Assembly: GCA_037349105.1 (NCBI GenBank)
Contig: JAYJMM010000101.1
Coordinates: 1,178,001-1,242,000 of the forward strand
Length of the DNA stretch: 64,000 nt
Direction of reading: 5' to 3'
Source of the DNA: Limnomonas spitsbergensis
Taxonomy: Eukaryota > Chlorophyta > Chlorophyceae > Chlamydomonadales
The position numbers and the translations under genes are program-made. This document shows, one piece after another, positions 1 through 64,000 of this stretch; the first letter of the stretch is position 1, and each line of letters begins with the position of its first letter. The notes below the pieces were generated by a model that was not told where the DNA came from, did not search any database, and was given only the letters and a program-made list of their open reading frames with translations.

Positions 1-35
1 TGAGGAGGCTCCATCCTGCATACACCCTTGTCGCC

Positions 36-452
36 CCCTGTTGCAGCCTGTGTGGGATCAGCGCATTGTTTGTACATCTGCTGGTGCCTCTTGCCTTGAT
101 GATCTTGTGCTCCCTCACTCCCCCATGATGTCCCTGTGTTGATGCTCTCCATGCTGCTCCTCATGCCCCCCCTGTTGCAGCCTGTGTGGGATCAGCGAAT
201 TACTTGTACATCTGCTGGTGCCCCTTGTCTTGACAATCGTGTTCTCCAACATTCCACCGTCATGCCCCCATGATGCCCCAGTGTTGATGAGCGCATGTCC
301 CCACCATGCCCCTGTGTTGCCTCTGTTGCAGCCTGTGTGGGGTCAGCGCATTAGGTATGGATTACCAGTGCCTGTGTTGATGATCTCATTCACCATCATG
401 CCCCTTTTGCCCCTTTGTCCCCCCTGTTGCAGCCTGTGTGGGATCAGCGCAT
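36..452 (+). repeat. Four copies of the acceptor + start of NUP155 exon 433-513
   Basis: A 3' splice site (ccctgttgcag) followed by about 18 bases of exon recurs with exon-like starts at 47, 181, 332 and 433. Only the last continues into the open frame. The spacers share 'tgctggtgcc...cttga' and 'gttgatg' words, so the units are degenerate tandem duplicates of 100-150 bp. Confidence 0.85.
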
Positions 453-3400
453 CGCGGTGCCCAAGGTGAAGGGCGGCCTGCTGCACTGCAGGTTCACACC
501 CGAGGCGATAGAGGTGTGTGAACCTTTACACCTGGGGAAGAAAGGGGGGGGGGGGGGGGGGGGGGGGAGGACTTGCTGAGGTATGGTCTTGGTCCCTATC
601 TCCAGCCCTTTTAATAACGGTGCATACCCGATGGGCCCTGCTGAACGCTTGGCCGCGTGGGGCTGGTAGGGAATGACTAAGCTCAATTCCAGGTACCATG
701 CACAGCCAGGACCATGGTGCAGCCATGCTACCCTCCTATGTGAGTAGGTAGGAACATGGAACCCAGTGATCTGGACAGGGGGAGAGAGAAGATCGTATGG
801 CGGGTTCGATCCCTCAACCTTTGGGTATGGATGCCACCAGCGTTGTGTCACCAGCCCTTAGCTCCTCACTTCTTCTCGGTTGTGGCTGGTTCACGGGTTG
901 TCTCCCCCGCTCGGTTCGCTCCGCCTGGCCCTTTAAAAACATGCTGCAGGCGGTTGTGTCAGCTTAATAACGACAACTACTTGAGAGAGATACCCCCACA
1001 CTAACTAACCCCCTCCCCCCCCTCCCACACCCCTCAACCACGTAGTCGCTGCGTTCACAGCCACAGTATCTTACTCACCCACTCCCTCCCCCCCCCACCC
1101 CCCTTCTTCCAGATGCTGTGTGACCTGCTGAATTGCCTGACCACGTTCTTCAAGCCTGCCTCGAGTGCAGGCAGCAGTGCAGCTACGGGCGCTCTCCTAC
1201 GCCCCCTCTCCCTCACATGCCTCCCCTCCTCATTCCCCCCTCCCTCCAGATGCTGTGTGACCGGCTGCAGTGTCTCACTGCGTTCCTGAAGGCCTACATA
1301 GAGCGCAGGCAGCAGCGCGGCTACGGGCGCTACCCCCCGCACGGGGGCGGTCGCGACAGCTTGGCCATTGTGCTGCCAGGCGGGGGCCTGGGCGCGGGCG
1401 GTTTCTATGGCGGGGATGAGATGGGTGCGCAGAGCCAGGCGGCCAAGAGGCAACGGCTGACGCATGCCGCGATGCTGGAGGATGAGCGGACGATGCGGAT
1501 CATGTGAGGGATCAAAGGGTGTGGGCAGGGGGGGGGATACTAGCTAGGAGGGGGAGGCAGGGGGAAGGGGGTTACGAGCTAGGAGGGGGAGGGGGCGAGC
1601 TAGGAGGGGGAGGGGGGAGGCAGGGGGGGGGGGGGGGGGCGAGCTAGGAGGGGGAGGGGGGAGGCAGGGGGGGGGGGGGGGGGCGAGCTAGGAGGGGGAG
1701 GGGGGAGGGGGGAGGTAGGGGGGGGGGGGGGGGCGAGCTAGGAGGGGGGAGGCAGGGGGAAGGGGGTTACGAGCTAGGAGGGGGAGGGGGGAGGGGGGAG
1801 GTAGGGGGGGGGGGGGGGGGGGCGAGCTAGGAGGGGGAGGGGGGGGGGGGAGTGCTGAGGTAAGGGGAGGGTTTATAGGGGAGCCGGATCATAATGCCTG
1901 AACCTATGACTCTGCCTGGGCCAACCCTGAACCCCACTTGCTGCCGCATCAGGTCATTGACCCTTAACCCTAAACCCCGCTTGCTGCCGCTTCGGGTCGT
2001 TGACCACAAGCCTAAACCCCAAACCCTAAACCCCACTTGCTGCCGCTTCAGGTTCTTGACCACACGCCTGAACCCTTAAGCCTTAACCCCACTTGCTGCC
2101 GCTTCAGGTCGTTGACCACACGCCTAAACCCTTAACCCTAAACCCTTAACCCCACTTGCTGCCGCTTCAGGTAGTTGACCACAGGCCCAAACCCTTGACC
2201 CCAACCCTAACCCCCACCTGCTGCTGCTTCAGGCCGTTGACCACACGCCTAAACCCTTAACCCTTAACTAAAAACCCTTTACCCCCTTTGCTGCCGCTTC
2301 GGGCCGTTGACCACACGCCTAAACCCTTAACCCAACACCCCATTTGCTGCCGCATCAGGTCGTTGAGTGCACGCACTTGTGAAGCGTTGGCTCTGTTCCG
2401 CCTCCTTTCTGCCAACAACTTGGGCAGGCTGGCAACTCGACTAGACAAGCAGGCACAGCGATATCTGGGCGACCTGGTGAGAGGGGGGAGGGGGAGGAAG
2501 GGGGGGCAGGGAAGCAGAGGACATGGGACAGGAAGGGGGCAGGCATGAATACATATGTCAATACAAAGGAATGTAACATATGAATAAGTGTGTGGATTAA
2601 GTGTGGAAATGGTGTGTGAATAAATGTATAAGTACCGGTAGAAAGAGATGAATATATAAACAAGTGTGCGTTGATTAAGGGAGCCTGTTTTGGCCAAAGT
2701 ATGGGACACAGCTACTGGACAAGGGGCAGAGAGGCAGGGACAGGGATCGACAGGACTGAGATGTCTGGGCGATCTGGTGTAAGGGGTGGACTGGGAGAGG
2801 GTTTCCAGTGTGATGGCAAATTGACGAGATTTGAAGAGAAGAGCGGGTGGGGAGGGGGCTTGGCTTTTCCCTGCTGCGCGTGTGGGGGGTGACGGCCCGA
2901 GAAAAAAGGGCCATCTTGACCTTAAAATTGTGGGCGGCCTCGCCCTTTTGTTGTTTGTCTCAATGACCTGGCTTGGGTTTAGTCAACCCTGCATCCGCTC
3001 ACTCCCCCCTCCCCCACTCACTTTGTGTGTTGTCCACGAATGATCTATGTGTGCACCAATGCAGCCCCCTTCTTGCATGTACGTTGTTATTTTATATGTC
3101 TTGCAAAGAAGGTCCCTTTTCGTTTGCTCCATTCCCGTTTTTTTGTCCTCCCTTAACTTTACACCCTACACCCGTAACCCGTAACCCTACACCCTTAACC
3201 CTTAACCCTACACCCTACACCTTTATCCCTTAACCCCACACCCTTAACCCTTAACCCTAAACCCTAAACCCTTAACCCTACACCCTTAACCCTACACCCA
3301 TAACCCTACACCCTACACCCTGCACCCTACACCCTTAACCCTACACCCTTAACCCTACACCCTTAACCCTTCACCTGGTGTGTGTGTGTGTATGTGCAGA

Positions 3401-6400
3401 CTGTGCGGGATTTGGTGACGGAGGCTGCTGGCGAGGCGGCTGCCGCTCAGCTCATCAGCGCGCTGGTGACGGACCACCTGGAGAGTAGTGGCGGGTCCGG
3501 GGCGGGGCTGGGGGCAGCGTCTGCGGGCGTGGAGGCGGCGGCGGCGGCGCTACAGCGCGCCTGCCCTTCGTATTTCAAGGAGGCGGACCGCGCCTTCTAT
3601 CAGGTGTGGGGGGGGCAGAGTGGGGGGGCGAGGTCACTTTGCCGCTGAGATGCGTGGAGAGGTCACCTTGTAACAGATGGAGATGGAGCAGCTGGAGTGG
3701 GGTGGGGGAAGTGAAAGGCAAGTGGGGCGGTGGGGAAGGACGGTTCCGCGCCAAAGAATACGACAGAATAGGATGGACGGAATACCATCTCTGTGTGAAG
3801 CGGGTAGCTGGGTGTCTCGCGCGCTCCTCTGTTGAATGACGCGCACAGACATGTTAAATTGGCAGACCCCTGTGTGGATGGGGCGAACCACTTGACCGCC
3901 CTACGGCCAGTGGCCCAAGCAGGAGGGCTTGCTGCACCAAGTCCCCTCGGCAGTTGGCCGTGATGTAGCTGAAGCGTAGCTGCATGGTAGCTGAATTGTA
4001 GCTGGATTGTAGCTTAAGCACCCCAGAATTTGTATCGTGCTCCCCTTCCCCAAATGCATGTTGATCATGTTTTTTATTTGTTCTTAGATCCAGCCCTGAT
4101 CATGCGCCTTGGCTCCAGGCTTGACTTCGCTTGTCGAGGGAAAGCGAACTGTAAATAGCGGGTCATCTAGAATAGACATCTGGCGCCAGACGTCTGGCTA
4201 GCTGGTTAGCCTGTTGACGTCTACTGGCAAACCCTCTGTCAGCAACCGAGGCCCTCCTTCATCCTTGATCCTGAAAGACCAAACTGGAGGCTTCAGACGA
4301 TTAGTGCTGTGCCGATTACGGTCCTTACGGTGGCTGAATTACATGGCTTTGAGTTTGAATCACTGTAATTGCAAGGCGCTCTACTTTTACCAGGAAAAGA
4401 CTGTGCTTGGGTACACCATTCCTGAAATACCGTGCCGCATTGTGTGCCGTTTTATACGCTTGACTGAAACTGTACATGTTGCACACATGGGCAGTACATA
4501 TACCGAGCTTACACAGAAAAAAACATTGAGAGACTCTTCTTAATGAACCTAGGATCGTTAACGACGGAAATGGAGGCTTCATATATCGTGGACTACTAGA
4601 ACAAGCCTCCCTTACGGCATCATATTGGCTGGACTGAGCTCCTAGATCAAGCCTCCCAAACAAGTTCCCCTCCTCAATCTTCAATGCTCAACGACGAAGC
4701 TGGAGGATTATTTGGGGATTTTTGACCCCTTCAAATGATTGCTGTCGCGCAGCCTTGTGCCACAATGCAGTCAAGGACGTATGAGGTTTTCCTGGGACGG
4801 GTAGGGACGGGTAAGGGGGGGGGGCACTCGCACGCTTTGGGTGTAACAGGCAGGAAAAAATAATGGGGACACACGCACACAAATAGGTTTATTTTGCTGG
4901 TTCTTCTCACAGGAGGTACCCCGTCACCTGTTGGAGCGCCTGACCCTAAACCCTGATACGAGCTTTTTAGTGTCTTGACCCTGAACCCTGATGCGCCTGA
5001 TACGTGCGTATTAGGGTTAAGCTGGACCCTAGACCATATACCCTAGTATCGGATCTGATCCATTTGAATGACTGCCGTTGCGCAGGCCTCCGCGAAGTTG
5101 AAGCAGGCTGAGGCACTGGTGGGCGCTGCGGAGCGGGATGCACTGACACGGGAGGCAGTCACACAGGTATGGCAGTTGCAGTTGCTTCAAGTTGGGAAGT
5201 ATAAGTTGGTTGAAGGTGGTTGAAGGTGGGAAGTATAAGTTGGTTGAAGGTGGGTGTGGGTGGGAGTACTGGTTGTCGTGGGTGGGTGCAGCGTGATGCA
5301 CTCACACGGGAGGCAGTCACACAGGTATGGCGGGTGCAGTTGGTTGGTTGATGTTGGTTGAAGTTGGGAGCGGGGGGGGGGGGCTTGGGGGGCGCTGCAG
5401 AGCGTGACACACACACACAGGAGGCGGTCACACAGGTATGGCGGGTGCAGTTGGCTGGTTAAAGCTGGGATGTTGATGTTGGTTGAAATTGGGAGCAGGT
5501 GGGAGTGCTGATCGGCATGAATGGGTGCTGCAGAGCGGGACGCATGCTGCAGGAGGCAGCCTCGCAGGTATGACGGTTGCATGAAGTTGGGATCGGTTGG
5601 GAGTCCTGGTGCGGCAACTGCTTTCAACGTTCTGAAATGTGGATGCTTGAGACAGCCCCCACAAGGGTGCGCACCCTGACCCGCATGAAGGAGCTTGCCC
5701 TTGCCTCTTGCATCCATCACCAGCAGCATCGCCCTTTTGGTTTCAGCGTTTCGAAATTTCGATGCATGATACAGCCCCGTGTGCCCCACTTGGGCACGCA
5801 CCCTGACCCGCATGAAGGAATTTGCCCCCGTTTCAACGTTTTGGAATTTCGATGCTTGATACAGCCCAGTGTGCCCCCACGACAGCGCGACCCTGACCCG
5901 CACAAAGGAGCTTGCCCCCGCCTCTTGCATCCATCACTAGCAGCATCGCCCTCTTGGTTTCAACGTTTTGGAATTTTGATGCATGATACAGCCCCGTGTG
6001 CCCCCACGACAGCGCGACCCTGACCCACATGAACGAGCTTGCCCCCGTTTCAATGTTTTGGGATTTTGATGCTTGAGTCAGCCCCGTGTGCCCGGCCATG
6101 AGGGTGCGCACCCAGACCCGCATGAACAAACCTGCCCTAACTTCTCGCATCCGTCACCGGCAGCATCGCCCATTTGTTGTTCCCCGCCTGGTCACCCCGT
6201 CCCCCTTAAACAATCCTCCGCTCCCCCGCCCTGCTGCGTCAGCTGAGCCTGATGCCACCTGTCACCTGAGTAGATAGATGCTCCGACCTGTCCTCGTATT
6301 CCCCGAGGGATTGTTCCACCTCAACCACCTCCCCCACCTCTCCCCCACCCTGCTGCGTCAGCTGTGCCTGATGCCACCTGTCACCTGAGTAGATAGATGC

Positions 6401-9400
6401 TCCGACCTGTCCTCGTATTCCCCGAGGGATTGTTCCACCTCAACCACCTCCCCCACCTCTCCCCCACCCTGCTGCGTCAGCTGTGCCTTGTGCCCCCCCC
6501 TGTCACCTGAGTGGCTACCTGCTCCGACCTGTCCTTGTATTCCCCGAGGGATTGTTCCACCTCAACCACGTCCCCCACCTCTCCCCCACCCTGCTGCGTC
6601 AGCTGTGCCTTGTGCCCCCCCCTGTCACCTGAGTGGCTACCTGCTCCGACCTGTCCTCGTATTCCCCGAGGGATTGTCCGACCTCAACCACCTCAACCAC
6701 CTCTCCCCCACCCTGCTGCGTCAGCTGTGCCTTGTGCCCCCCCCTGTCACCTGAGTGGCTACCTGCTCCGACCTGTCCTCTGATTTCCCGAGGGATTGTC
6801 CCACTTCAACCACCTCACCCACCTGACCCACCTGACCCACCTGACCCTCTTCACCCACTTCACCCACCTCACCCCCACCCTGCTGCCTCAGCTGTGCCTG
6901 GTGCCACTGGCCTGCAACCTAGACTTCCTCACAACCCAGCTGGCGTACCTGCGGTGCTACGAGGTGAGGGGTACGACGGTACATGTACTGCCCGGCAGGA
7001 CAACGGTAATGGAAGGGATGCACATGGGTGGGGTGTATTGCTGAATTGTGAATGAAGAAACTGGATGGAGTGTGTAGCTGAATTGTAGATGACGTTGTGG
7101 ACGGGCAGTGTAGCTGTATTGTAGCTGAGGCATGGGAATGGGGTGCGTAGCATTGCAGCTGATTCGTAGCTGGAATTTTGCTTTGCTGGGAATGAGAAGT
7201 GCGCTGGAAAATGATCACCCGTGTGTGTGTTTGCAGGGTCTGGTCGAGCTTCCGCTGCGGGCGGCCGCCGCTGCTGACCCCGACGGCCTAGCCTCACGCC
7301 CTGAGCTGGGCCCCGACTGCGAGCAAGCCCGCGCCCGCCGCGCCGCCTGCTACCAGCACATCGTCACCACGCTCACGATGCTCATCAACGGGCCGCCAGC
7401 GGCGGCGGTGGCGGGAGCAGGAGGAGCAGGAGGAGGAGTAGGAGCGGGGACGGGCCCCGCGGGCACGGTGGGGATTACCCCCGCGGGGCCTCAGCCGCTG
7501 ACTGCGGCGGAGAAGGTCGCGTACAAGACGATCATCCTTAAGGTGACGATTTAACAATAATCGGGATGTACTGTACCAGTAGTGGGGAAAGTAATGGTGA
7601 AGGGGGCCACAGGGGAGGATTTGAAAAGGAGGGAGAAGGGAAACATTTTATGGTTCCAAAGGCGGGCCGAGACCCCTAAACCCTGAACCCTAAACCCTGA
7701 AATGTGATTTTAAGGCGGGGCTGAGATGGCCGCGTTTAAGACGGGTCGTTAAATGATTGGGATGTCTGTAGAAAGTAAATGGAGGAGGGGCGCAGGGGGA
7801 TTTGAATACGGTAGGAGGAAGGCGAGGGGGGACACTTGTGTTGGCTTCATGGCGGCTGGGAGGGCCGAACACAAGACACTCACTCGCAGGGTGGCGATTT
7901 GATAGAAATGAGGACATCAAAGAGAATGATACCTCCACCATAAACATTCACCATGGTAAGTTTGTGTGGGGGGGGGGAGAAGATTCGAAGAGAAGGCTGA
8001 GGAAGGGGAATTCTTTATATATCTGGCTGCGGCGGCGGAGCGGGCTGTGTGGGAGGCGGTCGTTATGGTGTTGAAGCACCGCCTTTTCTCAACTTGCCAT
8101 ACGGTATACTTGATTCGACTGCAATTAGGTACATACTGGTAGTTGCTAACAAATTGGCAATCTGCACGTCCGGAAATTCGACGGCAGTGGGCACATCCTG
8201 TGTGGAGGAGGATCAGGAAATATCTGTTTGTTTTCATAAAAGTTACCCATAAATAAATAAATAAATAAATAAAACACAGAACAAAAAACTGGATTTTGAA
8301 TGCAGTGGGCATCCTACGGTATGTAGGGGACGATTTGTACATCCCTCCCTCCTCATGCAGTACATCCCTCCCTCCTCATGCAGTACATCCCTCCCTCCTC
8401 ATGCAGTACATCCCTCCCTCCTCATGCAGTACATCCCTCCCTCCTCATGCAGTACATCCCTCCCTCCTCATGCAGTACATCCCTCCCTCCTCATGCAGTA
8501 CATCCCTCCCTCCTCATGCAGTACATCCCTCCCTCCTCATGCAGTACATCCCTCCCTCCTCATGCAGTACATCCCTCCCTCCTCATGCAGTACATCCCTC
8601 CCTCCTCATGCAGTACATCCCTCCCTCCTCGTGCAGATGGTCTGCAAGTCCACCGACGTGTTCTTCCACCACGTGCTGTACAGCGCCCTTGTAGAGCTGG
8701 GCCAGTCGCAGCTGCTCCTCTCCCTGGACGCCAGCTCACCCTACCTGGAACGCTACCTGGTGGAGGAGGTGGGTGATGAGGTGCAGGGTTTAGGGGGAAG
8801 AGTGGAAACCCTATTTGGCTGAGGAGGTGGGGGCTTAGGGTTCCGGGTATGGGGATACCTAATTGGGGCATTTTACAGGCTGCTACTCACCCTACCAGTT
8901 CCTAGACCCTAAACCCTAGACCCTACCGGTTCCTAGACCCCAGACCCTAAACCCTACCAATTCCTAGACCCTAAACCCTACAGTTTCCTAGAGCGCTATT
9001 TAGTGCAGGACTTGGGTGGGCAGGCCTGGGGTTTAGGGCCGCAGGTGATAAGGGTGCAGGGTCCAAGAGTTTAGTGAACCTTTTTTTTCTGGTTACGGGG
9101 CCAAACGCAGCTGCTGCTCACATCTCTGGATGGAAACTCATGTACAGAGGTCTCTAGCAAAAGAGGGTGGGGGGATCCCCCAGGCTTGGGGTTTTGTGTT
9201 TTAGGGTTTTAAGGGAAAACTTAATTCGGCGTGGAGGTAAGGGTAAGGGTTCAGGGTTATAAGTGTGGGGAAAGCCCTACTTCGGCGTGGAGGCAGGTGG
9301 TGAGGGTTTAGGGGGGAGTCTTTCAAACCCCGTCTGGTGGAGGAGGGAGGTGATCAGGGTAGAGGGTTTGCATGAAATCCTTAATCTTTAACTATTCGTG

Positions 9401-12400
9401 GGTTTAGGGTTCAGGGTGATGAACAGTGCTGGAACCCTGAATCTTAGGCTGGTCGTGGGGCCAGGCGCTGCTGTGGCTCCCAAGGGTGCAAGCTCGGATG
9501 GCCTACAGGATGTTAGGGTAGGGGGTTTGTGCTTAGGGTTTAGGGTTTATGGGAAGCCCTGGCTGGTCGTGGGGCCAGACGTCACTGCTGCTCTCAAGGG
9601 TGCAAGGTCGCCTGACCTGGAGCGATGTCAGGGGAGGAGGTCTGTGCTTAAGGTTTGCGGTGAAGGGGAGTGGTGTTACTGGGTAAACCATGCGTGGGAA
9701 ACCCTGAAACCTGAACCCTTAGCCCAGGCTAGAGTGATTGCTGGTTGACGAGGTGGGCGCATACATCTTCCTGGCTATAAGCTCACCTGGTCAGGGTTTT
9801 AACCCTGAATTATAATTCAGGATTAAACCTGTTAGGCTCAGGGTTCATCCTGAATTATAGCCCTATCTAGATATAATTCAGGGTTTCAACCTTGAATTAT
9901 AAGCCTTACCCAGAGCGATGGCTGGTTGAGGAGGTGGCTGGTTAGGGTTAAGGGCAGTCCTGCCGGGTGGGTGCAGGCATGGCACTGGTCGCAAACTGCC
10001 GCTTGGTTTAGGGTTTATAACCAATGACCTAAGCCCCAAGCCCTGCAAAGAGCGATGGCTGTTTGAGGGTTTGGGCACAGGTGATCAGGGCTCAGGGAAA
10101 AGCCTCCTGGGGAGGAGGTCACCCTAAACCCTAAACCACGAGTGCGTGGCTGAAGGCCGGTCATGGTATTGTCCCCAATAGGCGCAGTGGAAGCCTCCAT
10201 GCATATCTCACCCTCCGGGGGTATAGTCCCGTGTGCCCATGTAAATTGCCGTTGCTGCCTGCAGGCGTGGGGCGCGGGGGGGGCTGCTGCTGCGGTCACG
10301 GCGGCCGTGTCGGGGGCGGGGACGGTGGTGGTGGGTCCGCTCGGCCGCCGACAGGTGCAAGCGGCAGAGCTGCTGGCTAGGCTGTACATCGGCAAGGCCA
10401 GGTGGGTGTATGCGCATGGGTTGGTGGATGCATGGGTGCATGGCTAGGCTGTACATTGGCAAGGCCAGGTGGATGTATGGGTGCATGGGTTGGTGGCTGC
10501 ATGGGTGCATGGCTAGGCTGTACATTGGCAAGGCCAGGTGGATGTATGGGTGCATGGGTTGGTGGCTGCATGGGTGCATGGCTAGGCTGTACATTGGCAA
10601 GGCCAGGTGGATGTATGGGTGCATGGGTTGGTGGCTGCATGGGTGCATGGCTAGGCTGTACATTGGCAAGGCCAGGTGGATGTATGGGTGCATGGGTTGA
10701 TGGCTGCATGGGCGCATGGGTTGGTGGCTGCATGGGTGCATGGCTAGGCTGTACATTGGCAAGGCCAGGTGGATGTATGGGTGCATGGGTTGGTGGCTGC
10801 ATGGGTGCATGGCTAGGCTGTACATTGGCAAGGCCAGGTGGATGTATGGGTGCATGGGTTGGTGGCTGCATGGGTGCATGGCTAGGCTGTACATTGGCAA
10901 GGCCAGGTGGATGTATGGGTGCATGGGTTGGTGGCTGCATGGGCGCATGGGTCGGTGGCTGCATGGGTGCATGGCTAGGTTGTTGGCCTCCACACATTCT
11001 CACACTTTCCCAGTGCAGATTCTTAAGGCCTGCGGTGTCTCTGTGGCGCTAGCAGTTTGTCCTCCACACGTTCTCACACATTAAATACCGTTCCTTCATT
11101 TTCAAGTCCCGTGAGGCGAGCTGTGGCCGTATGGCTCTGTTAACCTTGCCTCCACACCGTCTCTCACATTTTCACACATTCCCGTGATGGATGTCGAGTG
11201 AGGCATGTGGCATTAGTGACATGGCTTCCACTCTAATTTCACACATTTCACACGTCCCCATGATACAGCTTCTGTGAGGCGTGTGGTGTATGTGTAACAT
11301 CATCGACCTATAATCCACATATTCGTACACAAGCCGACACCATCTCACACATTCCCGAAAGGCATGTTGTGCGAGGGTGCAGTGTCCGTTTAGCACAAGC
11401 ATCCCGGCCTCCACACATTTGCACACATTATCACACCAACTGGCACATTCCCACACATCCTCGTGATGCAGGTTCCGCGAGGCGTGCGGCGTGTATGTTG
11501 CATTAGCGGCTCGGCGGAGCGGCCCGGGCGAGCAGTCGGTCAGCCTGGAGTCACGCGTGGCCTCCCTGCAGGGTGCAGTGCTGCAGGTGGGTTGAGGGTT
11601 GAGGGTTGGACCCTGCCCCCCCCCCACACACAAGGGTGGAGGCTGGCGTGGCCTCCCTGCAGGGTGCAGTGCTGCAGGTGGGTTGAGGGTTGGACCCTGC
11701 CCCCCCCCACCACAAGGGTGGAGGCTGGCGTGGCCTCCCTGCAGGGTAAAGTGCTGCAGGTGGGTTGAGGGTTGAGGGTTGGACCCTGCCCCCCCCACAC
11801 ACACAAGGGTGGAGGCTGGTGTGGCCTCCCTGCAGGGTGCAGTGCTGCAGGTGGGCTGAGGGTTGAGGGTTGGACCCTGCCCCCCTCCACACAAGGGTGG
11901 AGGCTGGTGTGGCCTCCCTGCAGGGTGCAGTGCTGCAGGTGGGCTGAGGGTTGAGGGTTAAAACCTGGACCAGCCCAAATCTTCCTGTCGAACTTGACCT
12001 TCCATAAACTCCAGGACCCTGAACCCTGCACACTTAACCCCATTTTTCGTATTGTTATTTTGACAGACCGAGAGCTTAAGGCAAACCCTATAGCCGTAAA
12101 CCCCAAACCCTACACCTTAAACATGAGAACCGTAAATCCTATTACCCTAAACCTCCAACCCTGTAACCTCCAAACCTTAAACCCTAAAACTCAAACTCTG
12201 AACCTCAAACCCTCAACCTCAAACCCAATTACCCTTAAACCTAACCCTTCCCCGTTTATTTCATTGCCAGGCCAGGAGCCGAGGGAAACCCGAGCTCCCC
12301 TTCTTCCCCGTTTCAGTACTTGCCAGGCCAGGAGCCAAGGGCAATCCTAGCCTCTCCTTCTCCCCTGTTTATTGCATAGCCAGACCAGGAGCTGGAGGAA

Positions 12401-15400
12401 CTCCCGAGCCCTCTCCCCCTGCCCCACGTGTGCTCCATGATCAGGCCTAGAGCGTAGGTGACACCTCTTCTTTCCTGCCGCCTTCGCGACCTGCCGTATC
12501 TGTTTTTGGGTGGCCCGGCGTGTGGGTCGTGTAAGAAGGATGACAGCACATGGGCTCTGAGCCTTCTCCCCCTGCCCCTCGTGTGCTCCATAATCAGGCC
12601 AAGAGCGTAGGTGACGCCGCGTTGGTGGAGTCCACCAATACTGAGTTGCGGCGCATGAGCATGCAGAAGGCAGTCATGGAACGATTGCGCAGCACCAGGT
12701 GGGAGGAGCTAGGGGGGGGGGGGGGTCGAATTTAAACATTTATGTTGTTAAATACCGTATATAAATATGTAAATGCAAGGATATTTATGTATTCTTTTTT
12801 GACGCGCGGGTGATCCCGTTGTGAAGTGAGAGCTGTGCGATTACGTCACTGTTATTCAGCAGGCGGTCTCGGACCGATTGCGCAGCACCGGGTGGGAGGA
12901 CCCTGGGGGCGGGGAGTTTTTGAGTATGGAAGTTATATGTTCACATATGTCTTGTGCGTGGACCTGCATTGACATCAGTGATGTGCAAGTAGGTCGCAGT
13001 ACCGGTCATTCAGAAATTAGGTTGGTGTGGACTGGAGGAAGATATGTGTGGCACTGTTCGGTATTGGGTTGGTTCTGTGAAGTACGACAATGAAATGATG
13101 ATGATTGAGTGAATGTTGTGTCTGCAGGCCGCTCGCAGCGGGTGCTGCCCACTGTATGTAACTTCAAATCCTGATACCCTTAACCCTGAACATTTGTAAA
13201 CTCTATACCCTTTCAAAATAAAGCATGAACCCTGAAATCCTGAAACCTTGTACCCTTCAGACAAGCAAACTCAATATCCTCCACAACCCCTTCAAGCATA
13301 GAACCACAAAATCGTTCGCAGGGTGGCGGCAGGAGGGGCAGGAGCAGCGGCGGCAGCGGCGGCGCCGGAGGCTGCTGAGACAGAGCGGCTGGTCTCGGAG
13401 CTTGAGCAGGGCCCCAAGGACGTCTCTGAGCTGTACAACGACTTTGCCCAGCCGTTCAAGGTGTGGGGACCGGGGGGGATAAGACGGTCAAGGCCACTGC
13501 TACTGCTACTGATAGTCTGATGCAACGTCTCTGCCCAGCTGTTCAAGGTGTGCAGACCGGGGGGATTAAAGACGGCCACGGCCACGGCCACGGATACCGT
13601 AATGATGCAGCGACTTAGCCCAGCTGTTCGAGGTGTGGGGACCGGGGGGGAGGGATAAGACCCTGCCATTGCTGCTGATACTGGCTAAATCAATGTGGTC
13701 AGCCGTTCAAGGTATGCGGGCTGGGTGGTGGCCACTGCCACTGTCACTTCTGTTGATAGAAAGGAAGAAAACTATCGCCCGTAGGAGCGTGGGGTATAAG
13801 GAAAGAGTGCGGCATGGCCCGAGGCCGCGTCCGCGCCGTTACCATTAGAACAAGAGAAATCTATATTATGCCGACACCATGACTCTGCCCAGCCATTGAA
13901 GGTACCGTAAAACCACTTCGGGTTCGCGCACCTCAAAATAAGAAATCCGTTTTTTTGCCGCCAAAAATTTTAAAAACAGTCGCGCAGCGGCGAAATTTTA
14001 TTTCTCGGCACCTGACCGACTCTTCGCGCATCGATTACGGCGGGAACCTGAGGTCAACTCCGCGCACCGCTGATTTTTGAATTAATATTAGCGCGCAGCA
14101 TGTCCGCGCACGCCAAATAATCTGTTTCTTTAGCGAAGTCTAGGTGGTTGTACGGTATGAAGCCGGGCGGTTGACAGAAAGAAAGAAAGAGTTAAGGAAA
14201 GGGTTAAGGAAACAACGCGGCATGTTCGCGGCATGCAGCGGGCGGTTGACATGGTTACTGTCACTACTGCTGTTGATACCGAATATAGTGAATTCGTGCA
14301 GCCGTTAAGGTATGGGGCTAGGTGATTGCCCCTGCCACTGGTGCTGATACCGAATGTAATTATATAATCAATCTGCCCAGCCGTTCAAGAGGATCGTTGC
14401 CCCAGTTGCTGAAACTGATACAATGATGTTGCCCGGCCGCTGAAGGTCGAGGGCCAGAGGTGCCCCTGCCCCTGCTCATCATCAGTCAACCATTGTTCCT
14501 ACTTCTGTCCACCTACCTCCTCCTGATCCTGATCCTGCCCTGATCCTGATATTGCCGCCAGATCCTGATCCTGCCCTGATCCTGATCTTTCCCCCCAATC
14601 CTGATCCTGCCCCTGATTCCGCCCCCTGATCCTGATTTTTCCCCCAGATCCTGATCCTACCTCTGATCCTGCCCCCTGATTTTGCCCCCTGGTCCTGCTG
14701 CTTCCGCCCTCTGCTGTTTCAGATGTGGGATGTGTGCCTGCAACTCGTGGACTTTGCCGGGAGTAACGTGGAGCCGGCGCTAGTGCGGCAGCTTTGGGAC
14801 CACTTGTTCATCCAGGTGACTGCTTAAAATGCTTATGATGCTTATACTAATCCCGTCTGAATACCATGGAGAAAAAGGCTTTGGGGGTTTTGTGTGCCGG
14901 TCCTGAAAGCATCGATACCGATTTAGGATATCTCTTGCTTCCGGAATGTTTCAGCTGCCGCTCGGCACCCGCCTCCCGGGAAGTCTAGCAAAGTGTTCTG
15001 ACGGGACAGAGGTTGCGGGGAGTCATCCTTAAGTGTGCCTCAGCTGTGGGATCACTTGTGGATCCAAGCAGTGGATCCAAGCAGTGGATCCAAGCAGTGG
15101 ATCCAAGCAGTGGATCCAAGCAGTGGATCCAAGCAGTGGATCCAAGCAGTGGATCCAAGCAGTGGATCCAAGCAGTGGATCCAAGCAGTGGTTTGATGCG
15201 CCGGGGTGTTGAAATACACGGGAGGGGGGGGCAGCCGTTGATGCTGTCCGTCATGCAGGCTGGGGATAAGCCTGGTTGTGAAAGTTCAGGGAGTGGGGTG
15301 GCGCGGCTGGCTGCTTGCTTGCTGCGCCAGACCCTTGACGCTGCTCTGCGGGCCATTGGCATTTCTTTTAACTGTGTCCGTCCTGTAGGATGGTGACGAA

Positions 15401-18400
15401 GCTGGCTCTGAAACCTCGGGGGTCGTGGCAGCGCGGCTGGCGGCTTGCATGCTGCCGTGGCCTCTGAACTCCATCCCCTGCTCTGCTTCCTATTTCCTGC
15501 TTGCCAGCTTCCTTTTGCCCTTAATCCTATCCCTCCACTATGTCGCCATTGACTTTGTTTCTGCCGTGGACACTTGGTTCATGATATAGGCTTGGGAGAA
15601 GGCGGGCGTTGAGGCTTCGGGGATCAAGGCGGCACGGCTCGCTGCTTGCGTGGAGTCCCTGGGAGCGGGGTTCTACCCGAATGATGTCAGCTTCCCCGTG
15701 GCTTATGTGGCGTTCAGGCTAGAGCAGGTGCGTGTGTGTGTTGGGGGGGGGGGGGACGGGTGAGGGCGGGAGCAGGTGCGTGTGTGTGCGTGTGGAGGGG
15801 GGGCGGACGGGTGAGGGCGGGGGCAGGTGCGGTTGGGGGCGGGGGCGGTTGACAGGGGGGCGGGTAGGAACTGGTGTGGATGTGCGGTTGGGTGTGGGAG
15901 CGGTGTGGGGCCGGGGGGGGGGGGTCGGCAGGTAGGAAATGTGTGGTGTGGGAGCGGGTGTGGGCTTCATCTTTCATGATGACAGCTTTCCTGAAACGTA
16001 CCTTATGTGGCCTGAATGGTGATGGCAAGTGTGTGTGAAGAGGGGGGGGGAGGCGGACGGGCTGAACAAATATTTGTGCGCACAGCAACCGTACGGATTT
16101 CTCTCCACTCGCTGCGGTACGCATGTCCACCATTCACTGCAGTACGGTGTGCCCGCCACTGAGTGTGGCACAGTTTGCTCGTTACTCACTGCGGTACGTA
16201 TGCCCACCAATCACAGTGCATTACGCTTTGCCCACCACTCAGTGTGGAAGTCTGCCTGCTACTCACTGTGCATTACACTTTACCCACCAATCACTGTGCA
16301 TTACACTTTGCCCACCAACCACTGTGCATTACACTTTGCCCACCAAACACTGTGCATTACACTTTAACCGCACCCCCCACAGGCTGCTGCAGGCCTTTGG
16401 CCACCTCGCCCCGGCAGCGGCGCTTCGTCCGACCCCGCAGCCTCAGAAACCGGGCCTGCCATTGTGCGGTCTCTGCAGCGGGCCTGCCACGGCTCCCTGC
16501 CTGCGGTACAGCGTGCGTACGAGCAGCTGCTGGCCAGGTACTGCGCTCGATGGTCTTTGGATGATGGTGTGTTGGACTCCACCTGCCAGCCTTTTGTATA
16601 TTTGCTCCCCGGCGCCAGGCGGCGGGTGAGCGGTTGCCGTCATGATGCATCATCATCAGAGGAGCAAGGGCTTGCTGCTGTCGAGGGGACTGATGGCCCT
16701 AAGGGGGCTGTATGAGGGGACTGAGGCCCCCGCAGTCCTCCATGCACATAGCTTGCTTGTGTCTTCTTTTACCTGCAAAAGGGTGCCATCGGCACTGGCA
16801 TGGCGGAGCTTTCTAGTGTGACACGTCGAGACGGACCTATTGGGTAGCTGAATTCTGGCTGAGTTGTAGCCGAGCATGACACGCTGGCTGAAGTTTGCCT
16901 CCGGCGTTATCCAGGGTGGAGCTCGGCAGTGTATGCATGCGCACGCAGCGGCTGAATTGAAGCTGACATGTAGCTGAATTGTACCTAAATGTATCACTGA
17001 CGCTCGCTGCAGGCGTGCCACTGGTGTCAGCGAGGCGGAGCTCTGCAGCGTACGTATGCGCACACAGCTGCTACATTCATTGCTGGAGCACTGCAGGTGC
17101 GGCCCTAGATCTTCTCTGCAGGTGGAACCCTAGATCTGCTAGATCTGCTACGTTCTTTGCTGGAGCACTGCAGGTGGGGCCCTAGATCTTCACTGCAGGT
17201 GGAACCCTAGATCTGCTAGATCTGCTACGTTCTTTGCTGGAGCACTGCAGGTGGGGCCTTAAATCTTCTCTGCAGGTGGAACCCTAGATCTGCTAGACCT
17301 GCTACGTTCCCTGCTGGAGCACTGCAGGTGGGGCCCTAGATCTTTACTGCATATGGAACCCTAGATCTGCTAGATCTGCTACGTTCATCGCTGGAGTACT
17401 GCAGGTGGGGCCCTAGATCTTCACTGCAGGTGGAACCCTAGATCTGCTAGATCTGCTACGTTCCCTGCTGGAGCACTGCAGGTGGGGCCCTAGATCTTCT
17501 CTGCAGGTGGAACCCTAGATCTGCTAGATCTGCTACGTTCACTTCTGGAGCACTGCAGGTGGGGCCCTAGATCTTCACTGCAGGTGGAACCCTAAATGTG
17601 CTAGATCTGCTACGTTCATCGCTGGAGTACTGCAGGTGGGGCCCTAGATCTGCACTGCAAGTGGAACCCTAGATCTGCTACATCTGCTACGTTCCCTGCT
17701 GGAGCACTGCAGGTGGGGCCCTAGATCTTCACTGCAGGTGGAATCCTAAATCTGCTAGATCTGCTATGTTCAATGCTGGAGTACTGCAGGTGGGGCCCTA
17801 GATCTTCACTGCAGGTGGAACCCTAGATCTGCTAGATCTGCTACGTTCCCTACTGGAGTACTGCAGGTGGGGCCCTAGATCTTCTCTGCAGGTGGAACCC
17901 TAGATCTGCTAGATCTGCTACGTTCCCTCCTGGAGCACTGCAGGTGGGGCCCTAGATCTTCACTGCAGGTGGAACCCTAGATCTGCTAGATCTGCTACGT
18001 TCCCTGCTGGAGTACTGCAGGTGGGGCCCTAGATCTTCACTGCAGGTGGAACCCTAGATCTGCTAGATCTGCTACGTTCCCTCCTGGAGCACTGCAGGTG
18101 GGGCCCTAGATCTTCACTGCAGGTGGAACCCTAGATCTGCTAGATCTGCTACGTTCCCTGCTGGAGTACTGCAGGTGGGGCCCTAGATCTTCACTGCAGG
18201 TGGAACCCTAGATCTGCTAGATCTGCTACGTTCCCTGCTGGAGCACTGTAGGTGGGGCCCTACTGGTTCACCCACCACGCACTGCGGTACATTAACCCAC
18301 CACTCAGTGCGGCACGGTTCACCCACCACTCACTGCGGTGCAGTTTGTCCACCACTCAATGTATCTTTTTGTTTACCCTTTACTCGCTGCAGTACATTTA

Positions 18401-21140
18401 TCCACCACTCCCTGCGGTACGGTTTACCCACCACTCACTGCGGTGCAGTTTGTCCACCACTCAATGTATCATTTTGTTTACCCTTTACTCACTGCAGTAC
18501 ATTTATTCACCACTCACTGCGGTACAGTTTGTCCACCACTCAGTGCAGTACAGTTTACCCACCACTCACTGCGGTACAGTTTACCCACACTCACTGCGGT
18601 ACAGTTTGCCCACCACTCAGTGTAGTACAGTTTACCCACCACTCAGTGTAGTGCAGCTTACCCACCACTCACTGTGGTACAGTTTGTCCACCACTCAGTG
18701 TAGTACAGTTTACCCACCACTCACCGCGGTACAGTTTACCCACCCCTTAATGTGGTACAGTTTGCCCACCACCACTCAGTGTAGTACAGTTTACCCACCA
18801 CTCAATGTGGTACAGGTTGCCCACACTCAGTGCAGTACAGTTTACCCACACTGACTGCGGTACAGTTTGCCCACCACTCAATGTAGTACAGTTTACCCAC
18901 TACTCAGTGTAGCAAAGTTTACCCACCAGTCACTGCGGTACAGTTTGTCCACCACTCAGTCCAGTACAGTCTACCCACCACTCACTGCGGTACAATTTAC
19001 CCACCACTCAATGTATCGTATTGTTTATAGCACGTTTCTGTTTTTGACTGCGGAGAAAAAAATTTATGATGGTCTAATGGCCTGCGGAAGAGTTCCGCAG
19101 AGGTCGTTTCTAATTGGACCCTGCAGAGCGTGGGTGTCCAGGGGATAGGTCGTACACATGGCTGCCGATTTTGAATCGCTTTGGTGTCAATCTCCTATTC
19201 TTTCGAGTCGACTAAGTCCTGCTGGACACCATGCCACATTTTTACCTGCTCTGCGGCACCTGCTGATTCGCTCGCTGTGCTTCATGAAAGGCGCGGCCTG
19301 ACGCGGCCCATGTCCAGGGGCGCTCACACAACCACCCCCCGATACGGTCATGGGCAGAAAATATGGCGATTCTAATAGATAATTAATATCACTTTGAAGG
19401 CCTAAAATCTTTCCGCAGACTGTGGAAGTTCCGAGGAGGGGGGGGGGGCCTCGGAGAAAACGTGGGTCTTCTAAAGGCCCGCGGAAGAGTTCCACAGACC
19501 CGGTTTCTGTAAGACAGGGCCTGCGGAGGAGTTCTGCAGTCAATCAGAACGGGCTGTCACCCAACACTCAGTGCAGTACAGTTTATCCACCACTCACTGC
19601 GGTACAGTTTACCCACCACTCACTGCAGTACACGTTACCCACCACTCGGCGCGGTACAGTTTATCCACCACTCACTGCGGTACAGTTTGTCCACCACTCA
19701 CTGCAGTACAGTGTATCCACCACTCACTGCGGTACAGTTTACCCACCACTCACTGTAGTACACTTAACCTGCCACTCACTGCAGCACAGTGTACCCACCA
19801 CTCAATGCCAAATGGTAAACCCACCACTCACTGCAGTACAGTTTACCCACCACTCACTGCGGTACAGTTTACCTGCCACTCACTGTATTGTATCATTGGT
19901 CCACCAGTCCAATCACCGCGGTACGGTTTACCCACCACTTATTGCGGTACGGTTCACTCACAACTAACTGCGGTGCGGTTTTCCCACCGCGCGCAGGCTT
20001 GTGGAGGATGAGCTTGTGGGAGCCATGTTTACTCCTGGCCTGATGTCCACTGGTGGCGCCGCGTCAGCCGCCGCATCCGCCCCGCTGCTTTTTGGCGCAG
20101 CGGGCGCCGGTGCCGGCTCAGCCCAGCGGGATGCCGGCAACCTGGCAGACGCCGCCGAGAGGTGAAACAGGGTTTGGAGGGTTCGATTTTATTTTGAGGC
20201 CCTTCCTGCCAGGCTGGGTTTAGGGTCAGGGTGAAACAAGGTTCAGGGTTTGATTCCCTTTATTGAGGCCCTTCCCGCCAGGCTGGATTTAGGGTTCAGG
20301 GTGAAGGTGAAACAGGGTTCAGGGCTTGATTCCCTTCATTGAGGCCCTTCCCGCCAGGCTGGGTTTAGGGTTAAGGGTGAAGGTGAAACAGGGTTCAGGG
20401 TTTGATTTTCTTTATTGAGGCCCTTCCTGCCAGGTTGGGTATAGTGTTTAGGTGAAGTAGGGTTCAGAGCTTGACTTTCTTTAGTAAAGCCCTTTCTTCC
20501 AGGCTGGGTTAAGGTTCACGTGAAACAGGGTTCAGGGCTTGATTTCCTGAAGTGAAGCCGTTTCTTCCAGGTTGGGTTTAGGGTTAGGGTGAAACAGGGT
20601 TCAGGGTTTGATTTTCTACAGTGACGCCATTTCTGCCAGGTTGGGTTTTGGGGTTGTAGATTAAAGTTTCGGGGTTTCAGGTGAACAAGGGTCCAGGGTT
20701 AAGGGTTTGGGTGAACAAGGGTCCAATGCTTGATTCCCTTGAGGCCCTTCCCACCAGGCTGGGACAACCTGGAGTTGGGTTTTGACGTCTAGTTCTAGCA
20801 ACGTTGAAAGAAAAGAAAGTGACAGGAAATAGCTGCTTAGGGGCTCGGTTGGTATGGAGCAGAGGATTCCACACTTGTCTCTGGTAACTGGGATGCAGTC
20901 AGCCCGGTGGTATACGGGTGTGGACATGAGGTATCTTCGATTTTGAATTCTCTGTCTGGGATTTTGAATCTCCACACTTCGAATGATTGAAGAGGTTCTC
21001 TGAATCTTGAACTCGGTGTCCTTTCATTCAGGTATTCGATGGAGGCACGTCGCTTGGGTGCAGCCGACTGTGAGCGGCTGGCCTCGCAATTCGACGCGAT
21101 ACGCAAACGCCTGTTGGAGCGGAGCTCGAACGGCGGTTAG
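433..21140 (+). CDS. NUP155: Nucleoporin NUP155 (Nup155/Nup170 family), C-terminal 821 residues, 5' partial
   Basis: Structural inner-ring component of the nuclear pore complex. Exons: 433-513, 1250-1503, 2359-2476, 3400-3603, 5086-5166, 6892-6963, 7237-7542, 8637-8768, 10265-10401, 11472-11586, 12598-12698, 13322-13460, 14723-14815, 15590-15727, 16383-16537, 17031-17096, 19997-20161, 21032-21140 (TAG). All are GT-AG and every phase agrees (2466 nt = 822 codons). Family-like blocks in the expected order: PVWDQR..VKGGLLHCR, then AKRQRL, CEALALFRLL, VRDLV, LVELPL, LGQSQLLLSLDASSPYLER, GRRQVQAAELLARLY, SELYNDFAQPFK, VRQLWDHL, FYPNDVSFPVAYV, AVQRAYEQLL and a helical C terminus ending RKRLLER. The resemblance to plant NUP155 is recalled, not computed. 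The beta-propeller N terminus lies upstream of the window. Alanine/glycine-rich insertions in exons 7, 9, 12 and 17 are alga-like. Nearly every intron carries tandem copies of its own splice junctions. Confidence 0.9.
617..828 (+). mobile_element. SINE-like dispersed repeat, copy A (in a NUP155 intron)
   Basis: About 210 bp, shared with 32887-33094 and, for its 3' half, 42345-42453. Common words are gcatacccg.tggg, ctcaattccag, ccatggtgcagccatg, cctatgtgag, ggaacatg.aaccc and a 3' motif gcgggttcgatccctcaacc. That last motif resembles a Pol III B box (GGTTCGANNC). No convincing A box or tRNA cloverleaf was seen, so the SINE call is inference from dispersal, length and B box. Confidence 0.5.
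1111..1210 (+). repeat. Decayed duplicate of NUP155 exon 1250-1503 start
   Basis: An acceptor (cttcttccag) followed by about 95 bases collinear with the first 95 bases of the real exon: gctgtgtgacc.gctg, then gcaggcagcag.gc.gctacgggcgct. The copy has point differences and loses the reading frame. Its pyrimidine-rich approach is copied too, so it is a ghost exon 140 bp upstream. Confidence 0.85.
1515..1860 (+). repeat. G-rich minisatellite in NUP155 intron
   Basis: Repeats of a 40-70 bp unit made of 'gagctaggaggggga' plus long G runs (up to about 18 G). The transcribed strand is the G-rich one, so RNA G-quadruplexes or an R-loop are possible (inference). Confidence 0.9.
1925..2372 (+). repeat. 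About eight copies of the acceptor + start of exon 2359-2476
   Basis: The unit 'cacttgctgccgcttcag|gtcgttga' (ending AG|exon) recurs every 40-65 bp, joined by telomere-like cacgcctaaaccc spacers. The last copy (AG at 2357-2358) is the used acceptor, because G completes the codon AT|G from the previous exon and the frame then stays open. Confidence 0.85.
2745..2800 (+). repeat. Single copy of the donor junction of exon 2359-2476
   Basis: 'atgtctgggcgatctggtgtaagggg' at about 2760 repeats the real exon end 'atatctgggcgacctg|gtgagagggg' at 2461-2485, some 300 bp downstream in the same intron. Confidence 0.7.
3155..3376 (+). repeat. Interstitial telomere-like array
   Basis: About 220 bp of accctaa / cccttaa / ccctaca variants, immediately before the acceptor of exon 3400-3603. 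It is related to the plant/algal TTTAGGG telomere unit but degenerate, and lies inside an intron, so it is not a chromosome end. Confidence 0.85.
3604..5085 (+). other. NUP155 intron of about 1.5 kb with little recognisable content
   Basis: GT-AG intron. It holds the short dispersed word 'gtagctgaa.tgtagctg' at about 3965-4015, a relatively AT-rich stretch at 4080-4680, and a few ccctaaaccc words at 4940-5045. No open frame with a recognisable domain was seen. Confidence 0.6.
5129..5570 (+). repeat. Four copies of the donor junction of exon 5086-5166
   Basis: The exon end 'gcgggatgcactgacacggg' plus 'aggcagtcacacag|gtatgg' recurs at about 5290, 5400 and 5530, each time with the GT donor intact. 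Spacers are gttggttgaa-type. Two of the copies would still make good 5' splice sites. Confidence 0.9.
5620..6180 (+). repeat. Intronic 110-180 bp tandem repeat
   Basis: About five degenerate units containing 'gatgcatgatacagcccc', 'gaccctgacccgcatgaa' and 'catcaccagcagcatcgccc', lying between the donor-type and acceptor-type arrays of the same intron. Confidence 0.85.
6225..6905 (+). repeat. Six or seven copies of the acceptor + start of exon 6892-6963
   Basis: 'ccctgctgcgtcag|ctgtgcctggtgcc' (AG, then exon-like bases) recurs in units of about 120 bp, with 'acctgctccgacctgtcc' and 'ttccccgagggattgt' between copies. Only the last copy (AG at 6890-6891) leads into a long open exon. Confidence 0.9.
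7543..8340 (+). other. NUP155 intron, donor-proximal part
   Basis: No gene seen. 'ttaagacgggtcgttaaatg' with 'gattgggatgtctg' near 7735 repeats the exon-end/donor region at 7525-7575 (aagacgatcatccttaag|gtgacg...cgggatgtac), so one degenerate donor-junction copy is present. A (taaa)n microsatellite lies at about 8250-8275. Confidence 0.6.
8339..8636 (+). repeat. Perfect 23-bp tandem array ending at a splice acceptor
   Basis: Thirteen near-identical units of 'tacatccctccctcctcatgcag', each ending in a pyrimidine tract plus CAG. The final unit reads ctcgtgcag and is the acceptor of exon 8637-8768, so the array is a chain of potential 3' splice sites. Confidence 0.95.
8769..10264 (+). repeat. 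Degenerate copies of the 3' half of exon 8637-8768
   Basis: Near 9097-9150, 9450-9490 and 9563-9600 the intron repeats the exon motif 'gggccagtcgcagctgctc' in mutated form (ggggccaaacgcagctgctg, ggggccaggcgctgctgtgg, ggggccagacgtcactgctg). Others copy the exon end and donor 'ctggtggaggag|gtggg' (8817, 8985, 9748, 9915). They are separated by ttagggtttagggttcaggg telomere-like words. Confidence 0.75.
10377..10985 (+). repeat. 68-bp tandem copies of the donor junction of exon 10265-10401
   Basis: The exon end 'ggctaggctgtacatcggc' plus 'aaggccag|gtggatgtatggg' recurs about seven more times at 68-bp spacing (one unit longer), each with GT. Long apparent open frames on both strands here are by-products of the repeat. 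Confidence 0.95.
11010..11500 (+). repeat. Decayed copies of the acceptor + start of exon 11472-11586
   Basis: Five or six mutated versions of 'gcgaggcgtgcggcgtgtat' with 'gttgcattagc' precede the real exon (about 11023, 11110, 11195, 11275, 11360), linked by cctccacacattctcacac spacers. This is an older, more diverged acceptor-side array in the intron that also holds the donor-side array 10402-10985. Confidence 0.75.
11558..11960 (+). repeat. Five copies of the donor junction of exon 11472-11586
   Basis: 'gtggcctccctgcagggtgc' plus 'agtgctgcag|gtgggttgagg' recurs at 65-80 bp spacing with C-rich spacers. The first copy is the true exon end; the rest are intronic. Confidence 0.92.
12255..12610 (+). 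repeat. Copies of the acceptor + start of exon 12598-12698
   Basis: Diverged versions of 'ccataatcag|gccaagagcgtagg' occur near 12268, 12322, 12380 and 12440 (gccaggccaggagccgaggg, gatcaggcctagagcgtagg and similar), followed by the used site at 12596-12597. Confidence 0.75.
12855..12915 (+). repeat. Copy of the donor junction of exon 12598-12698
   Basis: 'ggaccgattgcgcagcaccg' plus 'ggtgggagga' at 12868-12900 repeats the exon end 'gaacgattgcgcagcaccag|gtgggagga' about 190 bp downstream. Confidence 0.85.
13440..14460 (+). repeat. About eight copies of the donor junction of exon 13322-13460
   Basis: 'gcccagccgttcaag|gtgtgggg' and diverged forms recur at about 13530, 13617, 13697, 13890, 14300, 14385 and 14433. 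Spacers contain 'ccactgctactgctgatac'. From 14520 to 14715 the acceptor side is a ctgatcctgatcctgcccc array. Confidence 0.85.
15030..15460 (+). repeat. Donor-side copy with 13-bp array, then two copies of the next exon's start
   Basis: 'cagctgtgggatcacttgtg' at about 15038 repeats the end of exon 14723-14815 (cagctttgggaccacttgtt) and runs into nine units of tggatccaagcag. At 15255-15330 and 15388-15455 are two diverged copies of the start of exon 15590-15727, each with its acceptor (gcaggctggggataag; taggatggtgacgaagctgg) and the downstream gcgcggctggc.gcttgc. Confidence 0.8.
16110..16372 (+). repeat. 26-bp 'cactcactgcggtac' array, first block
   Basis: Degenerate units of cactcactgcggtacagtttacccac just before the acceptor of exon 16383-16537. 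The same family fills 18262-19020 and 19560-19990 in a different intron of this gene. Confidence 0.9.
16895..16960 (+). repeat. Decayed copy of the acceptor + start of exon 17031-17096
   Basis: 'gttatccagggtggagctcg' followed by 'gcagtgtatgcatgcgcacgcagc' parallels the true 'gtgtcag|cgaggcggagctctgcagc' and 'gtacgtatgcgcacacagc'. Confidence 0.8.
17065..18262 (+). repeat. 77-bp array: about fifteen copies of the donor junction of exon 17031-17096
   Basis: The exon end 'ctgctacattcattgctgg' plus 'agcactgcag|gtgcggccctag' is amplified as units of about 77 bp containing 'ctagatcttcactgcag', 'gtggaaccctagatctgc' and 'tagatctgctacgttccc'. Each unit holds two or three AG|GT-type sites. The true exon is only 66 bp, so the array far outweighs it. 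Confidence 0.93.
18262..19020 (+). repeat. 26-bp 'cactcactgcggtac' array, second block
   Basis: About 29 degenerate units of cactcactgcggtacagtttacccac, joined directly to the 77-bp array. Interrupted at about 19020-19560 by unrelated DNA, then resumes. Confidence 0.93.
19020..19560 (+). mobile_element. Insertion of about 540 bp with repeated hairpins (possible MITE-like element)
   Basis: This block interrupts the 26-bp array. It contains the perfect hairpin CTGCGGAAgagTTCCGCAG near 19081, and variants cccgcggaagagttccacag (about 19480) and cctgcggaggagttctgcag (about 19520). No clear terminal inverted repeat or target duplication was established, so 'mobile element' is inference. Confidence 0.4.
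19560..19990 (+). repeat. 26-bp 'cactcactgcggtac' array, third block
   Basis: About 17 units, ending in a unit that merges into ttttcccaccgcgcgcag, the acceptor of exon 19997-20161. Confidence 0.92.
20162..20765 (+). repeat. 70-80 bp tandem repeat at the donor side of the last NUP155 intron
   Basis: About eight units containing 'gaggcccttcctgccaggct', 'gggtttagggt' and 'gaaacagggttcaggg'. The first donor reads gagag|gtgaaacagggtt, so the intron's first bases are part of the unit. Confidence 0.85.
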
Positions 21141-23171
21141 AACGTATCTACAATCTAGATATTTGCAGATCTGCAAGAATTGATGTGATGGCGGTTGACG
21201 GAACCATATGAACCCTGATGGTGATGTTAAGGGAGCGGGAACGGGGAGCGTCTGCGGCGTTGATAGATCTTGGTTGGATCGCGCGCTCTGGTGTCAAGAT
21301 GCGAATGCGTTAAATCCGTGCGTGAGGTTTACCTGCCTTCCCTTGTTTCACGATTGTTGCTGCTTCGGATGGGGTTGCAAACAGGTGCTGCGTGCTGGAA
21401 TTGGGGTAGGGCTGCAGGTGTTATACTTTTTGTTACGAAATCGTCTGGACCACTCGGTAGCCTTTTTGAAAAGGCTTAGCAATGCGAACGGGGAGGGCGG
21501 AGGAAAAATTAGCTAGCAAGGGAACGTAAGCCGGACGTAGCAGGGTGAAACATAGGGGGGGAATGTCACTTTTTGCAGGATGGTGGTGGATAAGTGCGGC
21601 AAAGTTTGAAACGGTGAAGGCTTGATGGCTATGCCCTAGACTAAGTTGTCCCCAATACAAGGGAACAATGACTCTGTAAATGCAAACTACAAAACAACGC
21701 TGGGCCATCACCAAATGGCGCGGCCATGTCGGCGTCCGACTGCTATAACTGCAAGTGAGGCTCCTGTAGGGCTACTATCCCTTGCGATATATATGCACTC
21801 AAGGAAGTTGGGTGCCCACGTGGATGAGCCTGTGGTCTAGGTTAAGGGTGAAGGCCGTCTTGGACTTATCAAGGGCGAAGGCTTTATCTTGGTTAAGGGC
21901 GAAGTTTGGCTGTGTCTTGGTCTTGGCTAAGGGTGAAGGATGTGACTTGGTTAGGGGCAAAGGCTGTGTCTGATCTTGGTCAAGGGCGAAGGCTGGCCCT
22001 TGGCCACCATTTCGGGGACACGTGAAGTCTCTACAACAGGACGTTGCCTTTGACCAAGCCCGTGTCATCGGCCGTGGCCCAAGTCCGGGACCCAGGACGT
22101 TGCCTTTGACCATGCCCGTCAGATTTGAATGTTTTTTGCATGCCTAGGAAGGAGACGGGTTATTTGACAAATTATTAAGCTGGTCCTCCCTTTTTACCAT
22201 GCAATTTATGATGAAGAAATCGTGTAATCCAAGTGTGAAATGTACAAAACGCTGTCTTTTTCTTGGGCCACACACATACACGATTCATACTTTTTCGTGA
22301 CACCGCGCCCGGGTTCGGTAAGAACTTATAGGACATTAGGTTAGACCCAAAGCGAAAGTCTGTAAAAAACGGGCGGTAAATCATGTAGAGCTCATCCTCT
22401 CAACATTCAAGGCAGATCGCCGCATATGTAAACCTCTCACTACCAAGCACAAAAGGCTTTTGCCTAAACGCCCCAACTCAGCATTCAGCCAATTCAGCCC
22501 CATCGGATATTGGCCCACAGCAAAACAAATCTTAGGCCCGCTTAAATCGAACCAGAAAAATTTCCCATTCGTCACACTCAACCTGAACCCACTCGGAGAA
22601 TTTAGACCACTACTTGGACACCACACGTTTTGAGTCAGGAATAGGACATAATGATAAGGTTGTGGCAGGGAGCCGTGCCTTCGTCATTGGCACAACGTCA
22701 TTGACTGATTAGGTTGTACTCAGCATATCCCTGCAATTGCTGGAGAGTCATAGATTCCTGACTGCCGAATTTTTTATATGACAAGGGGGTCACAGAGAAG
22801 CTCACTCATGAGAATGTACTGGGCCACAAACTTGCTCGGGAAGGCATCCCATTTCATGCCTGGGACATGTGCCTGTAGACCGGCAACAACACTTGAAACT
22901 CGAGTGACTTATTGAAAGGAGGGAAACACACAGCCAGGGGCAGTCAACCAAAATCAGTTGGATGATGGGGATTCCAGCATATTGGAAGAGTAACATGATA
23001 TGGATGAAAATTGGAAGAGTGGCACCACATGGATGTACATCAAAAGAGTAATGACATATGGATGAAGGTATGAAGGAAAGCGCCACGTTCCTGAATACGA
23101 GAAGAGTGACATTGTATTGAAAGAGTAATGTAACATGGGTGCATACCGGTATGATGAGAGTAATAACCTTT
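21141..23171. other. Convergent intergenic region
   Basis: Lies between the NUP155 stop and the end of the - strand gene. A TGTAA element (the usual green-algal polyadenylation signal type) is at about 21674. Degenerate repeats 'cttggttaagggcgaaggct' fill 21838-22010, a 'ggacgttgcctttgacca' pair lies at about 22040 and 22090, and loose 'gaagagtaacatgatatgga' repeats at 22985-23150. No supported gene was seen. Confidence 0.6.
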
Positions 23172-26100
23172 TTATGTGTCGGCGCTGGCGCTCTCTTCCG
23201 CCAAGTCCATGGCACTCAGCCGGCGCGTGTGGCTAAAGTCCACCTGCTTCATTTCCGGCATTCCCTGGATCTCATCCACGGCGTCTAATATCAGGCGCAG
23301 GCCTTGCTCCTCAGTTGGTTAGCGCTGCGCCTGCGTGTAGGCCTGCATGAGCCGCCGAACGGCTGTGGTTGTGGGGCTGGTCGTCTGCGCGACTGTTAGC
23401 TTGCAAGATTCAAATGGGAACGGCGCAGCTCGGGCCTGGAGCCGCATCCGCACCATCACTGTGGTTGCGCACTGAACATAATACAGGCACTCACAGTTGG
23501 GGAGGGTGGCCGTGATGTAGCTGAAGTGTAGCCAAAGTGTAACTGGTGTGTAGCTGAAGTGTAGCCGGTGTGTAGCTAAAGTGTAGCTGAAACATCCTAA
23601 AATTATCAGTGACACAGAGTCATGCCCGTTCCTGGTACACAGCTGTGTGGCAGACCGTGATGTCAGCTGAATTGCAGCTGAAGTGTAGCTGAAGTGTATC
23701 TGAAACACCTTGAAATAATCAATGACATGCCCCCCTCTCAGATTCCCACCGTTGTAGAAATGGCCGCAGGGTCGGTGTCATTGGTGATGTCGAAGATGCT
23801 GCCGAACAATAAAAAACATTTTTTATTTTAAAATTTAAAAAAAGATAAATCATCACCCGGCTAGCGTAATCGCCCTTGATGATAATATACCTAGTTCAGG
23901 GTTTACGGAATTAAGGGTGAAGCGTAGCTGTTGCCAAAGTCATTTATTATAATATGGCTTGGAACCCTGAACCTGAAATGAAAGTAAACCCTGAACAAGG
24001 CTTGGAACCCTTAACCTGAAATGCAACACCCAGCCCGTTCAGTCACCTTGGACGACGATGGACTGTGTTTAAGGTCTACAGGTTACACTTTCAAACGCAC
24101 AGTATACATCAGCTTGATCCCCAAGCCTTTACTGGTGTAAAAACTTGAGACTTGAACCCTAAAACCTAAACTAGGTGATGGGAATTAATTCGAAGCTTTC
24201 ATCACAGCATTCACATAATTTCACTCCACACTGCAGGTCTGCAATGCTTAGCCCTCCACCCTGGACGTTTCTCGCTGAACAAACGTTGATCTGTCAAACC
24301 CTGAACCCTAAACCCCAAGCCCTCGACGATGTGCATTCAATTCATCAAACAACTGATTTCATGGTTTTTGAGGCCTAAGACCTTGAACTGAAACCCTCAA
24401 CCCTAACCCCTGAAGATGACGTGCCAATTTTACGACATTATCCTTCAAAACAAGCATCATACCCTGGAACCCCTTCACCCTTATACCCTGAAAACCCATG
24501 AACCCTGAAGATGATGCGTTCAGCCCGTCACACAGTTTTAACAAATTTCTGTTAAGCCTGAAGCCCTAACCTCCAACCCGTCACACAATTATTAGATATT
24601 TCTGCAAAGCCTGAAGCCCTAACCCGCCACACACTTTAAAGAAATTTCTGTATGCCTGAAACCCTAACTCCTAACCTCTAACCCCTAACCCCAACCCTTG
24701 ACAACGACGCACCAATCGCCGTCAATGGCGTTCATGCTGTCCAGCGTGTTGACGGACATCTCGGTAAACGACTTGTCTGTCGGAAACCTGATAAGGGGGT
24801 TAAGTAGAAGGTGGAACAGATGGAATAGAGGGGGGGGTCAGGGGGGAAATTCTACAAATTGGTAAAAATTAGTTAACCACCAAGTCTTGTCTCACCAGCA
24901 CAGATCCGCTGCCTCCCCGCCGTGACCGCCTCACATCCAGAAACGTTTTAAAACGTTTTAGTGTTCAAAAGCATTAGCGGGTACCAGAGGGGTGGTAATT
25001 TCCCCACAGCTTCTCTCACCAGCACAGGTCCGCCTCCCCGCGTTGCCGTCTGGCCGGGTCGTCCATACACAGGTTCCAGGCCGCGTTGGTCATGAGCACG
25101 CGCGGGCTGATAGTGGGATGACCCGTGAAGTCGGCCTTCACGTTGACGACGATGTGGGTGGTGTTGACGTTGAGACCACAGTCTGCATCCAGGGGGAGGA
25201 AGTGGATATATTGAGTGACATTGAGTGACATTGTGTGATGTTTAGTAACATTGAATGACATTGTGTTTACGAGTGATATTGAATGGTACGGTTCACGGCG
25301 ATCTGGATGGAGTTAAGCGGTTGATGTTTCAACCGCAGTATGGGGCAAAGGAAGGTGTCATTACGAGAAAGTGTGGATGTCACTTGCTGTAGGTGTGGAG
25401 ATAATTTGGTTGGGGTGTGAAGGCCCTGCTTGCGTTCCAGCCACAGTGTGCGGCAAGGGGAGGAGTTGCTGTTACAGAGTTGACGCAACTACTCACAGCC
25501 TTTTGCGAAAGGGCCAGGCAGTGTGAACCGGGAGGAGACGAAAAACACGAAAATCGAGGCAGGGAAAGGGGTTGAAGGGAGGTAAGGGGGGGGGTATTTT
25601 CTGGCTGGCTTGTAGGATAAAGGGTGGGACTAGGAAGACTCCGCGGGGCACTCGGCTTCAATATAATCCGTTACCCCCCAATGCTGATGCTACACATGTA
25701 GCCATGCAGGTGATGCCAAAGGAAAGAGAGGGTGAAGGGAGAGGTGGAGATGATAACATGTTTCTAACTTACACCTACGGGATCGTCACTTTCGCAGCAA
25801 CCGGTCCTGTGAGAGAAAGAATAAAAGCTGCGCCCCCCCCCTAGGGGTGTGCAGGTTCAGGGAGCAGCCAGCCTGGGGCATAAGCCACTGTCGCAGCAAC
25901 TGGTCCTGTAATTCCAGAAGCCACAATGTAGCTGCAAAGCACCCCAAGGGTCATTCCAGTCATTGCAGTTTCCTAAACCCTAAACCCATCCCAGTTATTG
26001 CAGTTCCCTAAACCCTCAACCCAATCCAGTCATCCCAGTTCCCTTAACCCTCGACCCAATCCAGTCATCGCAGTTCCCTCAACCCTCAACCCATTCCAGT

Positions 26101-29100
26101 CATCACAGTTCCCTAAACCCTCAACCCATTCCATTCATCACAGTTCCCTAAACCCTCAACCCATTCCAGTCATAGCAGTTCCCTAAAACCTCAACCCAAT
26201 CCAGTCATCGCAGTTCCCTTAACCCTCAACCCAATCCAGTCATTGCAGTTCCCTTAACCCTCAACCCAATCCAGTCATTGCAGTTCCCTAAACTCTCAAC
26301 CCATTCCAGTCATTGCAGTTCCCTAAACCCTCAACCCATTCCATTCATCACAGTTCCCTAAACCCTCAACCCATTCCAGTCATAGCAGTTCCCTAAAACC
26401 TCAACCCAATCCAGTCATCGCAGTTCCCTTAACCCTCAACCCAATCCAGTCATTGCAGTTCCCTAAACCCTCAACCCAATCCAGTCATTGCAGTTCCCTA
26501 AACTCTCAACCCATTCCAGTCATTGCAGTTCCCTAAACCCTCAACCCAATCCAGTCATTGCAGTTCCCTTAACCCTCAACCCAATCCAGTCATTGCAGTT
26601 ACCTAAACCCTCAACCCAATCCAGTCATAGCAGTTCCCTAAACCCTCAACCCAATCCAGTCATTGCAGTTCCCTAAACCCTCAACCCAATCCAGTCATTG
26701 CAGTTCCCTAAACTCTCAACCCATTCCAGTCATTGCAGTTCCCTAAACCCTCATCCCAATGCAGTCATTGCTGTTCCCTTAACCCTCAACCCAATCCAGT
26801 CATTGCAGTTCCCTAAACCCTCAACCCATTCCAGTCATTGCAGTTCCCTAAACCCTCAACCCAATCCAGTCATCCCAGTCCCCTCAACCCTCAACCCAAT
26901 CCAGTCATTGCAGTTACCTAAACCCTCAACCCAATCCAGTCATCGCAGTTTCCTAAACCCTCAACCCAATCCAGTTATTGCAGTTCCCTTAACCCTCAAC
27001 CCATTTCAGTCATTGCAGTTCCCTAAACCCTCAACCCAATCCAGTCATCACAGTTCCCTCAACCCTCAACCCATTCCAGTCATTGCAGTTCCCTCAACCC
27101 TCAACCCAATCCAGTCATTGCAGTTCCCTAAACTCTTAACCCATTCCAGTCATCACAGTTCCCTAAACCCTCAACCCAGTCATGTCATCACAGTTCCCTT
27201 AACCCTCAACCTATTCCAGTCATCGCACTTACCTGAACTCTCAACCCATTCCAGTCATCGCAGTTCCCTAAACCCTCATCTCATTCCAGTCATCACAGTT
27301 CCATAAACCCTAACTTTGCCATAGTACCTGTTTGACACCAAAATTAGCCTTGTGATGCAAACTACGAAGTTCAGGTTTTGCAAGTGAGGAGGCTTTTGGA
27401 GACAAAGAGTGAGTGCTCCCCTGAGTGATGGGTCCCCTGGGCTCCCTGGGGTGAAGGCCCACCCTAGGCGAGGGCCCACCCAAGGCACAGGGGTGAGGGC
27501 CTACCCTAGGTGGGGATTCTCTTGAAGCATTCTGCTACCATTCAGCTACATTCAGCTGCACCGTTCCTGCACTGCACATGATTTGGCCGCAGGACGGTCA
27601 CTCCCTGTTCCTGAAATAACCAGAGGGTCTAAACCCTGAGGGTCTAAGCCAGGAGGGCCTTAAACCCCGAGGCCCTAAAACCTCTGGAGGTATAGACCCT
27701 AGCGACCTTAACCACGGAGGCTTACACCCTGGAGGCCTGAACCCGGGAGGTATAAGCCTTGAGGGTCTAAACCCTTGGGCCCTGAACCCTTGGGCCCTAA
27801 ACCCTTGGGCCCTGAACCCTTGGGACCTAAACCCTTGGGACCTAAACCCTTGGGCCCTAAAACATTGGGCCCTAAACCCTTAGGCCCTAAACCCTTGGGC
27901 CCTGAACCCTTGGGCCCTGAACCCTTGGGACCTAAACCCTTGGGACCTAAACCCTTGGGCCCTAACCCTTGGGCCCTGAACCCTTGGGCCCTGAACCCTT
28001 GGGACCTAAACCCTTGGGCCCTAAACCCTTGGGACCTGAACCCTTGGGCCCTAAAACATTGGGCCCTAAACCCTTGGGACCTAAACCCTTGGGACCTGAA
28101 CCCTTGGGACCTAAACCCTTGGGACCTGAACCCTTGGGACCTGAACCCTTGGGACCTGAACCCTTGGGACCTAAACCCTTGGGACCTAAACCCTTGGGAC
28201 CTGAACCCTTGGGCCCTAAACCCTTGGGCCCTGAACCTTTGGGCCCTGAACCCTTGGGACCTGAACCCTTGGGACCTGAACCCTTGGGACCTGAACCCTT
28301 GGGACCTGAACCCTTGGGACATGAACCCTTGGGACATGAACCCTTGGGACATGAACCCTTGGGGCCTTAACCCTTTCGCTCTGCACCCTTCCAGGTCTAA
28401 ACCCTTGGGCCCTGAACCGTTGGGCCCTAAATTCTTAAGCTCTTAACCCTTGGGCCCTGAACCTGAGGGCAAAAGCCATGAGACCCTACACTCTCTAGAT
28501 CCTTAAAGGCCTTTACCCTCAGGCTCCTAACCCTTAGGGTCTCAGCCCTTGACCCAGCCCTAGTACCTTCATGACACCCTGAACCCTGATGAACTCTTAG
28601 GCCCTAAACCCTGAGGCCCTAAACAGGTTACCCAGCCATAGTATTACCTTCGCGGCATCCCGAAACTCCCAGGGCCACTCGCAGTTGCCGTCGCCGCAGA
28701 TCAGATCTTGCCAGATGGGTTGCAGAATCTTGTCGCCAATGTAGTTGAGTACCTCTTTCTCATTCTGCGGGGTGGGGCAGGAGGTGTCAAATCCATGAAG
28801 GGAAGGATCTTCGCACTGGTGTGCTTACCCTCACCCTAAACCCTGAACCCTAAACCTCAAACCCTTACCCTAATCCTCAAACCCTTACCCTAAACCTCAA
28901 ACCCTAAACATAACAGAGTAACATCAGTGTTGAGCACCATTTTTTTTGTCTGTAAGGTAGCAGTGATTTGTTGAGTCAGTACTGGGTACGACTCGTACCG
29001 AAACAAGGTATCAAACAATGATTGGTATTGAGGTCCAACACAGTCGCTATGTACAAATGTATCCCCAAAACACGCGATGAAAACTGAGACTCAGAGTTTT

Positions 29101-32100
29101 TGCGCCTGTGGCGCTGTTTCCAAAAAATTGGAAACCCAATTATTCCATTTTCGACCATCACTCAAACAGTCACTGGGCAGGAGGCTTGATATACCGTCCG
29201 CATTATGTAGGCAGGCAGGTCAGGGCCTCATGCTCATGTGGAGGGGGCGAGAGGCTTATCTGATGTTGTAAATAAATAAATAGATACGCAAGCAAGTGCA
29301 TGGATTTAAGAAGTACGGTACTGTAGTTCTTCAGTCCATTACCACATTATTGTCCTGTAATGGCCCCTGCCCCTGTTGTTGTGAGGGGCAGGGGGCTTGA
29401 CATAACGCTTGCCAGATGTCGACATGCAGGTCAGGAAAACCCATTCTCATTATTAAGGGCCGGGGGAGGCATGAGGTTTATCTGATATAGAATTGTATTC
29501 CATGACCTCATTCGTGTTCTGAGGGGCAGGGGGTAGGGTAAAACGTGTGTCAGATGTAGACTAACTTTCAGGGCCTCATTATCATTCGGTGGGCGCATGC
29601 GGTTTATCTGATGTGGTACAGTGGTCCATTATCGGTACCTCATTGTTGTCCTGTAAATGGCCCCTATTCCTCTTATTGTGAGGGGCAGGGGGCTTGACAC
29701 GTTTGTCAGATGCCGACACGCAGGTCAGGACCTCATTCTCATCACTAAGGGCGAGAGGGGCATGTCACGAGGCTTGCCAGGCCCATACCTCATCCCAGAT
29801 GCTGTTGCCGTGATCCCTGCCCGGAGCCACAATACAAGCCTTTTCCCAAGATGCTGCTCAGATACTGCCACTCTGCCATGATGCTGCCTTGATCACGAAT
29901 TCACGACACGACCCTTGTCTGGGTTCATACTGCCAGACAGATGTCGTGGTCACAACAATTAGCAACGCATGTGATGTCTAGCTGAAGTGTAGCCGAAGCA
30001 CCCTCAAGAAAGACAATGCATGTGATGTCGGTGACAGCTGAATTGTAGCTGAATTATAGCTGAATTGTAGCGGAAACACTCTCCAGTTAAAGAATGCGTG
30101 CCATGTAGCTCATTTGTAGCTGAAGGCCGGAACCCTGGACCCCAAATAAGCAACATCTACCTTGAACGTCATGGTGTTCCCGGTGGTGCCCGCAGGCATT
30201 AAGGCGTTCCCCAGGGTCTGCACCACCTCAGTGGACCTGTGGGCGCTGGCCTGAGCAGCATCAGGGGACAGAAGGAAATGACAAATATGACAAAGAGGGC
30301 ATGAAGGCATTCCTCAGGGTCTGCACCACCTCAGTGGACCTGTGGGCGCTGGCCTGAGCAGCATTAGGGGACAGAAGGAATTGACAAATAGGATGCAGCA
30401 CCAGGGGATCAAAGGGAATGACAAAGAGGGCTAAAGGGGCATGGAGGCCATTGTTTTGGTTTTGAACCACCTCTGTCGATTTGTAGGCGCTGGCGTGGGC
30501 AGCATCAGGGGACAGAAGGAAATGACAAAGATGGCTAATGGGGCATGTAGGCAATTGTTTCGGCGCTGGCGTGGGCAGGATCAGGGGATACAAGGAAAGG
30601 GCCTTAGGGGCATGAAGGCCATTGTTTGGGTCTTGAACCACTAAGGTCGACTTGTAGGCGCTGGCGTGGGCAGGTTCAGGGGATACAAAGATATGGCAGA
30701 GGGCATTAGGGGCATGAAGGCCGTTGTTAGGGTCTGAACCACCTAGGTCGATTTGCAGGCGCTGGCGTGGGCAGGTTCAGGGGATACAAGGAAATGGCAG
30801 AGGGCATTAGGGGCATGAAGGCCGTTGTTAGGGTCTGAACCACCTAGGTCGATTTGCAGGCGCTGGCTTAAGTGACATCAGGGTTCCATGGTTAGGGTTC
30901 AGGGTTTCAGGGTCAGGATTTAGGTGTCAGGATTTAGGGTTCAGGGATTATTCTCCAAGTTCTCAACTCTGGGCCACCTTGGAGGATTGGAAGACGCTGG
31001 TCGACCAGTGTCGGACAAAAGGTGATGCTCAGTGTTTCGTTTTTCGGTACAGATACATTCCAGCTGCCTCATGGCCACATTCGGAGGCCCCCACGCCTGG
31101 CCCGCTATATTCTAGGAGGCTGAGCCTGAGGGCCAGTAAACGTTGTGCCCTGATGGGGCCCTGGGTGGCAGCGGGGCCTGCAGCCTGGGCCCCAGGTCAA
31201 GATTTAGTCCCAATCGGCCCAGTGATGGCTGCCTTGCGGCTTGCCAAAGGTAGTCAAGCGCAAACTTTTGGTAGTTTTTATCGTAACTGAGCTCAGTTGC
31301 CCGTACAAATCCTGCATCCCAGTACTCGGCAAATGGCATATTTCCCAAAAGACACTACTGGTATAACGCTGCTGCAGCTCAATCCTGCATGTTAATCACA
31401 TGCCCCAGAACCCCTCTACCAGTCCATGCCTGTGAGCTGCACGGTTGCAAGATTGCAACAGAAGACAAGAATGCAACTACATGAAAACATGCCGTGCCAT
31501 AGCATGTAGCAGCATGATGCTACATTCTGATTCCTCGCCAGCTTTCCTTTTGCTTTAAGTTGAGTCACTCAACGAAGTGTAAGGCACCCCTCACAGCCAG
31601 CCCCCGTAGATGTCTCCCACACCGTTGCCAGCTGGGAACGGCGTGTACGGTACGCAACAACAGGCATGCATGCAAGTGAGGACGGTGTTACGAGTGCTGA
31701 ACAGCTCACTGACCAGCCAAGTGGAATTAGGCCCCTAAGCCCTTCCTGCTGGGACCAAACGACTATTTCCCCTGTATGTACGACACGACCATTTACGCAG
31801 CATGGGCGACAAGGACATTTACAATGCCGGTACGACACGACCTTCACGCACCGGCGTACAGCCTGCAAGGACACGTTAGCTTGCACTCCCTGCTCGCTTG
31901 CTTCCCGAAGTGCTGCCCCATCTGCGAGGCACCCACCTGCAGGTACAGCACGGCAATATACGCCCCGACGAACAGCGAGTACCAAGCAACGTGTCGATAC
32001 TTCCGCGACATCTCCACGGCTGCCCGACCTTCTGCTGCACTGCCTTGGCAACTTCCTGCCTCGTTTGTGGGGTGCTTGTCATCAGCCAGGGACACGCCGG

Positions 32101-32292
32101 ACTTCGCAACGCGCTCGCCCCTGTCATACTGCTGCGCTATCAGAGAAGCTTTCCTGCCCTCGGCATAAAAACCTGAACCGGCGGGTGCTGCATTGTGTTT
32201 CCCTTGTTCGTTTATTTCAACAGAAGCAAGCGATGTATGCGCATACCTGTGCCATCACCATCAGGGTAGCCGTGAAAGAGACTGGACTCCAT
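23172..32292 (-). CDS. Membrane protein with Cys-rich CGDGxCE domain, resembling the N-terminal region of algal polycystin-like proteins; possibly broken
   Basis: Exons (5' to 3' on - strand): 32292-32247 (ATG), 32172-31937, 30250-30161, 29839-29789, 28764-28648, a missing linker, 25182-25020, 24787-24713, 23798-23750, 23471-23319/23172. Phases agree except between 28648 and 25182, where an exon of 3n+1 bases is required and not confidently found. An upstream in-frame TAA and lack of earlier ATGs support 32292. Residues 77-94 form one hydrophobic segment ([18 protein letters not shown]). Exon 28764-28648 has [13 protein letters not shown]; later exons have DCGLNV, AAWNLC and [12 protein letters not shown]. 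The CGDG.CE.P.EF...DCG order recalls extracellular regions of chlorophyte polycystin-like proteins; this is from memory. No channel-pore region follows. A TAA at 23321-23319 interrupts a frame otherwise open to the TAA at 23174-23172. Role unknown. Confidence 0.6.
23510..23705. repeat. 'gtagctgaa' short dispersed motif cluster
   Basis: Tandem-like runs of (t)gtagctgaa[g/t]tg in the last intron of the - strand gene. The same word occurs in clusters at about 3965, 7075-7170, 16845-16985, 29975-30120, 34985-35190 and (reverse complement) 39205-39250. Confidence 0.8.
24290..24730 (-). repeat. Copies of the donor junction of exon 24787-24713
   Basis: On the - strand the exon end 'gacggcgattg|gtgcgtcgttgt' recurs in mutated form (plus-strand words gacgatgtgcattcaattc, gatgacgtgccaatttta, gatgatgcgttcagcccg) among telomere-like accctaacccc words. 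Confidence 0.6.
24890..25040 (-). repeat. Copy of the donor junction of exon 25182-25020
   Basis: Plus-strand 'tctcaccagcacagatccgc' at 24893 duplicates 'tctcaccagcacaggtccgc' at 25014. On the - strand this is exon end ...CTGTGCTG|gtgaga, repeated about 120 bp into the intron. Confidence 0.85.
25315..25450 (-). repeat. Copies of the acceptor + start of exon 25182-25020
   Basis: On the - strand, 'ccgcacactgtggctggaac' (about 25450) and 'ccatactgcggttgaaacat' (about 25340) parallel the real start 'gcag|actgtggtctcaacgtc'. Confidence 0.55.
25955..27310. repeat. 35-bp minisatellite, about 38 units
   Basis: Units of 'cattccagtcattgcagttc' plus 'cctaaaccctcaacc' with internal point variants. It lies in the large unresolved intron of the - strand gene. 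No splice-junction anchoring is evident here. Confidence 0.95.
27765..28370. repeat. 18-bp minisatellite, about 33 units
   Basis: Units of cccttgggccctaaa / cccttgggacctgaa. The period is a multiple of three, so several frames stay open on both strands (for example G-P-E-P-L repeats). This is repeat structure, not a gene. Confidence 0.95.
29170..29800 (-). repeat. About four degenerate units next to the donor of exon 29839-29789
   Basis: Plus-strand units of 120-180 bp share 'gaggggcagggggcttga', 'agatg.cgacatgcaggtcagg' and 'ctcattctcat..ctaaggg'. The last resembles the exon end/donor region (ctcatcccagatgctg), so donor-side amplification is plausible but worn. Confidence 0.6.
30300..30875 (-). 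repeat. About six copies of the acceptor + start of exon 30250-30161
   Basis: Plus-strand 'accacctcagtggacctgtg' plus 'ggcgctggc|ctgagcagcatc' recurs at about 30325, 30467, 30560, 30640, 30735 and 30840 with increasing divergence. On the - strand each is an acceptor (ctgctcag) followed by exon-like GCCAGCGCCC. Confidence 0.85.
31160..31262 (+). repeat. Dispersed repeat family 2, copy at 31 kb
   Basis: 'agatttagtcccaatcggcc' plus 'cagtgatggctgccttg', shared with 46790-46895 (+), and in reverse orientation with 45020-45125 and 45430-45545. Unit about 100 bp; nature unknown. Confidence 0.6.
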
Positions 32293-33794
32293 ATTATTGC
32301 CCTCAGAAAGCGTGTACTCAGCCGACTGGCTAGTGAACAACGATACGTCAATAACAAAGGGAAGCGAAGTGACGAGGCGTTATAAGAAGAAAAAATAAAA
32401 TCTCTTGAAGCGTGGATTAAGGAATGACCCCCTGGAATGACTAAGGGGTTGACCTATGACTAATAATTGCTCACAGACTGGCAGGCCACGATAAGTCATT
32501 CAAGAAGCATGCAGACACGTCGTACGCAAGTGGTATTAAACTGGTGGCATGGGCAGCACATGGTCAAAGGTCCATGTCCGCCATTCGGCTCTCCGGAGAG
32601 ACTTGAAGGACTCCTCTTCATGCTCAGCATGGAGGTTATGACTGGTGACAACAGGGCCCCTATTGCACCACTTGCTTGGTGTGCAAAACGGTTAATAGAT
32701 AAAAGGGACCCCAGAACCATATGGTTGCGGGTGGCCCCCTTTCTTCAGGAGATCGCGCAAGTGCGGCTAGTCAGTGAGCACACTTTGCCATCCACGCCAC
32801 CCCCCTTCATACCTACGGAAATAATGGGGTCCAGAAACCTGGGCATGGGGTCCGGAAATCGGTCATGGGCGTGGTAGGTTTAGATCAGTGCATACCCGCT
32901 GGGACCTGCTGAATGCTCGGCCACGTGGGGCTGCAGGAATGACTAGGCTCAATTCCAGCTACCATGCACAGCCTGGGCCATGGTGCAGCCATGCCATCCT
33001 CCTATGTGAGTGTGAGGGGGCAGGAACATGAAACCCGGCGCTCTAGTCAGGGGGAGAGAAAATATCGTGTGGCGGGTTCGGTCCCGGGGTAGGTATGAAG
33101 GTGGGTTGTCCACGCCTCAAACGGCTGATGAGAGATCGATGAATTTTGTCGGGTGATTGTAAGATGGCAGGAACAACTGTTGAACCTGTAATATAATGTG
33201 TTCAAGAACGGTATGCGTGGCATGTTTTCCAGAATATCTTCAGTCACATGGGTGCCAAGAGGGTGCAAGGGTCTCCCTCCCGTAAACCAGTTCGAGTACT
33301 AACAAAACATAAGATAATAAACAGCCAGACCCAAGATCCCCCATCCCATGGACACAAACTGACCTGAAATACACAAAATACGGTGATCTAGGATTTCCCC
33401 CCCTTACCGTTAGAGACCAGTCCGCAAAAACAAAAACATGGCATGAGCGCGCAGGCATACCGGCAGACACAAGCCTTCATCTTAAGACGAATTATGCCGC
33501 TTTGTAGCACTGCCGTTTATTGGCCAAGCCATGTTGAGTGGACCGAAGAATCTACACTACCCTGGCTCTAAAACTTGTGACGACCTGTAGTCGAGCTGTG
33601 CCCACTGCTCAGGACCCCACAGGCAAAAGTACACCGGTGAAGCCTCCCATGACCTACCTAACCAACTAAACCTACAGATTCGACCTAGGATACAAAAAAC
33701 ACAAAACGTAGGCGACAAAGAACAACATAAAACGACATAGAGCAAATTTCGGGTTTGAAAACATCTTAGTTGCGCGAAGCCCACACTTCCATTG
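32293..33794. other. Intergenic region between two - strand genes
   Basis: 5' flank of the Cys-rich gene and 3' flank of the kinase gene. It contains a frame open at 32467-32877 (+) with no recognisable domain and SINE-like copy B at 32887-33094. Nothing else supported. Confidence 0.55.
32887..33094 (+). mobile_element. SINE-like dispersed repeat, copy B
   Basis: Same family as 617-828, with collinear matches over about 200 bp ending in gcgggttcggtccc (B-box-like, one substitution). It lies just downstream of the kinase gene's stop, on the opposite strand. Confidence 0.5.
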
Positions 33795-36700
33795 TTAGGA
33801 CAGCTTGCGCAGGAGCTCCCTCGCATTCTGCATGACCTCGGGCAGAGCGCTGCGCTGATGCTCCTCCAGCAGCATCGGGTGCAGCAGCCTCTGCACGTCA
33901 CTGCACAGCTCACGTTCGCCACCTGCCGCATGCATCAGTCGGTCCTGCTCAACATCCTTCATCCACCTCGTTGGTCGGCTTGTGTTCAAGCCCTGTTGAG
34001 CCTGTGCAGCATGCAGTAGGTGAGGGGTCCGAGCGGTTGGAGCACCTACCAGTGATAGGTATGATTTCTCTTTGATTCAAAATTTGAAACCATGCATCAG
34101 TTGGTCTTGCTCAACCTCAGTCATATCCATCTCGTCCGGTTGGCTTGCGTTCAAGCCCTGTTGAGCCTGCAGCATGGATGGGCAGCGGTTTTATGGCAGT
34201 TTAAGAACAAACCAGTTAACTGTCTGGCGATTTGAAGTACCAAACAGTTAACCGTCTCATTTCTCATTTTTTGGAATCAAAGGAGAAATATTCAAAATTT
34301 GACACCCACCAAAAAGCAGCCTGGTACCGTTATATACCACAGAGCCACAGCCACTCCCTATTAAATATTACACATAGCGATCAGCCAGGGAACGAGAAAA
34401 CAAACGAATCCCCTTTATGACAACAGCCATAAGACTAACAATCCCTTGCTCTTCTGATGGGCCACTGCAAGCCTGCACCTTGGCCCACCGCTTGTGGCAA
34501 AAGCAACGTGGCTGACCACAAAAAACGGGGCCTCTGGCTAGAGGACGGAATGTAGCTGACGCTTAGCTGAGTCACGTAAAAGGAACACTGCCTGAGACAC
34601 ACCTATCAGATCTCAACATTTCCCTAAGACCTGCTCACCAAAGAGGGACGCAGGCATTCGTTTTTGCCAGGGAAGAGCGCGGTCCGGGTGATCATCTCGT
34701 ACAGAAGGCAGCCAAGAGACCACACGTCGGCATGGCGGGAGTTGGTCGGGCGGCCCATGAGCAGCTCGGGGCTCTGGTACATTTCCGTGCCCCTGACACA
34801 CATAGCAGCACACATGAATACATGGCATGGCTGCACCATGGCCCAGGCTGTGCATAGTATCTGGAATTGAGCCTAGTCATTCCCTGCCAGCCCCATGCGG
34901 CAGAGTATTCAGCAGGGCCCAGTTGATAAACTGTTCCTGAATAGTGGGCCCGCCTGCTTAGAGTTTAGGGTTCAGACTGTTGTGTGGATGAACTGTAGCT
35001 GAAGTGTGGGCCCACCTGCTTAGTGTTCAAGGTTCAGACTGTTGTGTGGATGAACTGTAGCTGAAGTGTGGGCCCACCTGCTTAGTGTTCAAGGTTCAGA
35101 CTGTTGTGTGGATGAACTGTAGCTGAAGTGTGGGCACACCTGCTTAAAGTTTAGGGTTCAGACCGATGGGTGGCTGAACTGTAGCTGAAGTGTGGGCCCA
35201 CCTGCTCTCAAAGACCAGCGCGTTGTCCGGCTGGTCAAACATGGAGGCCTCCCCGAAGTCAGACAGCAGCATGGCCCCATCCAGCATCAGGAAGTTGTCC
35301 AGCTTGACGTCGCCGTGCGTGAAGCGCCGCTGGTGCAGCTGCTCCACCAGGGATGCCATCTCGATGAACGTGCTGCAGGAGAGAGGAAGGCAGGGTTAAG
35401 GGTTTAGGAGGGCAGGCGCGGACAGGGGTTTAGGTTAGCCCTTAACCCTAAACTTGCTGCAGGAGAGAGGTGGCAGAAGCAACCGGGCTGGATATCAATG
35501 ATGATAAACGTCGCTTTCATAACTTTGAAGTTGCTTCAATTAAACAATTTACTAGAAAAAGGAATGGCAGCAAGGCGTTGCAGCTGCTCCACCACTCCAA
35601 GGGTGCCTACGGACTTTCTGTAGATTTGCTTTGCCTTCCCTAATAATTAACGTTGCTTAGGGTTAGGGGATCCACAAATGTACTAATTATCGGTTGTCGA
35701 CCAGGTTTCAGTCAGAAATTAAGGTTTGGTCGATCATTTGCCCTGAGGGCAGCATTGAAACCCAAGGGAAGGCAAATCAAATATATGGTAGTGCAGGAGA
35801 GAGGAACACATGAGCAGCCAAGCGTAACATCGGCTATGATCTACCGTAGATTTAATTTGCCCTCCCTCGGGTATAAAAAAAAATCTTTTAATGCTGTCCT
35901 CAGGGCAAACTTTTGATCAGAGCAAACTCTTACTTTCTGACTGAAATCTGGCGCTGACAATCAATAATTGTTAATTTCGTGGATCCCTCCAGAACCCTAA
36001 ACAACGCTCATTATGAGGAAAGGCAAAGCAAATCTACAGTACGCCACTTTTGCAAATTCGCATTTGCTTCAAGGAAAAGGAAAGGAATGGCAGTGATTCA
36101 TTGCGGTAGCAATGAGGCAACAAATATGCCTTGTTGGTGAGCTAGCCGCGCAATGAGGCACAGCAGCGTGTGGCAGTGAGTCAAAGCACCCATCCAGGAG
36201 GGTGAATTAACACTGCGTCATGGCGGGTGCCTGCTGACGCACGTCATTTCACTGCTAATCATGTACACGCAAACACACACAAATTGCCGCAGCTCGGTGA
36301 CCCATCACAGCACACCGCACCGCAGATACCACGCATCCCAACCAGGGACACAGGATACAGGCCGCTTGGGCAAAAATCCTGTATTGTATTGTATTGTATC
36401 GATACGGTCCACTACGGTGCACCGACTGAAAATCCACACTTGTGTCCCCGTATTGGCAAAAAATCCCATATCGTATCGTACCGTTTCGTATTACTATATT
36501 CCTTATCCTGTGTCCCTGACCCCAACACGACACCATCTGCCACAGTACAGCGCGGCAAAACTCAACGCACCGCAGCACTGCGACCACCCATCCAGCGCCC
36601 TCAGTGCTCGTCTGCTGCTCCAGCCACTGACGCATGTTCATGTCACCGCGCTGAAGAATCAGGATCACCTGAGCGGCACAAGAGCACACGCACATCACGG

Positions 36701-39700
36701 CGGAAGCAAGTAACAGCACATAACGGCACAAGTAAGTAACAGCACAAGTAAAAACAGCACATAACGGCACCAGTAACAGCACATAACGGCACAAGTAAGT
36801 AACAGCACATCATGGCACAAGTAAGTAACAGCACATCACGGCACAAGTAAGTAACAGCACAGCATGGCACACTTAAGTTACAGCACAGCACATCCAACAG
36901 GTAACAACCTATTTGTGTTAAAACTGCTCTAAAGTCAGTCAACAGCAAGCAGTGGCCTCCATGGCTGTTTTTTTTTGTGATCTGAAATAAGCCAAGTCTG
37001 AATGAAGCCATCTAAATGAAGCCATGTCAAAATTAATCCGTTCCTACCAGTACCAAAACAACACCAATACAAATTGCCCCCTCCCCCATAGCCGTACATA
37101 TAACCAGGGCCTATAACCACCATAACACGTGGTGATCTTTATAACTTCTTTTGTACCTCCAGGGACTTTGTGTTCAGCAGATACAGTCTACCACTGGTGA
37201 GTCTAGTAGCATCGCCTGGCCATTTCGAAAGGGGCTAATGGGCAGTTGCCTGGCCCTTTGGAAATAGGTCATTTGTCAGTTGCCTGGCCCTTTTGATAGA
37301 TGCTATTTGGCGGTTGCCTGGCCCTTTTGAAAGAGGTCCTTGGGCAGTCGCCCAGCCCTTTCGAAGAGGCTGTTTTGCGGTTACTGAAGTACTGCATCAT
37401 TAACCCTCCCTACCTCATCCTTGATCCTGGTGTAGTTGAGGAGGCGGACCGCGCCGTCCCAGCCAGACAGGTGATCCAGGGCGGTGACCTCAGCCAGCAC
37501 ATTGGCCAGGACGCACTCAGAGGTCACATCCACTTTCTGCAACATATTAGGTTCAGGGTAGCAGTTATAAATCCTAGTCACGTCCACTTTCTGCAATGCA
37601 TCAGATTCAGGGTTAAGGGTTTAGTCCTAGTCATGAGCACTTTCTGCAACATATTAGGTTCAGGGTAGCAGTTATAAATCCTAGTCACGTCCACTTTCTG
37701 CAATGCATCAGATTCAGGGTTAAGGGTTTAGTCCTAGTCATGAGCACTTTCTGCAACATATTAGGTTCAGGGTAGCAGTTATAAATCCTAGTCACGTCCA
37801 CAATCTGCAATGCATCAGATTCAGGGTTAAGGGTTTAGTCCTAGTCATGAGCACTTTCTGCAACATATTAGGTTCAGGGTAGCAGTTATAAATCCTAGTC
37901 ACGTCCACAATCTGCAATGCATCAGATTCAGGGTTAAGGGTTTAGTCCTAGTCATGAGCACTTTCTGCAACATATTAGGTTCAGGGTTCAGGTCTAAATC
38001 CTAATCACGTCCACTTTCTGCAATGCATCACATTCAGGGTTGTGGCCGGCGGCCCAAGCAAAAGGCCAGAGGTGGCAGAGCTGGATTAACACTAACAGCG
38101 CTAGAACAATTCCGATCCCCTGGCCCCCCTGGTCCCCTCATCCAAGTTCAAATGGCACACGACATCCTATTAGTCTCTAGTGTTGCAGGCACACCGCTGG
38201 ACCCTCTTAATAGGGCTACCAGGCAGAGCCACCATTGAGCAAATTGGGACCAAATCCATTTGGCGTGCGGCCTACGGCCCAAGCTCAAAGCCAGGAAGCA
38301 GCAGAGCTGCAGCCAAGAGCGCAAAAACAAAACCAACCCCCTGGTCCCCTAATCTTGACCCCAACACGAGCCCTCCATCCTAGGTCAAGTGGCACATGGC
38401 ATCTCATGAAGTCTCTTTATTGCGGGCACACCGCCAGACCATCTCAATAGGGGTTTCGGGCAGAGCCACCATTGAGCAAATTGGGACCAAACCCATTCGG
38501 CGTGAGTCCTACGGCCCAAGCTAAAAGCCAGGAAGCAGCAGAGCTGCAGCCAAGAGCGCTTAAACAGCACCAACCCCCTGGTACCCTTATCTTGACCCCA
38601 AACGGGCCCTCCAACCAAGGTCAAGTAACACATGGCAATCCTCTCAAGTCTCTTACGTTGTGGACGTGCAGAGCACCTTTGAAGGGCTTCTGGACAGCTA
38701 CCTTCTGGCCCATGGGGACCCAACCCATTTGGTTTTGCGTACAAATGGCGGCGCAAACCATAGGGTTAAGGATCTAGGGTCTAGGCCAGGAAGGAAGCAG
38801 ATTAGTTACCGCCAGGAGCGCTGACATAAAACTCATTCCCTGATCCCCTCACCTTAACCATGACAGGCTCACTGTCCAAGGCTGCCTCGTGCACACAGCA
38901 TTGGGGTTAAGGCCGTAAGGGCAAACCCTGGGCACTGATCCCCTCACCTTGACCACCACAGGCCCCCCATCCAAGGACGCCTCGTACACAGAGCTGAACG
39001 CGGTGTGCGCCAGCTGGCGGCCGTGCACCAGGCGCTCCACGAGCCCGCTGTCGCCGCTGCGGCACCGCAGACGGTCCATGACCTCCCACAGGCGCTGAGG
39101 GAGCGTGAGGCCGTTCTCCACGGACGAGCAATCGCCCGAGGTATCCTCGATCCACCATCCTGGGTGCAGCGTGCGGGGAGCAGCGTTTTTCTTTCGTGCA
39201 CTTCAGCTACACTTCAGCTACACCTCTGCTACACTTCAGCTACACTTCAGCTATATGACAGCGTACATGCGTGGAAGCCTGATGCATCATGACGACAGAC
39301 TGGCAGTTGGCCGCACACTCATCCAGTGCAAAACAACACAAAGACGCAGCAGGCAGGTGTCAGGCGGGCAGGCAGTGACAGGCAGGCAGGTGGGCTGCAA
39401 GCAGACGGGCAGACAGGCAGGTGGCAAGCAGGCAGAAAGACAGGCAGCTGGCTGGCAGGCTGGCAGGCAGGCAGGTAGACAGGTGGCAGGGAGGCAGGTA
39501 GGCAGACAGGCAAGTGGCAGGCTGGCAGACAGACAGACAGGCAGGTGGCACGCTAAAAGACAGGCAGGAAAGAGGAAACAGGCAGGTGGCAGGCTGACAG
39601 ACAGGCAGACAGGAGACATACAGGCAGGGGGGCCGCACCGTCATCCAGTGCGAAAGACGAAAGCTGTTCCTGTACTCCCTTGGCGGCGCCTGCAGCTTTC

Positions 39701-41221
39701 CCAGTGTCCTGGACCGGCTGCAGGTCCCCTGAGCCCCTCTTCCCCCCACCGCCCCGCAGCCGCTGCTGAGAGGGGGGCGCCTTGCGGGGCAGAGCAATCA
39801 GCACCTTGTGTTTGCTGGCGTGCGGGCGCTGCTGCTGGTCCGCACCCTTGCAGCGCGCGGCTGCGTGCTGCGGCTGCTGCGCTTTTCTAGCTTGCTCCGG
39901 AACCGGAGGACGGGCCTTCTCCGCCACCATGTGCAGGGGTGTTGACGTGATGCTGGCCAGTCTGCCTTGGCGCGGCAGCAGCACTCGCAGCATGTCCGGG
40001 TCGTGGGACTGCCGGAACGAGGCTGCCACGGCTTTGCCCAATCGCATCGGTTTGTCCTCTTGCTGATCTCCGGCAGGGCCCTGTAAAAGGAGGGGAGCAG
40101 GTGGATGGCCCCTTGAAGATCAGGCAGCTTGAATTCTCATATTGTGAGAGATCCGCCATCAGTCAGTGATTGGGGTGACACTCGATACAGGTGATCTGTT
40201 ACACAGCTGGAGTAGCCTAACGGATTAGCCCGTGATCATGAAGAGTTGTGGGTTTAAACCTATCAATATTATCTTTATGCAGTGCAGATGGCTAAGGGTT
40301 TGGTCCGCATCATGTCGACTTCCTGCAACAGATCAAGGCGCCAAAGCAGCTGTGCAGAAGACTACAGACCCAGAGTCCCAGTTGCAGTTTTCAGCACTCT
40401 CACTTGCTGCTTTAGTGCGAAGTTGAGCATTGGAATTTTGATGCTGGAAGGCGTTGTGCTGCTGACAGCGCCGCGCCCGTGCCTGATGTCCTGCTGCCAC
40501 TCATCGTCAGAGCCATCCTCCAAGGACCAGGTTGGGGTCACAGCCCCGGCCAAGCGGCTTTCCAGGGAAGATGGGCCCAGACGTTCCGGGGAGCGCAGGG
40601 CCCCTGCTGCTGCTGGTTGGGGCCAGCTCTGGAGTCCTGACGGGGTGTAATCCTCCTGAATGATATTGCAGAGCTGCCGAACTGTGGGCTTGCATCCCAG
40701 GCGTTGCTCAGCGAGCACGAGAGAAGCCTGCAGCTGCTCTGGCTCGATCTCAAAGCCTGCTAGCTCCTCGAGTCGGCACGAGACGTCATAGTCTCGGTTG
40801 AGGTCATTCCCGTAGCGGCTGACGATACTGCTTGTGCTGACTGGGCTGACTGATGTCTGGGCCTGAACGCAGGGGTGCATGCCATGGGAGGGCGGTGTGT
40901 TGCAGTGTCTGGTACACCACCCAAAAGCCTTTTTTGGAGGGCCAGGCATGGGCTGTGCAAAAGGATTCATGTATGAACACAAAATATATGGCCAGGTTCA
41001 AAAGTCTGTAACAGATGCGAACAGAGCGACGTGACAGCTTGAAAAATCACGCACTGCGTAGCGGGAAGGTGTCCGATCTCTAAAGTCCTGTAAAGAAGGA
41101 GAGCATGGTTGCGTTAAAAGTTGAGAATTGAATGAGAAACTGTGAGTCTTGGAACTGTGATCCGACTCACGCTCGTCATGAACAGGCGGGGGATTTGCGG
41201 CGAAGCGGAAGCGATGTCCAT
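33795..41221 (-). CDS. Protein kinase, Mps1/TTK-like, 674 residues
   Basis: Exons (- strand): 41221-41171, 41087-41055, 40952-40404, 40080-39639, 39159-38948, 37536-37414, 36668-36529, 35372-35202, 34792-34639, 33944-33795 (TAA). Phases agree (2025 nt). Residues 1-360 are low-complexity. The kinase domain follows: SSVYEASLDGGPVVVK with beta-3 Lys429, alpha-C Glu445 (LAEVTAL), hinge LILQRGDMNMRQWLEQQ, catalytic loop HGDVKLDN 536-543, DFG 555-557, GTEMYQSPELL and ADVWSLGCLLYEM. Order and spacing of the N-lobe, the hinge 'GDxNxxxWL' and the '.FLMLDG' after the catalytic loop best recall Mps1/TTK, the spindle-checkpoint dual-specificity kinase; this assignment is from memory. Key catalytic residues are present, so it is probably active. 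The 40080-39639 donor (ACG|gtgcgg) and the 36529 donor (TC|gtgttg) were chosen by phase and are the least certain. Divergent from the bestrophin gene. Confidence 0.85.
33925..34185 (-). repeat. Copy of the acceptor + start of the kinase's last exon
   Basis: Plus-strand 'gcatcagtcggtcctgctca' at 33931 is repeated as 'gcatcagttggtcttgctca' at 34091, with the following 'gttcaagccctgttgagcct' also repeated. On the - strand the copy keeps a gttgagca acceptor-like context but with AA replacing AG. Confidence 0.85.
34925..35215 (-). repeat. Four copies of the donor junction of kinase exon 35372-35202
   Basis: Plus-strand 'tgtgggcccacctgctt' occurs at about 34946, 35005, 35068 and 35131, then the true 'gtgggcccacctgctctc' at 35193. 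On the - strand each is AGCAG|gtgggc. The 63-bp spacers carry ttcagactgttgtgtgg and gtagctgaagtg. Confidence 0.9.
35373..36528 (-). other. Kinase intron between exons 36668-36529 and 35372-35202
   Basis: About 1.15 kb, AT-richer than the flanks. It contains two related words 'aaaatcctgtattgtattg' and 'aaaaatcccatatcgtatcg' at about 36373 and 36465, and a repeated 'tttgccttccct..taat' region at 35625-35870. No gene seen. Confidence 0.5.
36685..36895 (-). repeat. About 20-25 bp array upstream of kinase exon 36668-36529
   Basis: Plus-strand units 'gtaacagcacataacggcac' plus 'aagtaa'. On the - strand they read ttacttgtgccgttatgtgc, similar to the exon's acceptor approach (gctcttgtgccgctcag). Confidence 0.75.
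37519..38045 (-). repeat. About ten copies of the acceptor + start of kinase exon 37536-37414
   Basis: Plus-strand 'cacgtccactttctgcaa' and 'catgagcactttctgcaac' alternate about every 50 bp. On the - strand each reads ttgcag|aaagtggacgtgac, nearly the true acceptor and exon start (ttgcag|AAAGTGGATGTGAC). The higher-order unit is about 108 bp with ttagggttcaggg-type words. Confidence 0.95.
38060..38950 (-). repeat. Four degenerate 240-bp units copying the donor junction of kinase exon 39159-38948
   Basis: Plus-strand words 'cccctcaccttgaccaccac' and 'ccatccaagg.cgcctcgt' of the exon end recur in mutated form near 38860 (caccttaaccatgacagg), 38600, 38345 and 38120. They alternate with 'gagcaaattgggaccaaa.ccatt' and 'ccaggaagcagcagagctgc'. 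Confidence 0.85.
39290..39645 (-). repeat. Copy of the donor junction of kinase exon 40080-39639 plus caggcagg array
   Basis: Plus-strand 'ggccgcacactcatccagtg' at about 39310 duplicates 'ggccgcaccgtcatccagtg' at 39631 (exon end on - strand). The interval 39350-39620 is a caggcaggtggcaggc array derived from the bases just after the donor. Confidence 0.85.
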
Positions 41222-43043
41222 GCTTAGGGATCGGCTGTGTGAAACAGGCTATCTGTCGATTCGAGGATGTCAACAAAGTGTTACAGTCCCATAGCGATAA
41301 GAGTTCCCTTAAAATGAAATTGGCTCCACCTGTCTACAATTGCAGTTCCTTTTATGATACCTGAAAGACAACCCAAGGAGTGTGGATATGTGTGGGAGGA
41401 CCTGAATTTGCAGTTTCTTTCTTGGTGTCTTCCATGTGGCCTGCATGACCAGATTCACTCCAAATCGCTTTCAGCTTGTAAAACATGTAACTGGTATGGC
41501 AAGACATTGAAGCTCTGGATCTCTCGACCCAGAACATTGATGGAATATTGGTACATGCTCCTGTCATCCCGGATCTTGTCTCCTGCAATTCTCCAGCACC
41601 GTTTATGCACAGCTATTGAAACATCACGTGACGCCTGGTCGGAGGGACGGCTTTGAGTCAGCACAAATCAATCAGCTTCATAATCCCTTTCAAGCTTTGG
41701 CCAAATGTCAGACGCAGTCTATTTTATCGTGCTTGAGCTACAATTCAGCTGGGGATACATCAATGCCTGCAGCCGAGGGGGCCTGGTGCAGCATACCTTC
41801 CTGCTTAGGCCACTGACCAAAGGCCGGTCAAGGTCTCGCCTCATGGGCCTAGTACTCGCTGCCCAGCGGCTGCCTGACGTTACCCTAGCGAAAGCTGAAG
41901 TTTATAACGTTGCTTACCTGCTCACCTGCTGGGTAAGCGGGTATGTGAAGTTTTTGTGAAGTTTTTACAGTCCATCAGAGCATCACATTTTATGCATGGG
42001 ACATGTGCCCGTAAACCGGTACAGGCACTTGATACACTATGACAGAAAGCGAAAACCAGTGACCCCCCTGGGCAAGCAACTAGCAGACAACCACGACAGT
42101 GGCGTGGGAATGAACCCCATAGTGAAGAAGATAAGCCCCAGCCATAAAACATGACGTGGGTGCAAAAGAATTCGAATAAGCACCGCCTAGAAATTTAGGG
42201 GGGAGACGGGAGATTTGGCAAAGTTTTGAGATGATTATCTCTCTTCATGATACACTGAAAGGTAAAAGAACCAAATTTTTTCCAGAACACAGATGCAGAA
42301 TCCTCTGCATTTTGATGGGGTTTGCATCATTCTCAACCTGCTGGGTGCACCCAGGCCCCCCTTACATAGGAGGGGGGAAGGAACATGGAACCCGGTGATC
42401 TCGACAGGGGGGAGGAGTCGTTTAGCGGGTTCGATCCCTCAACCTTCGGGTTCACGCTAAAGGAATCCCTGGACTTCAGCTGGGGACTGACCCCAGCCTG
42501 GGGCGAGATCAGGGGCACCATGGGGCAGAGCAGGGAAAAGCAGGGGGGACAGGGACTGTTTATTAGTTAGCTCGTGAGCTATGGTAGTTGCTCAATCGGG
42601 CTGACATACATGCATGCACGGTACATGCTGAGCACGAGCCTAGCTGCTGAGCCTGAACAGCATGTCATAGATGCGATCCCTTGCATTCATGTTGAATTTA
42701 GGCTACGTACCGTACCATCTGTCCATTATGTGTCAGATCCCAGCCTTGTCAGCCCGTAAGCTTTCAAACGCGATTCGGCAAACACTCACTGGCGTTGCAA
42801 GCACTGATCTAGACTTTTTACGCAGCCTATTTGCTAGAGGGCGGTCGACGGAGATGCCCGCGGAGATTGCTTGATCCAGAGGCTCGATCTCAACAGATCT
42901 GGATCAGCTTGATTCGGAGGTTGGGGTTGAGCGACAGACCTGCATGCGGGCACGCGAGCTTCCGTTGGTATTGCTGGCCTGGATGCAACTTGGTAGCGTC
43001 GAGCCTGCGTGTGCGCATATATAACATCTTAAGACGACTCATA
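41222..43043. promoter_or_regulatory. Divergent intergenic region, presumed to contain both promoters
   Basis: It separates the - strand kinase start from the + strand bestrophin start (1.8 kb). It contains SINE-like copy C at 42345-42453 and a TATATAA word at about 43016-43022. That word is so close to the chosen bestrophin ATG (43044) that it could only serve an almost leaderless transcript. Short open frames at 41354-41656 have no recognisable domain. Confidence 0.4.
42345..42453 (+). mobile_element. SINE-like dispersed repeat, copy C (3' half)
   Basis: Matches the 3' half of copies A and B: cttacataggagg, ggaacatggaacccggtgat, gcgggttcgatccctcaacc. Truncated on the 5' side. Confidence 0.5.
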
Positions 43044-46000
43044 ATGGATGTAGCGTCTTCTTCAAATGCATCCCGAATCCACATAAGGTCACAAGCCTGT
43101 CGCCCGAAGCGACTTTCCCTCCGACCGTTGGCATCATTTAGCGTCGACTCCTTCCTGCACGAGATAGAGCTTCGATTTGATTCAGAGAAGGAGAGCGCAA
43201 GAACGCAGAATAGACCGGTGAGAGACGGGGGCCATCTTGCATGAGGACATATACCCGGGGGCGGCAACTCTAGTGTGTCAGCAATTATATAGGCGGTCGT
43301 GCGCAGGTATTCTCGCATGCTTCATGGAGGCGGCATCGATCGTCCACCAGGCAAGCCTTCTTGACGCTTTCCTTAAAATGCGCATGTGATGTGGCAGCGA
43401 GTGATGATGGGATTCTCACTTGCTCACCCCATGCGCCCGCAGGTTCATTCGCCATCTGTCGACGATCCCCGAATCGATGGTGATCCGCGGCGTGCTTTGG
43501 CACGTCAGCTTCTTCATCCTACTAGCAACGGGTGCGTGCACGGGGGTGGATGAAACCTGTCAAACCTGTCACCCGCCCACACACACCTGACACTGCTGGA
43601 GCCCCTCACCCCTCTCACACTGACCTGTTTGAATCTAAACCTTGGCTTTGGAACTGCCGTTCTAACTCACCTCTCTTTATGCAGGAGTGGCATATTTTAA
43701 TCACTTCCAACTCGTGCGAGGCCTCCCCCTCCCCCAGCAGATAGCTATTGAGCCCATGCAGGTAGGTGGCCCTACAGAGCCCATGCACGGCCCATGCAGG
43801 CAGTTGGCCATAAATCCCTTGTGCGAACCATACAGCTGGGATGTCATATAGCCCATACAGAGTCCCATGCGAAGCATGTGCATGTAGATGGTCATATAGC
43901 CCATGCAGAGCCCATGCAAATAGGAGGTGGCTATGCTGAGTCCATGCAGTGTCCATGTGGCCTTGAAGAGAGTCTCAAAGAAAATGAAATCTATAATTTC
44001 ACTAGCATTTAAGTATGGTACATTCGGAAAATACTCTCTTAGCCTGATAAGTGTTGTACATGGCCCTGTCGATTTGAATTCGGCTACCCTTCACATCTCA
44101 TCAAAATGCACTGATGCACTGACGCTCTATCAGCTCGGGCAAAACTCAAGGAGTGTACTTTGCCCAGCGGACTTTGTCTTTCCGCGCTTCATGTTGCTGT
44201 CGTCAAGTATACAACAATTACCGGTATGCTTCAAATAGTATAGCATAAGCATGCTTTAGTGCTGTGTTCATAAAGAAATTGAAGGCAGCACTTTATCATA
44301 TTTGGGGGGCAGCCGGGCGGGCGGCCAGCCACCAGTGTGCTCATTGGAAGCAGATCATGACCGTCCACACAAGCACAAGATATGCTGTGCCACGGCTCCT
44401 CGGCCTTAGGCCAGGAGGAAGCTCAAGTGCAGCTCAAGTGTACTAGAGCCTCGTGCCACTGGCCTTGTCTTGAGCCGTGTTGCTGTAACATGGCTGGTGT
44501 TGCGGCTGTTTCTGCTCTGCAGCTGACTTCGTTCGCGCTTTCCCTGCTCCTTGTTTTCCGGACGAACGCGAGCTACGCGCGGTGGCAAGAGGCGCGCAAG
44601 AAGTTTGGCACCATCACGACGACTGGGAAAGATATTATCCGCCAGGCAAGCAGCAAATGGGCCTGCCCTGTCGTGTCATGTATAAAGCTAGGGGTTTCGG
44701 GCTTAACGCCCAATCAATATGGACTACAGTGCTGTTCCTAGCGTGCTTCAGGTACACTTCAGCTACATCCTGGCCTGCGGAAAAAGGGGCCTGAAGCATG
44801 TAGCCCTGTTGCTAGGGCCAGCAAACGTAGGCCGGGCATGCTTTGGTCCCCAGTCCCCACTGGCCCAGCTGTGGCCATCAGACCGACTGCATTATTACGA
44901 CTGGGGGAGATCGGCGGTTCAACACAGTTTAACTCTGCGAACAATCAAGTAACTATTTACCACAATCATTTGCGGAATACTGCCTTGGTCATCATCACTC
45001 TAGCGCATTCCTCCTTGTGTTTGCCAGGCCACATTGGGCAGCAGCTGGGCAGCCACCACTGCGCCAATGCGGACCAAACCTTGGCCTTCGGTCAATGAAC
45101 CCAGCAGGAGGCATTACTGCTGCTTCAAGCCCTCAAGGTTGTAGGCTGTGCTCAGAGTTTACTTTTGCATGTCTCAGCTACGTGTCAGTTACACTGAGGC
45201 CGCTGGCCGGATGCCCCGTTTGCGGCCAGACATGCTGTTCTACCCACCTGCCGTAGGCCGGTCCAGGCTGGGGCCTAATCAGGCCTGTGGCCGCCGCGGG
45301 GCGGCGCGTCGAAAGTAGAAGGATAGCAGAGAAAAGAAACACTGGCCGTGCTGTGTGTCAATAGAAGCTGAAGTCCTCTGACAGAAAGACTGCCTATTAT
45401 TTCCCTCCACCCCACCCCTCATCGTTGCGGGGCGTCTAGGCAGCCACCACTGGGCTGATTGAGATCCAAGCCTTGACCGGCCTCCGGCCGATGAACCCTG
45501 CAGCAGGGCTTGCTGCTGCTTCATGCACCCATGAATGTAGGCCATGCTGTGCCTCCGGTGCAGCTGAACTCCTCACTGCATAACATACACACCACTGGCC
45601 ATCTCCCTCCACCCCGCCTCTCGCAGTCACTGGCTTGGTTCCGATTCGAAGACTGGGAGGGCAAGTCGCAGCTGGGGCGCTGGGTGACAGCTCTCGCAAA
45701 ATGCAGCATCAGCCACCTGAGGGGCGCTGACGATGACCTGTCTGTGTCGCTGGCTGGATGCTTAAAGCCGGAGGAGATTCAGCAGCTGGAGATCAGCAGA
45801 CACAGGTGCGTGTCGCTGTTTATTTGAAGGATGCTTCAGCTGCTTTTAAGCTGCATCACGGCCTACAGCCGGGGTGGGGCCTGGTGCTTGAAACCGGAGG
45901 AGATTCAGCAGCTGGAGATCAGCAGACACAGGTGCGTGCCGCTGTTTATTTGAAGGATGCTTCAGCTGCTTTTAAGCTGCATCACGGCCTACAGCCGGGG

Positions 46001-49000
46001 TGGGGGGGCTGGTGCTTGAAACCGGAGGAGATTCAGCAGCCGGAGATCAGTAGACACAGGTGCGTGTCGCTGTTTATTTGAAGGTTGCTTCAGCTTCTAT
46101 TTTGAGGGGTACTTCATTTTACTATCTTTAGGGGTGTTTTAGGTATTATTATCTACATTACGGCCTGCAGCCGGGGGGCCCTGGTGCCTGAGGCCTGAGG
46201 AGATTCAGCAGCTGGAGATCAGCAGCCACAGGTGCTGTGCCACTATTTATTTGAAGGATGCTGCAGCTTCCATTAAGCTACATCACGGCATGCAGCGGGG
46301 GGGGGGGCCTGGTGCCTGCAGCCGCAGGAGATCCAGCAGCTGGAGATCCGCAGTCACAGGTGCGTGCCACTATTTATTGAAGGGTGCTTCAGCTTCTATG
46401 AAGCTATATCATGGTCTGCAGACGGAGGGGGGGTGGGGGTCTGGTGCCTGAAGCCTGAGGAGATTCAGCAGCTGGAGACCAGCAGTCACAGGTGTGTGCC
46501 ACTGTCTACTCGAAGGGTGCTTCAGCTACTGTTTTCATGGGTGCTTCAGGTATTATTTCAAAGGTGCTTCATAAACTATTTTGAAGGGTGCTTCAGCTTC
46601 TATGAAGCTACATCACGGGCTGAAGCCGGAGGGGGGATGGGGGTCTGGTGCCTGAAGCCGGAGGAGATTCAGCAGCTGGAGACCAGCAGCCACAGGTGTG
46701 TGCCACTGTCTACTCGAAGGGTGCTTCAGCTACTGTTTTCCTGGTTGCTTCAGCCTCTGTTAAGCTACATCATGGCCTGAAGCCGGTGAGGCCTGGTGCA
46801 GGAAGCCCTGCTGCTTTGGACACCAGCCATAGGCTAGTGAAGGTTTAGTCCCCATCGGCCTAGCGGTGGCTGCCCTGCTGCCTGCCTTTGGTGGTCCGGT
46901 GTGCGCATCGCTTCACTAAGACATGAGTGTTATGCGTGTGTGCCGATCATCTTGACACTTCCTTTTGTGTCTGGCATGTGCACAATGCACATGGTTGTCA
47001 TGTACAGGACACCCTCGTCTTGTTTAGGGATATCAGCCTGGCCTGATTGTGGGCCATGCCCCCTCTTGCTTGCGTACTTTCAAATGCCGTGGGCCAAATG
47101 CTGTGCCATTGCGCCGTATTTCATCTATTGTGTACGTAATTGGTAAAAGTAGCTGAATTTGCCTTGGAATTACGGTGACTGGAACTCAGCTACGTAATAC
47201 AGCCACCGTAATCGGCACAGCACTGATAATAATACGTACAGTGGAGTTGTGTTTTCCGTCACAATTTTCCAGATCCACAATTTCTGTCAATTTCCGTCAA
47301 TATCCTAGATTCACAATATCCGTCAATTTCCTGGATTTCCGTTTCCCGTCATAGTTCCCCCCTAGATTTGCATGTCAGGCGAATCTAGGCTAGGCCGGAC
47401 TAATACATGATCAGTTGATCACTTCAATCCATGATCAGTTGATCACTTGGAGCATGCCATGCGAGCTTCCTTCTTTTCGTATTGGCCTGACACAAATTTG
47501 AATCTGCCCTTCACAGGCCGAACATCTGCACCGCCATTTTTATCTTTATGTGACCAACATTTTACTTTGTACATGCCCGTCATAAATTCAAAATCCGCCC
47601 TTCGCAGGCTGATTTTCTAAATCGCCATGATCGGTTGATCACTTCAATCGTCATGTGAGCAACATTTTATTTTGTATTTGCCCGCGAGTTTGCCCGTTAT
47701 AAATTTAAAATCCGCCTTTCGCAGGCCGAACTTCTGCATGGCCACGATCAGTTGATCACTTCAATCGTCATGTAAGCAGCATATTAATCTGTATTTGCCC
47801 GTCATCAATTTAAAATCCGCCCTTTTCAGGCCGAACTTCTGCATCGCCATGATCACGCGGATCGTCACAAGGGCCGGCATGCCCACTGAGCTTGTGCTGC
47901 GGGTGGATGAGAACATCAGCAAGCTTCTGCAGTCAGTCAGTGCGTGCGAAAGGTGTGAACAAGAGTGTCACAGGGTGGGACCAGCCCTGATGCATGCTGT
48001 ACGATTGTGGGGTGTCAGGAGAGCCTATATGTGGTGTGAACAAGAGTGTCAAAGGGTGGGACCAGCCCTGATGCCTGCTGTACAATTGTGGGGTGTCAGG
48101 AGAGCCTATATCTGGTGTCAGCGTCACTCTTGGTACAGGAAGTAAGAAAGTCACGTGGTGTGTGGCCCGCATTGGACTTGCTTATTAGTGCAGGAAGACA
48201 TTAAGCTAGGTGGGGCGTCGACTGCATGGCTGGCAGGAGACGTACCTTGGGGACCTCACGTGGGAGGTAAGGGGAGAGTTCAGCTTATCTTAGGAATAAG
48301 GGGAGAGTTCAGCTTTGAGCCTTTGGCGGAGGTCTGATCCCCGCCTTTGCTCTCTCGTGCAACCCTGTGTGCTTATTTTAGTTTGCACGTGATCACGTTT
48401 GGCCGGCCGATGGGCATGCTGCTCCTGGTCGTCGGCTATGAGGACATAGCACATCTTTGAGGCCGTGAGTAGAACATCATGGAGGATGGCAGAAACAGGC
48501 TGCTGCTGTGGCATGCTGCTGCTCACGTTGTGCTGGCCCCCAGCCTCTGCCCCTCCCCCCACAGTCGAAATTTGCCCCCCCCCCCCCCCCCCTCCAGCCA
48601 CGCCCACTCCCGGCAGGCCGTAGCCGTCGATTCTTATTCAGTTGTGCATCTGGGTGGAATTTCGATTGGGTGGAACGTGTTGTGCTGTCTTTCCAGATTG
48701 CATTTCCAGTGCAAAGCTTGTCGGGGGTTTCAAAACGCTTAGCTAGCAACTGCGACATATCTCCTGGTGACCTTTGATTCTGAGGATTTTGAGCCTGGCC
48801 ACAAGCGGGGTCGCCAGCCAGAGGCCGGAGTGTAGCTGACATGAAGCTGAGCCACGAAAAAAATAAGCACTGCACCTGGCCTTCATTTCCTCCACAGGAT
48901 CATCAACACACCCATTCCGGTTTCATACACCCGACACACCTCGAGATTCTTGGTGAGAGGGATTCAAATACTGGCGCACAAATGTAGCCAAGTTCTTGGT

Positions 49001-50442
49001 GACAGGGATTCAAATACTGGCGCACAAATGTAGCCAAGTTCTTGGTGACAGGGATTCAAATACTGGCGCACAAATGTAGCCAAGTTCTTGGTGACAGGGA
49101 TTCAAATACTGGCGCACAAATGTAGCCAAGTTCTTGGTGACAGGGATTCAAATCCCCTGCTCCTGCTCGCCTTTTCTCAGCTGACAACGAGGGCCACGAG
49201 CGAACCTGTTTTGTGTTGTCTCTGACGACCGGTGGATGTGGATCCCTGATCCTGGCTGGATCTAGAATCTCCTGATCCTGGCTGGATCGAGATGCTCCTG
49301 ATCCTGGATAGATCTAGAATCTCCTGAGCCTGGATGGATCTAGAATATCCTGATCCTGGATGGATCTATAAGCTCCTGATCCTGGATGGATCTATAAGCT
49401 CCTGATCCTGGATGGATCTAGAAGCTCCTGATCCTGGATGGATCTTGAAGCTTCAACCTCTTGTGCCTTTGGCCCTGCTGTGCCACTGCTGCCCCGAGCT
49501 GTGCCCTGCTGTGCTGCTGCTGTACCCTGGGCATCTTCGTCGGTGTCAGTGACATCGACTATTTTATGTGACAGGGCCTTTCCTACGTGTATTGTGTGAT
49601 CCCTTTCTGCTGCATATCCCCTTGTTGTGCAGATGGTCTGGCTCAGCTGCCTACCCTTCTCTTTGTGGCACTACTGCGGCTGGGCCATGGTACCGATTGC
49701 CGGGCTGATCAGCTTTGTGCTGCTGGGCATTGAGGAGATTGGAGTCTACATTGAGGAGCCCTTTTCTTTACTGCCTCTGGAGAACCTGAGCGACAAGCTG
49801 ACGGACAGCGTGAAAGGTGTGTGGGTGGGCGGCATTGTTTGCCTCAGTGCGCACTGGATGAGCTGGCGGGACGTTAGGCAGCTGCCTTTGGGCCATTGGG
49901 GATCAAAAACTAGGCTGTAGGCCCTGGCAAAGGGGCTTGCTGTGTCAGGTGGCCATATGTCCTTCTGTGATGTAGCCAAAGTAGCTGATTCACCTGTTTG
50001 TAGCTGAAATGTGCAGCAGGTGAATCACCCTAAATAACCAGTCGTGCTAGATGCAGGCTCCGTAACTGGCAAAGTCAATAGGCTGGTTAGCAGGCAGGCA
50101 GGCAGGCAGCTCTGGTTTATCTGTTTATCTTTTGGGGGCGTTCTTAACCGTTTTGGGTGTGCAGGCCCCACATGCTTCTCCTGGCATGCCCTGTAGTCTG
50201 TCAAACAAATGGATTTTGAAATCCGAGTCAGGGCTGAGAATGGATTTTGAAATCCGAGTCAGGGCTGAGAATCTCACAGGGTCAAAAGCTGACGATTGCC
50301 TTCTCGCTTGCCACCAAAGCCCTTTTTAAATGTGCATTGTGACTCTCTGATTGCAGACATGATATCTGAGCACAAACGGATAGAGGCATACGCCGCTGCG
50401 TTCGACAAACAGCAACAGCATGCAACATCCACGTCTGGCTAG
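43044..50442 (+). CDS. Bestrophin-like anion channel (UPF0187/VCCN1-type), 377 residues, complete
   Basis: Exons: 43044-43217, 43307-43350, 43443-43531, 43685-43761, 44523-44645, 45627-45805, 47830-47952, 48898-48952, 49633-49816, 50357-50442 (TAG); 1134 nt with every phase consistent. The first in-frame ATG is 43044. Residues 1-58 are Ser/Arg-rich and transit-peptide-like, suggesting a chloroplast location (inference). Family blocks in order: WRRHRSSTRFIRHL, YFNHF, SFALSLLLVFRTNASYARWQ, HRPNFC, VDENISKLLQSVSACER, NTPIPVSYTRHTSRF, then IEEIGVYIEEPFSLLPLE around residues 323-340. Land-plant VCCN1 and algal BST proteins of this family carry chloride or bicarbonate across the thylakoid membrane; which applies here is not decidable. 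Two introns (after 43350 and 44645) have GC donors. Exons 4, 6, 7 and 8 are followed by tandem copies of their own donor junctions. Confidence 0.93.
43745..43965 (+). repeat. Copies of the donor junction of bestrophin exon 43685-43761
   Basis: The exon end 'attgagcccatgcag|gtagg' is followed by degenerate copies 'agagcccatgca..' at about 43778, 43790, 43855, 43900 and 43938, spaced by 'ttggccataaat' / 'atggtcatatag' words. Confidence 0.85.
45020..45125 (-). repeat. Dispersed repeat family 2, copy at 45.0 kb
   Basis: The reverse complement reads 'aggtttggtccgcattggc' and 'gcagtggtggctgcccagc', matching 31160-31262 and 46790-46895. Confidence 0.6.
45430..45545 (-). repeat. Dispersed repeat family 2, copy at 45.4 kb
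   Basis: The reverse complement reads 'ggtcaaggcttggatctcaa' and 'cagcccagtggtggctgcct', collinear with the copy at 45020-45125 about 400 bp away. Confidence 0.6.
45760..46785 (+). repeat. About six further copies of the donor junction of bestrophin exon 45627-45805
   Basis: The exon end 'ccggaggagattcagcagct' plus 'ggagatcagcagacacag|gtgcgtg' recurs near 45893, 46022, 46195, 46325, 46455 and 46660. Each has an intact or near-intact GT donor and the downstream 'actgtttatttgaaggatg' and 'gcttcagct' sequence. Confidence 0.95.
46790..46895 (+). repeat. Dispersed repeat family 2, copy at 46.8 kb
   Basis: 'aggtttagtccccatcggcc' plus 'tagcggtggctgccctgc', matching 31160-31262. Confidence 0.6.
47505..47850 (+). 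repeat. Four copies of the acceptor + start of bestrophin exon 47830-47952
   Basis: 'ccctt..caggccgaacttct' plus 'gcatcgccatgatca' occurs at about 47508, 47599, 47715 and 47821 (the used site). The intervening 'tgatcagttgatcacttcaa' is palindromic (tgatcagttgatca) and also repeats at 47408 and 47430. Confidence 0.93.
47950..48130 (+). repeat. About 85-bp duplication starting at the donor of exon 47830-47952
   Basis: 'gtgtgaacaagagtgtcaca' at 47953 recurs as 'gtgtgaacaagagtgtcaaa' at about 48035, with the following ggtgggaccagccctgatgc and ggggtgtcaggagagcctat also repeated. Confidence 0.93.
48940..49160 (+). repeat. Five copies of the donor junction of bestrophin exon 48898-48952
   Basis: The exon end 'agattcttg|gtgaga' becomes a 47-49 bp unit 'caagttcttg|gtgacaggga' plus 'ttcaaatactggcgcacaaatg', repeated almost perfectly. 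Confidence 0.95.
49240..49455 (+). repeat. About 28-bp array upstream of bestrophin exon 49633-49816
   Basis: Seven to eight units of 'ctcctgatcctggatggatc' plus 'tagaag'. Not obviously junction-derived. Confidence 0.9.
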
Positions 50443-51740
50443 GGACAATGGCTGACAGGGACTCGCTGACCAGCGTCTGGTCGGCCGACTTATTGACGCA
50501 GCTACATCGTAGGTATCGCTCTGTCTGTGTCTTGTTGCAGCTGCTCCAGGTTGGTATGTGCAACTCCCACTGTCTTTTCTGTGGCGCACTGTCGACATCA
50601 ACACTGCAGAGATGATGAGAACTATGGTCTGCTTTCAGTTGTTGCGTGGTTTCCGTCATTTCTCGTAGACATCATATGGCTTGCCTCGGACGCGCAGTAT
50701 TGGTATTAGGAAATCTGATGACTAGCTGGAGAATGTATGCAATCAAAGTCGTGTGTGATGCTGAGGAAGTCATGAATAGGAAGCGCAGGCCACCTTTTCC
50801 AGGACCTGAGCTCGACATCCGGCCATTCTTGTTGCTCTGCATTTGATGTGTACCCGCTGTATAACATGTCTAAGATTAATATGTTACATTGGTTTGCATT
50901 CAATTCATTGGGTGCCAAGAACATGTTTGGGACTTTTACCAGTCCCTGTTTACCAGCACACCAGTTCAGGTATTATATTAGTTGGTGGAAACTGGCATTA
51001 CGGCGGTATTATGGACCTTAGGGTGCCTTACAGACTGCAATTGGGCCACACATGTAAATTCGTGAGTTGCTCGGTCACTTCCACGTTTCTGCTTGTCTCG
51101 ATGGAGGCTAAAATGCAGCACCTCTTCGTAAAACCATGTGTGTCACTACCCACCAATCAAGCCACCACATCACTATTGACGGCATCCCAAGAAGATGCCA
51201 TGTCTCAGCCCCATACCGGAACACTCCGTCTGTGAATGATGTCAGGTCTCTGGGCCCAAATGAAGCAACGACTCGGCCGCATCGTCGTTCAACTGTCAAG
51301 CTGGAAACTAAAGGAAGAGGGGGGAATAAAGCAAAATCAGAAGATCCCCAAAACAATCAGAAAGGGGCCCCTCTTAAGGTGTCAGCCGCTTGCGTTTTGC
51401 TTTCATTTTGCAGGTCAAGGGGGGGCTTGATTTACAAGACCTTCATGGGATGACTGTCCTCTTGATTAGCGAGAGTCTGATCTCTGGTCTCCAGTACGAT
51501 TTTTATTTATCATCGTTGAAATAAACTGAAATTAATACTCACTTCCAGAAGTTTCACAGACTCATCTCTGGCAATGATTTATGCACACAGTTCACACTTG
51601 TGAAACATAACGCATCAAACAGGTTCCAACATAATTTGCGGTTGAGCCTTCTTGTGCATGGCCCAGAGATGTAACGTAATTGACACAGAATTTGCAGGTT
51701 TCACTTAAAAACTTCTGTATATATTCTCAATTTCATAGGC
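50443..51740. other. 3' flank of the bestrophin gene
   Basis: AT-richer DNA with a TGTAA word at about 51053 that could serve polyadenylation. Several short open frames occur but no recognisable domain. Confidence 0.5.
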
Positions 51741-52900
51741 GGTGTCGAACAGAACTCTGCAGCTACCACATGACCCCCGAGTTGGCAGCAAAGGCAGGCA
51801 GCCCCTCAGCCTGGCGCAAGTGCTGAAGTAGGCTGGACTGTATCCTGCTCCGAAGACAGTGTGGCGGCCGAAGGTGACCGGTGGCCCACACCATATCTCT
51901 GTAGTTGGCCGCAGGCGCTGCATAGATAGCTGCTAGTCGGATGCGCATCGGCAGATGATGCCTCAAACGCACCCTGGCGGCCATGTGGCTAACACAATGC
52001 ATCGCGGTAGCCAGAGGCGCCTCTCTACCTTGAATGGCTTTCCTCATTCTGCCGCTTTCGTGCGTAATTTGAATTATTGGACAAGCTTCAGCACTGTCCT
52101 ATCCGAGCCGTAGAAACATACGCTTGCTGCTGGCGTTGCGCAGCTAAGCGGCTGCTAAACTCCAAAATCTCTGCCTTGCTGACGTTGAGGAGCAATTTGA
52201 CCGCCGCATATTCATGCAGGGCATCTAGCATGCGCTGCAGCCCTGCCGGGCTGCTGGCCAGTATGGAGAGATCATCCACACACAAGGGGCACCTGAGTCG
52301 CCACCCTGCCCCCAGCGCAACGCCCTCTGCTGGGCATTGAGTGGGCATTGGGCTGCGATCTTGCCCGGCAGGTCGCTGATATAGAGGCTGACGAGGAGGG
52401 GGCCGAGGGGGCAGTCCTGCGTGATACCACGGGTGCAAGGCCAGTGCTTTAAGGGCCATCTGTAAGCGTTTATACAGCACCGCTATATACTTATATAGCG
52501 CTTGTATAGCGCGGCACATGCCTGATGGCATGTGAAGGTGCTCTGACAGATGCCAGAGCTACTCCTGTGGCACAATCATAGGCCTTGGTGAAGTCCACAA
52601 AGGCCACTTGCAGCTTGCCACGGCCTTTGGCTGACCGCTGTGCATGGACTGCATGCCTCAAGAGGCAAGCAGCCTGAAGCGTGCTACGGCGCCGCTGAAA
52701 TCCAAACTGCTCAGGAGGGATATGCGCGTCGAAGCGCGCCCACTGATCAGTGATGGCGGTGAGCATATGCTAGCATACAGCCGGTACAGCACGCTGGTGA
52801 TGGCAATGGGCCGGTAGTTACCAGGGTCAAGGTGTTGCAGTCCTGTAGAGGTCGAGGTCTGGGGGCACCTGCAGGTGTCTGTATGGACCATCGATCGGAT
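51740..52900 (-). pseudogene. LINE-type (non-LTR) reverse transcriptase fragment
   Basis: Read on the - strand from about 52870: DPGNYRPIAITSVLYRLYA, then EQFGFQRRRSTLQAACLL and VAFVDFTKAYD (RT motifs typical of non-LTR elements), then CPLCVDDLSILAS (the Y/FxDD box, here CVDD) and LNVSKAEILEF. A tail MRIRLAAIYAAPAANYRDMV follows. The pieces lie in different frames, so there are several frameshifts. The endonuclease is absent and the element is 5' truncated at about 52900. Dead copy. Confidence 0.85.
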
Positions 52901-54989
52901 TGACTGGGCACGGGATCAGCCAGTCAGCAATGAGCATCCGTGTCAGCTTTTACATATAGGGCACATAACTACAAAATGTCGTTACTCGCAAGCATGTGCG
53001 TGACATTCCTGCCTTCATGCTGCTGCTTTTGTGTAGCTCTGCAGATGGGTAGCAGTGCCTCAGTCTCGTAGAGCATGAACAACATCTACCAGGAGTTTCA
53101 TCAGTTCTGACAGTTGCCTCAGCCCCTGACTGAAAACTGAGCTTGCGCGTGCCTGCCTTGGGCGACCTGGGCGGTCCCTCCTCACCCAGCAGCAACTTGA
53201 GCATGCATGCACCTACACGTCACTCAAGACTTTGTGTGCCCTTGGTTGCACCAATGCCCTCAGCCTAGAACCCATGACCTCTATACATCGCTTAGGGGAT
53301 ACGGGGGCCATCAGTCCAGACAACTGAACATACGTTATGCACCCCACCAGTGCTTATTTTAAGGATTTAGAAAAACCTTCATCTTGTAGTGCCAGCGTTT
53401 TTTCTTCTAAAAGCTCAGATTTATAGTGAATCCGAGGCGAAGCCTCGGTGGGGTGTGTGTGGGGGGTGCTGGAGCCCCCCCGCCACGTGCCAAAAGGTGT
53501 AACTGACATATATATGTTCACATTTACGACTTATTACCCCCCAAATCCAATTAAGTTTTTAACTTTGTGTGTTATGTGCAGCCGACGCCATATGCACTGC
53601 TGGTTGACACTTCAATTCGTTTTCACAGTCCTCCCATTCATCCGTCTTGGGGTTGCTTGTGGGAAGAACGGGATCGCTTTGGGAATTCTACACGATGACT
53701 TTTAATATGAACATGTAAACAAGTACAAGACTAATGTGTGAAAGAAAGCGTACAAAGAGCGAACCAGGCATTTCTCAAGTATTCGTTGTACGTGTACACA
53801 TCTTAACCTAAAAAGGCGAGCAGCATCATCACGCGCCGTGTTGTCATACGTCATGACAATGCTGCCTATAGATGACTCGTGCGGTTTTGTTCCGCATTCT
53901 CATAAGAAAAGGCACATGCCAGCTTCACATTAAACACCATGGCAAGGTTTGCTAAGAACAAAAGGGAGCATTTAACATAGCAATTTGCGTAAGAATTAGA
54001 AAGTAAAAAATACCACAAGTCTGGTGACCACCTTCAAAGCTCCCCCTAACCTTCCCGCTAACATTCAGTGACAAATACTCTCCGAGTGTAGCGCCTGATC
54101 ACTTTTTTGTTCGGCTGCAACACCGAGTCAACAGCACTACAGCAGCTTGAGAAAATTGTTTCCGCACAAGCAAGACGGTAAACAACATTGCTCGCATGCT
54201 CCAATGAAGCAAAGCCACAAGTGTTGTCAGAAGGTCTTATTAAATATCCCGAAAAACCCAAAGAAAAGCAATGAGAAAAGGAAGTTCCGAAATGCATTTC
54301 GAAATTGATGCGTCCATTCGTCATTGTTGCTAGCTAGGGTGGGGGTGCAGACAGAAATATCCCCCCCCGGAAAACATACAATACTTGCTATGTATACACC
54401 CTGTTATTTGTAATCAATCCCTTCTAGGATAAGGGTGTCGTCCAATTAATCTCCTGCAATCTTATAAAGTTCTGGAGGTGAAGGCCACCAGTCTTGGAAC
54501 GACAAATTTTCAAGCCTGTGTTAAAAAAAATTCAAACATCAAAAGTTTTCAAAGTGAAACGTAGCTTAATTGAAATGCCGTGACGGACTCCCATCCCATG
54601 CACAAGCTATGAGGTAATTCCCTGTTAGGAATACGGAAGCTAAATCAGTGCGCGTGATTTCAACTTTAAATTAGTATGTGTTAAAGGGTGTGGATGAATT
54701 TGGCTGCAGGCTGGCCTTCAACACCTCCACCATAAAAAGCGTCGTGCCTCTGAGGCACACCTCCCCCCTCAAGTCTTCCCCTCCTTCTTCTTCACCACCT
54801 GCCTTCAGTTTCTTTTTCTCCCAACCAGACACTTGGGCGCCCACGCAGCCAAGCCTAAATGAGCAGGAGCCAAAGGCGTCATGTCATCGCCTCAACTCCC
54901 CCTTCTTACCACCGGGACCTCCTCAGCCGGCTACAGCCACCCTCTAGTCCTCATCCCTCACCCCTCATCATCCCTCCCCCCTTGTGTCC
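52901..54989. other. Intergenic region with two GC-rich hairpins
   Basis: Mostly AT-rich and without a recognisable gene. CCGAGGCgaaGCCTCGG (53432-53448) is a perfect 7-bp stem with a 3-base loop, followed at 53461-53480 by GGGGGgtgctggagCCCCC-type pairing. 54058-54324 is open on the - strand without known motifs. 54750-54990 is CT-rich and is the downstream flank of the - strand membrane protein gene. Confidence 0.5.
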
Positions 54990-57900
54990 TCATCCCTCAT
55001 CGCCTCCCTCTTTTGACGCCTTGAGCTTCCTGACCACCGTCCTGACCAGCGCCCACATGAGCACCCAAGAGGCCGCCAGCTGCACCCCGATCAGCAGCAG
55101 CTCCAGAACCACCATGGAGGTCTGCACCGAGCCGGAGGAGCTGTAGAACTGGAGCGTCAGGATGCAGACACACACACAAGTCTCCAGGCTCGAGGAAAAT
55201 ACTTCCACCACGTACGGCGTCATAGACACCTGCAAGCCAAACAGCAACGTGCTTTTAGTCATGAGAAATGGGTCCAAGGCTTGGGGTCCGTCGAGGTCCG
55301 AGATATGGGTCCGAAATTTTGGGTCAGCCATTTGGGTCAGTTTCAGATCTAAGAAATGGCTCTGAGGCTTTGGGTCAGCCTTTTGGGTCAGCTTAAGGTC
55401 TAAGAAATGGCTCTGAGGCTTTGGGTCAGCCTTTCGGGTCAGTTAAGGTCTAAGAATGGCTCTGAGGCTTTGGGTCAGCCTTTCGGGTCAGTTTAAGGTC
55501 TAAGAATGGCTCTGAGGCTTTGGGTCAGCCTTTCGGGTCAGTTTAAGGTCTAAGAATGGCTCTGAGGCTTTGGGTCAGCCTTTCGGGTCAGTTTAAGGTC
55601 TAAGAATGGCTCTGAGGCTTTGGGTCAGCCTTTCGGGTCAGTTTAAGGTCTAAGAATGGCTCTGAGGCTTTGGGTCAGCCTTTCGGGTCAGTTTAAGGTC
55701 TAAGAATGGCTCTGAGGCTTTGGGTCAGCCTTTTGGGTCAGTTTAAGGTCTAAGAATGGCTCTGAGGCTTTGGGTCAGCCTTTTGGGTCAGCTCAAGGTC
55801 TAAGAATGGCTCTGAGGCTTTGGGTCAGCCTTTTGGGTCAGTTTAAGGTCTAAGAATGGCTCTGAGGCTTTGGGTCAGCCTTTCGGGTCAGTTTAAGATC
55901 TAAGAATGGCTCTGAGGCTTTGGGTCAGCCTTTTGGGTCAGTTTAAGGTCTAAGAATGGCTCTGAGGCTTTGGGTCAGCCTTTTGGGTCAGTTTAAGGTC
56001 TAAGAATGGCTCTGAGGCTTTGGGTCAGCCTTTTGGGTCAGTTTAAGGTCTAAGAATGGCTCTGAGGCTTTGGGTCAGCCTTTCGGGTCAGTTTAAGGTC
56101 TAAGAATGGCTCTGAGGCTTTGGGTCAGCCTTTTGGGTCAGTTTAAGGTCTAAGAATGGCTCTGAGGCTTTGGGTCAGCCTTTTGGGTCAGTTTAAGGTC
56201 TAAGAATGGCTCTGAGGCTTTGGGTCAGCCTTTCGGGTCAGTTTAAGGTCTAAGAATGGCTCTGAGGCTTTGGGTCAGCCTTTTGGGTCAGTTTAAGGTC
56301 TAAGAATGGCTCTGAGGCTTTGGGTCAGCCTTTTGGGTCAGTTTAAGGTCTAAGAATGGCTCTGAGGCTTTGGGTCAGCCTTTCGGGTCAGTTTAAGGTC
56401 TAAGAATGGCTCTGAGGCTTTGGGTCAGCCTTTTGGGTCAGTTTAAGGTCTAAGAATGGCTCTGAGGCTTTGGGTCAGCCTTTTGGGTCAGCTTAAGGTC
56501 TAAGAAACAGGTACTAAGTTAAGGCTGCTAGCAACAGGATGCTGTCACCCCCCCCCCCTCCCCCCTCAATTAATCAATCAAAGCGGCCCGGCCGGGCAGA
56601 AAACACTCTTAGCCCCAAACTGGCATGGGGCCGGCCTAAAACCGCTCACCTGCCTGAGCCATGATAATGGCCCTGGCTGCTTTGTTTCCTGGACCCTCCA
56701 GCCCCCCACAGAGCGTAGCTTCCATTCTTCACTCATTTCTTCATCCCTCTCTTCATTTCTTTCTCACCTGCAGCCTGATGTAGGCCATGGCCCTGGCTGC
56801 GATGTTGCCTGATCCCTCCCACCCCCCACACAGCTTATCTATTGATCTTCCTTTCTTTCTTTCTCACCTGCGGCCTGATGTAGATCAGATACAGTGTATA
56901 CACCAGCTTGGTGGCCAGAAGCGCGCTGTTGATGCCGATCGCCCCTGTCGAGCCCGGCTGCATCCCTGCGCCCTGTTGAACGCCCACCAGCACACCACAC
57001 ACCGCCGCCTCCACAAGGATTGCGATGAAGAACGTCGTTGACAGCATGTCGGTGGTCCGGTGATCCTCAAAGAGAGGGCCCAGGCGATCCTGGAGGGAGG
57101 GTTTTGTGAAGGGGCATGAGGGTTCAGGGTTAAGACGATCCTGGAGAGAGGGTTTGTGAAGGGGCAAGAGGGTGCAGGGTTAAGACGATCCTGGAGGGAG
57201 GGTTTGGAAAGGGGCATGAGGGTTCAGGGTTTAAACTTTCCTGGAAGGAGGGTTTGATAAGGGGCACGAGGGTTCAGGGTTGAGACGGTCCTGGAGGGAG
57301 GGTTTGTGAAGGGGCATGAGGGTTCAGGGTTAAGAACGATCCTGGAGGGAGGGTTTGATAAGGGGCATGAGGGTTCGGGGTTTAAACGATCCTGGAGGGA
57401 GGGTTTGAAAAGGGGCATGAGGGTTCAGGGTTAAGACGGTCATGAAGGGAGGGTTTGGGAAGGGGCATGAGGGTTCAGGGTTAAGACGATCCTGGAGGGA
57501 GGGTTTGGGAAGGGGCATGAGGGTTCAGGGTTAAGGCGATCCTGGAGGGAGGGTCGGGAGGGTGCAGGATTTAGTCAATCCTAGACAGAGGGCCTGGAGG
57601 TTTTAGGGTTGAGACAATCCTGGAGGGAGGGCCGGGGGGTCAGAGTTCAGGGTGAAGGGTTAAGACGATCCTGGAGGGGGGGTCGGAGGGTATTAGGGTT
57701 TAGGGTTTCGACGATCCCGAACCTTCCTATCAGTGTGGAGTCTTCTCACCTTGAGTTGCACCTTGGCCAGGTCTAGCTTTAAATCCTGATCCAAAATTCC
57801 AGCAGCGGGCAGAACAGCTGATGCTCCCTCTTGGTTGTCAGATCCGTCCACTGGCTGTGGCAGATCTAGATCCAGACCCAACATCCTGCGATCCAACGCC

Positions 57901-59735
57901 AATGCGGCAGTAGCTGCCTGATATAGATCCGGATCCGATCTCGGGCGGTCCAGCGCCACGGCAGCAGCAGCTGCCTGATCTAGATCTAGATCCTGATCTG
58001 ATACCTGGCGGTCCAGCGTCACACAAGTGGTAGGGGCAGCTGTTGCTTGTTCTTGGTTAGCAAAGCTGCCGTCCGGTGGCGGCTGGGGGATGAGTTCAGT
58101 CCCACCCGCCACCTCAATGGCCTCCGCTATAGGCCCGGGGTAGTTGTAGCAGGCTGCAGGCTCGTCTGCGGCAGCGGCGGGCGCTGCAGGCGTGCTGGGC
58201 TGGCGCCAAGGCTTCTGTAGCTGCTGTGACTGCATGACGGCAACCGCGGCGGCGGTCGCTCCGGACATGCTGTGCCTTGGGGATGAACTGTGGAGGCTCC
58301 CGGAGGTTGCTGCAGCCAGGGCTCGGCTGTGTAAGGTCTGCCGCAGTTTGTTCATAATCGCACCCAAAGGCGCGGACCCCGCTAACGGGGGCCGGGTAGA
58401 AGCTTGCGCCTGCGCCGCGATGGGGCCACCATCAGCAGCAGCAGCTTGGCGCCATGGCGGTATCCCGGACGATGCCGCAGGATGGCCCAGGCCGAAGACA
58501 ACGCTTCCAGGATGGTGGTCTCTGTGGCTCGAGCTGCTGGCAAGCTCTGACCCCGATATGCCGTGGATCTCGAGCGGGGGCTTGCCCGACATGCTTTTGC
58601 AGCCCCGCCGGACAGCTGCAGCGGAGCAGATAGGACCCGACGCGGAAGCGGCGGCGACTGCAGAGCTCATCGACCCAGAATTCGACACGCGTTCGTACCG
58701 GATCGTTGAGGAAGGCGCGCAGAACATGCCCTCTTCGGGGTCGACATCCAAGCGGCCCTGCTGTCGCTCCGCGCTGCCCGGGCCGAAAAGCTCATTCCCG
58801 GCAACGGTGCAGCGCCTCAGGAATGCAGAGCGCACGCTTCCGATCACCGGCAGGACGGGTATGGACCGACGGCCGACGGCCCACTGTGCAGGAGCACCCT
58901 GCAGTGCTTCGCTAGAGTCGGGAGGCGATAGCGCACCGAAACCAGACCCCTGCAGGTTGCAGTCAGAAAGCTCTTGTGGCAAGAACGCATTCAGGCTTGA
59001 CCGCATGCCCAGGCTATCATGCTGCTGTTGTTGTTGTTGTTGCTGCTGTTGCTGTTGCTGCTGTAATTGCTTGATCGTACCCAGATGCCGCCATGCCCAT
59101 CCGCCTTCGCTGCAACTCGGGCATCTACTCGCATGCGGCCAGGACCCAGCGGGGGCCTGTTGGCTGCCTCCACCGCCTGTCTCAGTAGTCCGAGGCTGCC
59201 TAGCCAGTAAGGTTACCCAAGGAATCTCACGCGGCTCAGACCCCAGCGCCACCTGGGCCCCTCCCCACAGGAGGGGCGAGGCCCCTGGCGCAGCGCCGCT
59301 GCTGCTGCTGCTCATTTGCCGTAGATGTACTTTTCTGGCCGCGAGGGTGCGCCCTAGCCTGGAACTGCACGAGCCGGCTCCCAGGCGGTGGCCAGAGCTG
59401 GAATGCCGCGGCTGGAGGTTGCTGTGTCCCTCCATGCCTGTGAGCATACCGCTGTGGTAGCAGCCGACGCCTCCGAAGGCATCACTGCAGTCATCGCCGG
59501 CTTCGGAGCCCAGCGGTGTGTGCGGCATGGCCGTCGCGAAGTCCCGGCCCAGATCCAAAGATCCTGGAGGACCTAGATCCAGAGATGCATGCCGAGCCTG
59601 ACCTGACAGATCTTCCGAGTTGGGGTACTCGGACGGTGCGAGCTGGGGGAGAGAGAGGTGGCTGTTTGTGCTGTTCTCCCATAGCAACGCTGGAGCAGGA
59701 GAACAGAGCGGGCCCAATTCGATGATCTCGAATGC
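54990..59735 (-). CDS. Multi-pass membrane protein with long low-complexity exon; 5' end cut or obscured by a retrotransposon
   Basis: Exons (- strand): about 59735-57750, 57089-56868, 55229-54990 (TGA); all joins are phase 0. The first exon encodes about 660 residues rich in Ser/Gly/Ala/Pro, with a run of 15 Gln (about 59020-59068) and three tandem acidic repeats beginning LDRQVSDQD, LDRPRSDPD and LDRRMLGLD. The last two exons encode about four hydrophobic segments: TFFIAILVEAAVCGVLVGVQ, LLATKLVYTLYLIYI, VCVCILTLQFYSS and LLLIGVQLAASWVLMWALV. The arrangement (FEDHR, helices, IRPQ, helices, basic end) recalls large multi-pass proteins, some TRP/FLC-like, in chlorophytes; function is not assigned. 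The natural start is not visible, because the open frame runs into chromodomain sequence of the opposite strand at about 59735-59780. It could therefore be a truncated gene. Confidence 0.6.
55320..56515. repeat. 50-bp minisatellite, about 23 units
   Basis: Units of 'ggctctgaggctttgggtca' plus 'gccttttgggtcagtttaag' plus 'gtctaagaat' at exact 50-bp spacing with only C/T variants. It lies in the intron between exons 57089-56868 and 55229-54990. Confidence 0.97.
56640..56880 (-). repeat. Copies of the donor junction of exon 57089-56868
   Basis: Plus-strand 'ctttctcacctgcagcctga' plus 'tgtaggccat' (about 56758) repeats the true 'ctttctcacctgcggcctga' (56859). A third degenerate copy is at about 56645 (cgctcacctgcctgagcc). 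On the - strand each is exon end ATCAGGC.GCAG|gtgag. Confidence 0.85.
57080..57725 (-). repeat. About twelve copies of the acceptor + start of exon 57089-56868
   Basis: Plus-strand 'acgatcctggagggagggtt' plus 'tgtgaaggggcatgagggtt' recurs about every 57 bp. On the - strand each reads ccctccctccag|gatcgtct, versus the true ccctccctccag|GATCGCCTGG. Spacers carry gggttcagggtta. Confidence 0.95.
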
Positions 59736-59923
59736 GGCATTATGGTAGCCTTGGGTCCCAAGTCGAGTCGCTCTTGTCACATCGCATTCGACGAGTCGGC
59801 AAAAAGCGAGTCAAGCAGGTCCTAATCAAATGGCTTGGTTACGATGACACTCACAATTCATGGGAGCCACTCAAAAACCTGACTCCTGAATTACTCCTTG
59901 ACGCTCAAAACCTTTTTGAGTAA
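59732..59923 (+). mobile_element. Chromodomain of a Ty3/gypsy (chromovirus) integrase end
   Basis: Open to TAA with VESLLSHRIRR...KKRVKQVLIKWLGYDDTHNSWEPLKNL, the chromodomain signature (LIKWLGY, then the NSWEP aromatic-cage region). It marks the C-terminal end of pol. The rest of pol is absent upstream, where host gene sequence resumes. 59924-60286 is the element's 3' untranslated part, ending in a purine run gggggaggt that fits a polypurine tract. Confidence 0.8.
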
Positions 59924-60286
59924 CCAGCACCAGTCCAGTAATCAAGGTCCATACCCCTAGTCCCAGATCGAGATCTAACTCTAAACCTGACCAGTCAGAT
60001 TTTTTTCTGAACCTTGTCTTGAATTCCTTTGAGAACCGATACTGCCCAGCCTGGCAAGCTGCTCAGATTTCACTTCTCGTTAGAATTCAATCTAGATCCA
60101 GACTTGAGTTAACTTTTCCAGCGGACAATCATGTACTCTAGCAGAATTCTTCTGAACCAGTCCCAAGATAACTTGCTCCAGATTTCATGTTTGAGATTTA
60201 ATTAATTAAATACTGCAACATTCCAGGTTCCAGTTCACTGACATTTACCTTCCACCGCGCTCGGCACGCAGCCTAGGGGGGAGGTA

Positions 60287-61095
60287 TGTAATGGTCATCC
60301 AACCAGTACCCCAGAATTACCAGCGCTGACGCGACCTGGCTTACGTTATCGGTGCTTCCGCACCGCTACGGAAGCTGCAGGGACGTCTGGCAAGCCCAGA
60401 CCAGAACCCTCACGGGTTAAACCCTGCACCTCCCATATAAGCGAGCTCTGCTAGGCATCGGGAAGTCTCAGACGAGATCAATCGATCAGGCTCAATACCT
60501 GACTGTCCCACTATCAAATCTCTAGTCTCCAGCAAGTCTCCCCTCGTGAGCACCTAGTCCCCCCTCAGTCAACCTCTCCGTCTACTCGTCTACCCTCAAC
60601 ACCGTCCCGGACCTCCCTCCACGTTCTAGTACCAGTGAGTCCTTGTCTAGATATAAGAGTCTTGCCCCCTAGGGCACCTAGGACCTCTTCGGTGGTTCCA
60701 GAGCCTTATCGGTTCGATCCTGTCGCAGTTTCATTGACAGAACCCTGCCGTCGGCTCGAAAGAGTTTTGAGACACGCGTGCTGGGCAGTCGCGTCCCTTA
60801 GACCTGTCAGGGTTAAAACTATTCGAATTCCAGTACCGACCCCAGTCCAGTGTCCGGATCAGGGCCAACCCCAGAGCAACTCGACAGTATTTACTACTGG
60901 TCTGACAAGCTCGGCGGAGCCGACGGATTTCCAGCCCTTGTCCCGAGTCCAAGGCACGCACTTGTTGCGTTGACTGATTCCAGTAAGTGTCGTAACTTGA
61001 GTTGTTCGACTCCGACGGTTTGAATTCCGAACCCTCCAGTCCAGACCAGTCATAAGCTTCCTGATTACTGAACTTTCGCAGTCGTTCACAATCTA
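60287..61095 (+). mobile_element. LTR (and leader) of the Ty3/gypsy element, + copy
   Basis: Begins TGTAATGG right after the purine tract. A TATA-like catataag lies at about 60436. The 3' limit is uncertain, because TG...CA could close at about 61088, just before the gag ATG. 60494-61096 is mirrored without any length difference by 64000-63398. Confidence 0.65.
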
Positions 61096-62445
61096 ATGGT
61101 CGCTAAACGAAACAAATCCAAACGCGCAGTGAACAACCTGCAAGTTGACAACCCAGCTCCTGTCCAGCTTCCCGCCATTGTCGTTCCCGACATGGTCGTT
61201 GCCGCACCAACACCAGTACCAGCACCAATCCCAGCACCAGCACCAGTACCAGTACCAGCACAAGCACCAGCCCCTGTCCTAGTTGCGGTAGCTGCACCGA
61301 GACCACCTCTCCAGCCCATTGCTGTGGCTTCCGAGAACGTTCCGGCACCTGCAACATACGCAGCGGTGGCCAACCCTCGAGTCTTGATCACACCTTGCGT
61401 CGCTGGCTGCAGCACGGACCCTCTACCAGCCCAGCATACCTCGTCCTACACGCAGGACGAGATGTTCGAGCAATTCAAGAAACAACTCAAGCAAGGTGAA
61501 TTGCAACTCTTACCAGACTAGGTTCAACTGCTGTCCCAACCCAGCCTGTTGTTACTCCTGCCGTTCGTCCTGTCGGGAATCCTGTTACCAGTGTTCCCAC
61601 CCAAGTTCAAATCCCAGTACCTGTCAGACGCGAGACTGACTATCGTCGTCGTCCCCTAGCCTTGCCTACACCAGGCCGGATGAACAAGCCGTTCTTCCAG
61701 CAGTGCAAGAACAAGCCGAGATTAATCGCGATGAGCTTCGAGGAGCTCAGGCGCTGGCTGCTCGAGAACGGTCACCGCTACCCCGAGGACATGTCTGTCT
61801 TTATCGACGATCCAGAGGTCAAGGAGTTCTTAATGAACTACATCGAGTCCCACATGCTGTTCGAGCAAAACGAGTTCATCCTGGCCCTCACGAACTTCGT
61901 GTCCGGCGAGGTACGTTCAGCGGTTGACATTGCCCGCGAACAACTAGTCGGTCGTATGATCACCCAGGGTTCCCAGTCAGCCTCCCAGTACTCCCAGCAA
62001 TTCCTGAACGTGACCAGACTCTTGCCCGACGAATCTCAAGCAACCTTGTGCGTCCATTACCTATCAGGCATGGATCCATCCCTGAAACAACGCTGCATTC
62101 TAGACAAGGATGGAAATACCTGGCAATCACTGCCAAACCTCATGAAATTCGCATATGTCGAGGACCTGCGAATGACCAGTGCACGTGCCTGTTTCGTACC
62201 AGTACCCAGATCCAGCTCTTCCGAAGAGGAAGAACGAGCCCAGTGCCCAGACCAGCTCCGCAAAGGAGGCCAAGAACTTCAAAACCCCGTTCGAGTCCTG
62301 CCCGTACTACAAGCACGTGGGTGCACTGAGCAGCGCTGCCAAGCAGTCGTTGAACGAGTACAACCTGTGCTGGTACTGCCGGGCAGGTTGCCACCAAGCC
62401 AAGAACTGTCCTGAAAAGAAGGAAAACAAGCCTCCTTCCCAGTAG
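61096..62445 (+). pseudogene. gag of the Ty3/gypsy element, + copy, disrupted
   Basis: Part 1, 61096-61495: MVAKRNKSK, then a Pro/Ala/Val-rich stretch and MFEQFKKQLKQ. A GT...AG-bounded segment (61496-61659) shifts the frame; skipping it joins part 1 to part 2 in frame. Part 2 has MNKPFFQQCKNK, MSFEELRRWLLENGHR and YSQQFLNVTRLLPDESQ (capsid-like). Near 62180-62230 another frameshift separates it from the zinc knuckle CWYCRAGCHQAKNC (CX2CX4HX4C), which ends at TAG 62443-62445. Not intact as it stands. Confidence 0.8.
61496..61659 (+). other. 164-bp segment in gag with intron-like ends, absent from the inverted copy
   Basis: Starts caag|gtgaat and ends cccctag|cctt. The - strand copy reads caag|ccttgcc, lacking exactly these bases. 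Removing it restores one frame across gag. Against an intron: the segment itself stays open in the downstream frame for about 50 codons with gag-like Pro/Val composition, so a coding segment deleted in the other copy (2-bp AG microhomology) is possible. Confidence 0.55.
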
Positions 62446-62604
62446 GAAATTTTGCAGGAGGTATTCCCGGGTCCCCCTCCTGTCTCCAAATGTCATGTGT
62501 GCACCGCAGTTGAGAACAATGTGTCTGACTGGCTCTGATTCAAGTGTTCGTTACAAATCACTCGATCATACGTCAGGAAGCTAGAGTTCATCAAGTCAAG
62601 TTGT

Positions 62605-63398
62605 TTCAGGGATGGATCCATGCCTGATAGGTAATGGACGCACAAGGTTGCTTGAGATTCGTCGGGCAAGAGTCTGGTCACGTTCAGGAATTGCTGGGAG
62701 TACTGGGAGGTTGACTCGGAACCCTGGGTGATCATACGACCGACTAGTTGTTCGCGGGCAATGTCAACCGCTGAACGTACCTCGCCGGACACGAAGTTCG
62801 TGAGGGCCAGGATGAACTCGTTTTGCTCGAACAGCATGTGGGACTCGATGTAGTTCATTAAGAACTCCTTGACCTCTGGATCGTCGATAAAGACAGACAT
62901 GTCCTCGGGGTAGCGGTGACTGTTCTCGAGCAGCCAGCGCCTGAGCTCCTCGAAGCTCATCGCGATTAATCTCGGCTAGTTTTTGCACTGCTAGAAGAAC
63001 GGCTTGTTCATCCGGCCTGGTGCAGGCAAGGCTTGCTTGAGTTGTTTCTTGAATTGCTCGAACATCTCGTCCTGCGTGTAGGACGAAGTATGCTGGGCTG
63101 GTAGAGGGTCCGTGCTGCAGCCAGCGACGCAAGGTGTGATCAAGACTCGAGGGTTGGCCACCGCTGCGTATGTTGCAGGTGCCGGAACGTTCTCGGAAGC
63201 CACAGCGATGGGCTGGAGAGCTGGTCTCGGTGCAGCTACCGCAACTGGGACAGGGGCTTGTGCTTGTGCTTGTGCTGGTGCTGGGACTGGTACTGGTGCT
63301 GGTGCGGGAACGACAATGGCGGGAAGCTGGACAGGAGCTGGGTTGTCAACTTGCAGGTTGTTCACTGCGCGTTTGGATTTGTTTCGTTTAGCGACCAT
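62605..63398 (-). pseudogene. gag of the Ty3/gypsy element, inverted copy, truncated
   Basis: Same MVAKRNKSK start as the + copy. It lacks the 164-bp segment and a few Pro/Ala repeats, and has two TAG stops where the + copy has CAG and AAG (about 62995 and 62982). The reading then continues MSFEELRRWLLENSHR. Similarity to the + copy ends at about 62618 after GMDPSLKQ; 62493-62617 has no match in the + arm. Confidence 0.8.
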
Positions 63399-64000
63399 TA
63401 GATTGTGAACGACTGCGAAAGTTCAGTAATCAGGAAGCTTATGACTGGTCTGGACTGGAGGGTTCGGAATTCAAACCGTCGGAGTCGAACAACTCAAGTT
63501 ACGACACTTACTGGAATCAGTCAACGCAACAAGTGCGTGCCTTGGACTCGGGACAAGGGCTGGAAATCCGTCGGCTCCGCCGAGCTTGTCAGACCAGTAG
63601 TAAATACTGTCGAGTTGCTCTGGGGTTGGCCCTGATCCGGACACTGGACTGGGGTCGGTACTGGAATTCGAATAGTTTTAACCCTGACAGGTCTAAGGGA
63701 CGCGACTGCCCAGCACGCGTGTCTCAAAACTCTTTCGAGCCGACGGCAGGGTTCTGTCAATGAAACTGCGACAGGATCGAACCGATAAGGCTCTGGAACC
63801 ACCGAAGAGGTCCTAGGTGCCCTAGGGGGCAAGACTCTTATATCTAGACAAGGACTCACTGGTACTAGAACGTGGAGGGAGGTCCGGGACGGTGTTGAGG
63901 GTAGACGAGTAGACGGAGAGGTTGACTGAGGGGGGACTAGGTGCTCACGAGGGGAGACTTGCTGGAGACTAGAGATTTGATAGTGGGACAGTCAGGTATT
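63399..64000 (-). mobile_element. LTR/leader of the inverted Ty3/gypsy copy (continues beyond the window)
   Basis: Reverse complement of 60494-61095, collinear with no indel over about 600 bp and seemingly identical where compared (including the 112-codon open stretch 60635-60973 versus 63859-63521). Confidence 0.85.

What the first reader, a model, noticed from the sequence alone, without database searches (positions are those of the whole stretch)
1..57725. Introns built from tandem copies of their own splice junctions, in five unrelated genes and on both strands
In NUP155, the Cys-rich gene, the kinase, the bestrophin and the multi-pass gene, arrays in most long introns are anchored on the exon-intron boundary. 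Donor-side units copy the last 15-50 exon bases plus GT. Acceptor-side units copy the pyrimidine tract, AG and the first 10-30 exon bases. Copies range from nearly perfect (23-bp at 8339, 49-bp at 48940) to very worn (11010-11500), so the process looks continuous. Chance placement cannot explain so many arrays centred on junctions. This suggests a general intron-growth mechanism, perhaps transcription- or break-linked tandem duplication tolerated only where one functional junction copy remains. Many decoy splice sites result.
Basis: seen in the sequence. Interest (0 to 1): 0.93.

Follow-up and report, generated by a model that had tools for sequence, protein, structure and literature searches.

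The report
Introns filled with copied splice junctions
In a green alga, introns have grown by short tandem duplications that often copy the exon edge with its splice site into the intron, a habit so far described in bird microchromosomes; it looks like blind duplication filtered by splicing rather than a mechanism aimed at junctions.

Summary
With exons fixed by spliced alignment to homologues, 11 of 24 donors and 6 of 24 acceptors of NUP155 and bestrophin introns have near copies of the junction inside the intron. In 14 dynein heavy chain genes on 11 other contigs the figures are 42/204 and 18/208; foreign junction words recur in under 1%. So it is widespread, though the window is richer than the sample. 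Array share rises from 4% of sequence (150-300 bp) to 78% (four introns above 1.5 kb).

"Anchored on junctions" is an over-reading. A donor is covered about as often as a random point of its intron (45 seen, 45.5 expected), acceptors half as often (22). Best reading: position-blind duplication, purged in exons, tolerated at donors, partly purged at acceptors. Some duplications show microhomology. A 1.7- to 2-fold donor excess remains possible. AGGT intron birth is not supported.

It closely matches "sequence stuttering" in chicken dot chromosomes (PMC12954441). The assembly nearly matches Limnomonas spitsbergensis in size and has its contig number.

The parts
433..21122 (+). NUP155 gene, C-terminal part (18 exons modelled): 433-513, 1250-1503, 2359-2476, 3400-3603, 5086-5166, 6892-6963, 7237-7542, 8637-8768, 10265-10401, 11472-11586, 12598-12698, 13357(or 13333/13342)-13460, 14723-14815, 15590-15727, 16383-16537, 17013-17096, 19997-20161, 21032-
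   Evidence: spliced alignment to 7 homologues; 15 of 17 donors and 14 of 17 acceptors shared by at least 5 of 7
43168..50385 (+). bestrophin gene (10 exons modelled): 43168-43217, 43307-43350, 43443-43531, 43685-43761, 44523-44645, 45627-45805, 47830-47952, 48898-48952, 49633-49816, 50357-; the 5' end is not settled
   Evidence: Pfam Bestrophin_2 hits in three exons; spliced alignment to 5 homologues
5117..5581 (+). NUP155 donor 5166: junction copied at +158, +269, +401; 16-50 exon nt
8744..9757 (+). NUP155 donor 8768: weak, spaced copies (best +58, +577, +871, 2 mismatches of 14)
10374..10983 (+). NUP155 donor 10401: 69-bp array, 7 junction copies, 28 exon nt; the six copies printed share differences from the exon copy
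11555..11959 (+). NUP155 donor 11586: 4 copies at +91, +173, +264, +352, 30-32 exon nt, GTGGG donors intact
12664..12914 (+). NUP155 donor 12698 (donor supported by 3 of 7 references): one spaced copy at +193, 35 exon nt
13436..13713 (+). NUP155 donor 13460: copies at +87, +172 and worn +251, 12-25 exon nt
15722..15831 (+). NUP155 donor 15727: one copy at +48, 6 exon nt
17068..18262 (+). NUP155 donor 17096: 77-bp array, 15.5 units, 29 exon nt, printed copies with CTGCAG|GTGG
43750..43924 (+). bestrophin donor 43761: copies at +38 and worn +158, 10-12 exon nt
45759..46731 (+). bestrophin donor 45805: copies at +126, +254, +554, +686, +890 with 40-47 exon nt, all with CACAG|GT
48947..49153 (+). 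bestrophin donor 48952: 46-bp unit, 4 copies, 6 exon nt (TTCTTG|GTGA)
1098..1267 (+). NUP155 acceptor 1250: copy at -137, 18 exon nt
1922..2366 (+). NUP155 acceptor 2359: about 56-bp units, 7 copies (up to 3 mismatches) of tract, AG or GG and mostly 8 exon nt
6221..6907 (+). NUP155 acceptor 6892: 122-bp array, 5 copies of tract, CAG and 14-16 exon nt
12406..12615 (+). NUP155 acceptor 12598: copy at -153, 18 exon nt and 39 intron nt
47501..47855 (+). bestrophin acceptor 47830: copies at -105 and -313, 21-26 exon nt
8337..8636 (+). 23-bp x 13 array flush with NUP155 acceptor 8637; copies tract and AG, no exon bases
34639..39159 (-). kinase gene part (gene-finder exons 39159-38948, 37536-37414, 36668-36571, 35372-35202, 34792-34639); junction copies at donors 38947 and 35201 and at the acceptors ending introns 38947..37537 and 36570..35373
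   Evidence: Pfam kinase hits in two exons; exon ends not confirmed by a homologue
55017..57065 (-). multi-pass gene part (gene-finder exons 57065-56868 and 55229-55017); junction copy at donor 56867 (+100)
   Evidence: exon ends not confirmed by a homologue

Best explanation
The introns grow by frequent short tandem or near-tandem duplications (unit about 20-140 bp, median 56) that arise without regard to where the splice junction lies, probably through microhomology-mediated slippage or break repair, and then expand and decay. Duplications inside exons are purged. Those whose unit straddles a junction are kept if one copy still splices, so the exon edge, the splice site and the intron edge get copied into the intron. 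At the donor the true site is the first one transcribed and the copies lie downstream, so such duplications survive about as often as any other. At the acceptor the copies lie upstream of the true AG and would be met first, so about half are lost. Shown: exon boundaries, copies, spread over 12 contigs, the fade into exons, the asymmetry, the length correlation. Suggested by the data: microhomology. Inferred: the molecular source, neutrality, and the splicing-based reason for the asymmetry.
For: Junction words recur in 53/228 donors and 24/232 acceptors against 22/4380 and 12/4404 for foreign words. Donor coverage equals that of random intron points: 45 seen, 45.5 expected from per-intron means; acceptors 22 (206 introns). 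Copies fade into the exon: 28/153 at the donor, 15/153 at -20, 1/153 at -48. Exons are poor in local repeats (0.015 of probes in predicted dynein exons, 0.049 in window exons) against confirmed introns (0.195 and 0.320). Array share rises with intron length, Spearman 0.57, p 1e-19, n 213. In two-copy duplications the match runs at least 4 nt beyond the unit in 12 of 31 against 3.9% in a control (the control used exact extension, the observed value a mismatch-tolerant one, and in another 12 of 31 the match is 1-10 nt shorter than the unit). Units show no clear reading-frame preference at donors (16/15/10 mod 3). Similar local repeats occur in some regions without a verified gene (0.244, 0.252, 0.108) but not all (0.003, 0.028), so the process is not confined to the verified introns.
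Against: Array left edges are about twice as dense in the last 60 exon bases as deep in the intron (56 arrays; 2.6-5.9 per kb in bins from -60 to 0, 1.9-2.6 per kb at 20-250), and 35 donor-spanning arrays are seen where a plain position-blind count expects 20.9 (p 0.003). The fit is restored only by assuming that exon-anchored copies stay recognisable twice as long. That assumption is not borne out at the 46 junctions with two or more copies, where junction-to-copy divergence (0.196) is about equal to copy-to-copy divergence (0.204). Without it the acceptor shortage is not significant at array level (16 vs 20.9, p 0.17). The point comparison depends on the yardstick: against length-weighted (pooled) interior coverage of 0.316 donors (45/206) are below, and with 24-base words 29/206 stand against 0.257. 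Decoy GT and AG are not depleted (79/82 and 34/38), so nothing shows that decoys are harmful. About half of the arrays at identity 0.9 or more are spaced, not adjacent (115 of 221).
Confidence: 0.66

Rival explanations
1. Junction-directed duplication: something at 5' splice sites (co-transcriptional R-loops, polymerase pausing, spliceosome-linked breaks) makes tandem duplication more likely there, so that arrays are seeded at donors.
For: Array left edges peak 20-40 nt inside the exon (27 arrays, 5.9 per kb against about 2 in the intron); 35 donor-spanning arrays against 20.9 expected under plain position-blind placement, p 0.003; the window's two genes are richer still (11/24 donors).
Against: Point coverage at donors does not exceed the intron interior (45 vs 45.5). 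A two-fold longer life of exon-anchored copies gives 35.4 expected against 35 seen. No matching peak on the exon side of acceptors (0.5-2.9 per kb). Exon extents vary (quartiles 17-33 nt), so breakpoints do not sit at the splice site.
Confidence: 0.2
2. Intron birth by tandem duplication of an exonic AGGT segment (Rogers/Hellsten model): the introns began as copies of exon sequence and the arrays are what is left.
For: Exon-derived sequence carrying AG|GT is repeated inside introns; one NUP155 intron shows a weak donor/acceptor resemblance (shift +1262, 3 mismatches of 14).
Against: Over 213 introns the donor junction resembles its own acceptor junction no more than a random one (8.26 vs 8.30 of 24; 0 introns reach 16, 0.2 expected). 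Introns of 150-300 and 300-500 bp hold little array sequence (4% and 12%).
Confidence: 0.03
3. The junction copies are functional: decoy or dual-specific (AG|GT) sites that regulate splicing or let the intron be removed in steps, kept by selection.
For: 33 of 53 donor-spanning introns have a downstream copy that keeps AG|GT, so use of that decoy would leave a GT..AG mini-intron (median 76 bp; 10 of 33 under 60 bp) that could be spliced again. GT is slightly better kept than neighbouring positions (79/82 vs 877/970, p 0.07). AGGT dual-specific sites in tandem repeats are spliced in human UBC (PMC10809524, passages).
Against: Exons ending in AG are not commoner among spanning donors (42/53 vs 133/175, p 0.71), and copied acceptors less often have an exon starting with GT (3/24 vs 75/208, p 0.02). 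GT retention is not significant. No RNA data here.
Confidence: 0.07
4. Artefact: wrong exon boundaries or assembly errors.
For: No call positively supports it. Boundaries come from protein alignment, not RNA; near-perfect arrays can have wrong copy number in noisy long-read assemblies (general knowledge).
Against: Most window junctions are shared by at least 5 references; in four dynein genes a gene finder and spliced alignment to a paralogue agree exactly on 135 of 216 introns (the paralogue proteins were themselves gene-finder products); many copies are diverged, which assembly expansion would not produce (inference); chicken analogues were checked in raw reads (PMC12954441, section 7 part 1).
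Confidence: 0.02

Closest known systems
'Sequence stuttering' / 'exon stuttering' of avian dot chromosomes (PMC12954441, Genome Biol Evol 2026; abstract, part 1 of section 7 and passages read)
   Same: Introns filled with imperfect local tandem copies of tens to hundreds of bases; the lateral part of an exon with its donor or acceptor is copied through the intron; exon part median 36 bp (25 and 23 here); exons stay intact; potential alternative sites result; DNA-repair mechanisms suggested.
   Different: There: birds, dot chromosomes, GC-rich genes, exon copies found in 190 of 5,572 dot introns (3.4%) in a BLAST screen with exon parts of 20 bp or more, intron-length alleles shown in the population. 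Here: a unicellular green alga, genes on 12 contigs, intron GC 0.557, copies at 23% of donors and 10% of acceptors by a laxer test (14-mer); donor/acceptor asymmetry and placement measured; population variation not testable.
Tandem-repeat density near intron-exon junctions in Chlamydomonas reinhardtii and Volvox carteri (PMC3887541; passages and section 10 read)
   Same: Green algae; introns have the highest tandem-repeat density; repeats lie towards intron ends, especially in the algae.
   Different: Position statistics only; the passages and section read do not describe units that copy the junction or exon edge.
[quoted passage not shown] Rogers and Hellsten as cited there) and by repeat expansion in Cryptococcus (PMC2395259, passages)
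   Same: Tandem duplication of DNA carrying splice signals; one functional junction is kept.
   Different: Creates a new intron; here existing introns lengthen and the donor/acceptor self-similarity of that model is absent.
Dual-specific AGGT splice sites in tandem repeats, human UBC (PMC10809524; passages read)
   Same: Repeated AG|GT sites in tandem units.
   Different: Coding repeats with RNA evidence of use; here intronic copies with no RNA tested.

Membership tests
Sequence stuttering (PMC12954441) | Intron repetitiveness from local, imperfect tandem blocks of tens to hundreds of bases | tested here: met
   427 arrays in 286 introns; unit quartiles 36-100 bp in the 384-array set; 29,687 of 109,977 bp of 213 confirmed introns in arrays
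Sequence stuttering (PMC12954441) | Occasional involvement of the exon edge with the adjacent splice site | tested here: met
   53/228 donors and 24/232 acceptors; 41 and 19 spanning arrays, median exon part 25 and 23 nt
Sequence stuttering (PMC12954441) | Extensive intraspecies intron-length variation | not testable with these tools
   one assembly only, no reads
Sequence stuttering (PMC12954441) | Association with GC-rich genes on a special chromosome class (reported association, not a definition) | tested here: not met
   genes on 12 contigs; intron GC 0.557, fetched dynein regions 0.555-0.582
[quoted passage not shown]
   24-nt identity 8.26 own vs 8.30 random pairs, n 213
Dual-specific splice-site arrays | The same AGGT copies are used as 5' and 3' sites in RNA | not testable with these tools
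   33 of 53 introns have the motif in place; no RNA

The most novel reading that the evidence does not exclude
In this lineage 5' splice sites are real hot spots of tandem duplication, and donor copies are tolerated because each carries AG|GT: if a decoy is used by mistake the leftover is a GT..AG mini-intron that can be removed in a second step. Introns could then grow from their donors almost without penalty, whereas acceptor copies have no such repair route.
Probability: 0.15. Interest if true: 0.85.

Novelty: new member of a known kind. Interest (0 to 1): 0.58.

Why it matters
Why introns lengthen is an old question, usually answered with transposons. Here about a quarter of the confirmed intron sequence, and 78% of the four introns above 1.5 kb, lies in local duplications, and the exon edge, held by selection, serves as a reference copy: each junction copy records a duplication whose source is known. 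That allows rate, breakpoint chemistry and splicing constraint to be measured base by base. A second, very distant lineage with the trait reported in bird dot chromosomes suggests a general process not tied to extreme GC content or special chromosomes, and the donor/acceptor asymmetry is a natural experiment on how the spliceosome chooses between near-identical sites.

Tried and rejected
Intron birth from AGGT duplication: tested and not supported (test B). Reading-frame preference of units (a sign of decoy use): none clear at donors (16/15/10); 5/4/10 at acceptors, too few to judge. Purging of decoy GT/AG: none seen. Homogenisation of intron copies relative to the exon copy: no significant difference (0.196 vs 0.204, 46 junctions, p 0.16), although single arrays (10401, 48952, 6892) show it by eye. 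Enrichment of AG-ending exons at copied donors: none; GT-starting exons at copied acceptors: fewer, not more.

Short introns (<150 bp) in the four dynein genes: of 24, 10 had a confirmed donor and 5 of these 10 donors were copied. I left introns under 150 bp out of the main counts because they are few and because some short predicted exons look like pieces of arrays (my reading of the exon list). They may therefore hide a real effect.

Rows dropped before the main counts: gene-finder introns without any end confirmed by a paralogue, and introns under 150 bp. 286 introns with at least one confirmed end gave 254 of 150 bp or more; each side was counted only where that end was confirmed: 228 donors, 232 acceptors. 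14 of the 16 or so dynein loci seen were used (no returned locus covered the C36 and C120 genes); 10 of the 14 only over the 3-6.5 kb returned by the search.

Led nowhere: pfam scan of 10.5-20 kb found no nucleoporin domain; PDB search of one raw frame; a third homologue search failed because I gave a query locus too short for dynein-sized candidates; a first orientation of minus-strand loci was wrong and was corrected; the first gene-finder run lost genes after a stop codon and was fixed.


Full report
WHERE IT IS. The window is C101:1178001-1242000 of a held assembly of 260,226,709 bases in 124 contigs. The published Limnomonas spitsbergensis assembly has 260,248,090 bp in 124 contigs, GC 54.15%, mean intron 788 bp and 33% interspersed repeats (PMC11228838; outline with abstract, part 1 of the results section and passages read). 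I take it to be that snow alga (inference). The parts I read do not mention junction copies in introns; the nuclear intron figures there are lengths and counts.

EXON BOUNDARIES. I wrote a protein-to-genome spliced aligner and used homologues found. For bestrophin, five references (three named green algae, two MMETSP transcripts) agree on all junctions from 43307 to 49816; the next acceptor, 50357, is given by four of five (Pfam hits in three exons). For NUP155, seven references (five named green algae, two unnamed) give 18 exons; 15 of 17 donors and 14 of 17 acceptors are shared by at least 5 of 7, the others by 3. Exon 12 of NUP155 has an unsettled start.

THE OBSERVATION IN THE WINDOW. I counted a junction as copied when the 14-mer centred on it recurs with at most 2 mismatches in the intron or within 60 bp of it. 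Of 24 introns of 150 bp or more, 11 donors and 6 acceptors are copied, and 13 of 24 introns at one or both ends. Examples: donor 17096 with 77-bp units carrying CTGCAG|GTGG; donor 45805 with five copies of 40-47 exon bases plus CACAG|GT; acceptor 6892 with five copies of the tract, CAG and 14-16 exon bases. The three shortest bestrophin introns (89, 92 and 153 bp) have none (best 6-8 mismatches of 16 at the junction). The kinase and multi-pass genes show the same at 2 of 8 donors, 2 of 8 acceptors, and 1 of 5 donors, 0 of 5 acceptors, with gene-finder exons only.

BEYOND THE WINDOW. Dynein heavy chain genes were located by AAA_6 (89 matches, which I group into about 16 genes). Four 50-kb regions were fetched. 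A small gene finder had its coding model trained on segments conserved between the dynein paralogues. On NUP155 it found 17 of 17 donors and 17 of 17 acceptors at two of three penalty settings, but predicted 38-46 exons where 18 are known; on bestrophin it found only 5-6 of 9 donors and 6-7 of 9 acceptors. Its splice-site tables included the window's own sites, so this is not a fully independent test. It gave four dynein proteins of 3,623-4,115 aa without stops; all six pairs align in one stretch of 3,398-4,121 columns at 31-35% identity. Spliced alignment to paralogues reproduced exactly 135 of 216 introns. Ten further dynein genes were added over 3-6.5 kb each. Result: 42 of 204 donors and 18 of 208 acceptors copied; all together 53/228 and 24/232, Fisher p 2.6e-4 (in the window alone the difference is not significant, p 0.23). 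Copied donors were found in 14 of 17 sequence pieces. Junction words of other genes recur in 22/4380 and 12/4404 trials. Five combinations of word length and mismatch limit all keep the donor count above the acceptor count.

IS THE JUNCTION SPECIAL? Three views. (1) Point coverage: in 206 introns confirmed at both ends a random interior point is covered with mean 0.221 per intron, so 45.5 covered donors are expected and 45 seen; acceptors 22. Pooled over all points, which favours long introns, interior coverage is 0.316, and with 24-base words, which need 12 exon bases, donors are 29/206 against 0.257; so the donor is at or below the interior by this measure. (2) Profile: coverage runs level through the donor and fades into the exon, 28/153 at 0, 15/153 at -20, 1/153 at -48, while exons are otherwise poor in local repeats. 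A unit of length u that straddles the junction is tolerated with any exon part below u, so a fade over about one unit length is what blind duplication plus selection predicts. (3) Array starts: 56 left edges lie in the last 60 exon bases of 228 donors, about twice the density deep in the intron; on the acceptor side 26 right edges lie in the first 60 exon bases of 232 acceptors, about the interior density, with a pile-up just inside the intron. An explicit expectation from unit and intron lengths is 20.9 spanning arrays per side; 35 are seen at donors (p 0.003) and 16 at acceptors (p 0.17). If exon-anchored pairs stay recognisable twice as long because one copy is frozen, 35.4 are expected: donors fit and acceptors are depleted (p 2e-4). 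The factor of two is reasoned, not measured, and the divergence comparison at multi-copy junctions does not confirm it.

MECHANISM. Units have median 56 bp (384 arrays). Of 221 arrays at identity 0.9 or more, 106 are adjacent and 115 spaced; 52 have three or more copies. In two-copy tandem cases the match runs at least 4 nt beyond the unit in 12 of 31 against 3.9% in a control, but falls 1-10 nt short of it in another 12, and the control was scored more strictly than the data. This points to microhomology-linked slippage or end joining in part of the cases and does not prove it. Array share of intron sequence rises from 4% (150-300 bp) to 39% (800-1500) and 78% (above 1500 bp, 4 introns), Spearman 0.57; the seven introns under 150 bp stand at 17%; redundant copies make up 22,430 of 109,977 intron bases. 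This supports growth by duplication. The introns are not wholly built from junctions: 41 and 19 arrays span a donor or acceptor out of 427 arrays in the set (which includes introns under 150 bp).

DECOYS. 44 of 53 copied donors have a GT-intact decoy and 31 one that scores within 0.5 of the true site or better; 22 of 24 copied acceptors keep AG. GT and AG are kept as well as other positions. How the first donor is chosen among near-identical ones is open; first-transcribed, first-bound is my inference, and so is scanning for the first AG as the reason for acceptor loss. Stepwise removal through AG|GT copies is possible in 33 of 53 but untested.

KNOWN OR NEW. A paper of February 2026 describes the same thing in chicken dot chromosomes under the name sequence stuttering, including copies of the lateral part of the exon with its donor or acceptor. 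Tandem repeats near intron ends in Chlamydomonas and Volvox were reported in 2013. In nine literature searches of the held open-access library, the listings and the passages I opened showed no report of junction copying in an alga; most listed papers were not opened, the Haematococcus paper only by passages, and subscription papers were not searched. I therefore file it as a new member of a known kind, in a far lineage and at high frequency, with placement and asymmetry measured here.

LIMITS. No RNA, one assembly, a sample dominated by one gene family, boundaries from protein alignment, and no relative's genome compared.

Noticed in passing
window 60503-62414 (+) and 62493-63991 (-): The same protein sequences occur on both strands (60503-60973 + equals 63521-63991 -; 61500-62414 + resembles 62493-62975 -), so the end of the window holds two related pieces in inverted orientation; that they are retroelement gag is my unaided reading.
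   Followed up: no
introns of the sample (110,190 bp with separators): Telomere-like CCCTAAA is about ten times commoner than in two-base-block shuffles (80 vs 7.7) and TTTAGGG five times (32 vs 6.3), with more of the C-rich form on the sense strand; it hints at telomerase-linked break repair or at a spreading minisatellite.
   Followed up: partly
window 3965-4019, 23516-23591, 30036-30075, 34925-35206, 39199-39253: An 11-bp unit like TGTAGCTGAAG recurs as short arrays, or inside a longer unit, in unrelated places of the window, on either strand.
   Followed up: no
window 43351 and 44646: Two of nine bestrophin introns start with GC (GCAAGC) in all five spliced alignments.
   Followed up: partly
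window 52575-52757 (-) and ORF 52088-52558 (-): Reverse-transcriptase-like trace: a Pfam RVT_1 match at 52575-52757 far below its cut-off (E 0.17); the neighbouring ORF looks similar by eye.
   Followed up: no
acceptor side, 0-40 bp upstream of exons in the sample: Array right edges pile up just inside the acceptor (10, 12 and 17 arrays in the bins 0-8, 8-20 and 20-40 of 232 acceptors; 3.7-5.4 per kb against 1.7-1.9 at 100-250), as in the flush 23-bp array at 8337-8636.
   Followed up: partly
acceptors of the sample: About a third of exons start with GT (78 of 232), but only 3 of 24 copied acceptors do (p 0.02), so AG|GT acceptors may be less tolerant of duplication.
   Followed up: partly
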